Shown: positions 1 through 64,000 of the stretch, piece after piece
Layout of the letters: every line of letters begins with the position of its first letter
Position numbering within the stretch: the first letter of the stretch is position 1
DNA from: Nocardia fluminea
GTDB lineage: Bacteria > Actinomycetota > Actinomycetes > Mycobacteriales > Mycobacteriaceae
Assembly: GCF_002846365.1 (NCBI RefSeq)
Contig: NZ_PJMW01000001.1
Coordinates: forward strand, 124,001 to 188,000
DNA length: 64,000 nt
Direction: 5' to 3'
Made by a program: the position numbers and the translations under genes
Notes under the pieces: model-generated
Databases searched by the model: none
What the model saw: the letters and a program-made list of their open reading frames with translations, nothing else
What the model was told of the DNA's origin: nothing

Positions 1-694
1 TCGCATGCCGGGCGAGAGCGTCGGACAACGCCACCGTCGGCACGTCGGCGCCCAGCATGCGCGCGCCCACCCCGGCTTGCGCCAGAGCGGCACGCAGCAC
101 ATCGAGGGGCAGCGAATGGGTTTCGCCGCTCGTACAGGCGAGCAACACGGGCGCACTGCTGCGGGCCGGCGTCACCTGCTGCATGACCGCCGCGATCGAC
201 CACGACAGCAGGTGCTCGACGTCGATGCAGCCCTCGCCGCTGCCCTGACGCGCCACGACATCGGCGAAAGCGGGGCGGCACAGGGCATCCCAGGTCTGTA
301 TCACGCCATGCGCCCGCACATGGGCGTCGAGATGGGCGTAGACGGTGGTGGTATCCAGCGCGAACGCCGCGTCCAGCAACCCCGTGCGGTCACCGAGGAT
401 CGGCACGGGCCCGCGCGCGGCCGCCGCGGCTCCGGCAGGACTCGCGCCGCCGCCGATCAGCGCGAGCATGTGCTCGAGCACGGCGATGTCGGTGTCGGTG
501 TAGAGCCGATGACGGCCGGGCCGGTCCTGGGCGGGACCGATGCCGTACCGGCGATTCCAGCTTCGCAGGGTCGCGGTGGGAATGCCGAGACGGTCGGCTA
601 CCGCGCGCACCGTGAATCCGGCCGCGGCGGTGACAGGAGCAGAACCGGCGGGCATCGTTTCATTCTGCCCGGGACGCCTGGACCGGCGCGTCAC
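1..694 (-). CDS. MerR-family regulator with B12-binding-like domain (LitR/CarH type), 3' end outside window
   Basis: The N-terminal part reads as a MerR winged helix (FTVRAVADRLGIPTATLRSW, then RRYGIGP and GRHRLYTD). The C-terminal part contains an EH pair in DVEHLLSW and a stretch PVLLACTSGETHSLPLDVLR. These resemble the cap and cobalamin-binding segments of CarH/LitR light sensors, where the His of a GExH-like motif ligates adenosylcobalamin. The GTG at 694 has GGAGG seven bases upstream; the ATG at 655 is in frame but has no clear ribosome site, so I prefer 694. The gene is divergent from a lipocalin-photolyase operon, the kind of target LitR regulators control. The family call is firm for the DNA-binding part. 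The photoreceptor role is inferred from the partial C-terminal domain and from context. Confidence 0.82.
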   Translation of the reverse strand, partial: MTRRSRRPGQNETMPAGSAPVTAAAGFTVRAVADRLGIPTATLRSWNRRYGIGPAQDRPGRHRLYTDTDIAVLEHMLALIGGGASPAGAAAAARGPVPILGDRTGLLDAAFALDTTTVYAHLDAHVRAHGVIQTWDALCRPAFADVVARQGSGEGCIDVEHLLSWSIAAVMQQVTPARSSAPVLLACTSGETHSLPLDVLRAALAQAGVGARMLGADVPTVALSDALARHA

Positions 695-763
695 GGCCCG
701 GCCTCCGCGCGCCGACGGCAGGCCGAACCCGTCGCGCCGACACCTCGCTGCACCGCCTGTCTC

Positions 764-780
764 ATGCATCAATAGTGCAT
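764..780. promoter_or_regulatory. Inverted repeat in the LitR-lipocalin intergenic region, candidate operator
   Basis: ATGCA and TGCAT arms are separated by seven bases. The repeat lies 11 bases upstream of a TAATAT element (791-796) that could be the -10 of the lipocalin-photolyase operon. MerR-type regulators bind dyads close to or inside the promoter, so this is a reasonable site for the divergent regulator. No binding data are available; the assignment is inference. Confidence 0.45.
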
Positions 781-829
781 CACTTGCTGGTAATATGGGA
801 GCAACACCGACTACCGCGAGGAGTTTTCT

Positions 830-1423
830 GTGCGTACCCGATTCGGCCCGTGGACCACCGCCCTGCTGATCGCCGCCGGACTCGCCGTCACCGGCTCCGG
901 TACCGCGGCCGCCGAACCGCCCGCACCCGTGCCGAATCTCGACCTGAATCGCTATCTCGGCGACTGGCACCAGCTCGCGGCGATACCGCAGGTGTTCAAC
1001 CTCAATTGCGCACGCGACACCTCCGCGAACTACAGCATCGACGCGCGCGGCGACATCGCCGTACACAACCGCTGTCACACCTGGAACGGCGGCGTCGACG
1101 AGATCCGCGGCACCGCCACCGTGAACGACCCGGTCACGAACGCGCAACTGCACGTCAGCTTCCCCGGCGTCATCGGTCAGGACGGGCGCGAAGGACCCAC
1201 CAACTACGTGGTGACCGCGCTCGGCCCGGACTACTCGTGGGCCCTGGTCACCTCGCCGAACAGGCTGTCGGGTTTCGTCCTGTCCCGTACCCCGGCCCTG
1301 GACGAGAGCACCTGGCAACGCATCGACGAGGAGATCAGAATCGCGGGCCAGGACCCGTGCGTGTACCTCACCTCACCCACGACCGGCGGACGTGAGGGTG
1401 TGCGGCCCCTCTGCGCTCGATGA
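830..1423 (+). CDS. Secreted bacterial lipocalin (Blc-like)
   Basis: The 197-residue product starts with a cleavable signal peptide (basic MRTRFGPW, hydrophobic stretch, AAA-E cleavage region). It then shows the lipocalin signature around LDLNRYLGDWHQLAAIP, with the conserved G-x-W at the start of the first strand. Lipocalins form an eight-stranded beta-barrel that carries lipids or other hydrophobic ligands, probably in the cell envelope here. The GTG start has GAGGAG six bases upstream. The stop overlaps the photolyase start by four bases (ATGA), so the two genes are translationally coupled. Pairing of a lipocalin with a photolyase and a LitR-like regulator suggests a role in envelope protection under light or oxidative stress; this is inference. 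Confidence 0.85.
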   Translation: MRTRFGPWTTALLIAAGLAVTGSGTAAAEPPAPVPNLDLNRYLGDWHQLAAIPQVFNLNCARDTSANYSIDARGDIAVHNRCHTWNGGVDEIRGTATVNDPVTNAQLHVSFPGVIGQDGREGPTNYVVTALGPDYSWALVTSPNRLSGFVLSRTPALDESTWQRIDEEIRIAGQDPCVYLTSPTTGGREGVRPLCAR

Positions 1424-2730
1424 GCGTCGCGATCGCTCTTTTCACCCGTGACCTGCGGGTGCACGACAATCCGGTGCTCACCGCGGCGGCTCGCGAAGCC
1501 GACCGGGTGGTGCCGCTGTTCGTCGTCGACGACGCGCTGGTGCCCGATCGCTGCCCACCCAATCGCGCGCACTTCCTCGCCGCCGCGCTCGCCGAGCTCG
1601 ACAAGGAGTTGCGCGCGCTCGGCGCCGGGCTCGTGGTGCGCCGCGGCGCGGTGGCCGGTGTCGTCGACGAGGTGATCGAGGAGACCGGTGCCACGAGCGT
1701 GCACCTGGCCGAGGACGTCAGCCGCTACAGCAGGCGGCGCGAGCAGGCGTTGCGCCGCAACCCGGACATCGCCGTGCACTGCCACTCCGGTTCGGTGACC
1801 GCCACGTCCGCCGAGCTCGTCCCGTCGACCGGACGCGATCACTTCGCTGTGTTCACCCCCTATTTCCGGCGCTGGAGCGCGGCCCACCGCCGCACCCCGC
1901 TGCCACCACCCCGGTCACTGTCGGTGCCGACGATCCACAGCGACCCGCTGCCCCAGGCGACGGATCTCAGTTCCGGGGAGCCGTCGCCACAGCTACACGT
2001 GGGCGGTGAAGCCACCGGGCGTGCGCTACTGCGCGACTGGCTTGACGGCCCGGTCTCCGGCTATGCCCGCGACAACGACGACCTCGCGGCCGACGCCACC
2101 TCCCGGCTCTCCCCCTATATCCACTTCGGCTGCGTGTCGCCCACCGAGGTGGTGCGCCGGGTCGATACGGCGACCGACGGCGGACTCGCCTTCGCCCGGC
2201 AGCTGGCCTGGCGCGACTTCCACGCCCAGGTACTCGCCGCCCGCCCCGATGCCGCCTGGTCGGATTACCGCAAGCGGGTGGACGCGGGACCCGACGACGA
2301 GCAGGCCGTCGCGGCGTGGCGAGAAGGGCGCACCGGCTACCCGATCGTCGACGCGGGCATGCGCCAGCTGCGTGCCGAAGGCTGGATGCCGGGGCGAGCG
2401 CGGTTGATCGCGGCCAGCTTTTTCGCCAAGTCGCTGCGCCAGGACTGGCGGGTCGGCGCGGCGCACTTCCTGCACTGGCTGGTCGACGGCGACCTCGCCA
2501 ACAATCAGCTCAATTGGCAGTGGGTCGCCGGCACCGGCACCGACACTCGGCCGAATCGGGTGCTCAACCCTTTGCGCCAAGCAGAGCGCTACGACCCCGA
2601 GGGCGTCTACGTGCGACGGTGGCTGCCCGAACTGGCGGACCTGCCCGGCGCGAGCATTCACCGCCCGTGGCGCGCGGACGTGGATCCGCAGGACTATCCC
2701 GCCCCGATCATCGACTGCGTGGGCAGTTAG
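1420..2730 (+). CDS. phrB: Deoxyribodipyrimidine photolyase (class I)
   Basis: This 436-residue protein has the N-terminal Rossmann antenna domain (VALFTRDLRVHDNPVLTAA) and the C-terminal FAD-binding helical domain. The FAD region includes ARQLAWRDFH, GRTGYPIVDAGMRQL, and NQLNWQWVAGTGTDTRPNR, which are hallmarks of class I CPD photolyases. The enzyme splits UV-induced cyclobutane pyrimidine dimers using blue light and reduced FAD. Length is typical (about 430-480). It overlaps the upstream lipocalin gene by ATGA and is probably transcribed from the promoter in the regulator-lipocalin gap. A cryptochrome-like function is possible in this superfamily, but the intact active-site region and bacterial context favour repair. 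Confidence 0.93.
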   Translation: MSVAIALFTRDLRVHDNPVLTAAAREADRVVPLFVVDDALVPDRCPPNRAHFLAAALAELDKELRALGAGLVVRRGAVAGVVDEVIEETGATSVHLAEDVSRYSRRREQALRRNPDIAVHCHSGSVTATSAELVPSTGRDHFAVFTPYFRRWSAAHRRTPLPPPRSLSVPTIHSDPLPQATDLSSGEPSPQLHVGGEATGRALLRDWLDGPVSGYARDNDDLAADATSRLSPYIHFGCVSPTEVVRRVDTATDGGLAFARQLAWRDFHAQVLAARPDAAWSDYRKRVDAGPDDEQAVAAWREGRTGYPIVDAGMRQLRAEGWMPGRARLIAASFFAKSLRQDWRVGAAHFLHWLVDGDLANNQLNWQWVAGTGTDTRPNRVLNPLRQAERYDPEGVYVRRWLPELADLPGASIHRPWRADVDPQDYPAPIIDCVGS

Positions 2731-2791
2731 ACCGATGAGTTCCGGCTGCGGACGTCGTCTCTTCGGGAGAGGCAACCGCAGAGGAGTCGCT

Positions 2792-3697
2792 ATGCCCGAA
2801 CACGGTCAGGGATCGTCCGAGCACATGGTCACCGTCGGTGACGTCGAGCTGTGTGTGCGCACCTTCGGAGACCCGCGGCAGCCGCCGGTGCTGCTGCCGA
2901 GCACGTCGAGACTGTTCTGGGAGGACCGGTTCTGCGACCGGCTCGCCGGTGCGGGCCGGTTCGTGGTGCGTTACGACATCCGCGACACCGGCCGCTCGAC
3001 CGCGTACGCGCCGGGCTCGCCCGGCTACCACCTGCGTGACCTCGTCACCGACCTCATCGGACTGATGGATGCCCTCGAACTTCCGCGAGCTCACCTGGTG
3101 GGCTTCTCGGTGGCCGGATGGATCTGTCAGCTCGCGGCTCTCGACCACCCCGATCGGGTGTCGGCGCTGACTCTGATCAATACCCGGCCGACCGCGCCCG
3201 GCCCGGCGGACCCGGATCTGCCCGAACACTCGGACCGGATCATGACGTTCTTCACCGAGCAACCCCGCCCGGACTGGTCCGACCGCACGGCGGTGATCGA
3301 CTACGGGGTCGAGCAGGCCCGGGTACGCGCGGGCACACACGGATTCGATGAACAGCTGGCGCGGCGGCAGTCGGCACACATGGTCGAGCGCACCACCGAC
3401 ATGGCCGCGAGCACGCTCAACCTGGCTCATGTCGACGCGGGTGAGCGCTGGCGGGAGCGTCTGGGCGAGATCGCCGCGCCCACCCTCGTCGCGCACGGTA
3501 CCGATGACCCGTTCTTCCCCTACGGCAACGGACAGGCCATGGCCCGCGAGATCCCCGGCGCCGAGCTGCTTCCGCTGTCCGGCATCGGCCACGAACTGCC
3601 CGACACCACCTGGGATCGCCTGCTCGCCGCCATGCTGGCGCTCGGCCCGGAATCGGTGATCGAGGACGGTGCCGGAGGGGCGATGTCCCGACGCTAG
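2792..3697 (+). CDS. Alpha/beta hydrolase (RdmC/aclacinomycin-methylesterase-like)
   Basis: The 301-residue product has a complete alpha/beta-hydrolase triad. The nucleophile elbow is GFSVAG, a GxSxG in the segment [17 protein letters not shown]. The acid is likely in HGTDDPFFP, and the His is in [10 protein letters not shown] near the C-terminus. The chosen ATG has GAGGAG seven bases upstream; an in-frame ATG at 2735 lacks a good site and would add an arginine-rich tail unlike the family. The substrate is not predictable. The gene follows the photolyase in the same direction with a 61-base gap, so it may be its own unit or the tail of that operon. Confidence 0.85.
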
Positions 3698-3815
3698 CGC
3701 CCGTCGAGAAATTCGACGCGATCATCAGCAGTCCGAACCGCCGAGCCAGCCGAACTCCGTTGCATCCAACATCTACGCGGCACTTCGCCGCCCCGACGGA
3801 AGTGACGACAACATT

Positions 3816-4475
3816 ATGCGATCTCTGCCGAAAACCCTTGTAGCGGCAATGCTTTTCGCTTCGGCGCTCGGCGTGGCGGCCTGTTCCGACGACAGCTCGA
3901 GCACCACCGCCGCGACCTCCTCCGCACCGATGACATCGGCGCCCATGACGTCCTCGCCTGCCGGCACCGACGCGGCCGCCGCCGACCTCGTCGGGCCCGG
4001 TTGCGCGGCCTACGCCGCCCAGGTCCCCAGCGGTCCCGGCTCGGTCAGCGGGATGGCCCAGGAGCCGGTCGCCGTCGCCGCGTCCAACAACCCGATGCTC
4101 ACCACTCTGGTCTCGGCGGTCTCGGGCAAACTCAATCCCGAGGTCAACCTCGTCGACACCCTCAACGGCGGCCAGTTCACCGTCTTCGCGCCCGTCGACT
4201 CGGCGTTCGCGAAAATCGATCCGGCCACGATCGACTCGCTGAAGACCGACTCGGCCACCCTCACCTCGATCCTGACCTATCACGTGGTGCCGGGCCAGAT
4301 CGCGCCGCAGAGCATCGCGGGCACGCACAAGACAGTCCAGGGCGCCGACGTGACGGTCAGCGGCTCGGGTGACACCTTGAAGGTCGGCGAGGCGAACGTG
4401 ATCTGTGGTGGCGTGCGCACCGCGAACGCTACCGTGTACATGATCGACAGCGTGCTCATGCCGCCAGCGGCGTGA
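3816..4475 (+). CDS. Fasciclin-domain lipoprotein (MPT83/MPT70-like)
   Basis: The 219-residue protein begins with a lipoprotein signal peptide ending in GVAAC, then a Ser/Thr-rich linker, then one fasciclin (FAS1) domain. Matching segments include [46 protein letters not shown] and the terminal [12 protein letters not shown]. This arrangement matches mycobacterial MPT83, a cell-surface lipoprotein whose expression depends on SigK. The next genes are sigK and rskA, so this is probably a target of that sigma factor, as in M. tuberculosis, although there mpt83 and sigK are unlinked. The ATG is preceded by a short unremarkable leader. I saw no clear SigK-type promoter directly upstream. Its molecular function, probably adhesion or surface interaction, is not shown by the sequence. 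Confidence 0.87.
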
Positions 4476-4527
4476 TGACGGCGACGGCGCTTTTTCCGGC
4501 GTCGCGCCGGAAATATCTCGGCGGCGC

Positions 4528-4554
4528 CCATCCGAACCCGAAGGCAGGCCGAAA
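4528..4554 (+). promoter_or_regulatory. SigK-type promoter candidate upstream of sigK
   Basis: CCATCC at 4528-4533 and CCGAAA at 4549-4554 are separated by 15 bases. The reported M. tuberculosis SigK promoter has a CCATCC -35 and a CCGAAT -10 with about 16-17 bases between. The site would give a leader of roughly 30 bases to the ATG at 4589, supporting that start and suggesting autoregulation. The spacer is slightly short, so this remains a prediction. Confidence 0.5.
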
Positions 4555-4588
4555 TCCCTCTCATGCTGATGCACGCAGGGACCACCCG

Positions 4589-5236
4589 ATGACGGCCCGG
4601 CGCGGCTCCGCACCGATCAACCTGCGATCGGTCACCGAGCCCGCTCCGGCCTGCCCGACGGTCGATCGCCGCGACCGTGCTGTCCAAGAGCAGCTGATCG
4701 AGCTGCTCGACGACGTCGCGGCGGGCGATCGGGCGGCGTTCGCCGAGTTCTACCGTGTCACCAGCCCCCGGGTGTTCGGGCTCGCGCTACGCGTCGTGCG
4801 CAACCACGGCGCCGCCGAGGACATCGCCCAGGAAGTGTTCCTTCAGGTCTGGTCGCTGGCCGGGCAGTACGACCCGGTCAAGGCCAGCCCGATCGGCTGG
4901 CTGATGATGCTGACGCACCGGCGCGCGGTGGACCGGGTGCGGGCCGAACAGTCGGCTACCCGTCGCGACATCGTGTTCGGCCACGCCCACCTGGGTCGCG
5001 ACCACGACGTCGTGGCCGAGGCGGTCGGCCAGCGACTCGACGAGCAGTCGGTGCTGGACTGTCTGCAGACGATGACCGAACTCCAACGCGAAGCGGTGGC
5101 GCTGGCGTACTACGGCAGTCGTACCTACGTCGAGGTCGCCGAGACCTTGGCGGTGCCGTTGCCGACGGTGAAGAGCCGCATCAAAGACGGCCTGAAAAGG
5201 CTGGAGAACTGTTTGACCGGAGGGAACACCCGATGA
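4589..5236 (+). CDS. sigK: ECF RNA polymerase sigma factor SigK
   Basis: The 215-residue product has sigma region 2 (FAEFYRVTSPRVFGLALRVV, DIAQEVFLQVW, GWLMMLTHRRAVDRVR) and region 4 (LQREAVALAYYGSRTYVEVA, LPTVKSRIKDGLKRLE). It has two cysteines, C158 and C208, exactly 50 residues apart, the same spacing as the C133/C183 disulfide pair reported for M. tuberculosis SigK as a redox switch. The ATG at 4589 has AGGGA upstream and sits below a SigK-like promoter. An earlier in-frame ATG at 4472 overlaps the previous stop and would add 39 residues of poor character. The stop overlaps rskA by ATGA, the normal sigma/anti-sigma coupling. Confidence 0.9.
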   Translation: MTARRGSAPINLRSVTEPAPACPTVDRRDRAVQEQLIELLDDVAAGDRAAFAEFYRVTSPRVFGLALRVVRNHGAAEDIAQEVFLQVWSLAGQYDPVKASPIGWLMMLTHRRAVDRVRAEQSATRRDIVFGHAHLGRDHDVVAEAVGQRLDEQSVLDCLQTMTELQREAVALAYYGSRTYVEVAETLAVPLPTVKSRIKDGLKRLENCLTGGNTR

Positions 5237-5964
5237 GCGAGACCGATCGGCGGACCCCTTGGTCGTGGCTGGACGAGGCATACCCCTATGCCATCGACAC
5301 GCTGGATCCACCACAACGACAGGCGCTGGAGGACTGGCTCGAAGCGGCGGGCCCCGACCGCGTGGCCGAGTTCCAGGCCATCGTCCACCGCATCCAGGAG
5401 ACGATGGCGGATCTGACCGTGTTCGACGCTGTCCCGCCACCGGCACGTCTCGAATCCGCGCTGATGCGCGCGCTGGACCGCTACGACACCCAGGCGCATC
5501 CGCTCGGCCGCCGCGGCGCGGCGGGCAGGCGGTGGCACGTTCGGTGGTTGACCGTGGCCGCCGCCGCGATCGTGGCGGTCGGCGCCGGGGTGGGCGTCGG
5601 GGTGGTGATCGAGCGCACGAACGACGGACAGGGCGCGGTCACCGCGCAGCAGGTGCTCGACCAGCCCGACAGCCGGGAGTCCTCGGTGGCTGTCACCGGC
5701 GGCGGCGCGATGACGGTGTACGAGTCGAAGTCGCTGGGAGCGGCCGCGGTGTCGTTCGAGGACATGCCCGCGCTGCCTGTCGATCGCGCGTACCAGCTGT
5801 GGTTGATACACGCGGGCACACCGAAATCGGTGGCGGTGATGGACGGTCCAGCTTCGGTCGTGACCGCTGTCGATATCGCCGACACGCTCGCGGTGACAGT
5901 GGAACCGGCCGGTGGTTCGCCGGGGCCGACCACCTCGCCGATCGTCAGTATGACAGTCGGCTGA
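5233..5964 (+). CDS. rskA: Anti-sigma-K factor RskA
   Basis: This 243-residue membrane protein has a cytosolic N-terminal anti-sigma domain (about residues 10-62: EAYPYAIDTLDPPQRQALED), one transmembrane helix near 105-126, and a C-terminal RskA-type extracytoplasmic domain (DMPALPVDRAYQLWLIHAG and PGPTTSPIVSMTVG). The N-terminal domain would hold SigK inactive until proteolysis or a redox signal releases it. Size and layout match mycobacterial RskA. The start overlaps the sigK stop, which favours equal synthesis. The downstream molybdoenzyme begins 46 bases later and may be in the same operon. Confidence 0.9.
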   Translation: MSETDRRTPWSWLDEAYPYAIDTLDPPQRQALEDWLEAAGPDRVAEFQAIVHRIQETMADLTVFDAVPPPARLESALMRALDRYDTQAHPLGRRGAAGRRWHVRWLTVAAAAIVAVGAGVGVGVVIERTNDGQGAVTAQQVLDQPDSRESSVAVTGGGAMTVYESKSLGAAAVSFEDMPALPVDRAYQLWLIHAGTPKSVAVMDGPASVVTAVDIADTLAVTVEPAGGSPGPTTSPIVSMTVG

Positions 5965-6010
5965 CCTGCTGCGGCGGGTCATGCCGACACTCGAATCCAG
6001 GAGTGAAGAC

Positions 6011-7552
6011 ATGGCCCGCCCTTTCGGTTTCACCCATCGCCATCCCGGCCGGCTCGCGGCATCGGCCGCGGCGGCTGCCGCCGCCGCGCTCGTGCTGGGG
6101 GTCGGGCATCTCGTCGCCGTGTTCATCGACCCGGTCTCCTCCCCCTTCTTCGTGCTCGGCGCCACCGTGGTCGATCACACTCCGAAGTGGTTGAAGGACA
6201 GTGCGATTCGCTGGTTCGGCGCCAACGACAAACTGGCACTGGCCATCACGATGGCCGCGGTCATGGCCGTGGCGGCCGCGATGATCGGCCTGCTGGCGCG
6301 CCGCCATCTGGCCTCGGCGGCCGGCTTGCTGGGTGCCCTCGGTGTCGTCGTGGCGGGCGCGGCACTACTACGACCCACCGCCACACCGCTGTTCGTCGTT
6401 CCCGCGGTGATCGGGTCGTCGGTGGGGATCGCGGCGCTGTGCGCGCTGTTCCTGGTGCCCGCCGAGTCCGGCCGGCAGGCCGGGCCGACGCGGCGCGGGT
6501 TCCTGCTCGCGCTGACGGGGGTGGCGGCCGCAGCCGTGGCGGCGGGGGCGGCGGGCCGGTTCGTCGGCGCCCGCCTGCGCGATATCGCCGGCGACCGGGC
6601 GGCGTTCGTGCTTCCGCGGGTCACCGCCCCGGCGCTACCGGTCACGCCCGAGATGGACCGCGTCGTGCCCGGGCTCACCCGATTCATCACTCCGGCGGCG
6701 AATTTCTATCGCGTCGACACCGCGCTGCAGCTTCCGTCGTTGACCCGCGCGCAGTGGCGGTTGCGCATTCACGGGATGGTGGAACGCGAAATCCGGCTCG
6801 ACTTCGACGAATTGAGCGCCCGGCGTGCGGTGGAGTCGCTCATCACGCTCACCTGTGTCTCCAACGAGGTGGGCGGCGACCTCGCCGGTAACGCGCTGTG
6901 GACCGGCTACCGCCTGAGCGATCTCCTCGCCGAAGCCGGTCCCTCCCCCGAAGCCGACATGATCCTGTCGCGCAGCGTCGACGGATTCACCGCGAGTACG
7001 CCGACGGCCGCCGTGCTGGGCAATCCCGACGCCCTGCTCGCCGTCGCGATGAACGGCGAACCGCTTCCCGTCGCGCACGGCTATCCGGCGCGGATGATCG
7101 TGCCCGGCCTCTACGGCTATGTCTCGGCCACCAAGTGGGTCGTCGATCTGGAACTCACCCGATTCGACCGCGCCCAGGCGTACTGGACCGAACGCGGCTG
7201 GGCGACACGAGCGCCCATCAAGACCTCATCCCGGATCGATGTCCCGGCGGCGTTCGCCGAGCTGAACGCCGGGCCGGTCACCGTGGCGGGCGTGGCGTGG
7301 GCCCAAGGCCGTGGGATCGATGCCGTGGAGATCCAGGTCGACGACGGGCCGTGGCAGCCGGCCACTCTCGCCGCGGCCTACTCCCTCGATACCTGGCGCC
7401 AGTGGACCTGGACGTGGGATGCCTCGCCTGGCACGCACGCGCTGCGCGTACGCGCGGTCGACGCGACCGGTTCGGTGCAGACCGACGCCAGGACGACCCC
7501 GTTCCCCGACGGCGCGACGGGCAGGCACTCGCGCGTCGTCATGGTGCGATGA
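6011..7552 (+). CDS. Membrane-anchored molybdopterin-dependent oxidoreductase (sulfite oxidase family)
   Basis: The 513-residue protein joins an N-terminal membrane part to a periplasm-facing SUOX-type catalytic part. Hydrophobic helices lie near residues 17-38, 76-96, 101-120, 126-149 and 164-180, with an internal twin-arginine-like RRGFLLALTG at 161-170. The molybdopterin domain includes LRIHGMVEREIRLDFDEL and TLTCVSNEVGGD, where C282 should be the molybdenum ligand. A C-terminal Mo-co dimerisation-like domain follows (VAGVAWAQGRGIDAVEIQVDDG). The ATG has AGGAG seven bases upstream. Its place after sigK-rskA suggests a SigK-linked envelope redox role, perhaps methionine-sulfoxide or sulfite chemistry. 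The substrate cannot be read from the sequence. Confidence 0.85.
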   Translation: MARPFGFTHRHPGRLAASAAAAAAAALVLGVGHLVAVFIDPVSSPFFVLGATVVDHTPKWLKDSAIRWFGANDKLALAITMAAVMAVAAAMIGLLARRHLASAAGLLGALGVVVAGAALLRPTATPLFVVPAVIGSSVGIAALCALFLVPAESGRQAGPTRRGFLLALTGVAAAAVAAGAAGRFVGARLRDIAGDRAAFVLPRVTAPALPVTPEMDRVVPGLTRFITPAANFYRVDTALQLPSLTRAQWRLRIHGMVEREIRLDFDELSARRAVESLITLTCVSNEVGGDLAGNALWTGYRLSDLLAEAGPSPEADMILSRSVDGFTASTPTAAVLGNPDALLAVAMNGEPLPVAHGYPARMIVPGLYGYVSATKWVVDLELTRFDRAQAYWTERGWATRAPIKTSSRIDVPAAFAELNAGPVTVAGVAWAQGRGIDAVEIQVDDGPWQPATLAAAYSLDTWRQWTWTWDASPGTHALRVRAVDATGSVQTDARTTPFPDGATGRHSRVVMVR

Positions 7553-7561
7553 ACCGGTTGT

Positions 7562-8035
7562 TCAGGCCTGGCTGACGAGGTAGTTCACGAGAGCATCCAC
7601 CAGGCCCACAGTGCCTTCCTCGCGCTGGGCGCCGGTGTCGAAACCGTCGAGGTGGGCGCCGAATTCGACGAGGGTGAGCTTGGTGCCGGTGGCGGTGGGT
7701 TCGAATTCCCAGGTGGCCACCGAGGTCGAGATGTGGGAGCCGTTGAGCCACATGTCATAGGTGTAGACGAGGCGTTCGTTGTCGATGATGTCGGTGTAGG
7801 TGGCGACGAAGCGGGAGGTCATCTTCTGCTGGAAGGTGCCTTCGTTGACCTCGCGGCCGCCGACGGCGAACTCGACCGAGGACTCACCCTGCTCCCAGCC
7901 TTCCTCGCCGCCGAACCACTTCGCCTTGACGGCGGGATCGGCGAAGGCTTGGAAGACGACGGCGGGCGCGACGGGCACCTCACGTTCGATGGTGAACTGG
8001 GCGTGGTTGATGGAGCGGGTCACCGTGTCGGTCAT
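7562..8035 (-). CDS. SRPBCC/AHSA1-domain protein
   Basis: The 157-residue product has the START/Bet v1-like AHSA1 pattern: FTIEREVPVAPAVVFQAFAD, KAKWFGGEEGW, FVATYTDIIDNERLVYTYDM, and the C-terminal VEFGAHLDGFD with a long final helix. The fold makes a hydrophobic cavity. In actinobacteria it often pairs with an ArsR regulator, as here. It overlaps the upstream ArsR gene by four bases (ATGA) and should be co-transcribed with it. No enzymatic function can be assigned. Its 3' end is ten bases from the converging molybdoenzyme. Confidence 0.87.
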   Translation of the reverse strand: MTDTVTRSINHAQFTIEREVPVAPAVVFQAFADPAVKAKWFGGEEGWEQGESSVEFAVGGREVNEGTFQQKMTSRFVATYTDIIDNERLVYTYDMWLNGSHISTSVATWEFEPTATGTKLTLVEFGAHLDGFDTGAQREEGTVGLVDALVNYLVSQA

Positions 8036-8397
8036 TGTTGTTCTCCCTCTGGGTTTCTGGTTGATTCCACGAGTAGTGCCGTGAGCCGGTCCACCTGCCG
8101 TTGCGCCGGTGGACGGTGGTCGTGCAGCCAGTCGATCGCGGTCGCGAAGGCGTCGGGCACCAATTGGTAGGTGCGTACGCGGCCGATCTTGGCCGAGCTG
8201 ACGAGCCGACCGGCTTCGAGCGCTTTCAGGTGCTGCACGATCGTCGGGAGCGCGACCTCGAACGGTGCGGCGAGATCCGATACCGATGCGGGCCCGCGCG
8301 CCAGCCGTTCGACGATCGCGCGACGAGTCGGATCGGCCAATGCCCGGAAGACACTGTCGAGTCCTCCGTCCGGTCCGTCGCTCGAATACTTAGGCAC
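8032..8397 (-). CDS. ArsR-family transcriptional repressor
   Basis: The 121-residue winged-helix protein shows the ArsR core: VFRALADPTRRAIVERLARG, SVSDLAAPFEVALPTIVQHL, LVSSAKIGRVRTYQL. No metal-binding cysteine motif is present, as in the subgroup paired with SRPBCC proteins. The only plausible start is a GTG inside a perfect ten-base-arm palindrome (8385-8410). There is no Shine-Dalgarno sequence, so the mRNA may be leaderless and repressor binding would cover both promoter and start. The stop overlaps the SRPBCC start. Confidence 0.88.
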   Translation of the reverse strand: MPKYSSDGPDGGLDSVFRALADPTRRAIVERLARGPASVSDLAAPFEVALPTIVQHLKALEAGRLVSSAKIGRVRTYQLVPDAFATAIDWLHDHRPPAQRQVDRLTALLVESTRNPEGEQQ

Positions 8398-8410
8398 ATA
8401 CCTAAGTATT
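8385..8410. promoter_or_regulatory. Perfect palindrome over the arsR start codon, autorepressor operator
   Basis: AATACTTAGG and CCTAAGTATT form ten-base perfect arms around the six-base spacer CACATA. The arsR start codon (8395-8397 on the minus strand) lies in the spacer. ArsR proteins bind such dyads at their own promoters. The AT-rich arms stand out from the GC-rich surroundings. Confidence 0.75.
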
Positions 8411-8505
8411 CACACCGTCGGCTGTTCGCGCAACCCCCGCCTCGGTTGCGTCCGCATCCGCCGCCGTGGGATGCTGCGGCACGATCGAAGAGAGCGAGGA
8501 GAACG

Positions 8506-9633
8506 ATGTCCGACAGCGCTCCCCTCACCCCCGTTCGCACCGAGGGCCGACGCGGCCTCGGAGCCCGCGTGGCCGACTCCCCGTTCCTGTCCCGCAGCAG
8601 ACGCCGGGTCGAGATCGTTCCCAAGCCCTCGGTGCCGACCGCGCGCGCCATCGTCGACTGCGCGGCCTATGTCGACGGCAAACGCCTGCCCGGCCGGTTC
8701 ACCCCCGAGACCGCATTGGCCGAAATCCGCGGGCGTGGTACGGGTTTCGTGTGGATCGGGCTGTTCGAACCGGATCTGCACCAGATGGGCGAGATCGCCG
8801 CGACGTTCGGGCTGCACGAACTCGCCGTCGAGGACGCCGTCACCGGTAGGCAGCGCCCGAAGTTCGAACGCTACGACGACACCATGGTCACCGTGATGCG
8901 GACCGTCGCCTACGTCGAGCACGATATGCACACTGTCAGCGAGATCGTGCAGACCGGCGAGATCATGGTCTTCCTCGGCCCCGACTTCGTCGTCGCGGTC
9001 CGCCACGGCGAACACAACGAACTCACCGCGGTCCGCCACCGGCTCGAAGCCGAACCCGATCGCCTCGCACTGGGCCCCGGCGTGGTGCTGCACGCGATCG
9101 CCGACCACGTCGTCGACACCTACGTCGATGTCACCCAGGCCACCGAGTTCGACGTCGAATCGATGGAGGAAGAGCTCTTCAGCCCGCGGAGCAAGCTCCC
9201 GATCGAGGCCATCTACCAGCTCAAACGCGAGATCGTCGAACTACGCCGCGCCGTCCGCCCACTCGCGGGCCCGCTGCAAACCCTCACCGCTCCGCGCACT
9301 CCCCTGCCCAAGGAAGTGCGCCGCTACCTGCGCGATGTCGCCGACCACCACAGCGGTGTCGCCGACCGCATCAACGACCTCGACGAAACCCTGACCACCC
9401 TCGTCGGCGCCGCGGTGGCCAAGATCGCCGTCCAGCAGAACACGGACATGCGCAAGATCTCCGCCTATATCGCCATCCTGGCCGTCCCCACCATGATCGC
9501 CGGCATCTACGGCATGAACTTCGATCACATGCCCGAACTCCATCAGACCTGGGGCTACCCCGCCACGGTGCTCGTCATGCTCGCCATCTGCACCGGCCTC
9601 ATCGTCGTCTTCCGGCGTATCCGCTGGTTGTGA
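8506..9633 (+). CDS. corA: CorA-family magnesium/cobalt transporter
   Basis: The 375-residue protein has a large N-terminal cytosolic domain (GFVWIGLFEPDLHQMGEIAA, HELAVEDAVTG) and two C-terminal transmembrane helices. The first helix ends in the family signature GMN (AGIYGMNFDHMPEL), and the second is followed by a basic tail (FRRIRWL). CorA pentamers carry Mg2+ and sometimes Co2+ or Ni2+. The ATG has GAGGAG six bases upstream. The first ~55 residues are a variable polar extension. The gene stands alone; Mn or other metal specificity cannot be excluded. Confidence 0.92.
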   Translation: MSDSAPLTPVRTEGRRGLGARVADSPFLSRSRRRVEIVPKPSVPTARAIVDCAAYVDGKRLPGRFTPETALAEIRGRGTGFVWIGLFEPDLHQMGEIAATFGLHELAVEDAVTGRQRPKFERYDDTMVTVMRTVAYVEHDMHTVSEIVQTGEIMVFLGPDFVVAVRHGEHNELTAVRHRLEAEPDRLALGPGVVLHAIADHVVDTYVDVTQATEFDVESMEEELFSPRSKLPIEAIYQLKREIVELRRAVRPLAGPLQTLTAPRTPLPKEVRRYLRDVADHHSGVADRINDLDETLTTLVGAAVAKIAVQQNTDMRKISAYIAILAVPTMIAGIYGMNFDHMPELHQTWGYPATVLVMLAICTGLIVVFRRIRWL

Positions 9634-9646
9634 GAGTCCGACCCGG

Positions 9647-9970
9647 TCAGACGAGTCGACCCCATCGGGTCGCCACGAACCCGCACAGCGCGATGGCGGT
9701 GGACATCCGCTTCCAGAGTCGCACCATCGCGAGTTCGAGGATGATGCCGATGCGGTCGGCGCAGGTGGTGGCCTCCGCCAGCGCCATCCGGTCGTAGACC
9801 AGGGCTGGGTCACTGAGAATTTCGTCCAGCCTCAGTCCTGATATCGCCTGATCGGACGTCAGGCCGAATTCCGGCAGCCAGGTGAGCCGCCAGCGACCGT
9901 CGCCCCCGAGAATCGCCCGTTCGGGCGTCTTGTCGCTGCTCATGGTCCGATTCGTGCGGAAGATCGTCAT
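9647..9970 (-). CDS. Hypothetical protein, 107 residues
   Basis: I do not recognise the family. The product is MTIFRTNRTMSSDKTPERA followed by GRWRLTWLPEFGLTSDQAIS, then LRLDEILSDPALVYDRMALA and a hydrophobic C-terminal stretch near MSTAIALCGFVATRWG. AGGAGG lies five bases before the ATG, which makes a real start likely; a GTG one codon upstream is too close to that site. It converges on corA with a 13-base gap. The acidic and tryptophan-containing middle looks like a genuine soluble domain. No function is proposed. Confidence 0.6.
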   Translation of the reverse strand: MTIFRTNRTMSSDKTPERAILGGDGRWRLTWLPEFGLTSDQAISGLRLDEILSDPALVYDRMALAEATTCADRIGIILELAMVRLWKRMSTAIALCGFVATRWGRLV

Positions 9971-10170
9971 CACTACCTCCTCGGCCGTCAGCTCTCGACG
10001 TCCACCTCCGAGGATCCTCGGAAATCAGCGCAGACAACAGCTGGCAAAGTCGGAGAAATCGGAATATCATCCACAAAACCCGACGTGAAAGCAGAAGATT
10101 CCGAGTGATTACCTCACGCTCGACTCGATGACGTCGCCAACAGCTAACAGCGGGCACCGCGACAGCTGCC

Positions 10171-11286
10171 TCAGCTCCCGTCGAAGGCCGTGAGGATCTG
10201 TTCAGCGGCCAGTGCCGGAGTCAGCGTGCCCGCGCGAACAGCCGATTCCACCTGCGCGCGAACATCTTTCACGTTCGGATTGTCGGCCAGGCGGCGCAGG
10301 ATCTGGTCGTGGACCATAGTCCAGGTCCAGTCGACCTGCTGGCGGCGGCGCTTCTCGGCGAACTCGCCCGCTTCGGTCAGAACCCGGCGGTGGTCGAGGA
10401 CGGTGCTCCAGAACTTGTCGAGGCCAACGCCTTCCAGGCCGCTCATGGTGAGCACCGGTGGTTTCCACAGCGCGTCGTGCGGGTGGATCAAACGCAGGGC
10501 GCCCGCCAGTTCGCGGGCGGCGCCCTTGGCTTCGATCTCGTGCTTGCCGTCGGCCTTGTTGACCGCCACCAGCTCGGCGAGTTCCAGCACGCCCTTCTTG
10601 ATGCCCTGCAACTGATCTCCGGTGCGGGCCAGGGTCAGGAAGCAGAACACGTCGACCATATTGGCGACAGTCACCTCCGACTGGCCGACACCGACGGTCT
10701 CCACGAGGATCACGTCGTACCCGGCGGCCTCGAGGAGCACGATCGTCTCGCGGGTCGCCTTGGCCACGCCACCGAGGGTGCCCGCGGTCGGGGACGGCCG
10801 GATGAACGCGTCGGCCTCCAGCGACAACCGCGCCATCCGCGTCTTGTCACCGAGGATCGAGCCACCGGTACGGGTCGAGGACGGATCGACCGCGAGGACC
10901 GCGACCCGATGCCCCTTGGCCAGCAGGTACATCCCGAGCGCGTCGATGAACGTGGACTTGCCGACGCCGGGAACACCGGTGATGCCGACCCGGTTCGACA
11001 CGACGCTGCCCGGTTCCGCCGCTACCCGCAGCAGCAGCTGCTGCGCGAGTTCCCGGTGATCGGAGCGAGTGGATTCGACCAGCGTGATCGCGCGGGCCAG
11101 CCCCGAGCGCTCCCCCGCCTCGACCTGCTCGGCGAGCGCGTCGACATCGATCGTGCGGCGCGCGCCCGCGGCGGTACGCCCCTCGTTGCGTGGCGAGCCG
11201 ACGCCCGCGGTGGTCCCGAGCCGAGGGTGCGCGTCAGCACCCCCGGCTACCTGTGCCGCGTCGCTCATACTGTTCCGATAAGGCAT
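10171..11286 (-). CDS. meaB: MeaB/ArgK-type GTPase, methylmalonyl-CoA mutase chaperone
   Basis: The product is a G3E P-loop GTPase that loads and protects adenosylcobalamin on methylmalonyl-CoA mutase. Visible motifs are the Walker A GVPGVGKSTF, the segment AVDPSSTRTGGSILGDKTRM, VETVGVGQSE and the base-recognition NKADG. The ATG at 11286 has GGAGG ten bases upstream, giving 371 residues. A shorter ATG lies at 11268. The first ~50 residues are poorly conserved compared with the M. tuberculosis protein. The gene lies 52 bases downstream of mutB in the same direction, as is usual for mutAB-meaB operons. Confidence 0.93.
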   Translation of the reverse strand: MPYRNSMSDAAQVAGGADAHPRLGTTAGVGSPRNEGRTAAGARRTIDVDALAEQVEAGERSGLARAITLVESTRSDHRELAQQLLLRVAAEPGSVVSNRVGITGVPGVGKSTFIDALGMYLLAKGHRVAVLAVDPSSTRTGGSILGDKTRMARLSLEADAFIRPSPTAGTLGGVAKATRETIVLLEAAGYDVILVETVGVGQSEVTVANMVDVFCFLTLARTGDQLQGIKKGVLELAELVAVNKADGKHEIEAKGAARELAGALRLIHPHDALWKPPVLTMSGLEGVGLDKFWSTVLDHRRVLTEAGEFAEKRRRQQVDWTWTMVHDQILRRLADNPNVKDVRAQVESAVRAGTLTPALAAEQILTAFDGS

Positions 11287-11338
11287 GCTCGGGCGCCCTC
11301 CGTGGTGACGCCGGCTGCCGCCTCCGGGCGCTGACCGC

Positions 11339-13603
11339 TCATGCCGGTGTGCCGCCACCGATCTCGTGCCCCAGTGCCGCGCCCAGCTTCTTCAGCAGGT
11401 CGATGGCCGCGTCGGCGATGACGGTGCCGGGCGGGAAGATCGCTGCCGCGCCGGCCTCGTAGAGCTCGTCGAAGTCACCGGGCGGGATGACGCCGCCGAC
11501 GATGACCATGATGTCGGGGCGACCCACCTCGGCCAGTGCCTGCCGCAGCGCGGGCACCAGGGTCAGGTGACCCGCGGCCAGCGAGGACACACCGACGATG
11601 TGTACGTCGTTGTCGGCGGCCTGGCGGGCCACCTCTTCGGGCGTCTGGAACAGCGGGCCCACGTCGACGTCCATGCCCAGGTCGGCGAACGCGGTCGCGA
11701 TCACTTTCTGGCCGCGGTCGTGCCCGTCCTGGCCCATCTTGGCGACCAGGATGCGCGGACGGCGACCCTCGGCCTCGGCGAATTCCTCGACCAGCGCGAT
11801 GGCGGCGCCGATGTTGGATGCCTTGCCTGCTTCGTCACGGTACACACCGGACAGGGTACGGATCTCGGCCTGATGACGGCCGTATACCTTCTCCAGCGCG
11901 TCGGAGATCTCCCCCACGGTAGCCTTGGCGCGGGCCGCGTCGATGGCCAGCGCGAGCAGGTTGTTCTCCATGCCGCCCTCGGAAGACGCTGCGGCACGGG
12001 TCAATTCGGCCAGTGCCCGCTCCACGGCGGCCGAGTCCCGTTCCGCGCGCAGCCGTTCCAGCTTCTCGATCTGCTCGGCCCGCACCCGCGAGTTCTCGAC
12101 CTTGAGGACCTCGACGGCGTGGTCCTCTTCGACCTGGTACTTGTTGACGCCGATCACCGGCTGCTGACCGGTGTCGATGCGCGCCTGCGTCCGCGCGGCG
12201 GCCTCTTCGATGCGCAGCTTCGGAATGCCTTCCGAGATCGCCTGTGCCATACCGCCGTGCGCCTCGACCTCGGCGATGTGGGCGCGCGCCCGCTCGGCGA
12301 GCTGGTGGGTGAGCCACTCGACGTAGTAGGAGCCGCCCCACGGGTCGATCGGGCGGGTGGTGTTGGATTCCTGCTGGATGAGCAGCTGGGTGTTGCGGGC
12401 GATGCGCGCGGAGAAGTCCGTCGGCAGGGCCAGGGCCTCGTCGAGGGCGTTGGTGTGCAGCGACTGGGTGTGTCCCTGGGTCGCGGCCATCGCCTCGATG
12501 CAGGTGCGCGCGACATTGTTGTAGGCGTCCTGCGCGGTCAGCGACCAGCCCGAGGTTTGCGAATGTGTCCGCAGCGACAGCGATTTCGCGCTCTTGGGTT
12601 CGAACTTCGACACCAGCTCGCTCCACAGCAGCCGCCCCGCGCGCAGCTTGGCGACCTCCATGAAGAAGTTCATGCCGATGGCCCAGAAGAACGACAGGCG
12701 CGGCGCGAACTTGTCGACGTCCATGCCCGCCGAGATACCGGCGCGGATGTACTCCACACCGTCGGCGAGGGTGTAGGCCAGCTCCAGATCGGCGGTCGCG
12801 CCCGCCTCTTGAATGTGGTAGCCGGAGATGGAGATCGAGTTGAACTTCGGCATCTTCGCGCTGGTGAAGGCGAAGATGTCGGAGATGATCCGCATCGAGG
12901 GCTTGGGCGGGTAGATGTAGGTGTTGCGGACCATGAACTCTTTCAGAATGTCGTTCTGAATGGTTCCGGCCAGCTGCTCGGGCGTGACGCCCTGCTCTTC
13001 GGCGGCGACGACGTAGAGCGCCAGGATCGGCAGCACCGCGCCGTTCATGGTCATCGACACCGACACCTGGTCCAACGGGATCTGGTCGAAGAGCTGGCGC
13101 ATGTCCAGGATCGAGTCGATCGCGACACCGGCCATGCCGACGTCGCCCTGGACGCGGGGGTGGTCGGAGTCGTAGCCGCGGTGAGTGGCGAGGTCGAAGG
13201 CGACCGAGAGCCCCTTCTGGCCCGCTTGCAGGTTGCGGCGGTAGAAGGCGTTGGAATCGGCGGCGGTGGAGAAGCCCGCGTACTGGCGGATGGTCCACGG
13301 CTGATTCACGTACATGGTCGGGTACGGGCCACGCAGGAACGGCGCGACGCCGGGCACGGTGTCGAGCGGATAGCCTTGCGCGACAACAGCATCGCGATCG
13401 GCCTTGGTGAACACCGGCGGAACGTCGATGCCCTCCGGGGTCGACCAGACCAGTTGTTCGGGCGTGGTGTGGTTCGCCGCCGCGGCCTCGGCCACGAAGG
13501 TGCGGACCTGCTCGGCGTCGACCTCGGCCGAGCCGGGCGCGTGGTCGGTGAGCGGTACCTCGGCGAAACTGCCGATGACGTGCTCGATATCGGATGTGGT
13601 CAT
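11339..13603 (-). CDS. mutB: Methylmalonyl-CoA mutase large (alpha) subunit
   Basis: The 754-residue catalytic subunit converts (R)-methylmalonyl-CoA to succinyl-CoA in propionate, odd-chain, branched and sterol carbon catabolism, and supplies methylmalonyl-CoA in reverse. The N-terminal TIM barrel includes [20 protein letters not shown] and [15 protein letters not shown]. The C-terminal cobalamin domain has [19 protein letters not shown] with the DxHxxG His ligand, then [12 protein letters not shown] and [11 protein letters not shown]. The ATG overlaps the mutA stop as TGATG. Length is typical (about 730-760). Confidence 0.96.
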
Positions 13604-15474
13604 CAGGCTCCCACCTTCTCCAGCAGCTGCGACAGGACCGCGACCGCGTCGATGCGCAGGGCCAGGTACCCGTCGGGACGCTGCGTCCCGCTGTATTGCT
13701 CGACCGACTTCTCCGCTCCGGCCAGCAGCACCGTCTCGATGCCGGCGCCGCGCAGAGCGTCGGTGGCGGCTCCGGCTTGTTCGCCGTAGCGCTTGTCGGC
13801 ACCGCACAGCACCGCGATGCGCGCACCGGATTCCGTGGCGGCGGCGGCGATGGCGTCGATCGTGAGCGGGCCGGGGTTGACCGACTCGATACCGCCGGAG
13901 GCCAGCACGTTCGCGGTGAAGATCGTGCGCGCGTTGTGTTCGGCGACCGGGCCCAGCGGCACGATCAGTGCCTTCGGGCGGGCGCCGTTGGCGGCCAGGT
14001 AGGCATCGGAGCGGTTGCGCAGCGCTTCGAAGGCGGCACCGTAGCGCGCGTTCGGTCCGGGTTCGCGGGCCTGCTCCGACAGCGGGGTCTCGGCGAGGTT
14101 GGGGAACTCGTTGACGCCGGTGACCGCGGTGCGGCGATGGGCGATGTCGGCGGCGCGCGTGGCCGCGGTCTCGGCGATCCGGGCCGCGAGCACACCGGCG
14201 TCGAGGGCGGCGAGGTATCCGCCCGCCGACTCGAGCTCCTGCATGAATTCCCATGCCTTGGCGGCGAGTTCGTCGGTCAGCTTGTCGACGTACCAGGAAC
14301 CGGCCGCCGGGTCCTGCACGTGCCCGAGGCGGGATTCCTCGAGCAGCAGCAGCTGGGTGTTGCGCGCCAGGCGCTGGGAGAAGGTCGTGGAGACGCCGAG
14401 TTCGCCCGCGGGCAGCGCGGCGTCGAAGGGCAGCACGGTTACCGAGTCGGCACCGCCGACGCCGGCGCCGAACGCGGCGAGGGTGGTGCGCAGCAGGTTC
14501 ACCCAGGGGTCGCGCTGGGTCATCATGGCCGCCGAGGTGATCGCGTGCTGCGGGGCGGCGCCGAAGGCGGGCGCACCCGAGACCTGGGCAACCCGGGCCC
14601 ACAGGCGCCGGGCCGCGCGGAATTTCACGATGGTGGCGAATTGGTCGTCGGTGGCCGCGAAGCGGAACTCGAGCTGACCGAAGGCGTCGGCGATGTCGAC
14701 TCCGGCGCTGGTCAGCAGGCGCAGGTAGGCCAGACCCGCCGCGACGGCGGCGCCCACTTCCTGCGCGTCGGCGGCACCGGCGTTGTGGAAGGCGATGCCG
14801 TCCACCGTGATCGCGCGGACGGTCTCGGGCCGGGCGATCGCGCGCACGGCCAGCGCCACGGTCTCGGCCTGGTCGAGGTCCTCGGCACCGGTGAAGGCGC
14901 TGGTGAGCGGGGCGGCGCCGAGGCCGACCCGGATCTGTGCGCGCTCGGCGATCGAGTACCCGTCGAGCGCGTCGAACACCCGCTCGGCAGCCGTGGCGGT
15001 CGCCGCACCGGCCACCAGGGTCAGCGGGGCGAGCTCGAACAGCAGGCCACGCAGGGCGACGGGGATGTCGTCGACGGGAACGCCGTAGGCGCCCACGCCT
15101 AGCGCGATCGCGCTCACGCCGTTCTCCAGTGCGGTCAGGATCGCCCGGTTGGTGGCCTCGGCGTCGTCCGCACCGGCGAACGCGCCGACGAACCAGCCGC
15201 GCTGCGGGTCGCGGGTGGCGTCGCCACCGCGCACGTAGGGGAAGGCGCCGGGCAGCGGCTGCTCGGGCAGCTCGTCGCGGCGGGTGTAGAGCGGGGCGAT
15301 CGTGAGCCCGTCGTAGGTGGTCTCGTCGAGCAGATGTTCCGGTTCGGCGGGGAGCTCGGAAGCCTCGACCCGTCGCGCTTTCGCCAGCACACCCGCCACG
15401 CCCTTGCGCCAGGCGGCGTACTCGGGCACCGGATCCGGTGCGAGCCCCGCCCCGGACTCTGAACCAATCGGCAT
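13603..15474 (-). CDS. mutA: Methylmalonyl-CoA mutase small (beta) subunit
   Basis: The 623-residue partner of MutB has the same barrel fold ([64 protein letters not shown]) and a C-terminal flavodoxin-like domain. That domain lacks the DxHxxG cobalamin motif, as expected for the non-catalytic subunit. It is the first gene of the minus-strand operon mutA-mutB-meaB. The ATG at 15474 follows an AGAG-containing leader. I looked for a cobalamin riboswitch upstream and saw no convincing one. Confidence 0.95.
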
Positions 15475-15647
15475 AGCTGCTGTTCTCTCTTCCGTTCGAC
15501 GACCGCACCCCGGTGTGCTGCCGGTCCGTGAAATCCCACAAACGGGCCCACAGCGAACCGGGATGTGTCCGGTTCCCTGATGATGCTATCTGTGACAGGG
15601 TGTCCACCCACCCGGGCCATCCCCTACCGGCCGGTACGCTTACCCGG

Positions 15648-16322
15648 GTGTCCCGACTGATCCGCTCCCCGCGCCTGCTCATCGCACTGGCCGGGCTCGC
15701 CGCGCTGTTCGTGGTGGCGATGATGGTTCCGTTGCCGGGCCCGCAGCAGATCCGGGACTGGGCGGGCGACTCCGGCCCGCTGTTGCCGTTGCTGTTCTTC
15801 CTCTTCTATGCGGTGCTCGCCGTCGCTCCCGTTCCGCGCACCGTGCTCACCGTGACCAGCGGCGTGCTGTTCGGTCCGATCCTCGGTTCGATCCTCGCCA
15901 TGGCCGCCACGGCGGTGAGCGCGACCGTGGCGCTGCTCGGGGTACGGGTACTGGGTCGCGACCGGGTCGCCGAACACCTCACGCACCCGGCGGTCCGGGC
16001 GGTCGATGATCGACTGGCCCGCCGCGGCTGGCTCGCGGTGGCCGCCCTGCGGCTGATCCCCGTCGTCCCCTTCTCCATTCTCAACTACTGCTGCGGCCTG
16101 TCCTCGGTGCGGGTCGCACCGTATCTCGTTGCGACAGTGGCAGGTTCGGCTCCCGGTACGATCTCGACGGTGGTACTGGCCGGTTCCCTGGCGGGCGACA
16201 GCCACCCGGTCGCGATCGCGGTCTCGGCCATCTGTCTGTCGATCGGGCTGATCGGGCTGATCGTGGACCTGCGGCTTCCGGTCGACGCGCCGGTCTCCGA
16301 GCCGGAGCCGGTCACTCCCTGA
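15648..16322 (+). CDS. TVP38/TMEM64-family membrane protein
   Basis: The 224-residue protein has about five hydrophobic segments and the VTT-domain features [20 protein letters not shown] and [18 protein letters not shown]. The family is DedA-like and probably takes part in membrane lipid or transporter function. The GTG at 15648 follows a TACGCT element (15635-15640) by only seven bases, suggesting a leaderless transcript. The frame runs open farther upstream, but that part lacks a hydrophobic or conserved pattern. The gene is divergent from mutA. Confidence 0.85.
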
Positions 16323-16375
16323 CCGACGGCGCGCCTACGGCGAGGCGCCGCGATTCGCCCGGATAATCCCAGGTC

Positions 16376-17314
16376 ATGGCGATCACCGTGGGACGCAGAT
16401 CCGCACTGGCTCTCCTGGCGGGGCTCCCACTGCTGGTCGCGGGCACGGCCCGCGCGCAATCCTCGCTGGGTCCAGGGGTGGGCGTCGACCCCCACCGCAC
16501 CCCGGTCCGGTACACGATGACAGCCTTCCGCGCCGACAGCGACAGCACTCTCGCGGTCTACGAGTCCGCGGACGGCACCGACTTCACCCCGGTCAGCGAG
16601 CACGCGTACACACCTCCGGCCGGGCTGGTCCGCGATCCGAGCGTGCTGCTGCACACCGACGGCCACTACTACCTCGCCTACACGATCGCCGGTGACGCCA
16701 CCGCGATCGGCTTGGCCCGCAGCCGCGACCGGATCACCTGGACGTTCCTCGCCAACGTGCCGATGCTGGTGGCGGGCAGGCTCGAAGGCGCGTGGGCGCC
16801 GGAGTGGTACGCCGACGCGGCGGGGCGGGCCGGCATCGTCGTGTCGCTGACTTGGGGGCACGGCTTCACCCCGCACTTGCTCATCCCGCTCGATGCTGGG
16901 CTCACCGCCTGGGCGCCCCCGGTGCCGATGCTCGGGCTCGGCCCCGCCGGGCCGGGCTCGCTCGGCCATATCGACACCACACTGGTTCGTCTGGACGGGC
17001 GTCTGTTCGCGTTCGTGAAGAACGAGGACTCCAAGCTGATCGAACTCGCCGTCGCCGACCGGCCGCTCGGGCCGTACAGCTTCCTTGCCAGAGGCGACTG
17101 GGCAGGCTGGGGCGGACCCAGGGAGGGACAGTCGATCGTGCGTCTGCCCGACGGTGGGCACCGGGTCTATCTGGACGCCTACACCGAGGGCCGGTACTTC
17201 TTCAGCGACAGCTACGACGGCTTCCGAACGTGGTCGCCACTGACCGAACTACCAGGTCTGTCCGGTGTTGTGCGGCACGGCACGGTCCTGACCGAGTTCA
17301 GTTCGGTGATCTGA
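16376..17314 (+). CDS. Exported GH43-like five-bladed beta-propeller protein
   Basis: The 312-residue protein begins with a twin-arginine-type signal (GRRSALALLAGLPLLVAG, ending ARAQ). The mature part has propeller blades like glycosyl hydrolase family 43/62 proteins: RYTMTAFRADSDSTLAVYES, LVRDPSVLLHTDGHYYLAYT, GAWAPEWYADAAG, GREGQ-like PREGQSIV and YLDAYTEGRYFFSDS. DPS could supply an active-site Asp and APEW a catalytic Glu, but activity on arabinose- or xylose-containing glycans is only inferred. In an organism with arabinogalactan it may act on cell-wall glycans. It starts 53 bases after the TVP38 gene. Confidence 0.72.
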   Translation: MAITVGRRSALALLAGLPLLVAGTARAQSSLGPGVGVDPHRTPVRYTMTAFRADSDSTLAVYESADGTDFTPVSEHAYTPPAGLVRDPSVLLHTDGHYYLAYTIAGDATAIGLARSRDRITWTFLANVPMLVAGRLEGAWAPEWYADAAGRAGIVVSLTWGHGFTPHLLIPLDAGLTAWAPPVPMLGLGPAGPGSLGHIDTTLVRLDGRLFAFVKNEDSKLIELAVADRPLGPYSFLARGDWAGWGGPREGQSIVRLPDGGHRVYLDAYTEGRYFFSDSYDGFRTWSPLTELPGLSGVVRHGTVLTEFSSVI

Positions 17315-17321
17315 ACTAAAA

Positions 17322-17339
17322 GCCCCTTACTCCAGGGGC
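17322..17339 (+). terminator. Short hairpin after the GH43-like gene, possible terminator
   Basis: GCCCCT and AGGGGC pair around the loop TACTCC, seven bases after the stop codon. There is no U-tract, so termination would need to be of the U-less actinobacterial kind. The support is moderate. Confidence 0.4.
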
Positions 17340-17380
17340 GCCTGGTTTAGGTTGTGATTCGGCACAAATTTGAAAGTGAG

Positions 17381-17409
17381 CTTCTTCACACTGGCCAGTT
17401 GTGAAGAAG
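17381..17409. promoter_or_regulatory. 29-base dyad upstream of acyltransferase cassette copy 1
   Basis: CTTCTTCACA and TGTGAAGAAG are perfect ten-base arms flanking a nine-base centre that itself contains TGGCCA. It lies in an AT-rich stretch 160 bases before the first acyltransferase gene, followed by TAATATTT at 17410-17417. A second small dyad, AACTC-TCA-GAGTT, lies at 17423-17435. The position and symmetry suggest an operator for a repressor of the cassette. No equivalent dyad is visible upstream of cassette copy 2. Confidence 0.5.
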
Positions 17410-17569
17410 TAATATTTCAGAAAACTCTCAGAGTTATAGACTCCGAATAGCCCAGGGTTCGCCAGCTACATCCGGTGCGGGATCCAGAGCAACATCCGGT
17501 GACGCGCCCGCGATCACCGAATCCCCGTCGCGCCGTTCTCGGCTTGCACTCCCCATGAGGTGACCTGCC

Positions 17570-18988
17570 ATGGAATACACCCATCTCTCCGAATTCCGGA
17601 TCCGCTCCGGCGACCTGGTGATCTGGACCCCCGAACTCACCTCCCCCGACGCCTGGCGCGACGACGAACGCCCCCTCGCCAGCGTCCACGAGCAGTATCT
17701 CGGGTTCCTCGATCCCGACGACGCCCGTCCCGGCCGCGGCCGCTGGATCGGCACCATCTTCGAGATGGACGCCCCGCTCGACGCCGAAGCCTGGGCCACG
17801 ACCCTGCGCCTGTGGCACGACCGCCACGAGGGTTTCCGCACCACTGTCGCCCCCACCGGCGACGGCGGCTACCACCGTGTGAGCACCGCCCCGGGCACCG
17901 TGCGTGTCACCGGCGCCCCGGTCGCCGATCTCCACGACGGCGACGAGATCAACGAATACCTCTGCGACGCACTCGAATTGCGCCTGTCGGCGCTGGTGTG
18001 GCCGCATCTGCTGGTGGCCACGGTGGCCCACGACACCGACGACTTCACCGTCCTGGTCGGCGCGGACCACTCGGTGCTCGACGCCTACTCGCAGGCCGTG
18101 CTCATCCTCGAGCTGCGCACCCTCTACACCGCGGTCACCACCGGCGGCGAGATCCGCGACTCGGCCACCTTCGGCAGCCCCGCCGACTACGCCGTCATCG
18201 AGCGCGCGGCCGCCGAGGAACTCGACCCCGACTCCCCCGCCGTAGCCGTGTGGCGCGAATTCCTCGGTACGCCGGGCTCTCCCATGCCCCGCTTCGCCGC
18301 GGATCAGGTCGCCGTACTCGACGGTGAGCACGCCCAGCCCAGCGTCTCACGCACCCTGCTCAGCATCGAACAGCTCGAGGAAGTCGAGGCGGCGCTCGAT
18401 CGGCTCAAGCACCGGCTGTCGGTGACCGTGTTCGCCGCCCTGGCGATGGCCTCCCGGGAAACCTTCGGCGACAACCGGTTCCGCACCGTGATGCCGATCG
18501 CGACCAGGCCCGACCTCACCTGGCTCGAGTCGATGGGCTGGTTCGTCAATGTCGTCCCGGTCGATGTGACCCTGCCCCCAGGCGCGGACATGGCCGCGGC
18601 GCTCGACGCCACCCGCGCTTCCCTCAAGCGCGCCCACCTCTGCAACGACGCGTCCTGGGGCCGGTCCCTGGCCATGGTCGGCGCCGTGGAGGGTCCGACC
18701 TACGGTGCGTCCTTCCTCGACATCCGCATGCTGCCGGACTACGAATTGGTCGCCGACCTGCGGGGACGTACCCTGCGCGCGGTGTCGTACTCCACCGACG
18801 AGGTGTACTTCTGGGTCGTGCGCGGCCCCGACGGGCTCTACGTCTCCACCCGCCATCCCGCGGGCCTGCCCGGCGAGGTCATGGAACGCTTCCTCGCCGA
18901 GTTCGCCAGGGCCATGTACGCGGTGACGATGGTCGCGGCCGAACCCGCACCGGTCACCGATACCGCGGCAGCGCTGAGCGCGGGCTGA
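17570..18988 (+). CDS. PapA-like condensation-domain acyltransferase, cassette copy 1 gene 1
   Basis: The 472-residue protein has the condensation/PapA fold and a catalytic HxxxD in VLVGADHSVLDAYS. The usual first His and final Gly of HHxxxDG are replaced (DHSVLDA), but the base and Asp remain. Other fold elements are RGRWIGTIFEMDAPLD, WHDRHEGFRTTV and LDIRMLPDYELVADLRG. PapA enzymes transfer fatty or polyketide acyl groups to sugar or diol hydroxyls. The ATG has GAGGTGA upstream. It is closely similar to the protein at 44936-46444, for example the shared MEYTHLSEF start. The glycosyltransferase begins two bases after its stop. Donor and acceptor are unknown. Confidence 0.82.
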   Translation: MEYTHLSEFRIRSGDLVIWTPELTSPDAWRDDERPLASVHEQYLGFLDPDDARPGRGRWIGTIFEMDAPLDAEAWATTLRLWHDRHEGFRTTVAPTGDGGYHRVSTAPGTVRVTGAPVADLHDGDEINEYLCDALELRLSALVWPHLLVATVAHDTDDFTVLVGADHSVLDAYSQAVLILELRTLYTAVTTGGEIRDSATFGSPADYAVIERAAAEELDPDSPAVAVWREFLGTPGSPMPRFAADQVAVLDGEHAQPSVSRTLLSIEQLEEVEAALDRLKHRLSVTVFAALAMASRETFGDNRFRTVMPIATRPDLTWLESMGWFVNVVPVDVTLPPGADMAAALDATRASLKRAHLCNDASWGRSLAMVGAVEGPTYGASFLDIRMLPDYELVADLRGRTLRAVSYSTDEVYFWVVRGPDGLYVSTRHPAGLPGEVMERFLAEFARAMYAVTMVAAEPAPVTDTAAALSAG

Positions 18989-18990
18989 GC

Positions 18991-20247
18991 ATGCGTGCAC
19001 TGCTGGCCTTCACCGGCAGCCGGGGCGATGCCCAGCCCGGCATCCTCCTGGCTCGCGAGCTGCTGGCTCGCGGGCACTCGGTGACGCTCGCACTCTCGCC
19101 CAATCTCGTCGACTTCGCCACCGCGCACGGCATCGCCGCCGTAGGTTTCGGCCGCGACAGCGCCGAACTGCTGCGCACCCAGCACGACGATCACCGCTTT
19201 CGCAGTCCGAATCCGCGACAGCGGGTGCGTGCGGTGCTGGATCTGCAACGGCGCGGCGTCGCCGAGGCGGTGCGCGATCTGCTCGTTCTCGCACCCGGTC
19301 ACGATGTGCTCGTGACCGGAATGGCGGGCGAGGAGGCGGCCGAGAAGGCCGCGCGGCGCGTCGGGTTGCCGCTGGCCGCGGTGCACTTCTTTCCGATCCA
19401 TCCGAATCGCTCGGTGCCGGTGGTACCCACCGCGTGGGGCGCCCGCATCCCGAAAGCGCTCAACCGGCGGATCTGGTCGGCGTTGCGGTGGGCCAGAGAC
19501 GCCGCACTGGAACAACCGCTGTCGGAGTTCGGGATCGTCGAACATCAGCTGCCCGCCCGGGTGTCGATCCAGGCTTATGACGTCGACCTGTTTCCGGGGT
19601 TGGCGGCCGAGCTGCCGGATCGGCACCCGGTGACCGGTTTCGCCGTCGATGCCGACGGATTCCTCAGCGCCGCTGCCGATCCCGCGCTCACGGCGTGGCT
19701 GGACGCCGGTTCGGCGCCGATCTATGTGGGCTTCGGCTCGATGACGGTCGACGATCCGGGGGCGCTGGTGGCGATGCTGCGCACGGTCTGCGCCCGTCGT
19801 GGTCGCAGACTGCTGCTGGCCGCGGGATGGGCGGGCATCGACCCTGTCCTGTCGCCCGAGGTGGCGATCGTCGAACAGGTCGATCACGCGGCGGTGTTCC
19901 CGCGCTGTCTCGCCGCGGTGCACCACGGCGGCGCGGGCACGACCGCCGCGGCACTCAGAGCCGGTGTGCCGCAGGTGATCTGCGCGATCCAAGCCGATCA
20001 GCCGTACTGGGGCCGGGCGCTGGAGCGGCTCGGGATGGCCGGCACCGTGCGCGCAGGCGCACTCACCGAGGCCCAGCTCAGTGCCCTGCTCGACCGCGTC
20101 GCGGACCCGAACGTGGTCTCGCGGGCGGCCACCTACGCGAGCCGGTTCGCGGGGACCGGGGTGGCACGCGCGGCCGACGAGGTGGAATCTGTTGTCCCCC
20201 TGTCGTTCCCGAGTCCCGTTTCCATCCACGCCGGGAGGCAGCAATGA
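18991..20247 (+). CDS. GT1-family glycosyltransferase, cassette copy 1 gene 2
   Basis: The 418-residue enzyme has a GT-B fold. The N-terminus, MRALLAFTGSRGDAQPGILL, is typical of mycobacterial Gtf and macrolide glycosyltransferases. The C-terminal sugar-nucleotide site is AAVHHGGAGTTAAALRAGVP with IQADQPYWG. It should transfer a sugar from an NDP-sugar to a lipid or polyketide hydroxyl. It sits between an acyltransferase and an export pair, so the acceptor is probably the lipid that is acylated and exported. Its last four bases overlap the ABC ATPase start. Confidence 0.88.
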   Translation: MRALLAFTGSRGDAQPGILLARELLARGHSVTLALSPNLVDFATAHGIAAVGFGRDSAELLRTQHDDHRFRSPNPRQRVRAVLDLQRRGVAEAVRDLLVLAPGHDVLVTGMAGEEAAEKAARRVGLPLAAVHFFPIHPNRSVPVVPTAWGARIPKALNRRIWSALRWARDAALEQPLSEFGIVEHQLPARVSIQAYDVDLFPGLAAELPDRHPVTGFAVDADGFLSAAADPALTAWLDAGSAPIYVGFGSMTVDDPGALVAMLRTVCARRGRRLLLAAGWAGIDPVLSPEVAIVEQVDHAAVFPRCLAAVHHGGAGTTAAALRAGVPQVICAIQADQPYWGRALERLGMAGTVRAGALTEAQLSALLDRVADPNVVSRAATYASRFAGTGVARAADEVESVVPLSFPSPVSIHAGRQQ

Positions 20248-21197
20248 GTACCGACATCGCCGTCCGCACCCGAGGTCTCGGCAAGTCCTACGGCGACTTC
20301 ACCGCCGTCGGCAGCGTCGACCTCGGTATCGAGGCCGGATCGGTGTTCGCGATGCTCGGCCCCAACGGTGCGGGCAAGACCACGACCGTCCGCATGCTCG
20401 CCACCTTGCTGCGACCGGACCGGGGCAGCGCCGAGATCTTCGGCTACGACGTGGTGCGCGAGGCGACCGCGGTGCGCTCGATGATCGGGCTCACAGGCCA
20501 GTACGCCTCGGTCGACGAAACCCTCACCGCCGGTGAGAATCTGCGGCTGTTCGGACGGCTGCTCGGCCTGTCACGACGCGCCGCCGCGAGCCGGGCCGGG
20601 GAACTTCTCGAGGAATTCGAACTGTCGGCCGTCGCGCGCCGCAGCGTCAGCGCCTTCTCCGGCGGCATGCGACGTCGACTCGATCTCGCCGCGACCCTGA
20701 TCACGGTGCCGCCGCTGATCTTCCTCGACGAGCCGACCACGGGCCTGGATCCGCATACCCGCGACCGCATGTGGGGCATCGTGCGCGGACTGGTCGCGCG
20801 CGGCGCCACCGTGTTGCTCACCACCCAGTACCTGGAGGAGGCCGACGCACTCGCCGACCGGATCGCGGTCATCGACCGCGGCAGGATCGTCGCCGACGGC
20901 ACTCCCGCCGAACTCAAGTCCTCCATCGGTGAGCAGGTGCTACGCCTCGACATCCCCGACACCGCCGATCTGCGCCGGGCCGAGGCGCTGATCCAGGAGA
21001 TGACCGGCGATGTGCCGGAAGGGTCGTCGACAGGGACGCTGACCGTCGCGCTGCACGATGTCACGCACGGCGCCGACATCGTCGCCGCCTGTCGCGCCGA
21101 GGGCATCACGCTGCGCGGTTTCGCGGTGGACCGGCCCGATCTCAACGAAGTGTTCCTGTCGCTGACCGGGCACGCGCGCACCGTGGACGCGGCATGA
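20244..21197 (+). CDS. DrrA-like ABC exporter ATPase, cassette copy 1 gene 3
   Basis: The 317-residue protein has Walker A GPNGAGKTTT, signature FSGGMRRRLDLA, Walker B LIFLDEPTTGLD and the extra C-terminal DrrA domain (LRGFAVDRPDLNEVFLSLTG). DrrAB-type exporters move hydrophobic products; in mycobacteria DrrABC exports PDIM/PGL lipids. The ATG is preceded by GGGAGG, and the 3' end overlaps the permease gene by four bases. It is nearly identical in layout to the copy-2 ATPase at 47858. Confidence 0.93.
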   Translation: MSTDIAVRTRGLGKSYGDFTAVGSVDLGIEAGSVFAMLGPNGAGKTTTVRMLATLLRPDRGSAEIFGYDVVREATAVRSMIGLTGQYASVDETLTAGENLRLFGRLLGLSRRAAASRAGELLEEFELSAVARRSVSAFSGGMRRRLDLAATLITVPPLIFLDEPTTGLDPHTRDRMWGIVRGLVARGATVLLTTQYLEEADALADRIAVIDRGRIVADGTPAELKSSIGEQVLRLDIPDTADLRRAEALIQEMTGDVPEGSSTGTLTVALHDVTHGADIVAACRAEGITLRGFAVDRPDLNEVFLSLTGHARTVDAA

Positions 21198-22042
21198 CCA
21201 CCCTTCGCGAAAGTTCGAGGACCACCATGACCCGTACGGCCGAGAAGCCGCTCCAGGTGGTGCGCGCGCCACGCGTGACCCGCGTCGGTCCGCTTGCTGC
21301 CCTTCACCATTCGCTGATGATGGCGTGGCGCGGACTGCTCACCTTCCGGCACAGCCCGCAACTGCTCTACGACGCCATCCTGCTGCCGATCGTCGGCCCG
21401 GTGCTGTTCGGCAGCATCTTCGGCACCGCCATCGCGGGCAGCATGGCGGCCTATCTGCCGATCATGATTCCGGGCGTGCTGGTCCAGATCGTGCTCACCT
21501 CCTCGGTCGCCACCGGCGTGCAATTGTCCGAGGACATCCACTCGGGTGTCTTCGACCGCTTCGTCGCCATGCCGATCGCCCGCTCCGCACCGGTTGCCGG
21601 GGCATTGCTGGCCGGGGCGGTGCGCTACCTGATCGCCGCGACCACCGTCGTGATCGTCGGATTCTGTATGGGCTACCAACCCGCGCACACCGCCGGATTC
21701 CTGGCCGGCGCCGTTTTGGTCGTGGTCGCCACGACCGCCATCAGTTGGTTGTTCGCCTTCATCGGTGCCACCATCGCCCGCCCCGCCGCCGTGCAGGGCA
21801 TGTCCATGCTGGTGCTCACCTTCCTCGGCTTCGCCTCCAACGCCCTGGTCCCTGAGGAAGCCATGCCGACCTGGATGCGCCACGTCTCGGACCTGAACCC
21901 GGTGTCCTACCTGGTCTCGGCCGTACGCACCCTCGCCGCAGAGGGCACCGTCGGCGCCGATGCCTGGTGGTCGCTGGTCGCCTCGGTGGTCGTGGTCGCT
22001 GTTTTCGCGCCGTTGACCGTGCGCACCCTCCGTTCCCGCTAG
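21194..22042 (+). CDS. DrrB-like ABC-2 permease, cassette copy 1 gene 4
   Basis: The 282-residue membrane protein belongs to the ABC-2 family. Six hydrophobic segments follow a soluble N-terminus, and the family signature region includes IPGVLVQIVLTSSVATGVQL, DIHSGVFDRFVAMPIARSAP and LNPVSYLVSAVRTLA. It would pair with the preceding ATPase as a homodimeric or two-subunit exporter. The start overlaps the ATPase stop (ATGA). An alternative internal ATG at 21227 is possible. Confidence 0.92.
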   Translation: MTTLRESSRTTMTRTAEKPLQVVRAPRVTRVGPLAALHHSLMMAWRGLLTFRHSPQLLYDAILLPIVGPVLFGSIFGTAIAGSMAAYLPIMIPGVLVQIVLTSSVATGVQLSEDIHSGVFDRFVAMPIARSAPVAGALLAGAVRYLIAATTVVIVGFCMGYQPAHTAGFLAGAVLVVVATTAISWLFAFIGATIARPAAVQGMSMLVLTFLGFASNALVPEEAMPTWMRHVSDLNPVSYLVSAVRTLAAEGTVGADAWWSLVASVVVVAVFAPLTVRTLRSR

Positions 22043-22117
22043 GCGTACCTGCGCCTTCGCTCCGGCCGTGCGCAGCTGAGAAACGCTCTCGCGTCGGCCC
22101 AGACCAGGAGTCCTTCG

Positions 22118-23494
22118 ATGACCCTCATTGCCCCCGCCCTCGCGGTGTCCACCGAGCTCAACCGGATCACCGCCGACGACGACCTGTTCTTCAAACTGCA
22201 CAGCCTCTACCCCAACGCCCTGGTCAACCAGCTGGCATACCGCTTCGACAGCGCGCTGAGCCGGGACCTGCTCGCCGACTGGCACGCGCACCTGGCGACC
22301 GGATTCATCGCCCGCCGGGTCCGCACCACGCGCTTCCCGATCGCCCGCGCGCACTGGGAGCCCGCCACCGAATCCCTGCCGCTGCACTGGTCGGACACCC
22401 CGATTCCCGAGGACCGTGTCCTCGACTGGTTCCTCGAGCAGGCCGCCGTCGAATTCGACCCCGAGCGCGGGCTCGTGTGGCAGCTCGCGGGCGCCCCGCT
22501 CGAATCCGGCGGCACCGTCGTCACTCTGGTCGCCTCCCATGTCGCATGTGACGGCGGCGGCATGATGCACGCGATCGTCGACTCGCTGGACCGGCTCAAC
22601 CGTGGCGAGTCACCCGACCGCTCGGCCAGTGCGGGCAGACTCGTCGGCCCGATCGCGGGCAGGGGTCGTTTCGCCGCCGACCTCGCCGATGCCCGCGGGC
22701 AGCTGCGTGCCGTGGCTCGCGGGGTGCGCGCGGCTCGCCGGGCCCGCGGGGTCAGCGAACCGGCCCGCAACCCCCGCCCAGCCGAACCCCGGCTGCCCCA
22801 CGCCGACACCTGGCAAGCCGCCGAAGCCATCGTCCAACTCGACCTCGCCGAATGGGACGCCGTCGCCACCGCACACGGCGGCACCACCAACGGCCTGCTG
22901 ATCGGCGTCGCAGTCGGGCTGCTCGGTCGCAGTGGCCGCATCGCCGACGGCGCGCAAGTCCGCGTCGACATCCCGCACTCGATGCGCGAGGCCGACGACC
23001 CACGCGCCAACGCCACCACCGGACTACCGATCAGCGTCAGCTACCACGCCGGCGAACGCGCCGATCTGCCCGCCGTCCGCGCCGCCCTCAAAGCAGCCGG
23101 CCGCGCCTACCGCGACCCGGCCACCATCCCACCCATCCAACACCTGCAACCGGTACAGATGCTGCTACCGAAAATGGTGCTGCACAAATTCGCCCGCACC
23201 GCCAAAGCCCCGGAATGCCTGTGCACCAACATGGGTCGCACCGCCCAGAACATCGCGACCCTCGGCACACACCACGCACGCGACGTCATCATGCGCCCAG
23301 TGGTCAACCCCGGCCCCGTCGAGCTGTTCCGCCAGGTCGAGGTCGGCATCAATCTCGCCTTCTCCTGCGACGACGACACCGTGACATTGGTAGTCACGGG
23401 CGGCGACCCCGACCGCTTCCCCACCCGCGCGGCGCTGCGCGAGCTGCTGGCCGCCGAATTCGCGGACTGGGGGCTGACGCCACGGTTCTGGTGA
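22118..23494 (+). CDS. Condensation-like acyltransferase with HxxxDG motif, cassette copy 1 gene 5
   Basis: The 458-residue protein has a CoA-dependent acyltransferase fold and a catalytic SHVACDGGG. Other landmarks are NRITADDDLFFKLHSLYPN and VRVDIPHSMR-like DIPHSMREADDPRANATTGL. It is more like PapA/WS-DGAT-type enzymes than NRPS condensation domains because it stands alone. The ATG is preceded by AGGAG. Together with gene 1 the cassette has two distinct acyltransferases for one glycosyltransferase, which fits a diacylated glycolipid product. It converges on the DUF779 gene with a four-base gap. The substrate is inferred only. Confidence 0.82.
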   Translation: MTLIAPALAVSTELNRITADDDLFFKLHSLYPNALVNQLAYRFDSALSRDLLADWHAHLATGFIARRVRTTRFPIARAHWEPATESLPLHWSDTPIPEDRVLDWFLEQAAVEFDPERGLVWQLAGAPLESGGTVVTLVASHVACDGGGMMHAIVDSLDRLNRGESPDRSASAGRLVGPIAGRGRFAADLADARGQLRAVARGVRAARRARGVSEPARNPRPAEPRLPHADTWQAAEAIVQLDLAEWDAVATAHGGTTNGLLIGVAVGLLGRSGRIADGAQVRVDIPHSMREADDPRANATTGLPISVSYHAGERADLPAVRAALKAAGRAYRDPATIPPIQHLQPVQMLLPKMVLHKFARTAKAPECLCTNMGRTAQNIATLGTHHARDVIMRPVVNPGPVELFRQVEVGINLAFSCDDDTVTLVVTGGDPDRFPTRAALRELLAAEFADWGLTPRFW

Positions 23495-23498
23495 CGGA

Positions 23499-23897
23499 CT
23501 AGGAGGCTTCCCCGACGACGCCGGCAGCTGATTCGACCTGGTCGATCCGCAGCGCGAACCGGAATCCGCACGCCGCCTCGAGCGAGGCCGAACCCGCTTG
23601 CGGACGGTTGCGCACCTCGATGCTGACGTCGAGGTCGTCGAACCCGACATGAAATCGGTCCGCCATCCACAACTGGGTGTGCCACGCCGTCTGCCCGGCC
23701 AGGACGTCGCCTGCCTCGGGACGAAAGTCCTCGCGCCGGACACAGACCGGGGTGTACCCGTCGGTGTCGGGCGCCAGGTACAGCACCACCGGGCCGTGCA
23801 TCTCGCGCAGCAGCCTGAGCACCCGCAGCGCATCATCGCTGGCCTCGACCGCACGGTGACGGTGATCTACCTTGCGGCCGTGGGGATGTCGAACCAT
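23499..23897 (-). CDS. DUF779-family protein lacking the usual cysteine pair
   Basis: The 132-residue sequence follows the DUF779 pattern: EASDDALRVLRLLREMHGPV, then an acidic/Cys segment, then DVLAGQTAWHTQLWMADRF and LDVSIEV. In family members, which often accompany aldehyde dehydrogenases, the central segment usually contains GGCCDGS. Here it reads LAPDTDGYTPVC, so the paired cysteines are replaced while a later Cys remains. GGAG lies six bases before the ATG. There is no aldehyde dehydrogenase next to it. Function is unknown; a metal or redox role seems less likely for this variant. Confidence 0.68.
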   Translation of the reverse strand: MVRHPHGRKVDHRHRAVEASDDALRVLRLLREMHGPVVLYLAPDTDGYTPVCVRREDFRPEAGDVLAGQTAWHTQLWMADRFHVGFDDLDVSIEVRNRPQAGSASLEAACGFRFALRIDQVESAAGVVGEAS

Positions 23898-24054
23898 GGT
23901 GCACTCCTCGCAAACTCTCGACGTGATCGCATTCGGAGCACACTATGGTGGCGCAAGGTTGGTCCAGGGTTGGTGTCGGGGCGATTTCGCGAAGATCATC
24001 TCCGTGGCGTCGACGCCGTGGAATCCGAGCGCGCGCTCGACGTTGACTACTGAT

Positions 24055-25059
24055 ATGGCACTCGAATCGGTTCGCTTCTCGATCCTGGACCGCTCCCGCG
24101 TGCGGCGTGGGCAGGACCACGCCGACGCCCTGCGGGAGACGGTGGCGTTCGCGGTGCTGGCCGAGCAGTGGGGCTATCACCGGTTCTGGGTCGCCGAACA
24201 CCACAGCGTTCCCGGTGTCGCCGGTACTGCGCCGACCGTGCTGGCGGCGGCGGTCGCGGCGGCCACCTCGCGCATCCGCGTCGGCACCGGTGGGGTGATG
24301 TTGCCCAATCATCAGCCCCTTGTCGTCGCCGAGCAGTTCGGCGTGCTCGGGGCGCTGTTTCCCGGCCGGATCGACATGGGCCTCGGTCGTTCGGTCGGCT
24401 TCACCGACGGCGTGCGCCGCGCGCTCGGCCACGACCTCGACGACGCCGACGACATCGACGCACGCCTCACCGAGGTCCTCGAGTATTTCGCATCCGGCAG
24501 GAAGGGCGTGCACGCCGGCTCCGCGGAGAACGTGGATGTTCCGGCATTCCTGCTCGCCACCGGTTCCGGGGCCGAGCGCGCCGCGCGATTCGGCCTGCCG
24601 CTGGTGATCGCCCCCCTCGCGGGCACGCAGGCGATGGTCGACGCGATCGAGCGGTACCGCACACTGTTCCAGCCCTCGGACCGGACCCCACGACCCTATG
24701 TCGTGGTCTCCGCGACGGCGATGATCGCCGATACGACCGAGCAGGCGCGCCGGCTGTTGCTGCCCGAGGCCTGGGCGAGCGCCTACTCGCGCACGCACGG
24801 TGAGTTCCCCGCGCTCATACCACCCGCGGACATCGACCCGGCGGCGATGACCGATCGGCAGCGTCACCTGTTCGAGCAGGCACTCGGCAACCAGATCCAC
24901 GGCACCGAGGACCAGGTAGCCGAAGCGCTGGAGAACCTGGTGAGCAGCACCGACGCGGATGAAATCCTCGTCCACACCAGCACTTTCGATCGAGCGGCTC
25001 GGCTGGATTCACATCGACGGCTGGCTCGCGTCGTCGGACTGCGGAGTTGGTTCTCGTAG
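24055..25059 (+). CDS. LLM-class flavin-dependent oxidoreductase (MsnO8-like)
   Basis: The 334-residue protein is a bacterial-luciferase-like TIM-barrel flavoenzyme. It has SILDRSRVRRGQ at the start and EQWGYHRFWVAEHHSVPGVA, followed by GTGGVMLPNHQPLVVAEQFG and GRIDMGLGRSVGF. The C-terminal segment GTEDQVAEALENLVSSTDAD is also typical. Such enzymes use reduced FMN or F420. No good ribosome site precedes the ATG at 24055, so the start may be leaderless or slightly wrong. It lies between cassette copy 1 and nltA, separated from nltA by 374 bases. A role in lactone lipid tailoring is possible but unsupported. Confidence 0.83.
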   Translation: MALESVRFSILDRSRVRRGQDHADALRETVAFAVLAEQWGYHRFWVAEHHSVPGVAGTAPTVLAAAVAAATSRIRVGTGGVMLPNHQPLVVAEQFGVLGALFPGRIDMGLGRSVGFTDGVRRALGHDLDDADDIDARLTEVLEYFASGRKGVHAGSAENVDVPAFLLATGSGAERAARFGLPLVIAPLAGTQAMVDAIERYRTLFQPSDRTPRPYVVVSATAMIADTTEQARRLLLPEAWASAYSRTHGEFPALIPPADIDPAAMTDRQRHLFEQALGNQIHGTEDQVAEALENLVSSTDADEILVHTSTFDRAARLDSHRRLARVVGLRSWFS

Positions 25060-25433
25060 ACAAAGTTTACCGAACCACTTTTGCTCTCAAAACAAAGCCG
25101 CTGGACCGGTAATTCATTCGACGGTGTAAACGATCGTGAGGTCACTCACTACGCGTGCACCGTTCTGCGGCATCGCACCGCCACGGCGAGGCGGCTCCGA
25201 CCGATAGCCGTAGTATTGCCGACAGCCACGGCAACGCCCCGCGTGCAGGTGATACGCCGGAATCGGACTGATTGCGGAAGTTTCCGTAACATGTTGTCGC
25301 ACACAGTAGTTCGCGTCGCGCAGTGGACTGGATCACAGCACTCGATGCCCGTCGGTGGCCGGTAGGGTTCGATTCCACCGGCGCTCGCGATTCGGCCGGC
25401 AAACCATTCTTCAGACCGCATCCGGGAGCTCAC
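25060..25433. other. 374-base intergenic region upstream of nltA
   Basis: No protein gene is supported here. The start of the region is AT-rich (about 25064-25130). A small dyad, GTGAG-GTCA-CTCAC, lies at 25136-25149, and an AACATGTT palindrome at 25288-25295. Either could belong to the control region of the nlt operon. The sequence between them looks non-coding on both strands. Confidence 0.5.
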
Positions 25434-26483
25434 GTGTCACAATCGCGTTTCGAATCCATCGGGGCATATCTTCCGTCGAACATCTTGTCCACCACCGAAT
25501 TGATCTCCCGGCTGAAAACGCCGCCGTCGTTCGATCTGGAGCGCATCACCGGCGTGAAAGAGCGCCGCGTGCGAGACACCCGCCCGGAGTCGGTCGAGGA
25601 CTCGTTCACCCTGGCCGTCAACGCGGCGCGCGACTGCCTGTCGCGCTCGCGCTACGCGCCCGGCGAGCTGGACGTGATCATCTCGTGTTCGATCACCCGC
25701 AGCAACGACGGCACCCGCATGTACATGGAGCCCTCGTTCGCCTCGACGATCGCCAAGACCCTCGGCGCCGAGCACGCCATCACCTTCGACGTGTCCAACG
25801 CCTGCGCCGGAATGCTCACCGGCACATACATTCTCGATCGGATGATCCGTTCGGGAGTGGTGCGCAACGGCATGGTGGTCAGCGGCGAGGCGATCACCCC
25901 GATCGCCGAGACCGCGGTGAACGAGATCTCGGAGAAATACGATCTGCAGTTCGCTTCGCTGTCGGTGGGCGACTCCGGGTGCGCGGTCGTGCTGGACCGC
26001 GCGGTCGACGACGCCGACAAGATCCACTACATCGAATTGCTCACCGCCGCCGAGCATTCGCACCTGTGCCTGGGTATGCCCAGCGACAAGTCCTCGGGTG
26101 TTGCGCTCTACACCGACAACCGCAAGATGCACAACGAAGCGCGGTTCCTGCTCTGGCCCGACGCCCAGGGCACCTTCCTCGAACAGCAGGGCCGCGACTT
26201 CGCCGGCGAGCAGTTCGACTACATCATCCATCACCAGTTCGGTGCCGCCGCGGTGCCTTACATCAACGCGGTGGCCGCTCGCGAGTTCGGCGCCGAGATG
26301 CCGCCGGACCTCAACGTGATCGAGAAGTACGGAAACACCTCGACCACTTCGCATTTCATCGTTCTGCACGATCAGCTCGCCGACGACAACATCGCGGCGG
26401 GATCGAAACTGCTCATGGTGCCCGCCGCGTCCGGCGTCGTCGCGGGATTCCTGTCCGCCACCATCTCCTCCCTGAAGGTCTGA
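25434..26483 (+). CDS. nltA: OleA-like thiolase subunit NltA, with catalytic triad
   Basis: The 349-residue protein is a KAS III/OleA-type thiolase that joins two long-chain acyl-CoAs head-to-head. The nucleophile is C124 in FDVSNACAGM. The His is in IIHHQFGAA (H266/H267), and the Asn is N301 in YGNTSTTSH. E99 in MYMEPSFA matches the position of the OleA general base. The GTG start has GGGAG five bases upstream; an earlier in-frame ATG adds non-conserved residues. It starts the operon nltA-nltB-nltC-nltD, which has the same composition as the nocardiolactone cluster described in Nocardia. Confidence 0.88.
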   Translation: MSQSRFESIGAYLPSNILSTTELISRLKTPPSFDLERITGVKERRVRDTRPESVEDSFTLAVNAARDCLSRSRYAPGELDVIISCSITRSNDGTRMYMEPSFASTIAKTLGAEHAITFDVSNACAGMLTGTYILDRMIRSGVVRNGMVVSGEAITPIAETAVNEISEKYDLQFASLSVGDSGCAVVLDRAVDDADKIHYIELLTAAEHSHLCLGMPSDKSSGVALYTDNRKMHNEARFLLWPDAQGTFLEQQGRDFAGEQFDYIIHHQFGAAAVPYINAVAAREFGAEMPPDLNVIEKYGNTSTTSHFIVLHDQLADDNIAAGSKLLMVPAASGVVAGFLSATISSLKV

Positions 26484-26491
26484 GGTCAACA

Positions 26492-27391
26492 ATGGGCATT
26501 CGCATCCGAGCCACGGGCACGAGTAGGTCCACCGACACCCACAGCGTCGTCACGCACAGCGGGCGCGCCGCCGCGCAATGTCTGGAACGGGCCGGTGTGC
26601 GCCCCGACCAGGTCGGCGTGCTGATCAACACCGGCGTCTTCCGCGACTCGAACACCGTCGAACCGGCGGTGGCCGCGTTGATCCAGAAGGCGGCCGGTAT
26701 CGGGCTCGACTACACCAGAAACGATCCGCGGACCTTCTCCTTCGATCTGATGAACGGCGCGGTCGGCGTCGTCAATGCCGTCCAGGTGGCGGGCTCGGTC
26801 CTGGCCACCGGTAGCACCGAGCACGTCCTGATCGTCGCCGGCGACACTCATCCGTCGCTGGCGCGATCGAGCGCCGACGCCGAATTCCCCTACGCCACCT
26901 CGGGTGCCGCGCTGCTACTCGAGCAGGTCGACGGCGCCGAGGGCTTCGGCCCGGTGTTCACCGCGACCGCTCCCGGCACTCCCGCGGGACAGGCCTACGT
27001 CGACACGGCCGCCATGGGCACCGTCGGGCGAACGCTGATGACGGTCGAGCGCGAACCCGACTTCGAGGACCGCGTCCTCGAGGTGGCCGTCGCAGTCGCG
27101 CACTCCGCGCTCGCCGACCTCGACGGCGCCTTCGTCGCGTTGATCGCGTCCACGCCGAGCCCGCGTTTCCCGGGTCGGCTGGCCGACGCGCTCGACATCG
27201 ACCGCGACGCGGTACGGGTGCCCGACCTGGCCGACGGCGACCCGCACACCGCCGCGCTGCCGTTGGCCTACGCCCGCGCGAGCGCCGAGGGCACCCTCAC
27301 CGGCTACACCCACGTGCTGTTCGTCGCCGCGGGCGCGGGTCCTTCCGCCGCCGCGACGCTGTACCGGCTCCCCGCGGAGACCACCGCGTGA
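26492..27391 (+). CDS. nltB: OleA-like partner subunit NltB, active-site Cys replaced
   Basis: This 299-residue thiolase-fold protein aligns with NltA, but the cysteine position is alanine (A90 in FDLMNGAVG against FDVSNACAG). The His and Asn positions are also not conserved. A glutamate is retained in NTVEPAVAAL (E57). In the lipstatin pathway a comparable pair, LstA and LstB, works as a heterodimer in which one subunit has the catalytic triad and the other contributes the base; I infer the same here. The ATG lies eight bases after nltA, and the stop overlaps nltC by ATGA-type four bases. Confidence 0.85.
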   Translation: MGIRIRATGTSRSTDTHSVVTHSGRAAAQCLERAGVRPDQVGVLINTGVFRDSNTVEPAVAALIQKAAGIGLDYTRNDPRTFSFDLMNGAVGVVNAVQVAGSVLATGSTEHVLIVAGDTHPSLARSSADAEFPYATSGAALLLEQVDGAEGFGPVFTATAPGTPAGQAYVDTAAMGTVGRTLMTVEREPDFEDRVLEVAVAVAHSALADLDGAFVALIASTPSPRFPGRLADALDIDRDAVRVPDLADGDPHTAALPLAYARASAEGTLTGYTHVLFVAAGAGPSAAATLYRLPAETTA

Positions 27392-29046
27392 CGACGGCGA
27401 CCTACTGGGCCACCATCGACCGATTCCGGGCTCTGGCCGACGCGGAACCCGACCGAAAGGCGGTCATCTATCCCGGTGGCACCGGTACCGACGGTCTGCC
27501 CGACTACCGCGACATCAGCTACCGCGAGCTCGATCGCTGGTCCGATGCCATCGCCGAACATCTCACCGAATCCGGGGTGGGCAGTGGCACCCGCACCATC
27601 GTGCTCGTACTGCCGAGCCCGGAGCTGTACGCGATCCTGTTCGCGCTGTTGAAGATCGGCGCGGTCCCGGTCGTCATCGATCCGGGCATGGGCGTCCGTC
27701 GCATGGTGCACTGTCTGCGCGCGGTCGAAGCGGAGGCGTTCATCGGGATCCCGCAGGCGCATGCCCTGCGGGTGATGTTCCGGCGTAGTTTTCGGCGTGT
27801 GCGCACCACTCTCACCGTTGGGCGCCGCTGGTTCTGGGGTGGTCCGACGCTGGATTCGTGGACGCGCACCCCGTCTGGCGCGTTGCCCGAGCGGGTGCCC
27901 GCCGATCCGGACGAGTTGCTGATCATCGGATTCACCACGGGCAGTACCGGTCCCGCCAAAGCCGTCGAACTGACCCACGGCAATCTCGCGGCGATGGTGG
28001 AGCAGGTGCATGCCGCCCGCGGGCACACCCCACCGGGCACCTCTCTCGTGACGCTGCCGTTGGTCGGGGTGCTCGACCTGCTGCTGGGGTCGCGGTGCGT
28101 ACTACCACCGCTGATTCCGAGCAAGGTCGGGTCGACCGATCCGGCGCACGTGGTCGACGCGATCGGGCGTTTCGGCGTGCGCACCATGTTCGCCTCGCCC
28201 GCGGTCCTGATCCCACTGCTGGAACGGTTACGCGCGCATCCGGTCGACCTGCCGTCGCTGGGCAGCATCTTCTCCGGTGGCGCGCCTGTTCCGCACTGGT
28301 GCGTCGCCGGGTTGCGCGAGGTCTTGCGTCCCGACGCCGAGATCTACGCCGGATACGGCTCGACCGAGGCGCTGCCCATGTCGACGATCGAATCACGGGA
28401 ATTGCTCGCCGGTCTCGTCGAACGTGCCAAGAGCGGCGAGGGCACCTGTATCGGCCGACCCACCGACCGCGTGCGGGTCCGGCTGCTCGCCGTCACCGAT
28501 GATCCCGTCGCGACCTGGGACGACACCGAAGAACTCGGGGTGGGCGAGATCGGCGAGATCGTGGTCGCCGGCCCGAACGTCAGTACGCGCTACTACTGGC
28601 CCGCGCAGGCCAACATCGCCGGCAAGATCACCGACGGTGAGCAGATCTGGCATCGCACCGGGGATCTGGGCTGGCTCGACGAGCAAGGCCGGATCTGGTT
28701 CTGTGGGCGCAAGAGTCAGCGGATCACGACCGCGCACGGCCCGATGTTCACCGTGCAGATCGAGCAGGTCTTCAACGCGGTCGCGGGCGTCGCGCGCACG
28801 GCGCTGGTCGGTGTCGGCGCCCCCGGCGCCCAGCGCCCGGTCCTGTGCGTGGAACTCGAACCCGGTGCGGACGCGGTGGCCGCGCTCACCCGTTTGCGCA
28901 CGCGCGCCGCCGGATTCGACACGCTCGCCCCGATCGCCGAATTCCTGGTGCACCCGCGCTTCCCTGTCGATATCCGGCACAACGCCAAGATCGGCCGCGA
29001 ACAACTCGCCCGCTGGGCCACGAAGAAACTGGACTCGCGACGATGA
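27388..29046 (+). CDS. nltC: Beta-lactone synthetase NltC (OleC-like ANL enzyme)
   Basis: The 552-residue adenylate-forming enzyme has the phosphate-loop motif IIGFTTGSTGPAKAVELTHG, the A5 region AGYGSTEALPMS, A7 WHRTGDLGWLD and the hinge FCGRKSQR. OleC/NltC enzymes activate a 2-alkyl-3-hydroxy acid with ATP and close it to a beta-lactone rather than forming a CoA thioester. The call as a beta-lactone synthetase rests on the operon partners as much as on the sequence, since the superfamily also contains acyl-CoA ligases. It overlaps nltB at its start and nltD at its end (four bases each). Confidence 0.86.
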   Translation: MTTATYWATIDRFRALADAEPDRKAVIYPGGTGTDGLPDYRDISYRELDRWSDAIAEHLTESGVGSGTRTIVLVLPSPELYAILFALLKIGAVPVVIDPGMGVRRMVHCLRAVEAEAFIGIPQAHALRVMFRRSFRRVRTTLTVGRRWFWGGPTLDSWTRTPSGALPERVPADPDELLIIGFTTGSTGPAKAVELTHGNLAAMVEQVHAARGHTPPGTSLVTLPLVGVLDLLLGSRCVLPPLIPSKVGSTDPAHVVDAIGRFGVRTMFASPAVLIPLLERLRAHPVDLPSLGSIFSGGAPVPHWCVAGLREVLRPDAEIYAGYGSTEALPMSTIESRELLAGLVERAKSGEGTCIGRPTDRVRVRLLAVTDDPVATWDDTEELGVGEIGEIVVAGPNVSTRYYWPAQANIAGKITDGEQIWHRTGDLGWLDEQGRIWFCGRKSQRITTAHGPMFTVQIEQVFNAVAGVARTALVGVGAPGAQRPVLCVELEPGADAVAALTRLRTRAAGFDTLAPIAEFLVHPRFPVDIRHNAKIGREQLARWATKKLDSRR

Positions 29047-30086
29047 AGATCCTGGTCACCGGCGCGTCCGGATTCCTCGGCGGCGCGATCGTGCGGGCGC
29101 TGGTCGCGCAGGGCACCCACGAGGTGTCGATCCTGGTGCGGCGCACCAGTGTTCTCGACGATCTCGGCCCCGCGGTGGAGCGCGTGACGCTCGTCTACGG
29201 CGACCTCGCCGACGCGGCATCACTGAGCAGGGCCACCAGCGGCATGGACGCGGTGATCCACAGCGCCGCCCGGGTCGACGAACGCGGCACCAGGGACCGC
29301 TTCTGGACCGAGAACGTGCGAGCCACCGAATTACTTCTCGATGCGGCGCGACGCGGCGGGGCGGGGCGGTTCGTCTTCATCTCGAGTCCGAGCGCCCTGA
29401 TGGAGCGAGACGGTGGCGATCAGGTCGAGGTGAACGAGTCGCTGCCCTATCCGCGCCGCTACCTCAATCACTACTCCGAAACCAAGGCCGCGGCCGAGCG
29501 CGCCGTACTCGCCGCTGACACACCGAGATTCACGACCGTGGCGCTGCGACCGCGCGCGATCTGGGGCGCCGGCGACCGATCGGGGCCGATCGTCCGGTTG
29601 CTCGACCGGACGGCCACGGGCGCGCTGCCCGACCTGTCCTACGGTCGCACCGTCGAGGCTTCCCTGTGTCACGTGGACAATATCGTGCACGCCTGTCTCC
29701 TGGCCTTGCGCTCGGACACGGTGGGCGGCAAGGCGTATTTCATCGCCGACGCCGAGAAAACCGATGTCTGGGGATTTCTCGGCGAGGTCGCCACGCGGCT
29801 GGGGTTGCCGGCACCGACGCGGCGACCGAACCCGCGCATGCTCGCCGCGGTCGTCGCGACCATCGAAACGATCTGGCGGATACCGGCGGTGGCGAATCGC
29901 TGGTCGCCTCCGCTCTCGCGCTACGCCGTCGCGCTGATGACACGCACCGCCACCTACGACACCGGTGCGGCGCGCCGCGATCTCGGCTACGCGCCGGTGA
30001 TGGATCGCGATACCGGTCTCGCCCGATTCCTGGCATGGCTCGACGAGCAGGGCGGCATCGGCACACTCGCCGCCGACCTTCGATAG
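29043..30086 (+). CDS. nltD: NltD, OleD-like NADPH-dependent 2-alkyl-3-ketoacid reductase
   Basis: The 347-residue extended short-chain dehydrogenase has the Rossmann motif TGASGFLGGAI near the N-terminus and the YxxxK pair Y144/K148 in HYSETKAAAE. It resembles 3-beta-HSD/OleD reductases. It should reduce the beta-keto acid made by NltA/NltB to the hydroxy acid used by NltC. Its start overlaps the nltC stop. A further acyltransferase gene follows after 66 bases in the same direction and may be co-transcribed. Confidence 0.87.
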   Translation: MKILVTGASGFLGGAIVRALVAQGTHEVSILVRRTSVLDDLGPAVERVTLVYGDLADAASLSRATSGMDAVIHSAARVDERGTRDRFWTENVRATELLLDAARRGGAGRFVFISSPSALMERDGGDQVEVNESLPYPRRYLNHYSETKAAAERAVLAADTPRFTTVALRPRAIWGAGDRSGPIVRLLDRTATGALPDLSYGRTVEASLCHVDNIVHACLLALRSDTVGGKAYFIADAEKTDVWGFLGEVATRLGLPAPTRRPNPRMLAAVVATIETIWRIPAVANRWSPPLSRYAVALMTRTATYDTGAARRDLGYAPVMDRDTGLARFLAWLDEQGGIGTLAADLR

Positions 30087-30152
30087 CTCGCCAGCCACCA
30101 CTCACACCCTCAGCACGGCCCGCGCGGCACCGGCGACGACCAGGAGACAATC

Positions 30153-31355
30153 ATGAACGGCAGCAAGGCTTTCCGTCGTCGGGTGACGACCACCGAGCGG
30201 ATGTACTTCCCGATGCGCGAGCTGGCTCCGCCTTTTCTCATGCAGCTGGTAATTCCCGGTGAGGGCAACATCGACCCGGATGCATTGCGCTCAGCGGTAA
30301 CCACCGCCGCGGCGGTCACCCCCGGCGCCCGGCTGCGACGGCACGGCGACGAATGGGTCGAGGGCGACACCGATCCGGCCGTGCGCGTACTCGACCACCA
30401 GCTGAGCTACCCCGCGCTCGAGGCCGATGTCGTTGTCACCGGCGCGATCGGCCCGACCCCTGACGCCACTGTCGAGGTGTTGCTGCTCACCGGCGCGTCG
30501 ACCACGCTGATCTTCCGCGTCTTCCACGGCGTGATGGACGGCATGGGCATGGTGGTGTGGGCGCGGAATGTGCTGCGCGCGCTGCGCGGCGAGGATCCGA
30601 TCCCCCACCCCGATCCGATCGCCGACCAGGAACTCGTCGCGAAAGTCGGCACTCCCGGCAAACCGACGCCGATGGTGCCGCGCTACCGCACCGCCGTGGG
30701 ACGAGGCAGGCAGCACCGCGAGCTCGCACCCCATCTGCTCCGTCATCGCCGGATCGAGGGTGCCGGTCCTGGCGCGTTGGCCCGCGTCTGTGCCTTGCTG
30801 GCCGCCGAGACCCCCGGCACCTCGCGCATCATGATGCCCGTGGATCTGCGGCGCCACGACCCCTCCCTGCGCTCCACCGCCAACCTCGCGCTGCCGCTGT
30901 TCCTCGATATCGAACCCGGCCGGCACTGGACCGCGATCAAGGAACAGATCAAGGCGGGGCTGCACGAACGGCGCGAGCTGAGTCAGCTGGCCAGCACCCG
31001 CATCACCCTGGTCCCCGACCCGGTCAACCGGGCGGTGCTGCGCACCACGAACTGGCTCGGTGCCCGCCTGGGCCGCAACCTCGCCTCCGCCACCGTCTCC
31101 CACATGGGCCGCTTCACCACCGACGAACTCACGATTCCCGGATTCCGGCCGACCGGGCTGTTCGTCCTTCCCCAGCACAGCGTCGCCATGCCCTTGTTGT
31201 TCGGGCTGACCGAGTTCGACGGTCACACCGACCTGACCGTGTCGGCCCGCAACGGAGCCGGCATCGAGCCCCGGCTCGAAGCCCTGCTCGATCGCCTCGT
31301 CGCCATGCTCGAAGCCGACCTTCCCACCCCGAGCCCGGCGGACCAGCCGCAGTAG
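30153..31355 (+). CDS. Condensation-like acyltransferase downstream of nltD
   Basis: The 400-residue protein has the HxxxDG motif in FRVFHGVMDGMGM and a C-terminal floor-loop-like region (MGRFTTDELTIPGFRPTGLF). It is most like stand-alone PapA or alcohol acyltransferase enzymes and differs from both acyltransferase types in the cassettes. Position directly after nltD suggests that it transfers an acyl group to or from the lipid made by the nlt enzymes. The ATG is preceded by AGGAGA. The product is not known, and the link to nltABCD is inferred from position only. Confidence 0.75.
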   Translation: MNGSKAFRRRVTTTERMYFPMRELAPPFLMQLVIPGEGNIDPDALRSAVTTAAAVTPGARLRRHGDEWVEGDTDPAVRVLDHQLSYPALEADVVVTGAIGPTPDATVEVLLLTGASTTLIFRVFHGVMDGMGMVVWARNVLRALRGEDPIPHPDPIADQELVAKVGTPGKPTPMVPRYRTAVGRGRQHRELAPHLLRHRRIEGAGPGALARVCALLAAETPGTSRIMMPVDLRRHDPSLRSTANLALPLFLDIEPGRHWTAIKEQIKAGLHERRELSQLASTRITLVPDPVNRAVLRTTNWLGARLGRNLASATVSHMGRFTTDELTIPGFRPTGLFVLPQHSVAMPLLFGLTEFDGHTDLTVSARNGAGIEPRLEALLDRLVAMLEADLPTPSPADQPQ

Positions 31356-31406
31356 CCACCCGCGCGGGCCCAGCGAGCCGGCCGCGATCGCGTCTATCCT
31401 GGACCC

Positions 31407-31568
31407 GTGGGCATCATCGGTGAACTCTTCCCAGGCAAGAAGCTGCACAACGAAGGCAGCGGCGACTCCAACGGCCAACCCCACCTCGACTTGGACCTGG
31501 AAGCAGGCGTCATCCGCGTCTCCGGCGCCACGACCGCGCCCCCGACCGACGACGAACCCGACGCCTGA
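31407..31568 (+). CDS. Small protein, 53 residues, probably leaderless
   Basis: A GTG-started frame encodes GIIGELFPGKKLHNEGSGDS followed by an acidic, Pro/Asp-rich tail ending DDEPDA. TATCCT lies seven bases upstream of the GTG, fitting a -10 of a leaderless actinobacterial mRNA. Composition is acidic and soluble, and there is no membrane segment. I do not recognise a family. It is separate from the neighbouring acyltransferase by 51 bases. Confidence 0.5.
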   Translation: MGIIGELFPGKKLHNEGSGDSNGQPHLDLDLEAGVIRVSGATTAPPTDDEPDA

Positions 31569-31646
31569 CCTACCGCCGTCGACCCCAGCGGTCCGCACCG
31601 TGCCCGACGATGTCGACCGCACACCACGGACCGGCTCGCGAGGGCG

Positions 31647-31942
31647 CTAACCACCGAGAAAAGCTGTCCAGGCCGGCACCGAAGCGGCGAAAGCGGTCTC
31701 CCACTCCCGCCCTCGTTCCCGTGGGTCGTCGCGCGACCCCGAAGGCGGAACCACCTGCCGATTCGGTGTCCACGCGGCGATCAGATCCCACCACCGGCGC
31801 CCGACCGAGCGCCGGGGGTTGCCGCCCATCGCTACCGTCGCCATCACTGCGCCGAGGAAACGTCAACGGCCGGACGCACGCGTCGGTCACGGCCGGAGAC
31901 GGCCGCGTGCGCGCCCAGCGCGGCCCACGTCGCGAACCTCAT
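31647..31942 (-). pseudogene. Possible frameshifted small gene after cbs
   Basis: An ATG at 31942 overlaps the cbs stop as ATGA and opens MRFATWAALGAHAAV followed by basic residues, stopping after 32 codons. In another frame, from just before 31847 to 31647, a coding-like sequence continues: FLGAVMATVAMGGNPRR, RRWWDLIAAWTPNRQVV and a final ETAFAASVPAWTAFLGG. Joining the two needs a single indel around 31860-31875. I infer a decayed or mis-sequenced small membrane-associated gene of unknown family. A separate short gene from 31847 is an alternative. Confidence 0.3.
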
Positions 31943-33393
31943 GACGCGTCCGCGCGCACGACAGCGGCGACGAACGCAGCGGCGTCGACCCCACCGACCA
32001 CCTGACCTTCGTGCACGATCAGCACCTCACCGTGGTGCTCGGCCAACCGTGTCACCGCAGCCCCTACCGGCTCTGTCGTGCCGGCGAACGCCGGCGGCGG
32101 ATCGAGGTGCGCGCCGACCGGGTCCGCGTCCGGAGCGCCGACGAGCCGAGCCTGCGTCGCGGTGCCGAGCACCTCGGCGACCACGACCGGTCCCGCGCTC
32201 CGCCTGGCGAGAACAACCGGCAGCGACCGGCGCGAAGCGAGCTCCCCGCGCGCCGACGAGACGGTTGTGGTCGACGGGAGCAACCGCGCCTCGGCGAGCA
32301 CCGACGTACCCGCCCCGGCCGATCGGGCGCCGTCGGCGACACCGAACACCGCACCGACCGTCGGCTCACCGTGCGCCGCGAGCAAGGGGAACCCGTACTG
32401 CCCGAGCCAACCGTCGTCGAAGTACTTCGACAGATAGCCGCGTCCCGAGTCGGGCGCTGTCACCACCACCACGTCCTCGGGCCCGAGCACACGGGACACC
32501 CGCAGCGCCGCAGCGATCGCCGTGCCGGAGGAGCCACCCAGCAGCAGGCCCTCCTCTCGGGCCAACCGGTGCAGCACCCGCAGCGATTCCCCATCGGAGA
32601 TCCGCTCGATCCGGTCGATCACCTCGGGGTGGTACGACTGCGGCCATTCGTCGAACTCGGTGTCCGGATGCCGGTAGTGGCCCACCGACTCGACATACCA
32701 GGCACGGCCGTCACCGCCGCCATAGACCGATGTCTCGGGATCGGCGCCGACGACCTGGACCCGCCCACCCGAGACCTGCTTCAGGAATTCCCCTGTGCCA
32801 CTCACGGTTCCACCGGTGCCGATGCCCGCCACATAGTGGGTGACGGCGCCGCCGGTCTGCGCCCAGATCTCCGGACCGCTGGTCTCACGGTGGGCGGCGG
32901 GGTTGGCCGGGTTGTCGTACTGGCCCGCGAACCAGGCACCCGGGATCTCCTGCGCCAGCCGCAGCGCGACACTGCGCAGATGCTCGGGGTGCCCGACCGG
33001 ACGGCCGCCCGGTGTCACATGCACCTCGGCGCCGTACGCCCGCAGCAGCGCGATCTTGTCGCGGCTCGACTTGTCCGGCACGACCACCACCGTGCGATAA
33101 CCGCGTGCCGCCGCGATCGCAGCCAACCCGATGCCGGTATTGCCGGAAGTCGCTTCCACCACGACCCCACCGGGCCCCAGCTCCCCCGCGGCCTCGGCGG
33201 CGTCGAGCATGAACAGCGCCACTCGATCCTTCACGCTCCCCGCGGGATTGAGATATTCGAGCTTCACGTACACCGTGGCGGCGATGTCGTCGGTGACCCG
33301 GTTCAACCGGACCAGCGGGGTGCGCCCGACGGCCTGGTCGATGGAGTCGAACACCGTGGCGGTGCGCTCGGTGTGCTCGATGTCGATGCTCAT
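31939..33393 (-). CDS. cbs: Cystathionine beta-synthase / cysteine synthase-like PLP enzyme with C-terminal CBS-type region
   Basis: The 484-residue protein has the fold-type II PLP domain: TPLVRLNRVTDDI, the Schiff-base lysine in NPAGSVKDRVALF, the SGNTG loop (EATSGNTGIGLA) and the glycine-rich GIGTGGTVSGTG. About 120 C-terminal residues look like a CBS-domain pair (EPVGAAVTRLAEHHGEVLIV). It probably joins serine or O-acetylserine with homocysteine or sulfide. AGGAAGG precedes the ATG. It is divergent from the IclR regulator of the sulfonate operon, so it belongs to a sulfur-assimilation block. Cysteine synthase activity cannot be excluded. Confidence 0.9.
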   Translation of the reverse strand: MSIDIEHTERTATVFDSIDQAVGRTPLVRLNRVTDDIAATVYVKLEYLNPAGSVKDRVALFMLDAAEAAGELGPGGVVVEATSGNTGIGLAAIAAARGYRTVVVVPDKSSRDKIALLRAYGAEVHVTPGGRPVGHPEHLRSVALRLAQEIPGAWFAGQYDNPANPAAHRETSGPEIWAQTGGAVTHYVAGIGTGGTVSGTGEFLKQVSGGRVQVVGADPETSVYGGGDGRAWYVESVGHYRHPDTEFDEWPQSYHPEVIDRIERISDGESLRVLHRLAREEGLLLGGSSGTAIAAALRVSRVLGPEDVVVVTAPDSGRGYLSKYFDDGWLGQYGFPLLAAHGEPTVGAVFGVADGARSAGAGTSVLAEARLLPSTTTVSSARGELASRRSLPVVLARRSAGPVVVAEVLGTATQARLVGAPDADPVGAHLDPPPAFAGTTEPVGAAVTRLAEHHGEVLIVHEGQVVGGVDAAAFVAAVVRADAS

Positions 33394-33600
33394 GCCGCCG
33401 ACCTTCCTGTGTCGCCGAGCGCCCACGGCTTCGCCGCGTGTAGATGTTCCAGATTCCCCGCGATCGCACGGCGGTGACAGGTTTGTTCTCACCCGGATTC
33501 GATCGACGTCTCGTGAATTATTCGCACCGGTGCGCCGAATCATTGCGCCTGGACAGCGCGATGGCGATAGTTCTCGCACGTCGTCGACCAGGAGGCCGCC

Positions 33601-34341
33601 ATGACCGCGACCGAACCACCACGTTCCGGTGCCCAAGCCGTCGACCGTGCCGTATACGTACTGAACTGCTTTCAGGGTGGCGATCCCGAATTGTCGCTGA
33701 GTGAATTGGCGCAGCGGGCCGGGCTCCCGGTGAGCACCACCTTCCGGCTGGCCCAGGCGCTGGTGCGCGGCAGGCTGCTCGAGCAGGACCCGGCGACCGA
33801 CCGCTACCGGATCGGGCACGGACTGGCGTGTCTGGCACGGCCCGCGCTGTCGCGGCTCGGGCTCGACGACGCGGCGCCGCACCTGTACGCGCTGGCCGCG
33901 GGCATCAAGATCACCGTCAGTCTCAGTGTCGCCGATGCCGACGAGGCGCTCACAGTATTCCAGGCCCGACCACCGATCCACTTCTGCCACAACCAGATTC
34001 CCCAGGAACGCAGGCCGTTGACCACCAGCGCCGTCGGCCACGCGCTACTCGCGCATGCCTCGGTGGGACTCGACCGCGGCAACAGCGAACTGTTCGACAC
34101 CATTCGTCGGCGCGGGTTCGCCATCGAGGAGATCGACAGCGACGAACCGATCCGCGCGATCGCCGTCCCCGTCCTCGGTCCGGATCGGCAGGTGTGGGGC
34201 GCGCTCGGCGTGCAGGCGCGCGCGGTCCGCCTCGACCGCGAGCTGGTTCGCGCCGTATTGCCCGCCATGCACCAGATCGCGGTGCGCATCGGCCCCTATT
34301 TCCATACCGCGGCCGCAGGTGAGGGATTCGACGCACCATGA
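33601..34341 (+). CDS. IclR-family transcriptional regulator
   Basis: The 246-residue protein has an N-terminal winged helix (AVDRAVYVLNCFQG, LSLSELAQRAGLPVSTTFRL) and a C-terminal effector domain with RPLTTSAVGHALLAHASV and the terminal AIAVPVLGPDRQVWGALGVQ. It is divergent from the cbs-like gene and upstream of the ssuABC operon, so it likely controls one or both. AGGAGGCCGCC precedes the ATG. The effector is unknown; a sulfonate, sulfur intermediate or related metabolite is a reasonable guess from context. Confidence 0.87.
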   Translation: MTATEPPRSGAQAVDRAVYVLNCFQGGDPELSLSELAQRAGLPVSTTFRLAQALVRGRLLEQDPATDRYRIGHGLACLARPALSRLGLDDAAPHLYALAAGIKITVSLSVADADEALTVFQARPPIHFCHNQIPQERRPLTTSAVGHALLAHASVGLDRGNSELFDTIRRRGFAIEEIDSDEPIRAIAVPVLGPDRQVWGALGVQARAVRLDRELVRAVLPAMHQIAVRIGPYFHTAAAGEGFDAP

Positions 34342-34443
34342 TTTTCACGATGTGGAAACAGTATTGCCGTGTCGTAATCTCTTGACGCACTATTGAATAC
34401 AGACGGCGTTCCCTTCGCCGATCCCGTTCACGAAAGTCTCCTC

Positions 34444-34521
34444 ATGATCGAATCCCCCGCGCTCGTCCGCCGCCGTACGGTGGACTTGATGCGCCTGTCC
34501 CCCGGATTCTGTCGCAGCTGA
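34444..34521 (+). CDS. Putative Cys-containing leader peptide upstream of ssuA
   Basis: A 25-residue open frame encodes MIESPALVRRRTVDLMRLS followed by PGFCRS. The R-R-x-V-D-L-x-R-[VL]-(x)n-C-R pattern matches the short putative leader peptides found upstream of many actinobacterial sulfur genes, where ribosome pausing at Cys codons is thought to sense cysteine. It ends 143 bases before the ssuA start, in the right orientation. The ribosome site is weak. The match is by motif only, but the position supports it. Confidence 0.7.
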   Translation: MIESPALVRRRTVDLMRLSPGFCRS

Positions 34522-34663
34522 AAACAGCGGCGACATTCCCCGTCGCCGATTTCCGCTTTCTCTCATACCCCGTTGATCCGCCTTTCGTGCGCGGATCGTC
34601 GTGGCGTGCGCCCGTGATGGCCCGCCGCGTGGTCCCGCACGCCGTAGAAAGAATTCGCGAACC

Positions 34664-35746
34664 ATGCTGTCCACTCCCTTCCGACGACGTCCGCTGCGTG
34701 CGCTCGCCGCCGCGCTCGTCGCACCCGCCGTCCTCGCGGTCGTCACCGCGTGCGGCGGCTCCGACGCGGTGACCACCGCCGACGGCAAGACCGTGCTGCG
34801 CTACCAGGGACAGACCGGACAGGTCACGCCGTACGAGCTCGCCGACAACCTGGGCTACTTCACCAAGATCAGCTTTCAGTGGGAGGGCGACACCACCAGT
34901 GGCCCGGCCAATATCCAGGCCGCCGCCACCAAGCAGGTCGAATTCGGGAGCGCGTTCAACGGCGCGGTGGTCAAGCTGGCCGCGGGTGGTGCGCCGGTAC
35001 AGGCGGTGCTGAGCTCCTACGGTTCCGACGCCAAGTCGTTCACCGGCTACTTCGTGCGCGACGACGCCGGCATCACCAATGCCCGTGACCTGATCGGCAA
35101 GAAGGTCGGTGTCAATACTCTCGGCGCGCACCACGAGTTCGTCACCCGCGAGTGGCTGCACCAGCAGGGTCTGAGCGAGGCCGAGATCAAGCAGGTCCAG
35201 TTGATCGTGGTGCCGCCGGTCAACACCGAGGAAGCGCTGCGGAGCGGGCAGATCGATGTCGGCGCGCTCAACAGCGTGTACCGCGAGACCGCGGTCGGGC
35301 GCGGAGGCCTGCACCCACTGTTCACCGACACCGGAATCTTCGGCGAATTCGACTACGGCACTTACGTTTTCCGCAAGGACTACATCGCCCAGAATCCCGA
35401 GGCGGTCAAGGACTTCGTGCAGGGCACCGCACGAGCGACCCGATGGCTGCAACTGACTCCGCGCGATGAGGTCGTCGCGAAGTTCACCGAGATCATCAAC
35501 AAGCGTGGACGCAACGAGAACCTCAAACTGCTCGACTACTGGCGCAGTCTCGGCATTCCGGTGCCCGGAGCGGTGATCGCGGACAAGGAGATCCAGATCT
35601 GGATCGACTGGCTCGAGCGCAACGGTGAGCTGCCCAAGGGCAAGATCGCCGCCGAGGACCTGTTCACCAACAAGGACAACCCCTACGCCAACGGCACCTA
35701 CCCGCCGGCCAGCGGCCCGACCGGAGAGGTGGTGGCCGCGAAATGA
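34664..35746 (+). CDS. ssuA: Sulfonate ABC transporter substrate-binding lipoprotein (SsuA-like)
   Basis: The 360-residue protein has a lipoprotein signal (AVLAVVTACGGS) and the NMT1/SsuA periplasmic-binding fold, with SGPANIQAAATKQVEFGSAF, DLIGKKVGVNTLGAHHEF and EEALRSGQIDVGALNSVY. It would bind an aliphatic sulfonate, taurine or similar ligand at the cell surface. The 3' end overlaps ssuB by four bases. The downstream monooxygenase and TauD-like dioxygenase support a sulfur-source role. The exact ligand is unknown. Confidence 0.87.
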   Translation: MLSTPFRRRPLRALAAALVAPAVLAVVTACGGSDAVTTADGKTVLRYQGQTGQVTPYELADNLGYFTKISFQWEGDTTSGPANIQAAATKQVEFGSAFNGAVVKLAAGGAPVQAVLSSYGSDAKSFTGYFVRDDAGITNARDLIGKKVGVNTLGAHHEFVTREWLHQQGLSEAEIKQVQLIVVPPVNTEEALRSGQIDVGALNSVYRETAVGRGGLHPLFTDTGIFGEFDYGTYVFRKDYIAQNPEAVKDFVQGTARATRWLQLTPRDEVVAKFTEIINKRGRNENLKLLDYWRSLGIPVPGAVIADKEIQIWIDWLERNGELPKGKIAAEDLFTNKDNPYANGTYPPASGPTGEVVAAK

Positions 35747-36606
35747 CCCGCACCCCAGCCAAACTCGCGTTGCGATCGGTGGGCAAGCAGTTCGCCGTGC
35801 GCGGCACCGACGAGAAGTTCACCGCGATCGACGACATCTCCATCGAGGTCGGCGCGGGCGAATTCCTCGTCCTGGTCGGACCCAGCGGTTCCGGCAAATC
35901 CACGCTGCTCGATCTGCTCGGCGGACTGAGCAAACCCAGCTCCGGACAGATCCTGCTCGACGGCGCCCCGATCACCGGTCCCGGACTCGACCGCGGTGTG
36001 GTGTTCCAGCAGTACGCGCTCCTGCCGTGGCGCACCGCCCGCGCCAATATCCAGTTCGGCCTCGAAGCCAAGGGCATCGCCCGCAAGGAACGCAAGGCGA
36101 TCGCCGAGCACTACCTGGAACTGGTCGGCCTGGCCGGCTTCGGTGACCGGTACCCGCACGAATTGTCCGGCGGCATGAAGCAGCGCGTGGCGATCGCCCG
36201 CAGCCTGGCCTTCGATCCCAAGGTACTGCTGATGGATGAACCGTTCGCGGCGCTCGATGCCCAGACCAGGGAGTCGCTGCAAGACGAACTCCTGCGGATC
36301 TGGCGCACGACCGGCAAGACGATCCTGTTCATCACCCACGGCATCGACGAGGCGGTGTACCTGGGCCAGCGCGTCGCGGTGCTCACCTCACGTCCCGGCC
36401 GGGTGAAGGCCGTGATCGATATCGACATCGACCGCACCGGCGATATCGATGTCCGTTCCAGCGAGCAGTTCCGCGACTATCGCCATCGGATCTGGACGGA
36501 ACTGCAAAGCGAGGTGAGCCGCGCCCAGCGCCTCGAACTCGCCGCCGACGACAACACGGCCGCCGCGACGGCCGTGTCCACCGACAGGAGTCCCGCCCAT
36601 GTCTAG
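35743..36606 (+). CDS. ssuB: Sulfonate ABC transporter ATPase (SsuB-like)
   Basis: The 287-residue ATPase has Walker A GPSGSGKSTLL, Q-loop FQQYALLPW, signature ELSGGMKQRVAIARS, Walker B VLLMDEPFAALD and H-loop THGIDEA. This is the nitrate/sulfonate/taurine importer type. The last eight bases overlap ssuC, so translation is coupled. It powers uptake with SsuA and SsuC. Confidence 0.93.
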   Translation: MTRTPAKLALRSVGKQFAVRGTDEKFTAIDDISIEVGAGEFLVLVGPSGSGKSTLLDLLGGLSKPSSGQILLDGAPITGPGLDRGVVFQQYALLPWRTARANIQFGLEAKGIARKERKAIAEHYLELVGLAGFGDRYPHELSGGMKQRVAIARSLAFDPKVLLMDEPFAALDAQTRESLQDELLRIWRTTGKTILFITHGIDEAVYLGQRVAVLTSRPGRVKAVIDIDIDRTGDIDVRSSEQFRDYRHRIWTELQSEVSRAQRLELAADDNTAAATAVSTDRSPAHV

Positions 36607-37492
36607 CGCCGTCCCCCTGCTCGTACGCCCCATCGAGGTCACCACCACACCCGCCGCGCCCCCACCGACCGCCGAGGCTGTGCCTGCCGCTCGCTCCGCG
36701 CTCGCCCGCACGGCCGGCTCGGCAGGCAGCACTGTGCTGCGCCTGGCCAAACCACTGCTGGCCTTCGCGTTGCTGCTCGGCGTGTGGGAGCTGGCGCCAC
36801 GGTTCGGCCTGGTCGACGAGGTATTCCTCCCGCCGTTCTCCACGGTGGTCCAGGCCTTCGCCGAATTGGCGGGCAACGGCCAGCTGGCCGAACACGCCTC
36901 GGCGAGCCTCACCCGCTCGGTCACCGGGTTCTCCTTCGCCCTGGTGATCGCCGTCCCGGTCGGCATCGCGATCGCCTGGTACAAGCCGGTATCGGATTTC
37001 CTCAACCCGGTACTCGAACTGTTCCGCAACACCGCCGCGCTCGCACTGCTGCCGGTGTTCGTGCTGATCCTCGGGATCGGCGAGACGTCGAAGATCGCGC
37101 TGATCGGCTACGCCACGTTCTTCCCCATCCTGCTCAACACCATCACCGGCGTCCGCACCGTCGACCCGCTGCTGGTGAAATCCGCGGTGTCGCTGGGTTT
37201 CTCGCCGTTGCGGCTGTTCCAGAAGGTGATCCTGCCCGCGGCGATCCCGTCCATCTTCACCGGCATCCGGATGGCCGCGGCCGGCTCGATCCTGGTACTC
37301 ATCGCCGCCGAGATGATCGGCGCGCGAGCGGGCCTGGGTTATCTCATCACCGCCGCCCAGCAGAACTTCCAGATCCCGCAGATGTACGCGGGGATCGTCG
37401 CGATCTCGCTGATCGGCCTCGGTTTCAACTTCGCTCTCGTCGCTTTGGAACGCCGGCTCTCGCGCTGGCGCACCTCACCGGCCAACGCCTGA
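36599..37492 (+). CDS. ssuC: Sulfonate ABC transporter permease (SsuC-like)
   Basis: The 297-residue permease has about six membrane helices after a soluble, alanine- and proline-rich N-terminus. The EAA-type cytoplasmic loop is SAVSLGFSPLRLFQKVILPA AIPS-like (residues around 195-220), with GIRMAAAGSILVLIAAEMIG after it. It overlaps ssuB by eight bases and is followed 13 bases later by the monooxygenase gene, so these genes form one operon. Confidence 0.92.
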   Translation: MSSAVPLLVRPIEVTTTPAAPPPTAEAVPAARSALARTAGSAGSTVLRLAKPLLAFALLLGVWELAPRFGLVDEVFLPPFSTVVQAFAELAGNGQLAEHASASLTRSVTGFSFALVIAVPVGIAIAWYKPVSDFLNPVLELFRNTAALALLPVFVLILGIGETSKIALIGYATFFPILLNTITGVRTVDPLLVKSAVSLGFSPLRLFQKVILPAAIPSIFTGIRMAAAGSILVLIAAEMIGARAGLGYLITAAQQNFQIPQMYAGIVAISLIGLGFNFALVALERRLSRWRTSPANA

Positions 37493-37505
37493 TCAGGAGA
37501 TCGTC

Positions 37506-38846
37506 ATGGCTCGCAAGACCTTCCACCTCAATGCCTTCCTGATGGGTGTCGGCCACCACGAGGCGGCATGGCGCCACCCGCGCACCGACGAGCAGCGCGT
37601 GCTCGACGTACGCCACTTCCAGGAACTGGCTCGCATCGCCGAGCGCGGCAAGCTGGACTCGGTGTTCTTCGCCGACACCCTCGCGGTGGGACCGCGGATC
37701 GAACGCAACACCCTCACGGTGTTCGAACCGATCACGCTGCTGTCGGCGATCGCCGCGGTCACCGAGCGGATCGGCCTGATCGCCACCGCGTCCACCAGTT
37801 ACAACGAACCGTTCAATCTCGCGCGCAAGTTCGCCTCGCTCGACCACATCAGCGCGGGCCGGGCCGGGTGGAACATCGTGACGTCCGGAAATGTAGACGA
37901 GGCCTACAACTTCGGGCTCGACGCGATTCCCGAGCACGCCCGCCGCTACGAACGCGCCGAGGAATTCGTGGACGTGGCGCTGGCGCTGTGGGACAGCTGG
38001 GAAGCCGAGGCGATCGTGCTCGACACCGAGACCGGCGTCTTCGCCGACCCGAGCCGGGTGCACACGCTCGACTACACCGGTGAACGCTTCCGGGTGCGCG
38101 GCCCGCTCAACTCACCACGCGGACCACAGGGCAGGCCGCTGCTGGTGCAGGCCGGGTCTTCGGAATCGGGCAAGGAGTTCGCCGCGCATCGCGCCGAAGC
38201 GGTGTTCACCGCACAGCGCACTCTCGACGAGGGTGTGCGGTTCTACCGCGATCTCAAGTCACGTCTGGCGAAGTACGGTCGCGCACACGACGACCTGAAG
38301 GTGCTGCCGGGCTTGGTGCCGTTCATCGCCGACACCGTCGAGGAGGCCAGGGCGCTCGAGCAGGAGTTCACCGACCTCATCTCGCCCGATTACGCACTGC
38401 GCCAGCTCTCCTCGATGCTCGGCGTCGACCTCACCGCACACGCGCTGGACGCGCCGTTGCCGCCGCTGCCCGCCGAGAGCGAGATCGAGGGCGGCAAGAG
38501 CCGGTTCACGCTGGTCAAGCAACTGGCCGAGAGCGAGGACCTCACGGTGCGCCAGCTCATCGGCAAACTGGGCGGCGGCCGCGGCCACCGTACCTTCGCC
38601 GGCACCCCCGACCAGGTGGCCGACGAGCTGCAGAGCTGGTTCGACGCCGGCGCGGCCGACGGGTTCAACATCATGGCGCCCTACCTGCCCGGCGGTCTGG
38701 AGACCTTCGTCGACCGGGTGGTGCCGATCCTGCAGAAGCGCGGCCTGTTCCGCACCGAGTACGAATCCACCACGCTGCGTGGCCATTACGGACTCGATCC
38801 GGTGCAGAACCAGTTCGCCGAGCAGGACGCGCGCGTGAGCGCCTGA
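37506..38846 (+). CDS. NtaA/SnaA/DszA-family FMN-dependent monooxygenase
   Basis: The 446-residue luciferase-like enzyme begins FHLNAFLMGVGHHEAAWRHP and contains GKLDSVFFADTLAVGP, LIATASTSYNEPFNLARKFA, GRAGWNIVTSGNVDEAYNFG and QAGSSESGKEFAAHRAEAVF. These are features of the NtaA/SnaA/DszA group, which uses reduced FMN to cleave C-N or C-S bonds. In this operon it probably desulfonates or oxidises an organosulfur compound. It starts 13 bases after ssuC, and its stop overlaps a leader-like frame at 38846 (TGATG). Confidence 0.9.
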   Translation: MARKTFHLNAFLMGVGHHEAAWRHPRTDEQRVLDVRHFQELARIAERGKLDSVFFADTLAVGPRIERNTLTVFEPITLLSAIAAVTERIGLIATASTSYNEPFNLARKFASLDHISAGRAGWNIVTSGNVDEAYNFGLDAIPEHARRYERAEEFVDVALALWDSWEAEAIVLDTETGVFADPSRVHTLDYTGERFRVRGPLNSPRGPQGRPLLVQAGSSESGKEFAAHRAEAVFTAQRTLDEGVRFYRDLKSRLAKYGRAHDDLKVLPGLVPFIADTVEEARALEQEFTDLISPDYALRQLSSMLGVDLTAHALDAPLPPLPAESEIEGGKSRFTLVKQLAESEDLTVRQLIGKLGGGRGHRTFAGTPDQVADELQSWFDAGAADGFNIMAPYLPGGLETFVDRVVPILQKRGLFRTEYESTTLRGHYGLDPVQNQFAEQDARVSA

Positions 38847-38911
38847 TGCGCGCGCGTCGCCTCGACATCGAGTTCATGCGAGTGGTGAGCAGCTCCTGTC
38901 CCGGGCAGCGA
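38846..38911 (+). other. Leader-like Cys-containing frame between monooxygenase and dioxygenase
   Basis: An ATG overlapping the monooxygenase stop (TGATG) opens MRARRLDIEFMRVVSSSC followed by PGQR. The R-R-x-D-I-x-x-x-R-V-x-x-x-x-C spacing resembles the ssuA leader peptide and the general actinobacterial leader pattern. However, there is no stop soon after the Cys; the frame stays open into the dioxygenase gene in another reading frame. It may be a variant leader, a remnant, or chance. Confidence 0.4.
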
Positions 38912-38951
38912 TCCCGCCCCGGCACCAGACCTCCCACGAAGGACCACCGAC

Positions 38952-39887
38952 ATGACCACCATCGAAAACCCCCGCCTCGTCACCGCTGTCGAGATCACCC
39001 CGGTCGCGGGCCACATCGGCGCCGAGGTGAGCGGAATCGACCTGCGCGAGGAACTCACCGGCACCCAGGTCGACGAGCTCACCGCGGCGTTGCACCGGCA
39101 CAAGGTGCTGTTCTTCCGCGACCAGCGGATCGGGCACACCGAACAGATCGCGTTCTCCCGCCGTTTCGGTGCCGTCACCCCCTCGCACCCCTACGACGAC
39201 GACGCGCCCACCGAGCACCCCGAGATCCTGGCCGTCGACAGCCGCCTCTACGAGAAGAAGTTCGGGCGCAAGAAGTTCAGCTACACCAACCACTGGCACA
39301 CCGATGTCTCACCGCTGATCAACCCGCCCGCGGCCTCGATCCTGCGCGCCGAGATCGCGCCGGAAATCGGTGGCGACACCCAGTGGACCAACTTGGCCGC
39401 GGCCTACGCCGGGCTGCCGGAATCGCTGCGGACCTTCCTCGACGGGCTGCGGGCCGAACACCGCTTCGGCGGCCGGATCCCGCCGTGGGAGGCGGGCAGC
39501 GAATACGCCCGCAAGATCGCCGCCGCACCACTGGTGACCGAACACCCCGTGGTGCGCGTCCACCCGGTGACCGGGGAACGCGTGCTGTTCGTCAACCCCG
39601 GCTTCACCACCAGGATCCTGGGCCTGACCCCGCCGCAGAGCGATGCCCTGTTGCAGCTGCTGTTCGACGAGATCTCCCATCCCGCCTACACCGTGCGTTT
39701 CCGCTGGGCCAAGGGCAGCATCGCGTTCTGGGACAACCGCGCCACCGCGCATCTGGCCCCCAGCGATCTCGACCACCTCGACGTCACCCGGGTGCTCTAC
39801 CGCACCACCCTCGAAGGCGACATCCCCGTCGGCGTCGACGGCCGGTCCTCCACCCCGATCGCCGGCGCGAAGTTCACCGGCGCCTGA
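38952..39887 (+). CDS. TauD/TfdA-family 2-oxoglutarate-dependent dioxygenase
   Basis: The 311-residue Fe(II)/2-oxoglutarate enzyme has the metal-binding HxD in YTNHWHTDVSPLINPP and the distal His in WDNRATAHLAPSDLD; the Arg in HLDVTRVLYRTTL can bind 2-oxoglutarate. The N-terminus ITPVAGHIGAEVSGIDLREE is typical. In the sulfonate operon it probably releases sulfite from a sulfonate or sulfate ester. GAAGGA precedes the ATG. Alkylsulfatase activity is another possibility in this family. Confidence 0.92.
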   Translation: MTTIENPRLVTAVEITPVAGHIGAEVSGIDLREELTGTQVDELTAALHRHKVLFFRDQRIGHTEQIAFSRRFGAVTPSHPYDDDAPTEHPEILAVDSRLYEKKFGRKKFSYTNHWHTDVSPLINPPAASILRAEIAPEIGGDTQWTNLAAAYAGLPESLRTFLDGLRAEHRFGGRIPPWEAGSEYARKIAAAPLVTEHPVVRVHPVTGERVLFVNPGFTTRILGLTPPQSDALLQLLFDEISHPAYTVRFRWAKGSIAFWDNRATAHLAPSDLDHLDVTRVLYRTTLEGDIPVGVDGRSSTPIAGAKFTGA

Positions 39888-39895
39888 GAACCGTC

Positions 39896-39926
39896 GCGGT
39901 GCCCGCACCTTCGGGTCGGGCACCGC
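39896..39926 (+). terminator. Very stable hairpin with TTCG tetraloop after the dioxygenase gene
   Basis: GCGGTGCCCG pairs with CGGGCACCGC, with an inner ACC-TTCG-GGT stem and one bulged C. The total is 13 base pairs capped by a UUCG-type loop, starting nine bases after the dioxygenase stop. No U-tract follows. It may stop transcription, or reduce it before the flavoprotein-ferredoxin pair, or protect the upstream mRNA's 3' end. Confidence 0.65.
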
Positions 39927-39981
39927 ATCCCTCGGCCCTCGGTGGCCGCAACCCCCACGCGCGACACATACAGGAGCACAC

Positions 39982-41574
39982 ATGACCGAACCGTGGCACA
40001 CCAGGACCGATGTGCTCGTCATCGGCGGCGGTCCCGCGGCATCCTGGGCCGCGATCCACGCCCGTGAGGCAGGCGCCGAAGTGATCCTGGTCGACAAGGG
40101 ATACTGCGGAACCAGCGGCGCCACAGCGCCTTCCGGCACCGGCGTCTGGTACGTCGCGCCCGAGGCCGAAGCCCGCGCGAACGCGAAAGCGAGCAGGGAG
40201 GCTCTCGGCGGCCACCTCGCCGATCACTACTGGATGGATCGCGTCCTCGATCAGACCTACGCCAACATGAACCGGCTCGCCGTCGAGGGCCGCTACCCGT
40301 TCCCCGTGGACCCGGCCACCGGCGCGCAGTTGCGGACGGGAGTCCAGGGCCCGGAGTACATGCGCCGGATGCGAGCGTGGCTCACCCGGCTGGGCGTGCG
40401 GATCCACGATCACTCCCCGGCGCTGGAGCTGCTGGTCGACGACACGGGCGCGGTGCGTGGCGCGGCGGGCTATCAGCGCCAGCTCGACCGCGACTACCGG
40501 ATCACCGCGGGGGCGGTAGTGCTCGCGACCGGCGGTTGCGCGTTCCTCTCGCGCGCACTCGGCACCAACGTCGACACCGGCGACGGTGCGTTGATGGCGG
40601 CCGAGGCCGGTGCGCGGTTCTCCGGCATGGAGTTCTCCAACGCCTATGCCATCGTGCCCAAGGGTTCCACCATCACCAAGACCGCCTACTACGGCTACGC
40701 CACCTTCTTCGGCGAGGACGGCAGGGTGCTCGAGGACGCCGGGTCGACGAAAGGCCGCTCGGTGATCGCCCGAACCCTGTTGCAGGAGAAGGTGTTCGCC
40801 CAGCTCGATCGGGCGGACGAGACCGTGCAGGCGCAGATGCGGGTCGGTCAGCCGAACTTCTTCCTGCAGTTCGACCGGCGTGGGATCGATCCGTTCACCG
40901 ACCGATTCGAGATCGACCTGCTCGCCGAGGGCACGGTGCGCGGTACCGGCGGCCTCGATGTGGTCGACGACGACTGCGCGACCACGGTTCCCGGCCTCTA
41001 CGTGGCGGGGGACGCGGCCACCCGTGAACGCATCTGCGGCGGTTTCACCGGCGGGGGCAGCCACAATGCCGCGTGGGCGATGTCGTCGGGAAGCTGGGCG
41101 GGCACGGGCGCCGCCGAACACGCTACGACAGCGGCCCGGTCCACCGGTGCGGTGCACGGCATCGGCGAGGTCGGCCTGCGCCCTGCCGCCGCACCGTCGC
41201 TCACCGCGGCCGAAGTCGTCGCCGCCGCGCAGGACGAGCTGATTCCCTTCGAGAAGAACTACCTGCGCCACGGTGACCGGCTGCGCCCCGCGCTGGCTCG
41301 GCTCGACGAACTGTGGGACGCCGCGGCGGCCGGTCTCGGCGGCGCAACCGGCGACGAACGGGTCAGGGCCCGGCAGGCGGCGGCGATCACCGCGGTCGGA
41401 CGGCTCATGTACCGATCCGCGCTGGCGCGCACCGAGACTCGCGGCATGAGCAAGCGCGCCGATCATCCCGATCTCGACGCGGCACAACATCACCACCTGC
41501 ACTCGGGTGGGCTCGACCGGCCATGGGTCGATCCGTCGCAGACCCGCAACTCCGGTCTGGCGGTGGCTTCGTGA
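39982..41574 (+). CDS. FAD-dependent oxidoreductase (AprA/fumarate-reductase-flavoprotein-like)
   Basis: The 530-residue flavoprotein has the dinucleotide fold DVLVIGGGPAASWAAIHARE, a capping domain, and the C-terminal GLYVAGDAATRERICGGFTGGGSHN. It belongs with succinate/fumarate reductase and adenylylsulfate reductase alpha flavoproteins. AGGAG lies before the ATG. Its last four bases overlap the ferredoxin gene, so the two form one enzyme, like AprA with AprB. Direct proof of sulfur chemistry is missing, but it follows sulfonate genes. The catalytic substrate is unknown. Confidence 0.84.
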   Translation: MTEPWHTRTDVLVIGGGPAASWAAIHAREAGAEVILVDKGYCGTSGATAPSGTGVWYVAPEAEARANAKASREALGGHLADHYWMDRVLDQTYANMNRLAVEGRYPFPVDPATGAQLRTGVQGPEYMRRMRAWLTRLGVRIHDHSPALELLVDDTGAVRGAAGYQRQLDRDYRITAGAVVLATGGCAFLSRALGTNVDTGDGALMAAEAGARFSGMEFSNAYAIVPKGSTITKTAYYGYATFFGEDGRVLEDAGSTKGRSVIARTLLQEKVFAQLDRADETVQAQMRVGQPNFFLQFDRRGIDPFTDRFEIDLLAEGTVRGTGGLDVVDDDCATTVPGLYVAGDAATRERICGGFTGGGSHNAAWAMSSGSWAGTGAAEHATTAARSTGAVHGIGEVGLRPAAAPSLTAAEVVAAAQDELIPFEKNYLRHGDRLRPALARLDELWDAAAAGLGGATGDERVRARQAAAITAVGRLMYRSALARTETRGMSKRADHPDLDAAQHHHLHSGGLDRPWVDPSQTRNSGLAVAS

Positions 41575-41909
41575 TCGAACTACTGCGCGCGCAGGACTGC
41601 ATCGGCTGCGACAAATGCGTCACGGCCTGCCCTACCAACGTCTTCGACCGCGTCGAGGGCGGAATCCCGGTTATCGCACGGCAATCCGATTGCCAGACGT
41701 GCTTCATGTGCGAGGCGTACTGCCCCACCGACGCGCTCTACGTCGCACCCGAGGTCACCGCGCTGCCGCCGGACGCGGCGGTACCCGCCGAGCACATCGG
41801 CCGATATCGGGAGAAGCTCGGGTGGGGTCACGGGCGTACCGCGGGCGCTCAGCTCGCGGTGGGGCCGCGGCTGCCACACGGCGCGCCACCGCCGCGGCTC
41901 AACCCCTGA
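41571..41909 (+). CDS. Two-cluster 4Fe-4S ferredoxin, AprB-like partner
   Basis: The 112-residue protein starts at a GTG overlapping the flavoprotein stop. It carries two four-cysteine motifs, CIGCDKCVTACP and CQTCFMCEAYCP, each followed by proline as in bacterial ferredoxins. The first is a standard CxxCxxCxxxC set. It should pass electrons between a donor and the flavoprotein. The tail is basic and proline-rich. Its last 11 bases overlap the convergent next gene. Confidence 0.9.
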   Translation: MIELLRAQDCIGCDKCVTACPTNVFDRVEGGIPVIARQSDCQTCFMCEAYCPTDALYVAPEVTALPPDAAVPAEHIGRYREKLGWGHGRTAGAQLAVGPRLPHGAPPPRLNP

Positions 41910-42618
41910 GCGCGGACCCGGTCGGGTGGCGCAGCGGACCGAACAGCGGGTCGTCGAACAGGCTCTGTTCGACGACCGGGTCCGGCTCACGCAACAGCTG
42001 CGCGGTGCTGATGTCGGACCAGTCGTAACGTCGGTCCTCGCACCGCAATTCGACCATCGAGACCGACGAGACCGTGTCGTCGAGGGCGAAGTCGGTGAGC
42101 CCGTCTTCGGCGAGCGCGGTGCGGATCTCGTGCACCGGCGAGGGGTGGGTCGCGTGGGCCAGCTCCAGGTAGGGGCGCAGCGGCTCACCGAAATCGGGGA
42201 TCCGCTCGCGGATCCACACCTCGGTCAGCGCGTCGGTCAGGTCCGCGCGCACCCGCAGCAGTTCCTCCGACACGGTGACCGGCAGCCGGATCGTCTCCGC
42301 GGTGACCTCGGGCGGCCCGAAGGCGAGCTGGAACGGCGCGAGCTCGGCGAGCAGGTCGCGGGCTCCCGCCACCAGCGCCGCCAGGTGCACCCCTTTGACC
42401 CCGTCGGCGAACCCGATGCCCTGCACGCCGATCCGCAGCCTGGCGGCATCGACCTGTTCGAGTCCGGGCAGGCGCGAAAAGGTGGGCGCGAAGATCTCGA
42501 CCAGTTTGTCGGCGACCGGCTGGGTCGGCACGATCTGCCAGTTGTAGAACGAACGACCCGGTGTCCATCCCGGACGCCACCACCAGCGACTGGCCACCGT
42601 CATTTCGCTCGCGATCAT
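41899..42618 (-). CDS. 2'-5' RNA ligase-family (2H phosphoesterase) protein with degenerate motifs
   Basis: The 239-residue protein has the actinobacterial 2H pattern: RWWWRPGWTPGRSFYNWQIV, then FSRLPGLEQVDAARLRIGVQ and a C-terminal SVSMVELRCEDRRYDWSDIS. In the family the first H-x-T/S sits in a segment like LHLTLQGVGF and the second in PHVSLAYSN. Here they read LRIGVQGIGF and PYLELAHATH, so neither clear H-x-T/S motif remains. It may bind nucleotides without cutting them. GGGAGG precedes the ATG by about nine bases. Its neighbours give no pathway link. Confidence 0.75.
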   Translation of the reverse strand: MIASEMTVASRWWWRPGWTPGRSFYNWQIVPTQPVADKLVEIFAPTFSRLPGLEQVDAARLRIGVQGIGFADGVKGVHLAALVAGARDLLAELAPFQLAFGPPEVTAETIRLPVTVSEELLRVRADLTDALTEVWIRERIPDFGEPLRPYLELAHATHPSPVHEIRTALAEDGLTDFALDDTVSSVSMVELRCEDRRYDWSDISTAQLLREPDPVVEQSLFDDPLFGPLRHPTGSALRG

Positions 42619-42801
42619 CGTGCGCCACCTCCCGATCTCGGCCGATCCGTGGTGGACACCCGGCTGGCAGGTCGTCCGCCCGACGCGATCGGCACCGATG
42701 CTGCGATGCCGGCTACCTCACAGCGACGGTATTCCCGGTGTGATCGGCGAGCAACCTGGCGAGACCGTTCCGTTGCGTCTTCGACGCACTACACTGACGC
42801 C

Positions 42802-43143
42802 ATGCCTGTTCGACGGCTGATCACGCTCTCCGCGTTCGCCATCCTGCTCCCTCTCGCCGTTTCCGCGTGCACCATGACCGGTCCCGGCACCACCTCCGAA
42901 TGCAGCGTGAGCGGGTGCACCGTCACTTTCGACCGGGGCGTGAGCGCCAAGGCCTCGGTCCTCGGTATCGACGTCGAACTCCTCGCCGTGAACGGTGACA
43001 TGGTCACCCTCGGCGTCGGTGGCCAGCAGGTCACGGTGCCGGTCGGCCAGTCGCAGGCCAGCAACGGCACCGATGTGCGGGTCAGCGAGGTGACCGACGA
43101 CAAGGTCGTGGTCGTCTTCGCGACCGGCCTGAACCCGAACTGA
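42802..43143 (+). CDS. Small lipoprotein, 113 residues
   Basis: The product has a lipobox (AVSAC) after MPVRRLITLSAFAILLPL, then a beta-rich mature part of about 92 residues with SECSVSGCTVTFDRGVSAKA and VTVPVGQSQASNGTDVRV. TACACT at -10 and TTCCGT at -35 (16-base gap) lie just upstream, leaving an eight-base leader. The paired cysteines may form a disulfide in the envelope. I do not recognise the family. It converges on the next gene with no gap. Confidence 0.75.
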   Translation: MPVRRLITLSAFAILLPLAVSACTMTGPGTTSECSVSGCTVTFDRGVSAKASVLGIDVELLAVNGDMVTLGVGGQQVTVPVGQSQASNGTDVRVSEVTDDKVVVVFATGLNPN

Positions 43144-43545
43144 TCAGCTTGGCACGTTCGACCGTTCCATCGGGTCGCTGACCACCCAGGGCGCGTTCGG
43201 TTGATCGAGAATCCAGCGCCAGCTCCCGTCGGGCTGCCTGCGCGCCACTTCGACGGTCGCGCCGGTGCCGCCCGGCAGACGCGACGACGTCAGGGCCAGA
43301 TCACCCGCGAGCAGGGCGGGCGCTTGGTGGCCGGGTTGGAACACCGGCCGATCGGCGACCAGTCGCGCGTACGCCGCCCGTATCTCGTCCACGCCCGTCG
43401 CGACGACACCGTCGGGCAGTGCGAGCACGGCGTCGGACTCGTACAACTCGACGAGGCCGTCCACATCACCGGCATTCAAGCGCTCGACCACCAGCCGGCT
43501 CAGATCCTCCGGACGCTGCGCACGTTCACGCATCTTCTCGGCCAT
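43144..43545 (-). CDS. NTF2-like/SnoaL-fold protein
   Basis: The 133-residue protein has the nuclear-transport-factor-2-like fold: LVVERLNAGDVDGLVELYES DAV-like (around residues 18-40), VATGVDEIRAAYARLVAD and a final beta-strand region RQPDGSWRWILDQPN. SgcJ/SnoaL-type family members are enzymes or ligand-binding proteins. GGAGG six bases before the ATG at 43545 fixes this start; an earlier in-frame start adds an unlikely leader. Function is unknown. Confidence 0.85.
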   Translation of the reverse strand: MAEKMRERAQRPEDLSRLVVERLNAGDVDGLVELYESDAVLALPDGVVATGVDEIRAAYARLVADRPVFQPGHQAPALLAGDLALTSSRLPGGTGATVEVARRQPDGSWRWILDQPNAPWVVSDPMERSNVPS

Positions 43546-43623
43546 CGCCACCCTCCCTCGACTCGGGTTGTGCGACAACGGTAACGCCGGGGTCCGACAC
43601 GAATCGGGCACACGGCGCGGAGG

Positions 43624-44193
43624 TCAGGGCTGATGGTCGTGCATCGTCACCGCGAATCGGTACCAATTCCCGTCATAGGGGGTGTAAACGGGCTGATATC
43701 CCGCACCGCCGTGATCCGGGGGCGGCGATCCCGGGGGGAAGTAGGCCAGACCGCCCATCATCGCCATGTCATCGATGGTGAACTGACACCCGCCGTCACC
43801 GGGTCTGACCGAGTAGGTCCGAATGACGCCGAACCACTCACCCTCGGAATCGGGGCAATTCCGCGCGGCCTCGGTCATCGAGCCCGCCGATATCCACCAC
43901 CCCACTTTCTCCGGCACCCCGAACCACACCAGACCGGCACCCAGGATCACCACCACCGGCGCGACGGCCACTGCCCGATACTGCCGATACCGGGCGCACC
44001 CGATCGGGGCCAGAATCATCCACGACAGCCCGCAGGCCAGCAGCATCACTACCGCGAGAACCCATCCGAGAACGTCGATGTGGGTGGCATCGACCACGAA
44101 CATCACCGCGATCGCCACCATCGCCGCCCCGGTGGTGGCGCGCATCGCCACCGACCATCGCCGTGGCGCCTGAACCGTCCCCGCCGTCGTCAT
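43624..44193 (-). CDS. Hypothetical membrane protein, 189 residues
   Basis: Three hydrophobic helices lie in the first half (TGAAMVAIAVMFVVDATH, VLGWVLAVVMLLACGLSWMI, AVAVAPVVVILGAGLVWFGV). An exported C-terminal domain of about 95 residues follows, with NCPDSEGEWFGVIRTYSV and GDGGCQFTIDDMAMMGGLAY, where two cysteines could pair. The family is not recognised. It is read alone on the minus strand, with a hairpin (44231-44269) between it and the small upstream gene. Confidence 0.7.
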   Translation of the reverse strand: MTTAGTVQAPRRWSVAMRATTGAAMVAIAVMFVVDATHIDVLGWVLAVVMLLACGLSWMILAPIGCARYRQYRAVAVAPVVVILGAGLVWFGVPEKVGWWISAGSMTEAARNCPDSEGEWFGVIRTYSVRPGDGGCQFTIDDMAMMGGLAYFPPGSPPPDHGGAGYQPVYTPYDGNWYRFAVTMHDHQP

Positions 44194-44230
44194 CAGCCCA
44201 CTCTACGATCGACGCACACCCATACGAACC

Positions 44231-44269
44231 GTGAAACCCCCGAAAGCCAACGGCCTCCAGGGGTTTCAC
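44231..44269 (-). terminator. Long hairpin downstream of the 33-residue gene
   Basis: GTGAAACCCC and GGGGTTTCAC form a perfect ten-base stem around a 19-base loop that has its own GCC-GTT-GGC mini-stem. On the minus strand it lies 24 bases after the small gene's stop and before the start of the membrane protein gene. It is a good candidate terminator, though without a clear U-tract. Confidence 0.65.
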
Positions 44270-44293
44270 GACCACGTCCGTGATGTCAGCCGA

Positions 44294-44395
44294 TCACAGC
44301 GGCGGGAATCCCGACGATCCGGTCGCCATCCAGTTCCAGAACTCGGTGACGCGGTTGAGGACCAACGCCATGATGTCGAGGGCAGTGCTTCCCAT
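44294..44395 (-). CDS. 33-residue amphipathic/hydrophobic peptide gene
   Basis: A short frame encodes MGSTALDIMALVLNRVTEFW followed by NWMATGSSGFPPL. It has an AAGGAAG ribosome site five bases before its ATG, a promoter 39-66 bases upstream (44434-44461) and a hairpin terminator downstream. The first 24 residues would form an amphipathic helix with a Trp-rich end. Corynebacterial PorA/PorH porins and other actinobacterial micro-proteins are of similar size, but I cannot place it in a family. It forms a complete transcription unit, so it is probably real. Confidence 0.62.
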   Translation of the reverse strand: MGSTALDIMALVLNRVTEFWNWMATGSSGFPPL

Positions 44396-44433
44396 TGTCT
44401 TCCTTCACATCCGAACGAACACTTCGCGCGTTC

Positions 44434-44461
44434 ACCATAGCAACCGGCATCGAGTGAGCAA
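44434..44461 (-). promoter_or_regulatory. Sigma-70-type promoter for the 33-residue gene
   Basis: On the minus strand, TTGCTC (44456-44461) and TATGGT (44434-44439) are separated by 16 bases. The implied leader is about 30-35 bases. It is one of the better promoter matches in this GC-rich window. Confidence 0.55.
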
Positions 44462-44935
44462 CGTTGTGATAACGGACAGATGACGGCACCCTTCATGGTT
44501 TCCGGTGACGACGTTCGCCTTTTTCGACCGACCGCACCGCCGAAACCGCGTTGTGTGAACGCCAGGGAAACGCATCCGGTCGGCCGATCACCGGCAGTGT
44601 GACGGTGCCTACATACATCATGCCATCCGGAATGAACAAAATATCGGCGGACAATTGCGTACCCGATTACGCTGCTTTTCAATTTCGATGCCTCACAGGC
44701 GAATCCGTGAGTTCATCGCGCGAAACCGCAGGCGAAGGAGTTTTGTTCAGTTAAACCGTGATGCCCGTCACGGGAATGCTCTCAGCGGAATCACATATAC
44801 GATCTAACTCGCCGAGGCTTCACGGAAATACTTTCACCGCCGAAGTTCGACGCATCAGGTGACACAGTGCGGTGTTCTCCTTCAACTCCACCCTTCCGCC
44901 GCTTCGGCATGCATTCGTCACGAGGTGAACCGGTC
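44462..44935. other. Intergenic region before acyltransferase cassette copy 2
   Basis: About 470 bases without a supported gene. The part from about 44590 to 44860 is more AT-rich than its surroundings. A small dyad, CCGTGA-TGCCCG-TCACGG, lies at about 44756-44773. It probably holds the promoter for cassette copy 2. I see no copy of the 29-base dyad found before copy 1. Confidence 0.5.
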
Positions 44936-46444
44936 ATGGAATACACCCACCTGTCCGAATTCGAAATCCGTTCAGGCGCTCTGTCGATGTGGACGCCCGA
45001 ACTCGCCGCCGACGCGTGGCAGCCCGATGATCGCCCGCTCACCAGCGTGCACACCGACTACTGCGCGAGCGTCGATCCCACCGATCCGCTGCCCGGTCGC
45101 GGCCGCTGGATCGGCACCGCCTTCGAGATGGATGCCCCGCTCGACCGCCGCGGCTGGCGTGAGACGCTGCGGCGCTGGCATGCCAGGCACGAGGGCCTGC
45201 GCACCACGGTGACCATCGCGTCGCCGGGCCAGGCGCGCAGGCTCGTCGCCGCGCCCACCGCCGTCGACATCGCCGAACAGCCCGTCGCCGCGATCACCGA
45301 CGGCACCCGCATCAACGAATTCCTCCGCGGCACGCTGGAAGAGCGCCTGTCGCCACTGGTGTGGCCGCACTGCCTCGCCGCCACGGTCGAGCACGCCGAC
45401 ACCGCCGACTTCACGGTGCTCGTCGCGGCCGATCACTCCGTCATGGACGCCTACGCGCAGGCGATCCTGATCCTCGAACTGCGCACGCTCTACCGCGAGG
45501 TCATGGCGGGCGAGGCGCCGCGCGAGTCGGTCACCTTCGGCAGCGCGGCCGACTTCGCCGTCCTGGAGCGAGCGAGCGCGGCCGAACTGGGTCCGGACTC
45601 CGCCGCGGTGGCGACGTGGCGCGAATTCCTCGCCGACGGTGCCATGCCGCGCTTCGCCCCGCAGGCCCAGCGGCCCGCTCGCGCGGATCTGCCCCAACCC
45701 AGTGTGTCGCGACGGCTACTCGATCTCACCGAACTCGAGCAGGTCGAAGCGGCCCTCGACCAGGTGCGGCACCGGATGTCGGTGGCGGTGTTCGCCGCGT
45801 TGGCGGTGGCCAATCAGCAGCGGTTCGGCGCGGACCGGATGCGTACCGTCATGCCGATCGCGACCCGTCCTGACCTGCGCTGGATGGAGTCGATGGGCTG
45901 GTTCGTCAATGTGGTCCCGGTCGATATCGCGCTGACTCCCGGTGTCGGCGTCGTCGCGGCCATGGATCTGGCGCGGGCCGCGTTGCGTCGTTCGCGCACC
46001 GCCAACGACGCCTCCTGGTCGCGTGTACTCGACCTGCTCGGTGTCGCCGAGACGCCGCGTTTCGGCATCTCCTTCCTCGACATCCGCGTGCTGCCCGGCT
46101 ACGAATTGGTCGCCGACCTGCGCGGACGGACCTTGCGCGCCGAGTCGTACTCCCCCGACGAGGTGTTCTTGTGGGTGGTGCGCGCGGCGGACGGTCTCTA
46201 TGTGTCGACCCGCTATCCCGCGGGGTTCCCCGCCGAGGTGATGGACGAGTTCCTCACCGCTTTCGGTCACGCGCTGTCGTCGATCACCGCCACGGTGCAC
46301 GCGAACCCTGTCGTCGGGGAGGCTCGAGAGGGACAACCGTCCGCGGCGGCTCATGTGGGTGCGACGGACGGGCGTTGCGAACTGCCACAGAACGCCCGAG
46401 CGCTGCACACCGACACGCTGCGTGTCGCCGTGCAGGCGAGGTGA
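44936..46444 (+). CDS. PapA-like condensation-domain acyltransferase, cassette copy 2 gene 1
   Basis: The 502-residue paralogue of the protein at 17570 shares MEYTHLSEF, RGRWIGTAFEMDAPLD, VAADHSVMDAYAQAILILEL and LDIRVLPGYELVADLRGRTL. HxxxD is retained as DHSVMDA. It is about 30 residues longer at the C-terminus, with a polar tail after GHALSSITATVHANP. The ATG is preceded by GAGGTGA as in copy 1. It likely acylates a related but perhaps not identical acceptor. Confidence 0.82.
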   Translation: MEYTHLSEFEIRSGALSMWTPELAADAWQPDDRPLTSVHTDYCASVDPTDPLPGRGRWIGTAFEMDAPLDRRGWRETLRRWHARHEGLRTTVTIASPGQARRLVAAPTAVDIAEQPVAAITDGTRINEFLRGTLEERLSPLVWPHCLAATVEHADTADFTVLVAADHSVMDAYAQAILILELRTLYREVMAGEAPRESVTFGSAADFAVLERASAAELGPDSAAVATWREFLADGAMPRFAPQAQRPARADLPQPSVSRRLLDLTELEQVEAALDQVRHRMSVAVFAALAVANQQRFGADRMRTVMPIATRPDLRWMESMGWFVNVVPVDIALTPGVGVVAAMDLARAALRRSRTANDASWSRVLDLLGVAETPRFGISFLDIRVLPGYELVADLRGRTLRAESYSPDEVFLWVVRAADGLYVSTRYPAGFPAEVMDEFLTAFGHALSSITATVHANPVVGEAREGQPSAAAHVGATDGRCELPQNARALHTDTLRVAVQAR

Positions 46445-46448
46445 GCGC

Positions 46449-47861
46449 ATGCGCGCACTGTTGGCTTTCACCGGCAGCCGCGGCGACGCCCAGCCGGGCA
46501 TTCTGCTGGCTCGTGCGCTGCGCGAGCGCGGTCACGACGTGACGTTGGCGCTGGCACCGAACCTCGTCGCTTCGGCCCACGACCATCAGATTCCCGCAGT
46601 GCCCTTCGGCTGCGACACCGCCGAACTGCTCGACGCGCAGCGCGCCGACCATCGGTTCGCCGACCGCGATCCGCGCGCCCGGTTGCGGGCGCTGTTCGAT
46701 CTGCAACGGCGTGGAGTACCCGAGCAGCTCGAGGACCTGCGCGCGCTGGCCCCCGGACACGATCTGGTGGTCGCGGGGATGGCAGGCGAGGAAGCCGCGG
46801 AGTCGGTGGCGCAGGCGCTCGGACTGCCGTTCGCGGCGGTGCACTTCTTCCCGATTCAGCCCAACGACGCGGTCCCGGTCGCGCCGATGCGCTGGGCGGT
46901 CGGCCTCCCTGGGTTCGTGCACCGATGGGGATGGTCGGCGCTGGCCCGCGCACGGGCGGCCGCGCTGGCATCCGTGCTACCGACCAGGCCTCGGCCCGCT
47001 CACTCGGGGAACGCTTCCGCCAATGCCGACCAGGAAGTGGCGACTGCGCGAATCCAGGCCTATGACCACCGGTTGTTTCCCGGCGTGCGGCGGCAGCTGC
47101 CGGGACCGTTCACGGGATTCATGATCGATGTGGACGGATTCCTCACCGGAGCAACGGGTTTCGCGGGCCGCCCACCAGCCGGCCCCCACAACGAACCCGA
47201 GACTGCCCAGTTACTCGCAATATCCGATCCTTCCAGTGCCACAACACTTTTCGATACCTACTCGCCTTCGTCTGCTCGACTGCGGTCGTCTACGACTTCC
47301 CTCGAGTCGTGGCTCGATGCGGGAACCGCGCCGATCTATGTCGGGTTCGGTTCGATGGATGTCGGCGACCCGGCCGCTTTCGTCGCGATGGTGCGCGAAG
47401 TGTGCGCCGGGCGCGGTCGCCGGCTGCTGCTCGCCTCGGGCTGGGCGACGATCGCTGCCGGATTCGAGGACACCGTCGCGATCGTCGGTCAGGTCGATCA
47501 CGCCCGGGTCCTGCCTCGTTGTGTCGCGGCCGTGCACCACGGTGGCGCCGGCACCACCGCCGCGGCACTGAGAGCGGGTGTGCCACAGGTGATCTGCTCG
47601 GTGCAGGCCGACCAGCCCTACTGGGGCCAGGCATTGCGGCGGCTAGGCCTCGCGGCCACGATGCCCGCGAAGAAGCTGACCGCCGAACGCCTCGACGCAC
47701 TACTCGATCAGGTCTCGCGTCCCGACGTCATCGACCGTGCCGCGTCCTACGCCGCCGATTTCGCCACCGACGGTGTCGAGCGGGCCGCCGATGCCGTCGA
47801 GGCACTGCTGGGTTCACCGATCGCCCCTGAACTGCTCCGTTCCGCCGGGAGGCACCTGTGA
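46449..47861 (+). CDS. GT1-family glycosyltransferase, cassette copy 2 gene 2, with internal insertion
   Basis: The 470-residue paralogue of the enzyme at 18991 has the same ends (MRALLAFTGSRGDAQPGILL and AAVHHGGAGTTAAALRAGVP with VQADQPYWG). It is 52 residues longer. Most of the extra length is about 45 residues between DGFL and SWLDAGTAPIYVGFGS, a Ser/Thr/Pro-rich, less GC-rich stretch (about 47145-47310) that is absent in copy 1. It sits between the N- and C-terminal domains and could change acceptor access or be neutral. Four bases overlap the ATPase gene. Confidence 0.86.
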   Translation: MRALLAFTGSRGDAQPGILLARALRERGHDVTLALAPNLVASAHDHQIPAVPFGCDTAELLDAQRADHRFADRDPRARLRALFDLQRRGVPEQLEDLRALAPGHDLVVAGMAGEEAAESVAQALGLPFAAVHFFPIQPNDAVPVAPMRWAVGLPGFVHRWGWSALARARAAALASVLPTRPRPAHSGNASANADQEVATARIQAYDHRLFPGVRRQLPGPFTGFMIDVDGFLTGATGFAGRPPAGPHNEPETAQLLAISDPSSATTLFDTYSPSSARLRSSTTSLESWLDAGTAPIYVGFGSMDVGDPAAFVAMVREVCAGRGRRLLLASGWATIAAGFEDTVAIVGQVDHARVLPRCVAAVHHGGAGTTAAALRAGVPQVICSVQADQPYWGQALRRLGLAATMPAKKLTAERLDALLDQVSRPDVIDRAASYAADFATDGVERAADAVEALLGSPIAPELLRSAGRHL

Positions 47862-48805
47862 GTACCGACATCGCCATCCGCACCACCGGTCTGGGCAAGT
47901 CCTACGGCGATTTCACCGCCGTCGGCAGCGTCGACCTCACCATCGCGGCGGGGACCGTCTTCGCCCTGCTCGGCCCCAACGGCGCGGGCAAGACCACGAC
48001 CGTGCGCATGCTCGCGACGCTGGTTCGTCCCGATCGCGGCTCCGCCGAGATCTTCGGCTACGACATCGCGCGCGACGCGACCGCCGTGCGCTCGATGATC
48101 GGGCTCACCGGCCAGTACGCCTCGGTCGACGAAACCCTCACCGCCGGTGAGAATCTGCGGCTGTTCGGCCGCTTGCTCGGACTTTCCCGCCGCGATGCCG
48201 CCCGCCGCAGCGTCGAACTGCTCGCGGAGTTCGAGCTGTCGCAGGTCACCGACCGGCCGGTGAATCAGTTCTCCGGTGGGATGCGCCGGCGGCTCGACCT
48301 GGCGGCGACACTGATCACCGATCCGCCGCTGATCTTCCTCGACGAGCCGACCACCGGCCTCGACCCGCACACCCGCGACAAGATGTGGGGCGTGATCCGG
48401 CGTCTCGTCGCCCGCGGCGCGACCGTGCTGCTCACCACGCAATACCTCGAAGAGGCCGACGCGCTGGCCGACCGGATCGCCGTCATCGACCGAGGAGCGA
48501 TCGTCGCCGAGGGCACCGCGGCCGAGCTGAAGTCCTCCATCGGCGATCAGGTGCTTCGCCTGGAACTCGCCGACCCCGCCCAGTCCGCCCACGCGGAGTC
48601 TATCGTCGTCTCGCTCACCGGCGAGGTGCCGGAAGGGTCGTCGGCGGGCATGCTCACCGTCGCGCTCACCGATGCGGGCACCGCCGCCGACATCGTCGCC
48701 GCCTGCCGCGCCGCGGGCATCGCACTGCGCGGATTCGCTGTCGACCGACCCGATCTCAACGAGGTCTTCCTCGCGCTGACCGGCACCGACCGCGTCGCCG
48801 CCTGA
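47858..48805 (+). CDS. DrrA-like ABC exporter ATPase, cassette copy 2 gene 3
   Basis: The 315-residue ATPase starts at a GTG overlapping the glycosyltransferase stop. It has GPNGAGKTTT, FSGGMRRRLDLA, LIFLDEPTTGLD and the DrrA C-terminal domain (LRGFAVDRPDLNEVFLALTG). It differs from the copy-1 ATPase by scattered substitutions, so the two are old paralogues rather than a recent duplication. Confidence 0.93.
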   Translation: MSTDIAIRTTGLGKSYGDFTAVGSVDLTIAAGTVFALLGPNGAGKTTTVRMLATLVRPDRGSAEIFGYDIARDATAVRSMIGLTGQYASVDETLTAGENLRLFGRLLGLSRRDAARRSVELLAEFELSQVTDRPVNQFSGGMRRRLDLAATLITDPPLIFLDEPTTGLDPHTRDKMWGVIRRLVARGATVLLTTQYLEEADALADRIAVIDRGAIVAEGTAAELKSSIGDQVLRLELADPAQSAHAESIVVSLTGEVPEGSSAGMLTVALTDAGTAADIVAACRAAGIALRGFAVDRPDLNEVFLALTGTDRVAA

Positions 48806-48825
48806 TCCGAAAGACCGAGGCCACC

Positions 48826-49662
48826 ATGACTGCCACCATCGCCGAGAGCACCGTCGAGCGCACCACACCACCGACGATCGAACGCCGTCCCCGCATCACC
48901 CACGTCAGCCTGCGCGCCTCGCTGTTCCAGTCACTGATGATGGCATGGCGAGGACTGCTCACCTTCCGGCACAGCCCGCAGTTGCTCTACGACGCGCTAC
49001 TGCTGCCCATCGTCGGGCCACTGCTGTTCGGCAGCATCTTCGGCACCGCCATCGCGGGCAGCATGCAGGCGTACCTGCCGATCCTGATTCCCGGCGTACT
49101 GGTGCAGATCGTGCTGACGTCGTCGGTCGCCACCGGAGTGCAACTGTCCGAAGACATTCGGTCCGGCGTCTTCGATCGGTTCGTCGCCATGCCGATCGCC
49201 CGGTCCGCACCGGTCGCCGGCGCGCTGCTGGCCGGCGCGACCCGGTATGTCATCGCCGCGACCACGGTGGTGATCGTGGGATTCGCGATGGGTTACCGGC
49301 CCGATCATCCGGCCGGGCTCGTCGCCGGGGCGGTGCTCGTCGTCCTGGCGACCACCGCGATCAGCTGGCTGTTCGCGTTCATCGGCGTCACCGTGTCCAG
49401 ACCCGCCGCCGTGCAGGGCATGTCGATGCTGGTGCTCACCTTCCTGAGTTTCGCGTCCAACGCGTTGGTGCCCGAGTCGGCCATGCCGACCTGGCTGCGT
49501 TATGTCTCCGACTACAACCCGGTGTCCTACCTGGTCTCCGCGGTGCGCAGGCTCGCCGAAGACGGCGTCATCGGCACCGACGCCCTGTGGTCGGTGGTGG
49601 CCTCCCTCGTGATCGCCGCCGTCTTCGCACCCCTGACCGTCCGCACCCTGCGTGCTCGCTGA
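48826..49662 (+). CDS. DrrB-like ABC-2 permease, cassette copy 2 gene 4
   Basis: The 278-residue permease has the same six-helix ABC-2 layout as copy 1, including IPGVLVQIVLTSSVATGVQL, DIRSGVFDRFVAMPIARSAP and NPVSYLVSAVRRLAEDG. The ATG follows the ATPase stop by 20 bases with CGAGG upstream; copy 1 has an ATGA overlap instead. It should work with the ATPase at 47858. Confidence 0.92.
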   Translation: MTATIAESTVERTTPPTIERRPRITHVSLRASLFQSLMMAWRGLLTFRHSPQLLYDALLLPIVGPLLFGSIFGTAIAGSMQAYLPILIPGVLVQIVLTSSVATGVQLSEDIRSGVFDRFVAMPIARSAPVAGALLAGATRYVIAATTVVIVGFAMGYRPDHPAGLVAGAVLVVLATTAISWLFAFIGVTVSRPAAVQGMSMLVLTFLSFASNALVPESAMPTWLRYVSDYNPVSYLVSAVRRLAEDGVIGTDALWSVVASLVIAAVFAPLTVRTLRAR

Positions 49663-49671
49663 GGAGTTCTG

Positions 49672-51045
49672 ATGACACGCACCATCTCGACCCCACCCGT
49701 CATCGACGGAGTCGGCGTCAACCGGCTCACCGCCGACGACGACCTGTTCCTCAAGCTGCACAGCCTCTACGGCAACGCGCTGGTCAATCAGCTGGCCTGG
49801 CGGTTCGACGAGGCACTCGACCCCGAGCTGCTCACCCGCTTCCACGCCCATCTGGCCGAAGGGTTCCTGGCGCGGCGCGTGCAACCGGTCCGGGTTCCGT
49901 TCGCCCGCCCCTACTGGCTGCCTGCCACCGAATCGCTACCGCTGGTATGGGATTCGGCGCCGGTCGCCGACGACGAAATGCTGGACTGGTACTTCGCGCA
50001 GAGCCGGGTCGACTTCGATCCCACCACCGGTCAGGTGTGGCGGCTGTCCGCGGCGCCGACCACGACCGGCGGGACGCTGGTGTCGCTGGTGACCTCGCAC
50101 GTGGCCTCCGACGGTGGCGCGGTGCTGTTCGCCGTGGGCGACGCACTGGCCCGGCTCGACGAACGTCCGGACTTCGCGGCGGGCTCTGGCCAGCTGGTCG
50201 GGACAGAGCCGCGGAACCCGTTGAGCGCGAACCTGATCGATGCGGGCCGACAGCTGCGCGCGGTCGCGAAAGGCATTCGCGCGGCGATCGCCACCCGTGG
50301 CGTCGTCGAGCCGGAACGCAACCTTCGTCCCGAGCTCCCGCTGCTGCCCTTGCCGAACCGGTGGTCCCCGGCCGACCCGGTGGTCCAGCTCGATCTCACG
50401 GAGTGGAATGCCGCTGCCACAAGGCATTCCGGCACCACGAACGGACTCCTGATCGCCCTGGGCGCCGGTATCCTCGGCCGCAGCGGGCGGGTCGGCGACA
50501 CCGCAGGCATCCGCGTCGACATCCCGCATTCGATGCGCACTTCCGGCGATCCGCGCGCCAATGCCACCACCGGCTTGCCGATCTCGGTCACCTATCGCGC
50601 CGGCGAACGCATCGACCTCGCCGCCGTGCGCTCGGCCGTGAAGCGTGCCGCCACCGCCTACCGCGACCCCGCGACCACGCCCGCTCTGCAACACCTCCAA
50701 CCGTTGCAGATGGTCCTGCCCCGTTTCGTCCTCCGCCATTTCGCCCGCACCGCGAAGGCCCCGGAATGCCTGTGCACCAACCTCGGCGAAACCGCCAGTG
50801 GCGTGGCCGATTTCGCGGGCCACCACGCCTCCGCCGTCCTCATGCGACCGGTCGTGTGCACCAATGACACCGACATGTTCCGTCGCGTGGAGGTAGGTGT
50901 GAACCTGTCCTTCTCCACCGACGGCCACACGGTCACCTTGGCGGTCACCGGTGCCGACCCCGACCGCTTTCCCAGCCGCGCCGCGCTGCGCGAGTTGTTG
51001 TCGACAGAATTCGAGTCATGGGGCCTGACGCCCAGCTTCTGGTGA
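49672..51045 (+). CDS. Condensation-like acyltransferase with HxxxDG motif, cassette copy 2 gene 5
   Basis: The 457-residue paralogue of the protein at 22118 has SHVASDGGAV as the catalytic motif and the same NRLTADDDLFLKLHSLYGN start and DIPHSMRTSGDPRANATTGL segment. It begins nine bases after the permease stop with GAGGAG upstream, so it is in the same operon. The end converges on the flavoprotein at 51057. The function is inferred from motif and context, as for copy 1. Confidence 0.82.
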   Translation: MTRTISTPPVIDGVGVNRLTADDDLFLKLHSLYGNALVNQLAWRFDEALDPELLTRFHAHLAEGFLARRVQPVRVPFARPYWLPATESLPLVWDSAPVADDEMLDWYFAQSRVDFDPTTGQVWRLSAAPTTTGGTLVSLVTSHVASDGGAVLFAVGDALARLDERPDFAAGSGQLVGTEPRNPLSANLIDAGRQLRAVAKGIRAAIATRGVVEPERNLRPELPLLPLPNRWSPADPVVQLDLTEWNAAATRHSGTTNGLLIALGAGILGRSGRVGDTAGIRVDIPHSMRTSGDPRANATTGLPISVTYRAGERIDLAAVRSAVKRAATAYRDPATTPALQHLQPLQMVLPRFVLRHFARTAKAPECLCTNLGETASGVADFAGHHASAVLMRPVVCTNDTDMFRRVEVGVNLSFSTDGHTVTLAVTGADPDRFPSRAALRELLSTEFESWGLTPSFW

Positions 51046-51056
51046 CTCCCAGGCGC

Positions 51057-52430
51057 TCAGTGGCCCGTGGCCACCGCACGGACAGCCGCCCGGGCAGCGA
51101 CAAGGATCGGGTCCCACACCGGTGAGAACGGTGGGGCGTAGCCGAGGTCGAGCGCGGTTATCTGCTCAACAGTCATTCTGGCGGTGAGTGCCACCGCGGC
51201 GATGTCGATTCGCTTGGCGGCGCCGGTGTAGCCGACGATCTGCACGCCGAGGAGCCGGCCGGTGCGACGTTCGGCGAGCATCTTCACCGTCATCGGTTCC
51301 GCGCCGGGGAAATATCCGGCGCGACCGGTGGATTCGATGGTGACGGCATGGAACTGCAGCCCCGCGCGCCGCGCGTCGTCCTCCCCCAAGCCGGTTCGCG
51401 CCACCTCGAGGTCGCACACCTTGCTCATCGCGGTGCCGACCACGCCGGGAAAGGTGGCGTACCCGCCGCCGACGCCCGACCCGATCACTTGCCCGTGCTT
51501 GTTCGCGTGGGTGCCGAGCGGGATGTGACGCTGCGAGCCCGACACCAGGTCCAGCACCTCCACGCAGTCACCGCCGGCCCAGATGTCGTCGTATCCGCGC
51601 ACGCGCTGGGCGAGATCGGTGAGCAGACCACCGCTCTCGCCCAGCGGAAGCCCAGCACGACGAGCCAGGTCGGTGGCCGGTTGCACGCCGATCCCGAGCA
51701 CGACCACATCGGCCGGATACTTGGTGTCGGCGGTGGTCACGGCGCACACCCGGCCCTGCTCCGACGTCCGCATTCCGGTCACCTCGGTACCGCGAATGAC
51801 GCGTATTCCCATCCCCTCCATGGCTTTTCGCACGAGCGCACCCATATCCGGATCCAGGGTGGACATGGGTTCAGCGCCCCGGGTGACCATGGTGACCTCG
51901 AACTTCCGACGCACCAACGCCTCGGCCATCTCGACACCGATGTACCCCGCGCCGACCACCACCGCCTTGCGCCCGCCGGCCGACTCCAGGCCTTCGATGA
52001 GCGCCTGTCCGTCGTCGAGAGTCTGCACCCCGTAGACCCCCTCGGCGTCGATGCCGGGCAGCGGCGGCCGGATCGGCGTCGCCCCCGTGGCCAGCACGAG
52101 CTGGTCGTAACCCGTCCAGCCCTGCGCACCGGTGTCGAGATCGCGAGCAAGGACCCGCCGCTTCTCGGGATCGATCGCGAGCACCTCGGTCCGCATCCGC
52201 AGATCGATATCACGGGCACGATGGTCGGCCACCGACCGCGCGATCAGATCATCGGCCTCGGCAACATCACCGGCAACCCAGTACGGAATCCCGCACGCCG
52301 AATACGAGGAATGCTGCCCCTTCTCGAACACGACGATCTCGAGCTCCCCGGCACCGCGCAACCTGCGTGCCTGCGAGGCCGCCGCCATCCCCGTCGCGTC
52401 CGCCCCGACAACCACCATCCGTGCGCCCAT
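51057..52430 (-). CDS. FAD-dependent CoA-disulfide-reductase / NADH-oxidase-like enzyme
   Basis: The 457-residue protein has an FAD-binding start (MVVVGADATGMAAASQARRL), the single redox Cys C46 in HSSYSACGIPYWVAGD, an NAD site AVVVGAGYIGVEMAEALVR and the FAD-contacting DDIWAGGDCVEVLD. This single-Cys class includes CoA-disulfide reductases and NAD(P)H oxidases/persulfide reductases. The C-terminal dimerisation domain is present. It converges on cassette copy 2 and starts just downstream of the next gene. Substrate is uncertain. Confidence 0.87.
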   Translation of the reverse strand: MGARMVVVGADATGMAAASQARRLRGAGELEIVVFEKGQHSSYSACGIPYWVAGDVAEADDLIARSVADHRARDIDLRMRTEVLAIDPEKRRVLARDLDTGAQGWTGYDQLVLATGATPIRPPLPGIDAEGVYGVQTLDDGQALIEGLESAGGRKAVVVGAGYIGVEMAEALVRRKFEVTMVTRGAEPMSTLDPDMGALVRKAMEGMGIRVIRGTEVTGMRTSEQGRVCAVTTADTKYPADVVVLGIGVQPATDLARRAGLPLGESGGLLTDLAQRVRGYDDIWAGGDCVEVLDLVSGSQRHIPLGTHANKHGQVIGSGVGGGYATFPGVVGTAMSKVCDLEVARTGLGEDDARRAGLQFHAVTIESTGRAGYFPGAEPMTVKMLAERRTGRLLGVQIVGYTGAAKRIDIAAVALTARMTVEQITALDLGYAPPFSPVWDPILVAARAAVRAVATGH

Positions 52431-52431
52431 G

Positions 52432-52836
52432 TCACCACCGTACGAGAGCGTGGCGCGGTTTCGCCCACCAGCCCCGCGAGTCGCCGGTGCTCCTTCTGCC
52501 CTCCAACCAGTCCCAGATCAGCTCGGCGGCCGACTCACCGTCGCGCAAAGTCGTCGAGGCCAACTCGTCGCGGGAATCGGGTGAGCGGATCTCGAGGTAG
52601 TAGTCGGTGTCGCTGTGGCGGTAGGTCTGGATGAATTCCGGGTGCCCGGGGCGAGATACCGTCATGAACGGGCCGCCCCGAGTGTATTGCAGTTTGCCGA
52701 TCCAATAGCTCAGCTGGGTGCGGGTGAGGGTGGTCAGGGTGCGCGCGCCGACCGACACGTCCAGATTGCGGTGGATCGTCGGCGCTGTTCGCGGTAGTAC
52801 GTCGGCCCATTCGTGGGCGGTGTCGTCATTCTTCAT
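52432..52836 (-). CDS. Hypothetical protein, immunity-protein-like (Imm1-type?)
   Basis: The 134-residue protein contains LSYWIGKLQYTRGGPFMTVS, PGHPEFIQTYRHSDTDYYLE and ELIWDWLEGRRSTGDSRGWW. The aromatic-rich small alpha/beta layout resembles Imm1-like immunity proteins of polymorphic toxin systems, but I cannot confirm that. Its ATG lies inside the 3' end of the next gene upstream, overlapping it by 11 bases, so the two are coupled. No toxin gene is next to it. Confidence 0.55.
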   Translation of the reverse strand: MKNDDTAHEWADVLPRTAPTIHRNLDVSVGARTLTTLTRTQLSYWIGKLQYTRGGPFMTVSRPGHPEFIQTYRHSDTDYYLEIRSPDSRDELASTTLRDGESAAELIWDWLEGRRSTGDSRGWWAKPRHALVRW

Positions 52837-53128
52837 CCGGATACCCCCAGTCGAAGGCTACACGGGCGTGCGGAACGAGCGCTGTCACCCGGCGGGTGAG
52901 TCGATCTTCGAAAGCCGCACTCCAGCGGAAGAATCCGCTGAAGATCACCGGATAGTCCGATTCCGCACGGACGAACAAGCCGTCCTCGGTCTCCCCCATC
53001 CACACGAATACCTCGTTCTCCAGTCGCTCGTCTTCGAAGACTTCGACGAGCAAATCGGTCGTTCCCACCCACTCGCGTTCGTTCGCGAGCCCCCGAACAG
53101 TCAGGGCGACATCGATATTCACTGACAC
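52826..53128 (-). CDS. Hypothetical protein, 100 residues, paired with an immunity-like gene
   Basis: The product reads MSVNIDVALTVRGLANERE and later VEVFEDERLENEVFVWMGET, FFRWSAAFEDRLTRRVTALV and a final RVAFDWGYPDEE. The acidic composition and WGYPDE tail recur in small actinobacterial proteins of unknown role, some near toxin-immunity loci. The GTG start has an unclear ribosome site; a second GTG two codons downstream is possible. It overlaps the next gene by 11 bases. Confidence 0.5.
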   Translation of the reverse strand: MSVNIDVALTVRGLANEREWVGTTDLLVEVFEDERLENEVFVWMGETEDGLFVRAESDYPVIFSGFFRWSAAFEDRLTRRVTALVPHARVAFDWGYPDEE

Positions 53129-53176
53129 CGCACGAGACTATCGCCGGCCACCGACAACTTTCCGCGAGCGGAGCGC

Positions 53177-53980
53177 TCAGGATTCGCGGGCGGCGATCGC
53201 GGCCTGGATCCGGCGAAGCGTGCGCAACCCCTTCTTCGCGGCGACGCGCACCATGCCGTCGAAGACGGTGGAGCCGCGATCCTCGGCCATCAGTCGTTCC
53301 AGCGTCGGGACGGCGCGGTCGTCACCCGTCGAACCGAGCGCCACGGCCGCCCAGTACCGCTTGTCGGGATCGTCGCCGGCGGCCGCCTCGATCAACCGCG
53401 GGATGACGTCGGGGGCGAACTCCGACAACGCACTCGCGATGTAGCCGATGCGGTAGTAGCGGCGGTTCTCGAATTCGTCCCAGAGCGCCGCCAACGCGGC
53501 GTCGCCACCGATCATGCCGAGGGCTTCGGCGCTGCGTTCGCGCATGCCGCTGATCGAGTCCTGCAACAGGCGCGCGAGGGCCGGGACGACCGATTCGTCT
53601 CCCAGGACGCCGAGGGCGATCACCGCCTGGTCGCGGGCGATGTCCTGTGGGTGGTCCAGCATCGCGACCAAGGCGGGGACCGCGTCACGGACACCGAGCG
53701 CCGCGCAGCCCATCGCGGCCCAGGCCTGGCAGTTGTAGCGGGTGTCGGCCAGCGACGCGAGCAGGGGTTCGCGCAGGGTGTCGTCACCGAAGACCTCCGC
53801 CCGGTTCAACGCCCTGCTGTAGAGCGACCGGTGATATTCGGGATAGTCGCGAACGAGCGCACGCAGCGTCTCCTTGGCGGAGGTGTCGCCTTCCTCAGCC
53901 CGCACGAGCAGCTGGCGCAAGTTTTCCTCGCGGGTCTCGAGGTCGCCATCTTTGAGTAGTCGCACGTCAGCTGGATTCAC
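53177..53980 (-). CDS. HEAT-repeat protein
   Basis: The 267-residue protein is mostly paired helices: QAWAAMGCAALGVRDAVPAL, IARDQAVIALGVLGDESVVP, ERSAEALGMIGGDAALAALW, KRYWAAVALGSTGDDRAVPT. Four or more HEAT/PBS-lyase-type repeats lie at about residues 80-245, after a charged N-terminal region. Such scaffolds bind proteins or act as small regulators. The GTG start at 53980 lies before MNPADVRLL. It lies next to the two immunity-like genes but is separate from them by 48 bases. Confidence 0.85.
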   Translation of the reverse strand: MNPADVRLLKDGDLETREENLRQLLVRAEEGDTSAKETLRALVRDYPEYHRSLYSRALNRAEVFGDDTLREPLLASLADTRYNCQAWAAMGCAALGVRDAVPALVAMLDHPQDIARDQAVIALGVLGDESVVPALARLLQDSISGMRERSAEALGMIGGDAALAALWDEFENRRYYRIGYIASALSEFAPDVIPRLIEAAAGDDPDKRYWAAVALGSTGDDRAVPTLERLMAEDRGSTVFDGMVRVAAKKGLRTLRRIQAAIAARES

Positions 53981-54158
53981 CGCCCAACGGTACCTGGTGC
54001 CAGGCGCCTCCCCGGACCACGTTCGAGCCTGCGCGAACTGCCTTCGGCAGTGTCGACGAACCCCGCTCGAACGCGTTTGCGTGTTTCCTCGATGTCTGTG
54101 ATGTGCGAGCTTGGCCAGGACAGCGGCGTGCCCACAGCAACCGAAGTTTCGGTACGGC

Positions 54159-55505
54159 TCACGGTGCTGCGGTGACCGGTGCCGCGAGCCGCTGCTCGTA
54201 CACGAGGCGCTGCAGTTCGTCGATGGTCTCGTTCAGTCCGAGCCCCAGCCGTGGTCCAGGGCTGAAGGTCGCGGGGAGTCGGCGCATCCCCTGGATGAGG
54301 CCGATCGTTTCGTAGTGGACCGCGCCGTCGGGATCGCAGTGGAAGTCGGGTATGCGATCGAGAACCGCGACCAGCATCCGTTTGAAGACCGTGCGGGCCA
54401 CGTTGGACCCGATGCACCGGTGGATGCCGAGCCCGAAACTCAGGTGCCGATTCCCTTTTCGGTCCAGCACGACTTCGTCGGGCGACGCGAAGACCGTGGC
54501 GTCGCGGTTTGCCATCGCCCAGGACAGCCACAGTCGCTCGCCCTCCTTGAATTGCTGCCCGGCGACCTCGCAGTCCGCGGCGATGGTCCGGCCGTCCCCC
54601 GGCGCTGGGGTGAAGTACCGCAGGAACTCCTCGGTTGCCGGGTTCAGCAGCGTGTCGCGTTCCCGGCTCAGCATTTCCCGTTCGCTCGGGTGCTGCGACA
54701 GCCACTCCAGCGAGTGGGCGGTGAGCGCTGTCGTGGTATCGAATCCCCCGCCGATGAGCAGGCCGAGAATGCCGAGAAGGTCGATCTCCTCCGGCTTCTC
54801 ACCATCGATCTCCATGCGAGCCAGCGCATCGATCAGGCCGGGGCGTGGCTGTTCGCGGATCTCGTGGAGGTTGGTGAGCAGGTCCATGCCCATCGCCATG
54901 TTGAGGTTCTGGACCCGTTCCCGATCGGGTGAATCGGGCGGGGTGTAGACCGCGGCATGGGCCGGCTCGTTGTAGACCGCCCACTTGTGCAGGGGAACAC
55001 CGAGCATGGCGAGTGTGAGGACGGCCGGAACGATGTTCGCGAGGTCGTCGACGAAGTCGATCTGCCCGGACTCGATCTTCTCGTCGAGGCAGGCTCGCAC
55101 CATCTCGTCGATGAAGGGCTCCCACCGCCGGACGGCACTGGGCGACAGGTAGGGATTGAGAACGGCACGGAACAAACGGTGCTCCGGATCGTCCATCTCG
55201 AGAATTCCGTTGCGCAGCGGGATGACCGGTTCGCTGTAGGGAATGGTGATTCCCAGATAGCCCCTGCGCTCGTTCTTGTAGTCCCGATCGTTGGAAACAT
55301 GGGGGCAGCGAGCGAGCTCGAAGACTTCACGGTTACCCGCTGCGACCCAGTGGCCGTCGTGGGCGTCGGTCCAGGCTATCGGGCACAGCCGGTGCATCTC
55401 CTGGGTGGTCGCCTCGAATCTGTTCCGGTATTCGGGATTGTGGCGGTCGAAATGATAGCTCTGGCGCTCCCGGCCGGGATCTGACGATGGTTGCCTTGCG
55501 TTCAC
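54159..55505 (-). CDS. Cytochrome P450
   Basis: The 448-residue P450 has the I-helix oxygen site LLIGGGFDTTTALTAH, an ExxR motif in TEEFLRYFTPAP and the heme-binding loop FGLGIHRCIGS with the proximal Cys. The family is bacterial class I, needing a ferredoxin and reductase. It lies 91 bases after the AveC-like gene in the same direction, suggesting that the two act in the same pathway. The GTG start at 55505 fits. The substrate is unknown; oxidation of a lipid or spiro-type product is a guess from the neighbour. Confidence 0.92.
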   Translation of the reverse strand: MNARQPSSDPGRERQSYHFDRHNPEYRNRFEATTQEMHRLCPIAWTDAHDGHWVAAGNREVFELARCPHVSNDRDYKNERRGYLGITIPYSEPVIPLRNGILEMDDPEHRLFRAVLNPYLSPSAVRRWEPFIDEMVRACLDEKIESGQIDFVDDLANIVPAVLTLAMLGVPLHKWAVYNEPAHAAVYTPPDSPDRERVQNLNMAMGMDLLTNLHEIREQPRPGLIDALARMEIDGEKPEEIDLLGILGLLIGGGFDTTTALTAHSLEWLSQHPSEREMLSRERDTLLNPATEEFLRYFTPAPGDGRTIAADCEVAGQQFKEGERLWLSWAMANRDATVFASPDEVVLDRKGNRHLSFGLGIHRCIGSNVARTVFKRMLVAVLDRIPDFHCDPDGAVHYETIGLIQGMRRLPATFSPGPRLGLGLNETIDELQRLVYEQRLAAPVTAAP

Positions 55506-55596
55506 TTCGGATTCCTTTTCGAGCCACGGGGATCAGCCCTGTCGGCCGAGCTGCCCGGAAGCCCCGACGTCCAGGTGATCTGTTCGGTGGGCATGG

Positions 55597-56761
55597 TCAG
55601 TTCGCGCGGTCGATCGGCACGACCTCAGGGAATTCGACCCCCTCGGGAAGGACGAGTTTTCCGTCGGTGTTGATGTAGCCGGAGTCCGTGCGCGGCATCG
55701 GCAGCGCGGGGTCGGGGCAGGGTTTGTCGGTCCCTTCCCCGCAGATGCCCCCGGTGAAGTACGAACGCTGCTGAATATCAGCGGGCCAGGGATCCGCGTG
55801 CTGGCCGAACCATTGCGCCGGAACGTTGTAGAAGAGGAAGAAGATAGCGCTGACCGCAGCGAAGATCGCCAGGGAACGGATGAGTTGCTGCCGGACGATA
55901 CCCCCCTCGGATCTGGTCGAGTCCGCGCTCGGCGAGCGTGCGCCCGCGGTCATCGGTGAAGTAACGCAGACAGGCAAGCCCGGCTTGGACCGCGCCCCAC
56001 ATCACGCCCTCGTAGATCGGCCATTGGTAGTAGTGACCCGCGTTGAACGACACCGACTGGATCGCGCCCGGGTAGGTGTAGAGCCCGAGCGGCAGCAGCA
56101 TGCAGGCTTCCATGACGAAATCGAGGACGAAGCTGAAAGCGAATGTCACGCCGATCAGCCCGACGTTGCTGATCCCGGGCCAGCGCGCCTTGACCTTCCG
56201 CATGAACCAGCAGACGCCGATGGTGATGAGCAGCACGCCCCACGCATAACCCGGGATGTTCATCAGTAGGGGTTCGGCGACTTGGGCGCCCGGTTCTTCC
56301 GGTGATACCCATCCCGGAACGTAAGGAGTCCAGGAACCCCTGTTGAACAGCCAAGTGTTGTAGGTGCACCACGTGTTCAGGTAGTTCAGGAACGGATCCT
56401 GGAAGAACATGAGACCCATGGACACCAGCAGTATGCCGTCCAGGGTGATCCGGCGTTCGCGCCGCCACGGCCTGATGATCCACCAGTAAGCGGCGATCGG
56501 CAGACCGATGATGATGGCGGCCGTCCAGACGGTGAGGATCGTCTTCATGAGCATCGGCGGCTCGCTCGCCCCGGTGGGCACCCGCTCGAAGTAGGGGCCC
56601 GTGATCCATCTGGTCCACACATACACCTGGAGCGCCAGCAGCAGCGCACCGATGACGGCCCAGACGTAGACGGCCTTGCTCGGCTGCGGGTTTCCGCCTC
56701 CGAGAGCTGTTCTGCCGATTGTTTCGGTGACCTGGAAGGTCTTGTTCGACGGGTCGCTCAT
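55597..56761 (-). pseudogene. AveC-family (spirocyclase-like) membrane protein gene with a homopolymer frameshift
   Basis: The main frame begins MSDPSNKTFQVTETIG and has several membrane helices (VIGALLLALQVYVWTRWI, TVWTAAIIIGLPIAAYWWII, GVTFAFSFVLDFVMEACMLL). It runs to LDQIRGG, after which the frame is lost. A second frame continues with IVRQQLIRSLAIFAAVSAIF and FFLFYNVPAQWFGQHADPWP to the stop. The two join at a run of six G on the minus strand (C on plus, 55901-55906); removing one base restores an open frame of about 387 residues. AveC-like proteins are putative spirocyclases. Whether the gene is broken, phase-variable or mis-sequenced is open. Confidence 0.8.
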
Positions 56762-56916
56762 ACAACTGTCCCCTCTGGATCGCGCCCTCGCAGCGCTCAC
56801 GGGTCCGATTCCGACAGCGGCGACTCAGCGATGTGCTCGACAGCACCGGCGCACCGCAGCTCGAGCCCTTCTCCGACTGCGAAGTCCGTCTCTTCGCGGG
56901 ATCCGACCCCTCATCA

Positions 56917-56934
56917 AGATACCATCGAGTATCT
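56917..56934. promoter_or_regulatory. Inverted repeat upstream of the AveC-like gene
   Basis: AGATAC and GTATCT arms flank CATCGA, in an AT-rich stretch about 155 bases before the AveC start. It probably overlaps a promoter for the AveC-P450 operon and could bind a TetR- or similar-type repressor. No regulator gene is adjacent. Confidence 0.45.
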
Positions 56935-57313
56935 ATGATTACAGTCAGTTTATGAGATCCCCAAGGGGATATTCCACGTGGTAATCGAGCTGGGCGTCGA
57001 CCCAAGCGCGAGCTTCGAGTTCTACTCGCCCGCGGCGAGGCCGCTGGCGAGCGAAGATGGGGAACCGCTGCTCCGCCACCCAGCTGAACGCTGCGGCTGA
57101 GCAGCACGGATCACGGTCGAAGAAGCCGGTCGGGCAACAGCCGTCGCGAGAGGTTGGCGCATGACAGTTTCACCGCGCTCGCCGCCTTCGCCGATCGCCG
57201 ACGAGTCCAAGGCGAGGACGCCCTACGGTTGTTGTGCCATCTGATGGCCGGCTCGGCACCGCTCGCCATATTGGCACGGCCGCTTCACGGTCTGTACAAA
57301 CCGAGCGCCTGTG
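56935..57313. other. Intergenic region between AveC promoter and bfd control region
   Basis: About 380 bases without a supported gene. A 40-codon GTG frame at 56978-57100 has no ribosome site and I do not call it. The rest has no recognisable protein, RNA or repeat on either strand. Confidence 0.45.
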
Positions 57314-57340
57314 GCCTAATATTAGGCTAGCCTCACCGAA
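57314..57340 (+). promoter_or_regulatory. IdeR/DtxR iron box upstream of bfd
   Basis: The 19-base TTAGGCTAGCCTCACCGAA at 57322-57340 matches the IdeR consensus TTAGGTTAGGCTAACCTAA at 15 positions. A perfect palindrome, GCCTAATATTAGGC (57314-57327), overlaps its left part. Tandem or overlapping boxes are known at mycobacterial iron-storage genes, where IdeR activates bfrA. It lies 52 bases before the bfd start. Confidence 0.75.
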
Positions 57341-57392
57341 CACCGGGACGGCTTGATATTTCCATCCCGAGATCTGTCCGGAGAGGCCGCCC

Positions 57393-57602
57393 GTGTACGT
57401 CTGTAACTGTTTCGCGGTGACCGAGGAGGATGTCCGCCGACATATCGCCGACGGCGCGTGCACCCCTCGAAGGATCGCCTCGGCGTGCAAAGCGGGCACT
57501 GATTGCGGATCGTGTGTGCGCCGTATCCAAGCGCTCCTCGCCCGCACCGCTTTGCACCGCGAGTTCGAATCCGGCGCCGAGAACCTCGACGAGGTTGCCT
57601 AG
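57393..57602 (+). CDS. bfd: Bacterioferritin-associated ferredoxin Bfd
   Basis: The 69-residue 2Fe-2S protein has the CxC and CxxC ligands C4, C6, C38 and C41 in VYVCNCFAVTEEDVRRHIA and GTDCGSCVRR. Bfd donates electrons to bacterioferritin heme so stored iron can be released. The GTG start lies 52 bases below an IdeR box. The gene is convergent with bfr, an unusual arrangement; their stop codons overlap by two bases (57600-57601). Confidence 0.92.
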   Translation: MYVCNCFAVTEEDVRRHIADGACTPRRIASACKAGTDCGSCVRRIQALLARTALHREFESGAENLDEVA

Positions 57603-58075
57603 GTGGGCTGCTCGATCAGCTGCGCGATATAGAGCGGTTCGCCGAGCTTCTCGACCAGCTCCAACTGCGTGTCCAGGTAGTCGACGTGGTGCTCCTCGTC
57701 AGCGAGGATCGCCTCGAAGATGTTGGCGGAGGTGATATCTCCCTTGGTGCGCATCACCTCGATCCCTCGCCGCAGCCGGTCGATGGCCTCCACTTCGACC
57801 TCTCGGTCGGCCTGGAACATCTCGGTCACGGTCTGCCCCACCCGAACATGGAACAGCCGCTGATAGTTGGGCAGACCGTCCAGGAACAGGATCCGGTCGG
57901 TCAGGAGCTCCGCGTGCTTCATCTCGTCGATGGACTCGGCGCGGGTGTACTTGGCGAGCTTGGTCCAGCCGAAACTTTCTTGCATCTTCGCGTGCAGGAA
58001 GTACTGGTTGATCGCGGTCAACTCCGCGGTCAACTGTTCGTTCAGAAACTCGATCACTTCAGGATCGCCTTGCAT
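57599..58075 (-). CDS. bfr: Bacterioferritin
   Basis: The 158-residue protein is a heme ferritin. E18, E51 and H54 of the dinuclear iron site and the heme-ligating M52 fall at exactly the usual positions (ESIDEMKHAELL). The later EEHHVDYLDTQ supplies E and H ligands. It stores iron as a 24-mer. GGAG precedes the ATG at 58075. The stop codon TAG overlaps the bfd stop on the other strand in CCTAGG. No IdeR box is visible upstream of this gene, unlike at bfd. Confidence 0.95.
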   Translation of the reverse strand: MQGDPEVIEFLNEQLTAELTAINQYFLHAKMQESFGWTKLAKYTRAESIDEMKHAELLTDRILFLDGLPNYQRLFHVRVGQTVTEMFQADREVEVEAIDRLRRGIEVMRTKGDITSANIFEAILADEEHHVDYLDTQLELVEKLGEPLYIAQLIEQPT

Positions 58076-58437
58076 GGGCCGAACTCCTTCCGGAAACGAA
58101 TCAGGGCGATGCGCATCATTGCAGCGCGGCCCCGGCGCAGTCCAGTAAGTCCCCCCTTGGTCGCGACCGCAAGGGCTTTCGATGGATTTCGGCGCTGCGT
58201 CGATCTTGTCGGTCCGGCCCTCGGCCCAGCTCACCGGCCGAGCTCGTCGCGCTGGTCGGCAGCGCCCACCCTTCACCACCACACGCGAATTCCAACACTG
58301 CCCGTATACCGCGTCCGAATCCTGCACAATCAAGCCCTGACATCGCACCCCATCAATATCGCGCCGACCACGTGTCTTCTCTGACTTCGGCAGAGGTCGG
58401 CAAGAGTTCGAGCGACATCAAGTAGAGAGGCGGACTC
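58076..58437. other. 362-base divergent intergenic region
   Basis: The space between bfr and the esterase gene holds no supported gene. It should contain the bfr promoter on the minus strand and the esterase promoter on the plus strand. I see no IdeR-like box and no clear repeat. Confidence 0.5.
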
Positions 58438-59388
58438 GTGAAGAGATCGGCGGTGATGCCGACCCCTGCACCGCAACTGCGGGCCGCGCTGCGCCGGTTA
58501 CCCAGGCTTCCCCTGCATCGCGCGTGGTTTCGTAGGCTGTCTGCCCGGCTCATCGCCGGGATGAAACCCACCCCCACCGCGGGCGTGACGATCGAAAGTT
58601 CGGCCATCGACGGAGTCGGGCTGCGAATCCATCGCCCGAATTCCGGACAGTCGACCGGGGCTCTGCTGTGGATCCACGGGGGCGGGCTGATCATCGGTGG
58701 CGCCGTCCAAGACGATCGCCTGTGCGGAGCGACTGCCCGCGAGCTGGGCATCGTGATCGTGTCGATCGACTACCGCCTGGCACCCGAACATCCTTACCCT
58801 GCCGCCCTCGACGACTGCATGCGGGCATGGAAGTGGTTACAGGACAACGCCACAACCCTGGGCATCGATCCACGACAGGTGGTGGTCGGCGGCCAGAGTG
58901 CGGGAGCAGGCCTGGCAGCGATACTGGCGCAACGAATTCGAGAAACCGATCAGATCCAGCCGTTGGGCCAGTGGTTGTTCAGTCCCATGCTCGACGACCG
59001 CACCGCAGCACGCCGCGAACTGGACCGGATCCGACATCACGTCTGGGACAACCGCCTCAACAGACTCGGCTGGCGCTCCTACCTCGCCCAGGAACCGGGA
59101 TCGGCCCATATCGACCCCCGAGCCGTTCCCAGCCGCGCCGCGACTCTCGAAGGACTCCCCCCGGCATGGTTGGGAGTCGGAGACATCGAACTGTTCTCCG
59201 ACGAAATCCGCGATTACGCCCGGCGACTCGATCACGCCGGTGTCCACGTCACGCTCGACGAAGCGACCGGCGCACCGCACGGCTTCGAGACATGGGCATA
59301 TGACACCGACCTGGCCCGGGAACACATCGGAGCGGCCCATCGCTGGCTGAGAGACCTTTTCGCGAAAGCCCATTCCGACATCGAATAA
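58438..59388 (+). CDS. Hormone-sensitive-lipase-family esterase (LipN-like)
   Basis: The 316-residue protein has the HSL oxyanion motif LLWIHGGGLIIGG and the nucleophile VVGGQSAGAGLAA. The acid is likely in the DIELFSDEIRDYA region and the His in GAPHGFETWA, near residue 290. The family hydrolyses short- to medium-chain esters. The GTG at 58438 opens a basic 30-residue N-terminus. The NUDIX gene follows after 49 bases. A physiological substrate is not predictable. Confidence 0.88.
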   Translation: MKRSAVMPTPAPQLRAALRRLPRLPLHRAWFRRLSARLIAGMKPTPTAGVTIESSAIDGVGLRIHRPNSGQSTGALLWIHGGGLIIGGAVQDDRLCGATARELGIVIVSIDYRLAPEHPYPAALDDCMRAWKWLQDNATTLGIDPRQVVVGGQSAGAGLAAILAQRIRETDQIQPLGQWLFSPMLDDRTAARRELDRIRHHVWDNRLNRLGWRSYLAQEPGSAHIDPRAVPSRAATLEGLPPAWLGVGDIELFSDEIRDYARRLDHAGVHVTLDEATGAPHGFETWAYDTDLAREHIGAAHRWLRDLFAKAHSDIE

Positions 59389-59437
59389 CCCGGAGCTCGG
59401 CGCTGAAGTCGATCTCCGGTAGTGGGATGCTCGATGG

Positions 59438-60046
59438 ATGAGTGTGCAGAACTTCCGCGACGTGGCCACCACCCGCTTGCGCGGGTTCGACGTTCGAGCC
59501 GTGGCGGATGTACCAGGGATGCGGCGCGCGACAGTGGTGCTCTGTGTGCTCGAACATGACGGACAGCCCTGCGTGATCGTGATCAAGCGCGCGTACCGCG
59601 GCCGCAACGCCGGGCAATGGGGACTGCCCGGCGGGCGGGTCGACGGCGACGAGACCACTGTCGCGGCCGGCCTGCGCGAATTACAGGAGGAGCTCGGCCT
59701 CGACGCCTCCCCCGCGCAGGTGCTCGGCCGGCTGGACGATTTCCCCGCGGCCTCCGGTTTCGCGATCACGCCGATCGTCGTGGCGCTCGACAACCCCGGT
59801 GCCCTCTCCCCCAACCATGAGGTGCACCAAGTGCATTTCGTCGCTCTCGATCGGCTCGCCGCCGACGGGGTTCCGTACTGGGCCGATCAACCGGATGGAA
59901 CCCGCCTGCTGCAGATGCGACTCGGCGATGCCATGACCATCCACGCTCCGACCGGGGCGATGCTGCTGCAGTTCCGTGACGTGGTGTTACTCGGTCGCGA
60001 GACCAGGGTCGCGGACCTGCTGCAGCCCGTGTGGACACAGAGGTAG
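59438..60046 (+). CDS. NUDIX hydrolase
   Basis: The 202-residue protein has a full Nudix box: GRVDGDETTVAAGLRELQEE followed by LGL, with the G-E-R-E-L-x-E-E-x-G residues. The lead segment PCVIVIKRAYRGRNAGQWGL suggests a CoA-pyrophosphatase-like member. It would cleave a nucleoside diphosphate linked to another group. The start is ATG at 59438. Context gives no specific substrate. Confidence 0.9.
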   Translation: MSVQNFRDVATTRLRGFDVRAVADVPGMRRATVVLCVLEHDGQPCVIVIKRAYRGRNAGQWGLPGGRVDGDETTVAAGLRELQEELGLDASPAQVLGRLDDFPAASGFAITPIVVALDNPGALSPNHEVHQVHFVALDRLAADGVPYWADQPDGTRLLQMRLGDAMTIHAPTGAMLLQFRDVVLLGRETRVADLLQPVWTQR

Positions 60047-60301
60047 CCGGCGACTGCGGATTCCGAATCGGCAGGTTTCGATGAGGTCGAAGACCGGGTT
60101 GTCCGCTCGGCACCTTAGAGCGTCACGAGCCGGCATCCGAGGTGATCTCGGGTGACGGCAGAGGCCGCTCTGGTCGTGGCGGTGCCGGCCGAGGCGGTCG
60201 AATGTAGTTCGGCCCGAGCATTTTCCGCCTGTGGGTGGATGTGGGGAGGAATGCGCGCCGCTACCCTCCAGGAAACACTGCTTCACAGATTGGTTTCGAT
60301 C

Positions 60302-61138
60302 ATGGTCAAGAACGAGATCCCCGTACGGCGCATCCGGTTCGGTTACGCCGAGGCCAGTTCGGACCGGCATTTCGTCGACGGCGATCTGGTGATGAGCCAT
60401 GCTGTCGCGTTCCTGTCCTCGGTATTTCCCGAGGGTGAGGATTTCTTCGTACGATCGGTGCGGGAGTTCGACGCGCAGATCACCGATCCCCGACTGCGCG
60501 AACGCGTGAAGGGCTTCATCGGCCAGGAAGTCACCCATGGCCGCGAACACTCCGCGCTCAATGATCGGCTGCGCGCCATGGGCTACCCGATCGGTCGAGG
60601 CGAGCGGGCCACGCGTCGCTTCAACGCGGTGATGGGTCGTCGGTCGCCACACGCGCGCCTCGCCGTGACCGCCGCACTGGAGCACTTCACCGCCGTACTC
60701 GCCGAAACCCTACTGGCCGAACCACGTGCGCGCGCGCTCCTCGGCACCGGCGACGCGCGGCCGATCCTGCTGTGGCACGCGCTCGAGGAGTCCGAGCACC
60801 GCAGTGTCGCCTTCGATGTCTATCGTGCCGTGGGCGGTTCGGAGCGGATCCGGATCCGGGCGATGCGAGTCCTGATGTTCACTTTCACGTTCAACACGGC
60901 CGTGCACACCCTGCTCTCCCTCGCCGGCGACCGCGCGGCATACAACCCGCGCCACCTCTTCGCCAGCCTGGCCGCGCTGCGCCACTCACCCTTTCTCGCG
61001 GCCGCCGTCCGCAGTCGCCTACTCGACTACCTGCGCCCCGGCTTCCACCCCGACGACGTCGACAACACCGCGCTGCTCGCCGACTGGAACCTGCGCCTCT
61101 TCGGCCCGGACGGCGAACTCACCCCCTTGACTCGCTAG
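60302..61138 (+). CDS. Predicted metal-dependent hydrolase (PF10118-type)
   Basis: The 278-residue protein resembles the helical predicted metal-dependent hydrolases: IPVRRIRFGYAEASSDRHFV, then FIGQEVTHGREHSALNDRL, HFTAVLAETLLAEPRARALL and LLWHALEESEHRSVAFDVYR. Conserved His and Glu residues in the EVTHGREH and ALEESEHRSVAFD segments likely bind metal, similar to ferritin-like enzymes. I chose the ATG at 60302; in-frame starts upstream add residues without family similarity. The substrate is unknown. Confidence 0.82.
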   Translation: MVKNEIPVRRIRFGYAEASSDRHFVDGDLVMSHAVAFLSSVFPEGEDFFVRSVREFDAQITDPRLRERVKGFIGQEVTHGREHSALNDRLRAMGYPIGRGERATRRFNAVMGRRSPHARLAVTAALEHFTAVLAETLLAEPRARALLGTGDARPILLWHALEESEHRSVAFDVYRAVGGSERIRIRAMRVLMFTFTFNTAVHTLLSLAGDRAAYNPRHLFASLAALRHSPFLAAAVRSRLLDYLRPGFHPDDVDNTALLADWNLRLFGPDGELTPLTR

Positions 61139-61191
61139 TTCACCGTCGCCACACACCGGGTAGTGCTCCGACGAGTGTCCTGGTCCAACGA

Positions 61192-62223
61192 CTAGGGGAA
61201 GGTGACTTCGGTGGTCGCGAGGCCGAAGATTTTGCGACCACGGGACTTCGCGACAACCGCGATCACTGCGCTGCGGGTTTCGGAGTCCACAGATTTCACC
61301 TTGCCGGCGAACTCGATCGCGCCGCCATCAGTAGCGTCCACAACCGCGGCTTGTGACAAGCGCACGCCGAAGCGGGTGACCGCGCCCGGGTCACCAGTCC
61401 ACGCGGAGACGAAGCCGGCGCCTATGCCCATGGTCAGCATGCCGTGCGCGACTACATCCGGCAGCCCGGCCAGACGGGCGATGGTGGTGTCCCAATGGAT
61501 GGGGTTGTTGTCGCCGGAGACGCCGGCGTAGTTGACCAGGTCACCGCGCGAGAGTTGGACATCGCGCAGCGGCAGTTCGGCACCGACGACGATCTGGTCG
61601 AAGGAACGGGTGTTGGCAGAGGGTCGTGCCCTGCGTGCGATCGGGACTTCGATTCCAGGGCGCATCGGGGTGTGGGTGTAGTCGCCGGCGTCGTCGTCGC
61701 GCCCGAAGACGCTGACGCCGTACATCATCGAGCTCTTCACCGCGTCGGTGAGGGCCGAGTCGACCTGCTCTCTGGTGATACCGACAACGGTGGTGCGCAT
61801 GGTGTGAACCCGCTCGCCGAACCCGTCGGTGAAGGTGTTGGTGACCGTGATCAGGTCCCTTCCAGCAACGCGACGAACCGAGGACAGCTCCACATCGGTG
61901 ATCAGCCGGTCCCCGGCGACTATGGGACGGTGCTGCTCGAAAACCTGCTCGGTCTGCACGAACATGTCGTAGCCGATCACCGCGGTCTCGAACAGGTGCT
62001 TGTTCACCCCGACCGCCGGGATGGAGACGAAGGTCAGTGGGGCGACCAGGCCCGTGTAGCCCAGCGCGGCGGCAGCGGCCTCGTCCCAGTGGGCCGGGTG
62101 GTAGTCCTGCACGGCGCGGGCGTACTCACGAATCTTTTCCCGCCCGACTTCGAAGGTGTCGTCCAGGCGGTAGTAGTGGCCTACTCGTGACGCGAGTGCG
62201 GGGGCGTCGATTGTTGCGGTCAT
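61192..62223 (-). CDS. Fused (3R)-hydroxyacyl-ACP dehydratase, HadA/HadB-like (MaoC)
   Basis: The 343-residue protein has two hot-dog domains. The N-terminal FAS1-DH-like half contains YARAVQDYHPAHWDEAAAAA. The C-terminal MaoC half has the hydratase-2 motif LVNYAGVSGDNNPIHWDTT with the D and H pair, then GLPDVVAHGMLTMGIG. It resembles the fused HadA/HadB dehydratase of Nocardia and relatives, which acts in mycolic-acid or fatty-acid elongation. A paralogue of the HtdX type with another role is possible. The start at 62223 fits. Confidence 0.88.
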   Translation of the reverse strand: MTATIDAPALASRVGHYYRLDDTFEVGREKIREYARAVQDYHPAHWDEAAAAALGYTGLVAPLTFVSIPAVGVNKHLFETAVIGYDMFVQTEQVFEQHRPIVAGDRLITDVELSSVRRVAGRDLITVTNTFTDGFGERVHTMRTTVVGITREQVDSALTDAVKSSMMYGVSVFGRDDDAGDYTHTPMRPGIEVPIARRARPSANTRSFDQIVVGAELPLRDVQLSRGDLVNYAGVSGDNNPIHWDTTIARLAGLPDVVAHGMLTMGIGAGFVSAWTGDPGAVTRFGVRLSQAAVVDATDGGAIEFAGKVKSVDSETRSAVIAVVAKSRGRKIFGLATTEVTFP

Positions 62224-62346
62224 GGGTTGCGGTTACCTAACGTTCGCGGACGAATTCGGGAAGGCCGGCTGGCCTGAACTTTCGGGCTTCCAATGAGGGG
62301 CGCATCCGGGCAGAGCTCTGCGAGAGCGTGGAGGCAGGCGCCGGAC

Positions 62347-63612
62347 TCAGGCGGTCGGTGTCTTCCAGCCCTGCGGAAGATTCCCGCTGCGGATCCGCTG
62401 CGGATGGTCACCGACCGGGATGGAAGTAACCTTGTTTCCGGTGGCGAAGTCGATCACGCTCACCTGGTCCGCGGCGCTCTCCGAGATCACACACGCCGTG
62501 CCGTCGCCACTGACAGTCGCCCAGTAGGGCTTGGCCGCGGGTACCAAGGGCCCCGCCGTCAGGGTCGCGCGGTCGACGACTGTGGCGTAGTCGTCCATCG
62601 TCCCAGCGATGCACAGTTTGTCGCCTGCAGGGTTCATCGACATCCCGTGGTGGCGGGAGTCGTTGACATAGGTGTTGCGCTCGTTGCTGGTTTTCGGGTT
62701 CTTCGGCAACTCCGCGAGACGCACGATCGTGTCGGTGACCACGTCGTATTCGAGGAACCCGTTGAAAAATGACACCTGGAAGTACATCTTGGATTCGTCG
62801 GGCGTGAAGGCTACGGGCCGCACGGCGTCAGAGAGGTTCGCCTGTCCGAACGCGTCCAGGCGCTCGCGCATGTCGATGGTCTTGATCACCGAGAAGGTGG
62901 TGGCATCTGCGATCGTGATCTTGCGGTCGCCTTTGGTGAAATCCAGTGCGGGATGGTCGAGACCGGTGTTGACCTCTCCGATCGCCATGTTCCAGATCTT
63001 GTTGTCGGTGGTGAAGACGTTCTCGTGCGGTTTGTCACCGGTGGCGAAGGTGCCCAGCTCTGTGCCGTTGTCGATGTCGAGCACGTGGACGGTATTGCTG
63101 GTCGAGGCGGAGACCGCGATCCGGCTGCCGTCCGGCGACACGGCCATGTGATCGGCTCGGTTGCCCGACACCGGGAATCGCCACTTCACCTGGCCTGTGC
63201 TGCTGTCGACGGACACGACATCGGCGAAGCTGGGACGTGATACGACGATGGCCGAACCGTCCGGAGTTGTGTACATGTCGTCGATGTACTGGTCGTGCCC
63301 CTCGCCGACCGTCTCGCGGATGCCGAGAAAGTACGCGAGATCGATGGGGTTGAGGTAGATCTCGCGCAGGCGTTGATCCTTGTCGGGGATGAGATCGATG
63401 CGACCGATCTTGGCGAAATCTCCGGTCGACTCGATGATGTCGGCGACGCCTTCCCAATTGTTGCCGACGAGCATCACCTCCCGGAGCCCAGGCTCTGCAC
63501 GGGATTGACCGATCTCACTGGTCAGCAGGCTCGCCGACAAGATCGCGACAACAGCAGCCGCTACGCTGCGCCATCTCGATCTGTGCTGATGGGTGATGGC
63601 CCCGACGCGCAT
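62347..63612 (-). CDS. Secreted YVTN-type beta-propeller protein
   Basis: The 421-residue protein starts with a signal peptide (RWRSVAAAVVAILSASLLTS to SRAEPG). It then has repeating blades such as YTTPDGSAIVVSRPSFADVV, MAVSPDGSRIAVSASTSNTV, and KPYWATVSGDGTACVISESA with VSVIDFATGNKVTSIPVG. The propeller may bind ligands or act as a surface component. GGAGG lies five bases before the ATG at 63612; earlier in-frame starts are outside the signal peptide. Function is unknown. Confidence 0.85.
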   Translation of the reverse strand: MRVGAITHQHRSRWRSVAAAVVAILSASLLTSEIGQSRAEPGLREVMLVGNNWEGVADIIESTGDFAKIGRIDLIPDKDQRLREIYLNPIDLAYFLGIRETVGEGHDQYIDDMYTTPDGSAIVVSRPSFADVVSVDSSTGQVKWRFPVSGNRADHMAVSPDGSRIAVSASTSNTVHVLDIDNGTELGTFATGDKPHENVFTTDNKIWNMAIGEVNTGLDHPALDFTKGDRKITIADATTFSVIKTIDMRERLDAFGQANLSDAVRPVAFTPDESKMYFQVSFFNGFLEYDVVTDTIVRLAELPKNPKTSNERNTYVNDSRHHGMSMNPAGDKLCIAGTMDDYATVVDRATLTAGPLVPAAKPYWATVSGDGTACVISESAADQVSVIDFATGNKVTSIPVGDHPQRIRSGNLPQGWKTPTA

Positions 63613-64000
63613 TTGTTCCTCCGGAAAGATGTGGCTGTCGCCCTGTGTATCCGTAGCCAGCGTGCACGCAGTGACGACCAGGTGAGGGCAAAGGGGCGCA
63701 CATCCGGCGAGGTCCAGTTTTGGCGCGCCAGAATTTGTCACGTCACACAAGCGCCGCCTCTCAACGACCAACACCCCAGCCGCACTTCGTACCAACCGAA
63801 GGATCATCCGAGTTCATCGGTCCCGTACCCGCATGCGTTCCGCGTGTCGAGCTATACCGAGCCGACCCTGCACCGGCGTCGTCGCGAGTTCAAGGCCGCG
63901 CCGAAGTCGCACTGTCGAGTGATTAGAAAGTAGCTCGTAGCAGCTCTTTTCATTTGAGGACCCGCATCGGAGACATCCGGCTGATCGTCGGGCACGAGGT
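63613..64000. other. 388-base right-edge region without a supported gene
   Basis: The region upstream of the propeller gene to the window edge has no clear gene on either strand. It should contain that gene's promoter. Open frames there look non-coding or are cut by the edge. Confidence 0.45.

Follow-up and report, generated by a model that had tools for sequence, protein, structure and literature searches.

Does a beta-lactone lipid operon that lies between two copies of a glycolipid-type gene set belong to the same pathway as its neighbors? This question is raised by a stretch of 64,000 nucleotides from Nocardia fluminea (the window), in which the initial annotation had recognized a set of five genes twice (17570-23494 and 44936-51045), with gene order and direction unchanged, and had proposed that the nlt enzymes encoded between these two cassettes supply their lipid. 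The duplication was confirmed by BLASTP homology (amino-acid identities are given below with the genes of cassette 2), and the DNA of the two cassettes is 72-73% identical in the aligned pieces. Judged by sequence, the likeness is homology and not chance; the glycosyltransferase has 470 residues in cassette 2 and 418 in cassette 1. For the region between the cassettes, nltABCD and a sixth, different acyltransferase (AT6) had been named correctly, but the list was incomplete, as it omitted about 13 kb that consist mainly of an IclR-regulated sulfonate/taurine-type operon; a 2'-5' RNA ligase-like gene also lies there. The features are as follows:

17570..18988, +, cassette 1 AT1, PapA-like condensation-type acyltransferase (Pfam Condensation, 5e-13; PDB PapA2, 6aef, 1.8e-15)
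18991..20247, +, cassette 1 GT, GT1-type glycosyltransferase (EryCIII-like_C, 3e-14; PDB GtfA/GtfB, sterol glucosyltransferase)
20244..21197, +, cassette 1 DrrA-type ABC ATPase (TIGR01188, 349 bits, cut-off 312)
21194..22042, +, cassette 1 DrrB-type permease (ABC2_membrane, 1.6e-24)
22118..23494, +, cassette 1 AT2, acyltransferase of condensation/PapA/WS-DGAT fold (motif SHVACDG)
23896..25059, +, LLM1, luciferase-like flavin monooxygenase (PF00296; synteny)
25323..26483, +, nltA, OleA/FabH-like thiolase with Cys (NACAG) (ACP_syn_III; sequence)
26492..27391, +, nltB, OleA-like partner, catalytic Cys apparently replaced (LMNGAVG) (FabH-type NCBIfam models; sequence)
27388..29046, +, nltC, OleC-like beta-lactone synthetase, ANL superfamily (AMP-binding, 4e-56; NF045786, 534 bits)
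29043..30086, +, nltD, OleD-like 2-alkyl-3-oxoalkanoate reductase (NF042422, 212 bits)
30153..31355, +, AT6, stand-alone acyltransferase of condensation/PapA5 fold, motif FHGVMDG (fifth gene of the nlt unit)
31939..33600, -, PLP-dependent enzyme (PF00291; open frame only, start approximate)
33601..41574, +, IclR regulator, NMT1-type binding protein, ABC ATPase, permease, luciferase-like monooxygenase, TauD and FAD enzyme (Pfam)
44936..46444, +, cassette 2 AT1 (Condensation, 1.1e-13; 62% identical to cassette 1)
46449..47861, +, cassette 2 GT (EryCIII-like_C; 56% to cassette 1)
47858..48805, +, cassette 2 DrrA (81% to cassette 1)
48826..49662, +, cassette 2 DrrB (80% to cassette 1)
49672..51045, +, cassette 2 AT2 (61% to cassette 1 AT2; alignment)

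Mycobacterial glycolipid loci comprise a PapA acyltransferase, a GT1 glycosyltransferase and a DrrABC exporter, and the cassettes share with them a PapA-like acyltransferase, a GT1 glycosyltransferase and a DrrA/DrrB-type exporter, so that the family, fold and motif assignments bear out the earlier view that such functions suit glycolipid assembly. In contrast to the mycobacterial loci, the window contains no PKS or other scaffold synthase, the second acyltransferase of the cassette is WS/DGAT-like, and the genes form a compact, duplicated five-gene operon. The catalytic His and Asp of condensation-fold acyltransferases are present, and the first His of the HHxxxDG motif is replaced in AT1, AT2, and AT6; in the DHSVLDA motif of the cassette 1 AT1, the second His and the Asp are retained. 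AT2 gave no Pfam match and none in a sequence search of the PDB, which returned a single, meaningless match for AT6. More informative was the structural comparison with PapA that had been recommended: AlphaFold2 models of the cassette 1 AT2 and of AT6 match the condensation/PapA fold, and the AT2 model also resembles WS/DGAT. Scores against specific family models stayed below the cut-offs, with 23.8 bits for AT1 against the PapA5 model NF006787 (cut-off 396; AT2 and AT6 not listed), 25.8 bits for AT2 against the WS/DGAT model TIGR02946 (cut-off 310), and 75 bits against TIGR00025 (cut-off 146.9) for DrrB, which matches ABC2_membrane. Among the names listed for the Nocardia relatives of AT2, only hypothetical protein and diacylglycerol O-acyltransferase occur. 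The protein search gave the impression that AT2 is restricted to Nocardia, which was rejected, as a profile search finds relatives in other genomes of the family (201 of 301 at E 1e-30 or better). Plasmid records gave three weak partial matches.

The absence of a nearby PKS, stated in the initial annotation, was corroborated, as the nearest strong ketosynthase of the contig is some 670 kb distant, and no adjacent PKS or NRPS scaffold synthase was found among the window genes scanned. The idea that this absence is special to the locus had to be rejected: in 23 other cassette stretches, outside the window, one of the only two frames longer than 1000 residues is an NRPS module and the other a UPF0182 protein, in a count based on gene picks only, which misses frames cut by stretch ends and in which 20 flanking proteins were Pfam-scanned.

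Our preferred reading, to which we assign a probability of roughly 0.57, is that the cassettes are self-contained operons for an acylated cell-surface glycolipid of the trehalolipid or acyl-sugar kind, and that nltABCD-AT6 is a separate pathway. The GT1 enzyme would add the sugar, the PapA-like AT1 and the WS/DGAT-like AT2 would transfer acyl groups from acyl-CoA to the sugar or sugar-lipid, and the product would cross the membrane through DrrAB. Its hydrophobic portion would consist of the transferred acyl chains, derived from ordinary acyl-CoAs, and neither a PKS nor a beta-lactone enzyme would therefore be needed. A point against this reading is that neither a trehalose gene nor a sugar-nucleotide gene was recognized next to either cassette in the window. 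Cassettes 1 and 2 would be diverged duplicates, probably yielding related glycolipids. The number of two holds for the window only, as a third cassette is found elsewhere in the genome (C2:5271490-5277388); the NRPS module mentioned above lies about 9 kb from it, and the surrounding 40 kb contain no nltABD and merely 25-26% ANL matches to NltC. Synteny in relatives indicates that the cassettes are inherited at one site, beside mutAB. A scan of 17200-33700 for promoters and terminators gave no more than chance. Among the titles and abstract openings listed by literature searches, none concerned these cassettes. Should the glycolipid reading hold, the cassettes open to genetic study an acylated glycolipid possibly made by 44 of 148 Nocardia genomes (those with a cassette-level AT2) without an adjoining PKS.

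The comparison of cassette and nlt linkage across Nocardia gave a divided picture. Among 17 genomes with cassette 1, nlt adjoins the cassette in 8, lies elsewhere in 8, and is absent from 1; it is thus present in 16 of them, and cassette 1 is without an adjoining nlt in 9. In the eight linked genomes, nlt lies directly downstream of cassette 1, in the same slot and on the same strand, an arrangement that could mean selection for co-inheritance, and in four genomes it is placed between both cassettes. In close relatives with both units, these lie on different contigs or are separated by about 230-690 kb. There was no cassette at any of 40 further nlt loci (selected from some 100, mainly those on long contigs, with 20 kb read at each), and no nlt gene at any of 18 divergent Nocardia cassette loci (14-20 kb each), 14 of which have all five gene types; cassettes without nlt are also seen in N. 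thailandica and in other genera. Across 148 genomes, nlt occurs in 39 of the 44 with a cassette versus 62 of the 104 others (Fisher p 4e-4; counted by hand, with the cassette defined by an AT2 homologue of at least 44% identity, nlt by AT6 at at least 54%, and one genome with its AT2 match in two pieces taken as cassette-bearing). A tree-aware test, with an rpoB tree covering 113 of these genomes (for the other 35, no full-length best rpoB match was listed, or it was not fetched) gave no correlation, with six independent pairs of which on average 0.8 went the same way and 1.2 the opposite way, a test of low power, as six pairs could not reach 0.05 whatever the outcome. Explaining the linked and unlinked states takes three changes on the rpoB tree and two on the nlt and cassette trees; several forks are open in these trees, and linkage may have had one origin or several, and may have been gained or lost. 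Hence, nlt and cassette 1 are neighbors in part of the related species only. Neighboring units can travel separately, and the single pathway proposed by the initial annotation is probably not what the locus encodes; the comparison corrects a tempting inference, as adjacency is here no proof of one pathway. Since the units are not always unlinked, a coupling in some species is possible.

The nlt genes are OleA-, OleA-, OleC-, and OleD-like, in that order. Nocardia is already known for such a set of two OleA-like thiolases, an OleC-like synthetase, and an OleD-like reductase, the nocardiolactone cluster, whose genes Robinson et al. reportedly named nltABCD. NltC and NltD score under the OleC and OleD equivalog cut-offs (534 bits versus 900 and 212 versus 580), and no oleB, encoding the beta-lactone decarboxylase, is present among the genes at 23896-31355. 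A possible difference from the nltABCD cluster is AT6, which follows nltD here and at all 40 further Nocardia nlt loci, where the order of the five genes is conserved; eight genomes also have the adjoining glycolipid-type cassette. The nlt unit with AT6 is present in 101 of 148 Nocardia genomes. AT6 belongs to the nlt unit and is perhaps an overlooked fifth nocardiolactone gene; its conservation points to an ester as the true end product, with a parallel in lipstatin, likewise an ester-type end product. The nltABCD-AT6 unit would represent a separate pathway to nocardiolactone or an ester thereof. LLM1 is the upstream neighbor of nlt in some close relatives but was not found at any of the 40 further loci.

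A coupling limited to some species, in which the cassette enzymes add sugar and acyl groups to a beta-lactone or beta-hydroxy acid lipid made by nlt and export the result, is unlikely. The constant slot and strand in eight genomes and the high share of cassette-1 genomes with nlt agree with such a coupling, but the distances between the units in relatives, the cassettes without nlt, and the null tree test argue against it, as does LLM1, which stands between cassette 1 and nltA, 401 bp from the one and 263 bp from the other. To our knowledge, nocardiolactone has no glycosylation site. It is titled a dialkyl-substituted beta-lactone in the reference list of PMC7413640, and a glycosylated beta-lactone is an unlikely product. 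Such a product is nevertheless proposed in PMC7064751 for the OleA-GT-OleC-P450-OleD cluster of A. atraurantiacus, which resembles our locus in having a glycosyltransferase gene near beta-lactone enzymes; there, however, this gene lies inside the ole cluster, whereas here the GTs reside in cassettes mostly without an adjoining nlt. We regard it as quite improbable that, in the window species, in N. alba, N. mangyaensis, and N. salmonicida, and in the N. ignorata group, AT6 esterifies the nlt product before the adjoining cassette adds sugar and acyl groups and exports it, resulting in an exported glyco-beta-lactone lipid with a core of two Claisen-condensed fatty acids.

Alternatively, the cassettes might glycosylate and esterify a carotenoid or another terpenoid alcohol, as Nocardia and Rhodococcus are reported to contain carotenoid glycosides and esters of these (PMC7413640) and the GT resembles sterol glucosyltransferases in sequence. 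This is doubtful, since an exporter and two acyltransferases exceed the need, and no carotenoid gene was recognized beside the cassettes in the partly scanned flanks. Very unlikely is a self-protection system in which the GT and the acyltransferases inactivate an antibiotic or foreign compound and DrrAB pumps it out. DrrA does exceed the cut-off of the daunorubicin-exporter model, and the best NCBIfam model of the GT is the rifamycin-inactivating Rgt, but with 97 bits against a cut-off of 800, membership in that family was rejected, and several paralogous full cassettes per genome, one site beside mutAB, and PapA-like acyltransferases better suit an envelope lipid.

The preferred glycolipid reading can be compared with related gene sets in other genera. 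Among 19 loci from other genera of the family, taken from the top AT2 matches, GT occurs together with AT1 and AT2 in 13, of which 8 also have DrrA and DrrB, and none has nlt. Six other genus codes have the same gene types, with AT1, GT, and AT2 only about 23-44% identical to those of the Nocardia cassettes, and the product class may therefore differ. Four AT1 genes of the R. fascians-like genus code (g6) have starts spaced by 1495, 1378, and 2925 (1435 and 2868 if the third uses the next in-frame codon), close to the 1478, 1434, and 2911 given in PMC8396431 for Rhodococcus sp. I2R and its papA3-papA1-papA3-papA3 set; the link is one of spacing and gene size. According to the authors of that paper, the I2R genes are the nearest homologues of the succinoyl-trehalolipid enzyme TlsA, and the cluster is proposed, by prediction, for succinoyl trehalolipids. 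Besides the four similarly spaced PapA-like genes, the g6 set has a GT and two AT2 homologues, the enzyme types of the Nocardia cassettes, whereas the latter mostly have one AT1 (some two) and DrrAB in the operon.

Two frames in the interval between the cassettes, 38846-39985 and 43633-44283, which served as queries in the cassette and locus comparisons, are apparently spurious, and the real gene at the first is that of the TauD dioxygenase (38952-39887). The sulfonate/taurine-type operon to which it belongs presumably lies outside the lipid pathway, and it is also found between the cassettes in six relatives and is about as regular a cassette neighbor as nlt.

The window lies at G000:C1:124001-188000 of the 8.06 Mb Nocardia fluminea genome (G000, contig C1) and carries two gene sets of acyltransferases (AT1, AT2), a glycosyltransferase (GT) and the exporter DrrAB:

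17570-23494, + strand, cassette 1, AT1-GT-DrrA-DrrB-AT2
44936-51045, + strand, cassette 2, AT1-GT-DrrA-DrrB-AT2

The initial annotation had regarded these cassettes as paralogous, and this is borne out by five gene pairs in the same order and on the same strand, with amino-acid identities of 56-81% (AT1 62, GT 56, DrrA 81, DrrB 80, and AT2 61%). Within both cassettes, neighboring genes overlap or are at most 75 bp apart. The GT of cassette 2 (46449-47861) is about 50 residues longer than that of cassette 1; the extra residues apparently form an insert midway along the protein. The juxtaposition with the nocardiolactone-type genes nltABCD is also real in the window: cassette 1 is followed by a gene for a luciferase-like monooxygenase (LLM1, 23896-25059), nltA, nltB, nltC, nltD, a sixth acyltransferase gene (AT6, 30153-31355) and a PLP enzyme gene on the - strand. 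Then come a sulfonate/taurine-type block (33601-41574) with an IclR regulator, an NMT1/ABC/permease importer, a second luciferase-like monooxygenase, a TauD dioxygenase and an FAD enzyme, and, before cassette 2, a 2'-5' RNA ligase-like gene. Judging from the protein families, TauD and the importer may serve organosulfur scavenging.

We infer that the cassettes are members of an acyl-sugar glycolipid operon family. The lipid part of the product would be transferred acyl chains, and the cassette would therefore need neither PKS nor nlt, and could be duplicated; a third copy is present at G000:C2:5271490-5277388 on the reverse strand of this genome, with 84-95% identity to cassette 1 on four genes (AT2 94-95%) and 79% on the GT. 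A C-A-T-TE NRPS module lies about 9 kb from this third cassette. AT2 relatives at an E-value of 1e-30 or better are present in 201 of the 301 genomes searched in the family, Nocardia included. Among 19 AT2-relative loci from other genera, taken from the best-matching genomes, GT, AT1 and AT2 occur together at 13, representing six genus codes, and at 8 they are accompanied by DrrA and DrrB; the GT is absent from the other 6. The flanks of four such loci (ten proteins) encode, among others, carboxyl-transferase, rhodanese, biotin-ligase and, at two loci, esterase proteins. In one genus (code g6), whose AT2 shares 83% identity with a named R. fascians protein, the locus has four AT1 genes that resemble papA3-papA1-papA3-papA3 of Rhodococcus sp. 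I2R in spacing. According to the authors of the I2R study, this papA set comprises the closest homologues of TlsA, the succinoyl trehalolipid acyltransferase (PMC8396431). For the cassettes themselves, searches of an open-access library, a scope outside which most subscription papers fall, listed no paper. They appear to represent an undescribed glycolipid-type operon family in Nocardia.

Divergent cassettes of other Nocardia contain all five gene types at 14 of 18 loci; in one of the others, the sole AT1 match is weak and sits at a contig end, and three lack some gene types. Additional acyltransferases accompany the cassettes at L053, L054 (putative N. brasiliensis) and L055 (N. stercoris), the last with three AT2 genes in tandem and no DrrAB found beside them. 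AurF-type and FMO-like genes are located near most of the divergent cassettes among L039-L047, where one member per family was scanned with Pfam.

The initial annotation had suggested that nlt and the cassettes could form one pathway, in which the cassettes would glycosylate, acylate and export an nlt-derived lipid. This chemical idea has a precedent in another actinomycete, whose ole cluster includes a GT gene and whose product was proposed to be a glycosylated beta-lactone (PMC7064751). Among 148 Nocardia genomes, nlt is present in 39 of 44 with a cassette versus 62 of 104 others; when 113 of the genomes were placed on an rpoB tree, independent pairs did not show an association (6 pairs, low power), and the linked state requires 2 to 3 changes on the trees. 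No nlt genes were found within the stretches fetched at any of the 18 divergent cassette loci, and in G032, a putative N. brasiliensis, 1.8 Mb separate the cassette AT2 from nltC.

The juxtaposition is probably a neighborhood effect. The window-type cassette 1, defined by an AT2 of at least 75% identity, occurs in 17 of the 148 genomes, and the suggested linkage held in part: nlt adjoins it in 8 (the window, N. alba, N. salmonicida, N. mangyaensis, N. rosealba, N. coubleae, N. ignorata and N. caishijiensis) but lies elsewhere in 8 and was not found in 1 (N. thailandica). The separated nlt is about 230-690 kb away on the same contig in three genomes (G020, N. sp. AG03 and N. camponoti) and on a different contig in five (N. 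rhizosphaerihabitans, N. sp. MH4, two N. neocaledoniensis and one MAG). The exact arrangement of the window, with nlt between both cassettes, is seen in 4 of the 17. A VTT gene precedes cassette 1 in 14 and mutA lies beyond the VTT gene in 13, the stretch or contig ending first in the remaining genomes. The sulfonate block is located between the cassettes in 7 genomes including the window, and is flanked by both without nlt in G020, N. sp. AG03, N. rhizosphaerihabitans, N. sp. MH4 and N. neocaledoniensis DSM 44717. In the MAG (85% complete), LLM1 is kept between the cassettes with nlt elsewhere, perhaps a trace of nlt departure.

The nlt genes correspond to the published nocardiolactone cluster, for which 36 homologous clusters are reported (PMC7413640). 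NltC has some match in 150/150 Nocardia genomes, as a member of the ANL superfamily, and matches at orthologue level in about 100; an AT6 homologue of at least 54% identity is found in 101 of 148. At all 40 further nlt loci, chosen mostly on long contigs with 20 kb fetched for each, the order nltA-B-C-D-AT6 is kept, with AT6 immediately following nltD, and no cassette genes were found at cassette-level identity, and AT6 therefore belongs to nlt and not to the cassettes; an AT1-like match at two of these loci has 26% identity. AT6 is a fifth gene of the nocardiolactone unit, conserved and perhaps overlooked so far, and possibly catalyzes the last step of nocardiolactone biosynthesis. Its relatives are mostly named "peptide synthetase" in databases, and the nearest one with a species name comes from N. 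fluminea, at 95% identity. Three other Nocardia (L150, L155 and L156) have their nlt unit at a distance of about 4-5 kb from meaB, on the opposite side of the mut genes compared with the window.
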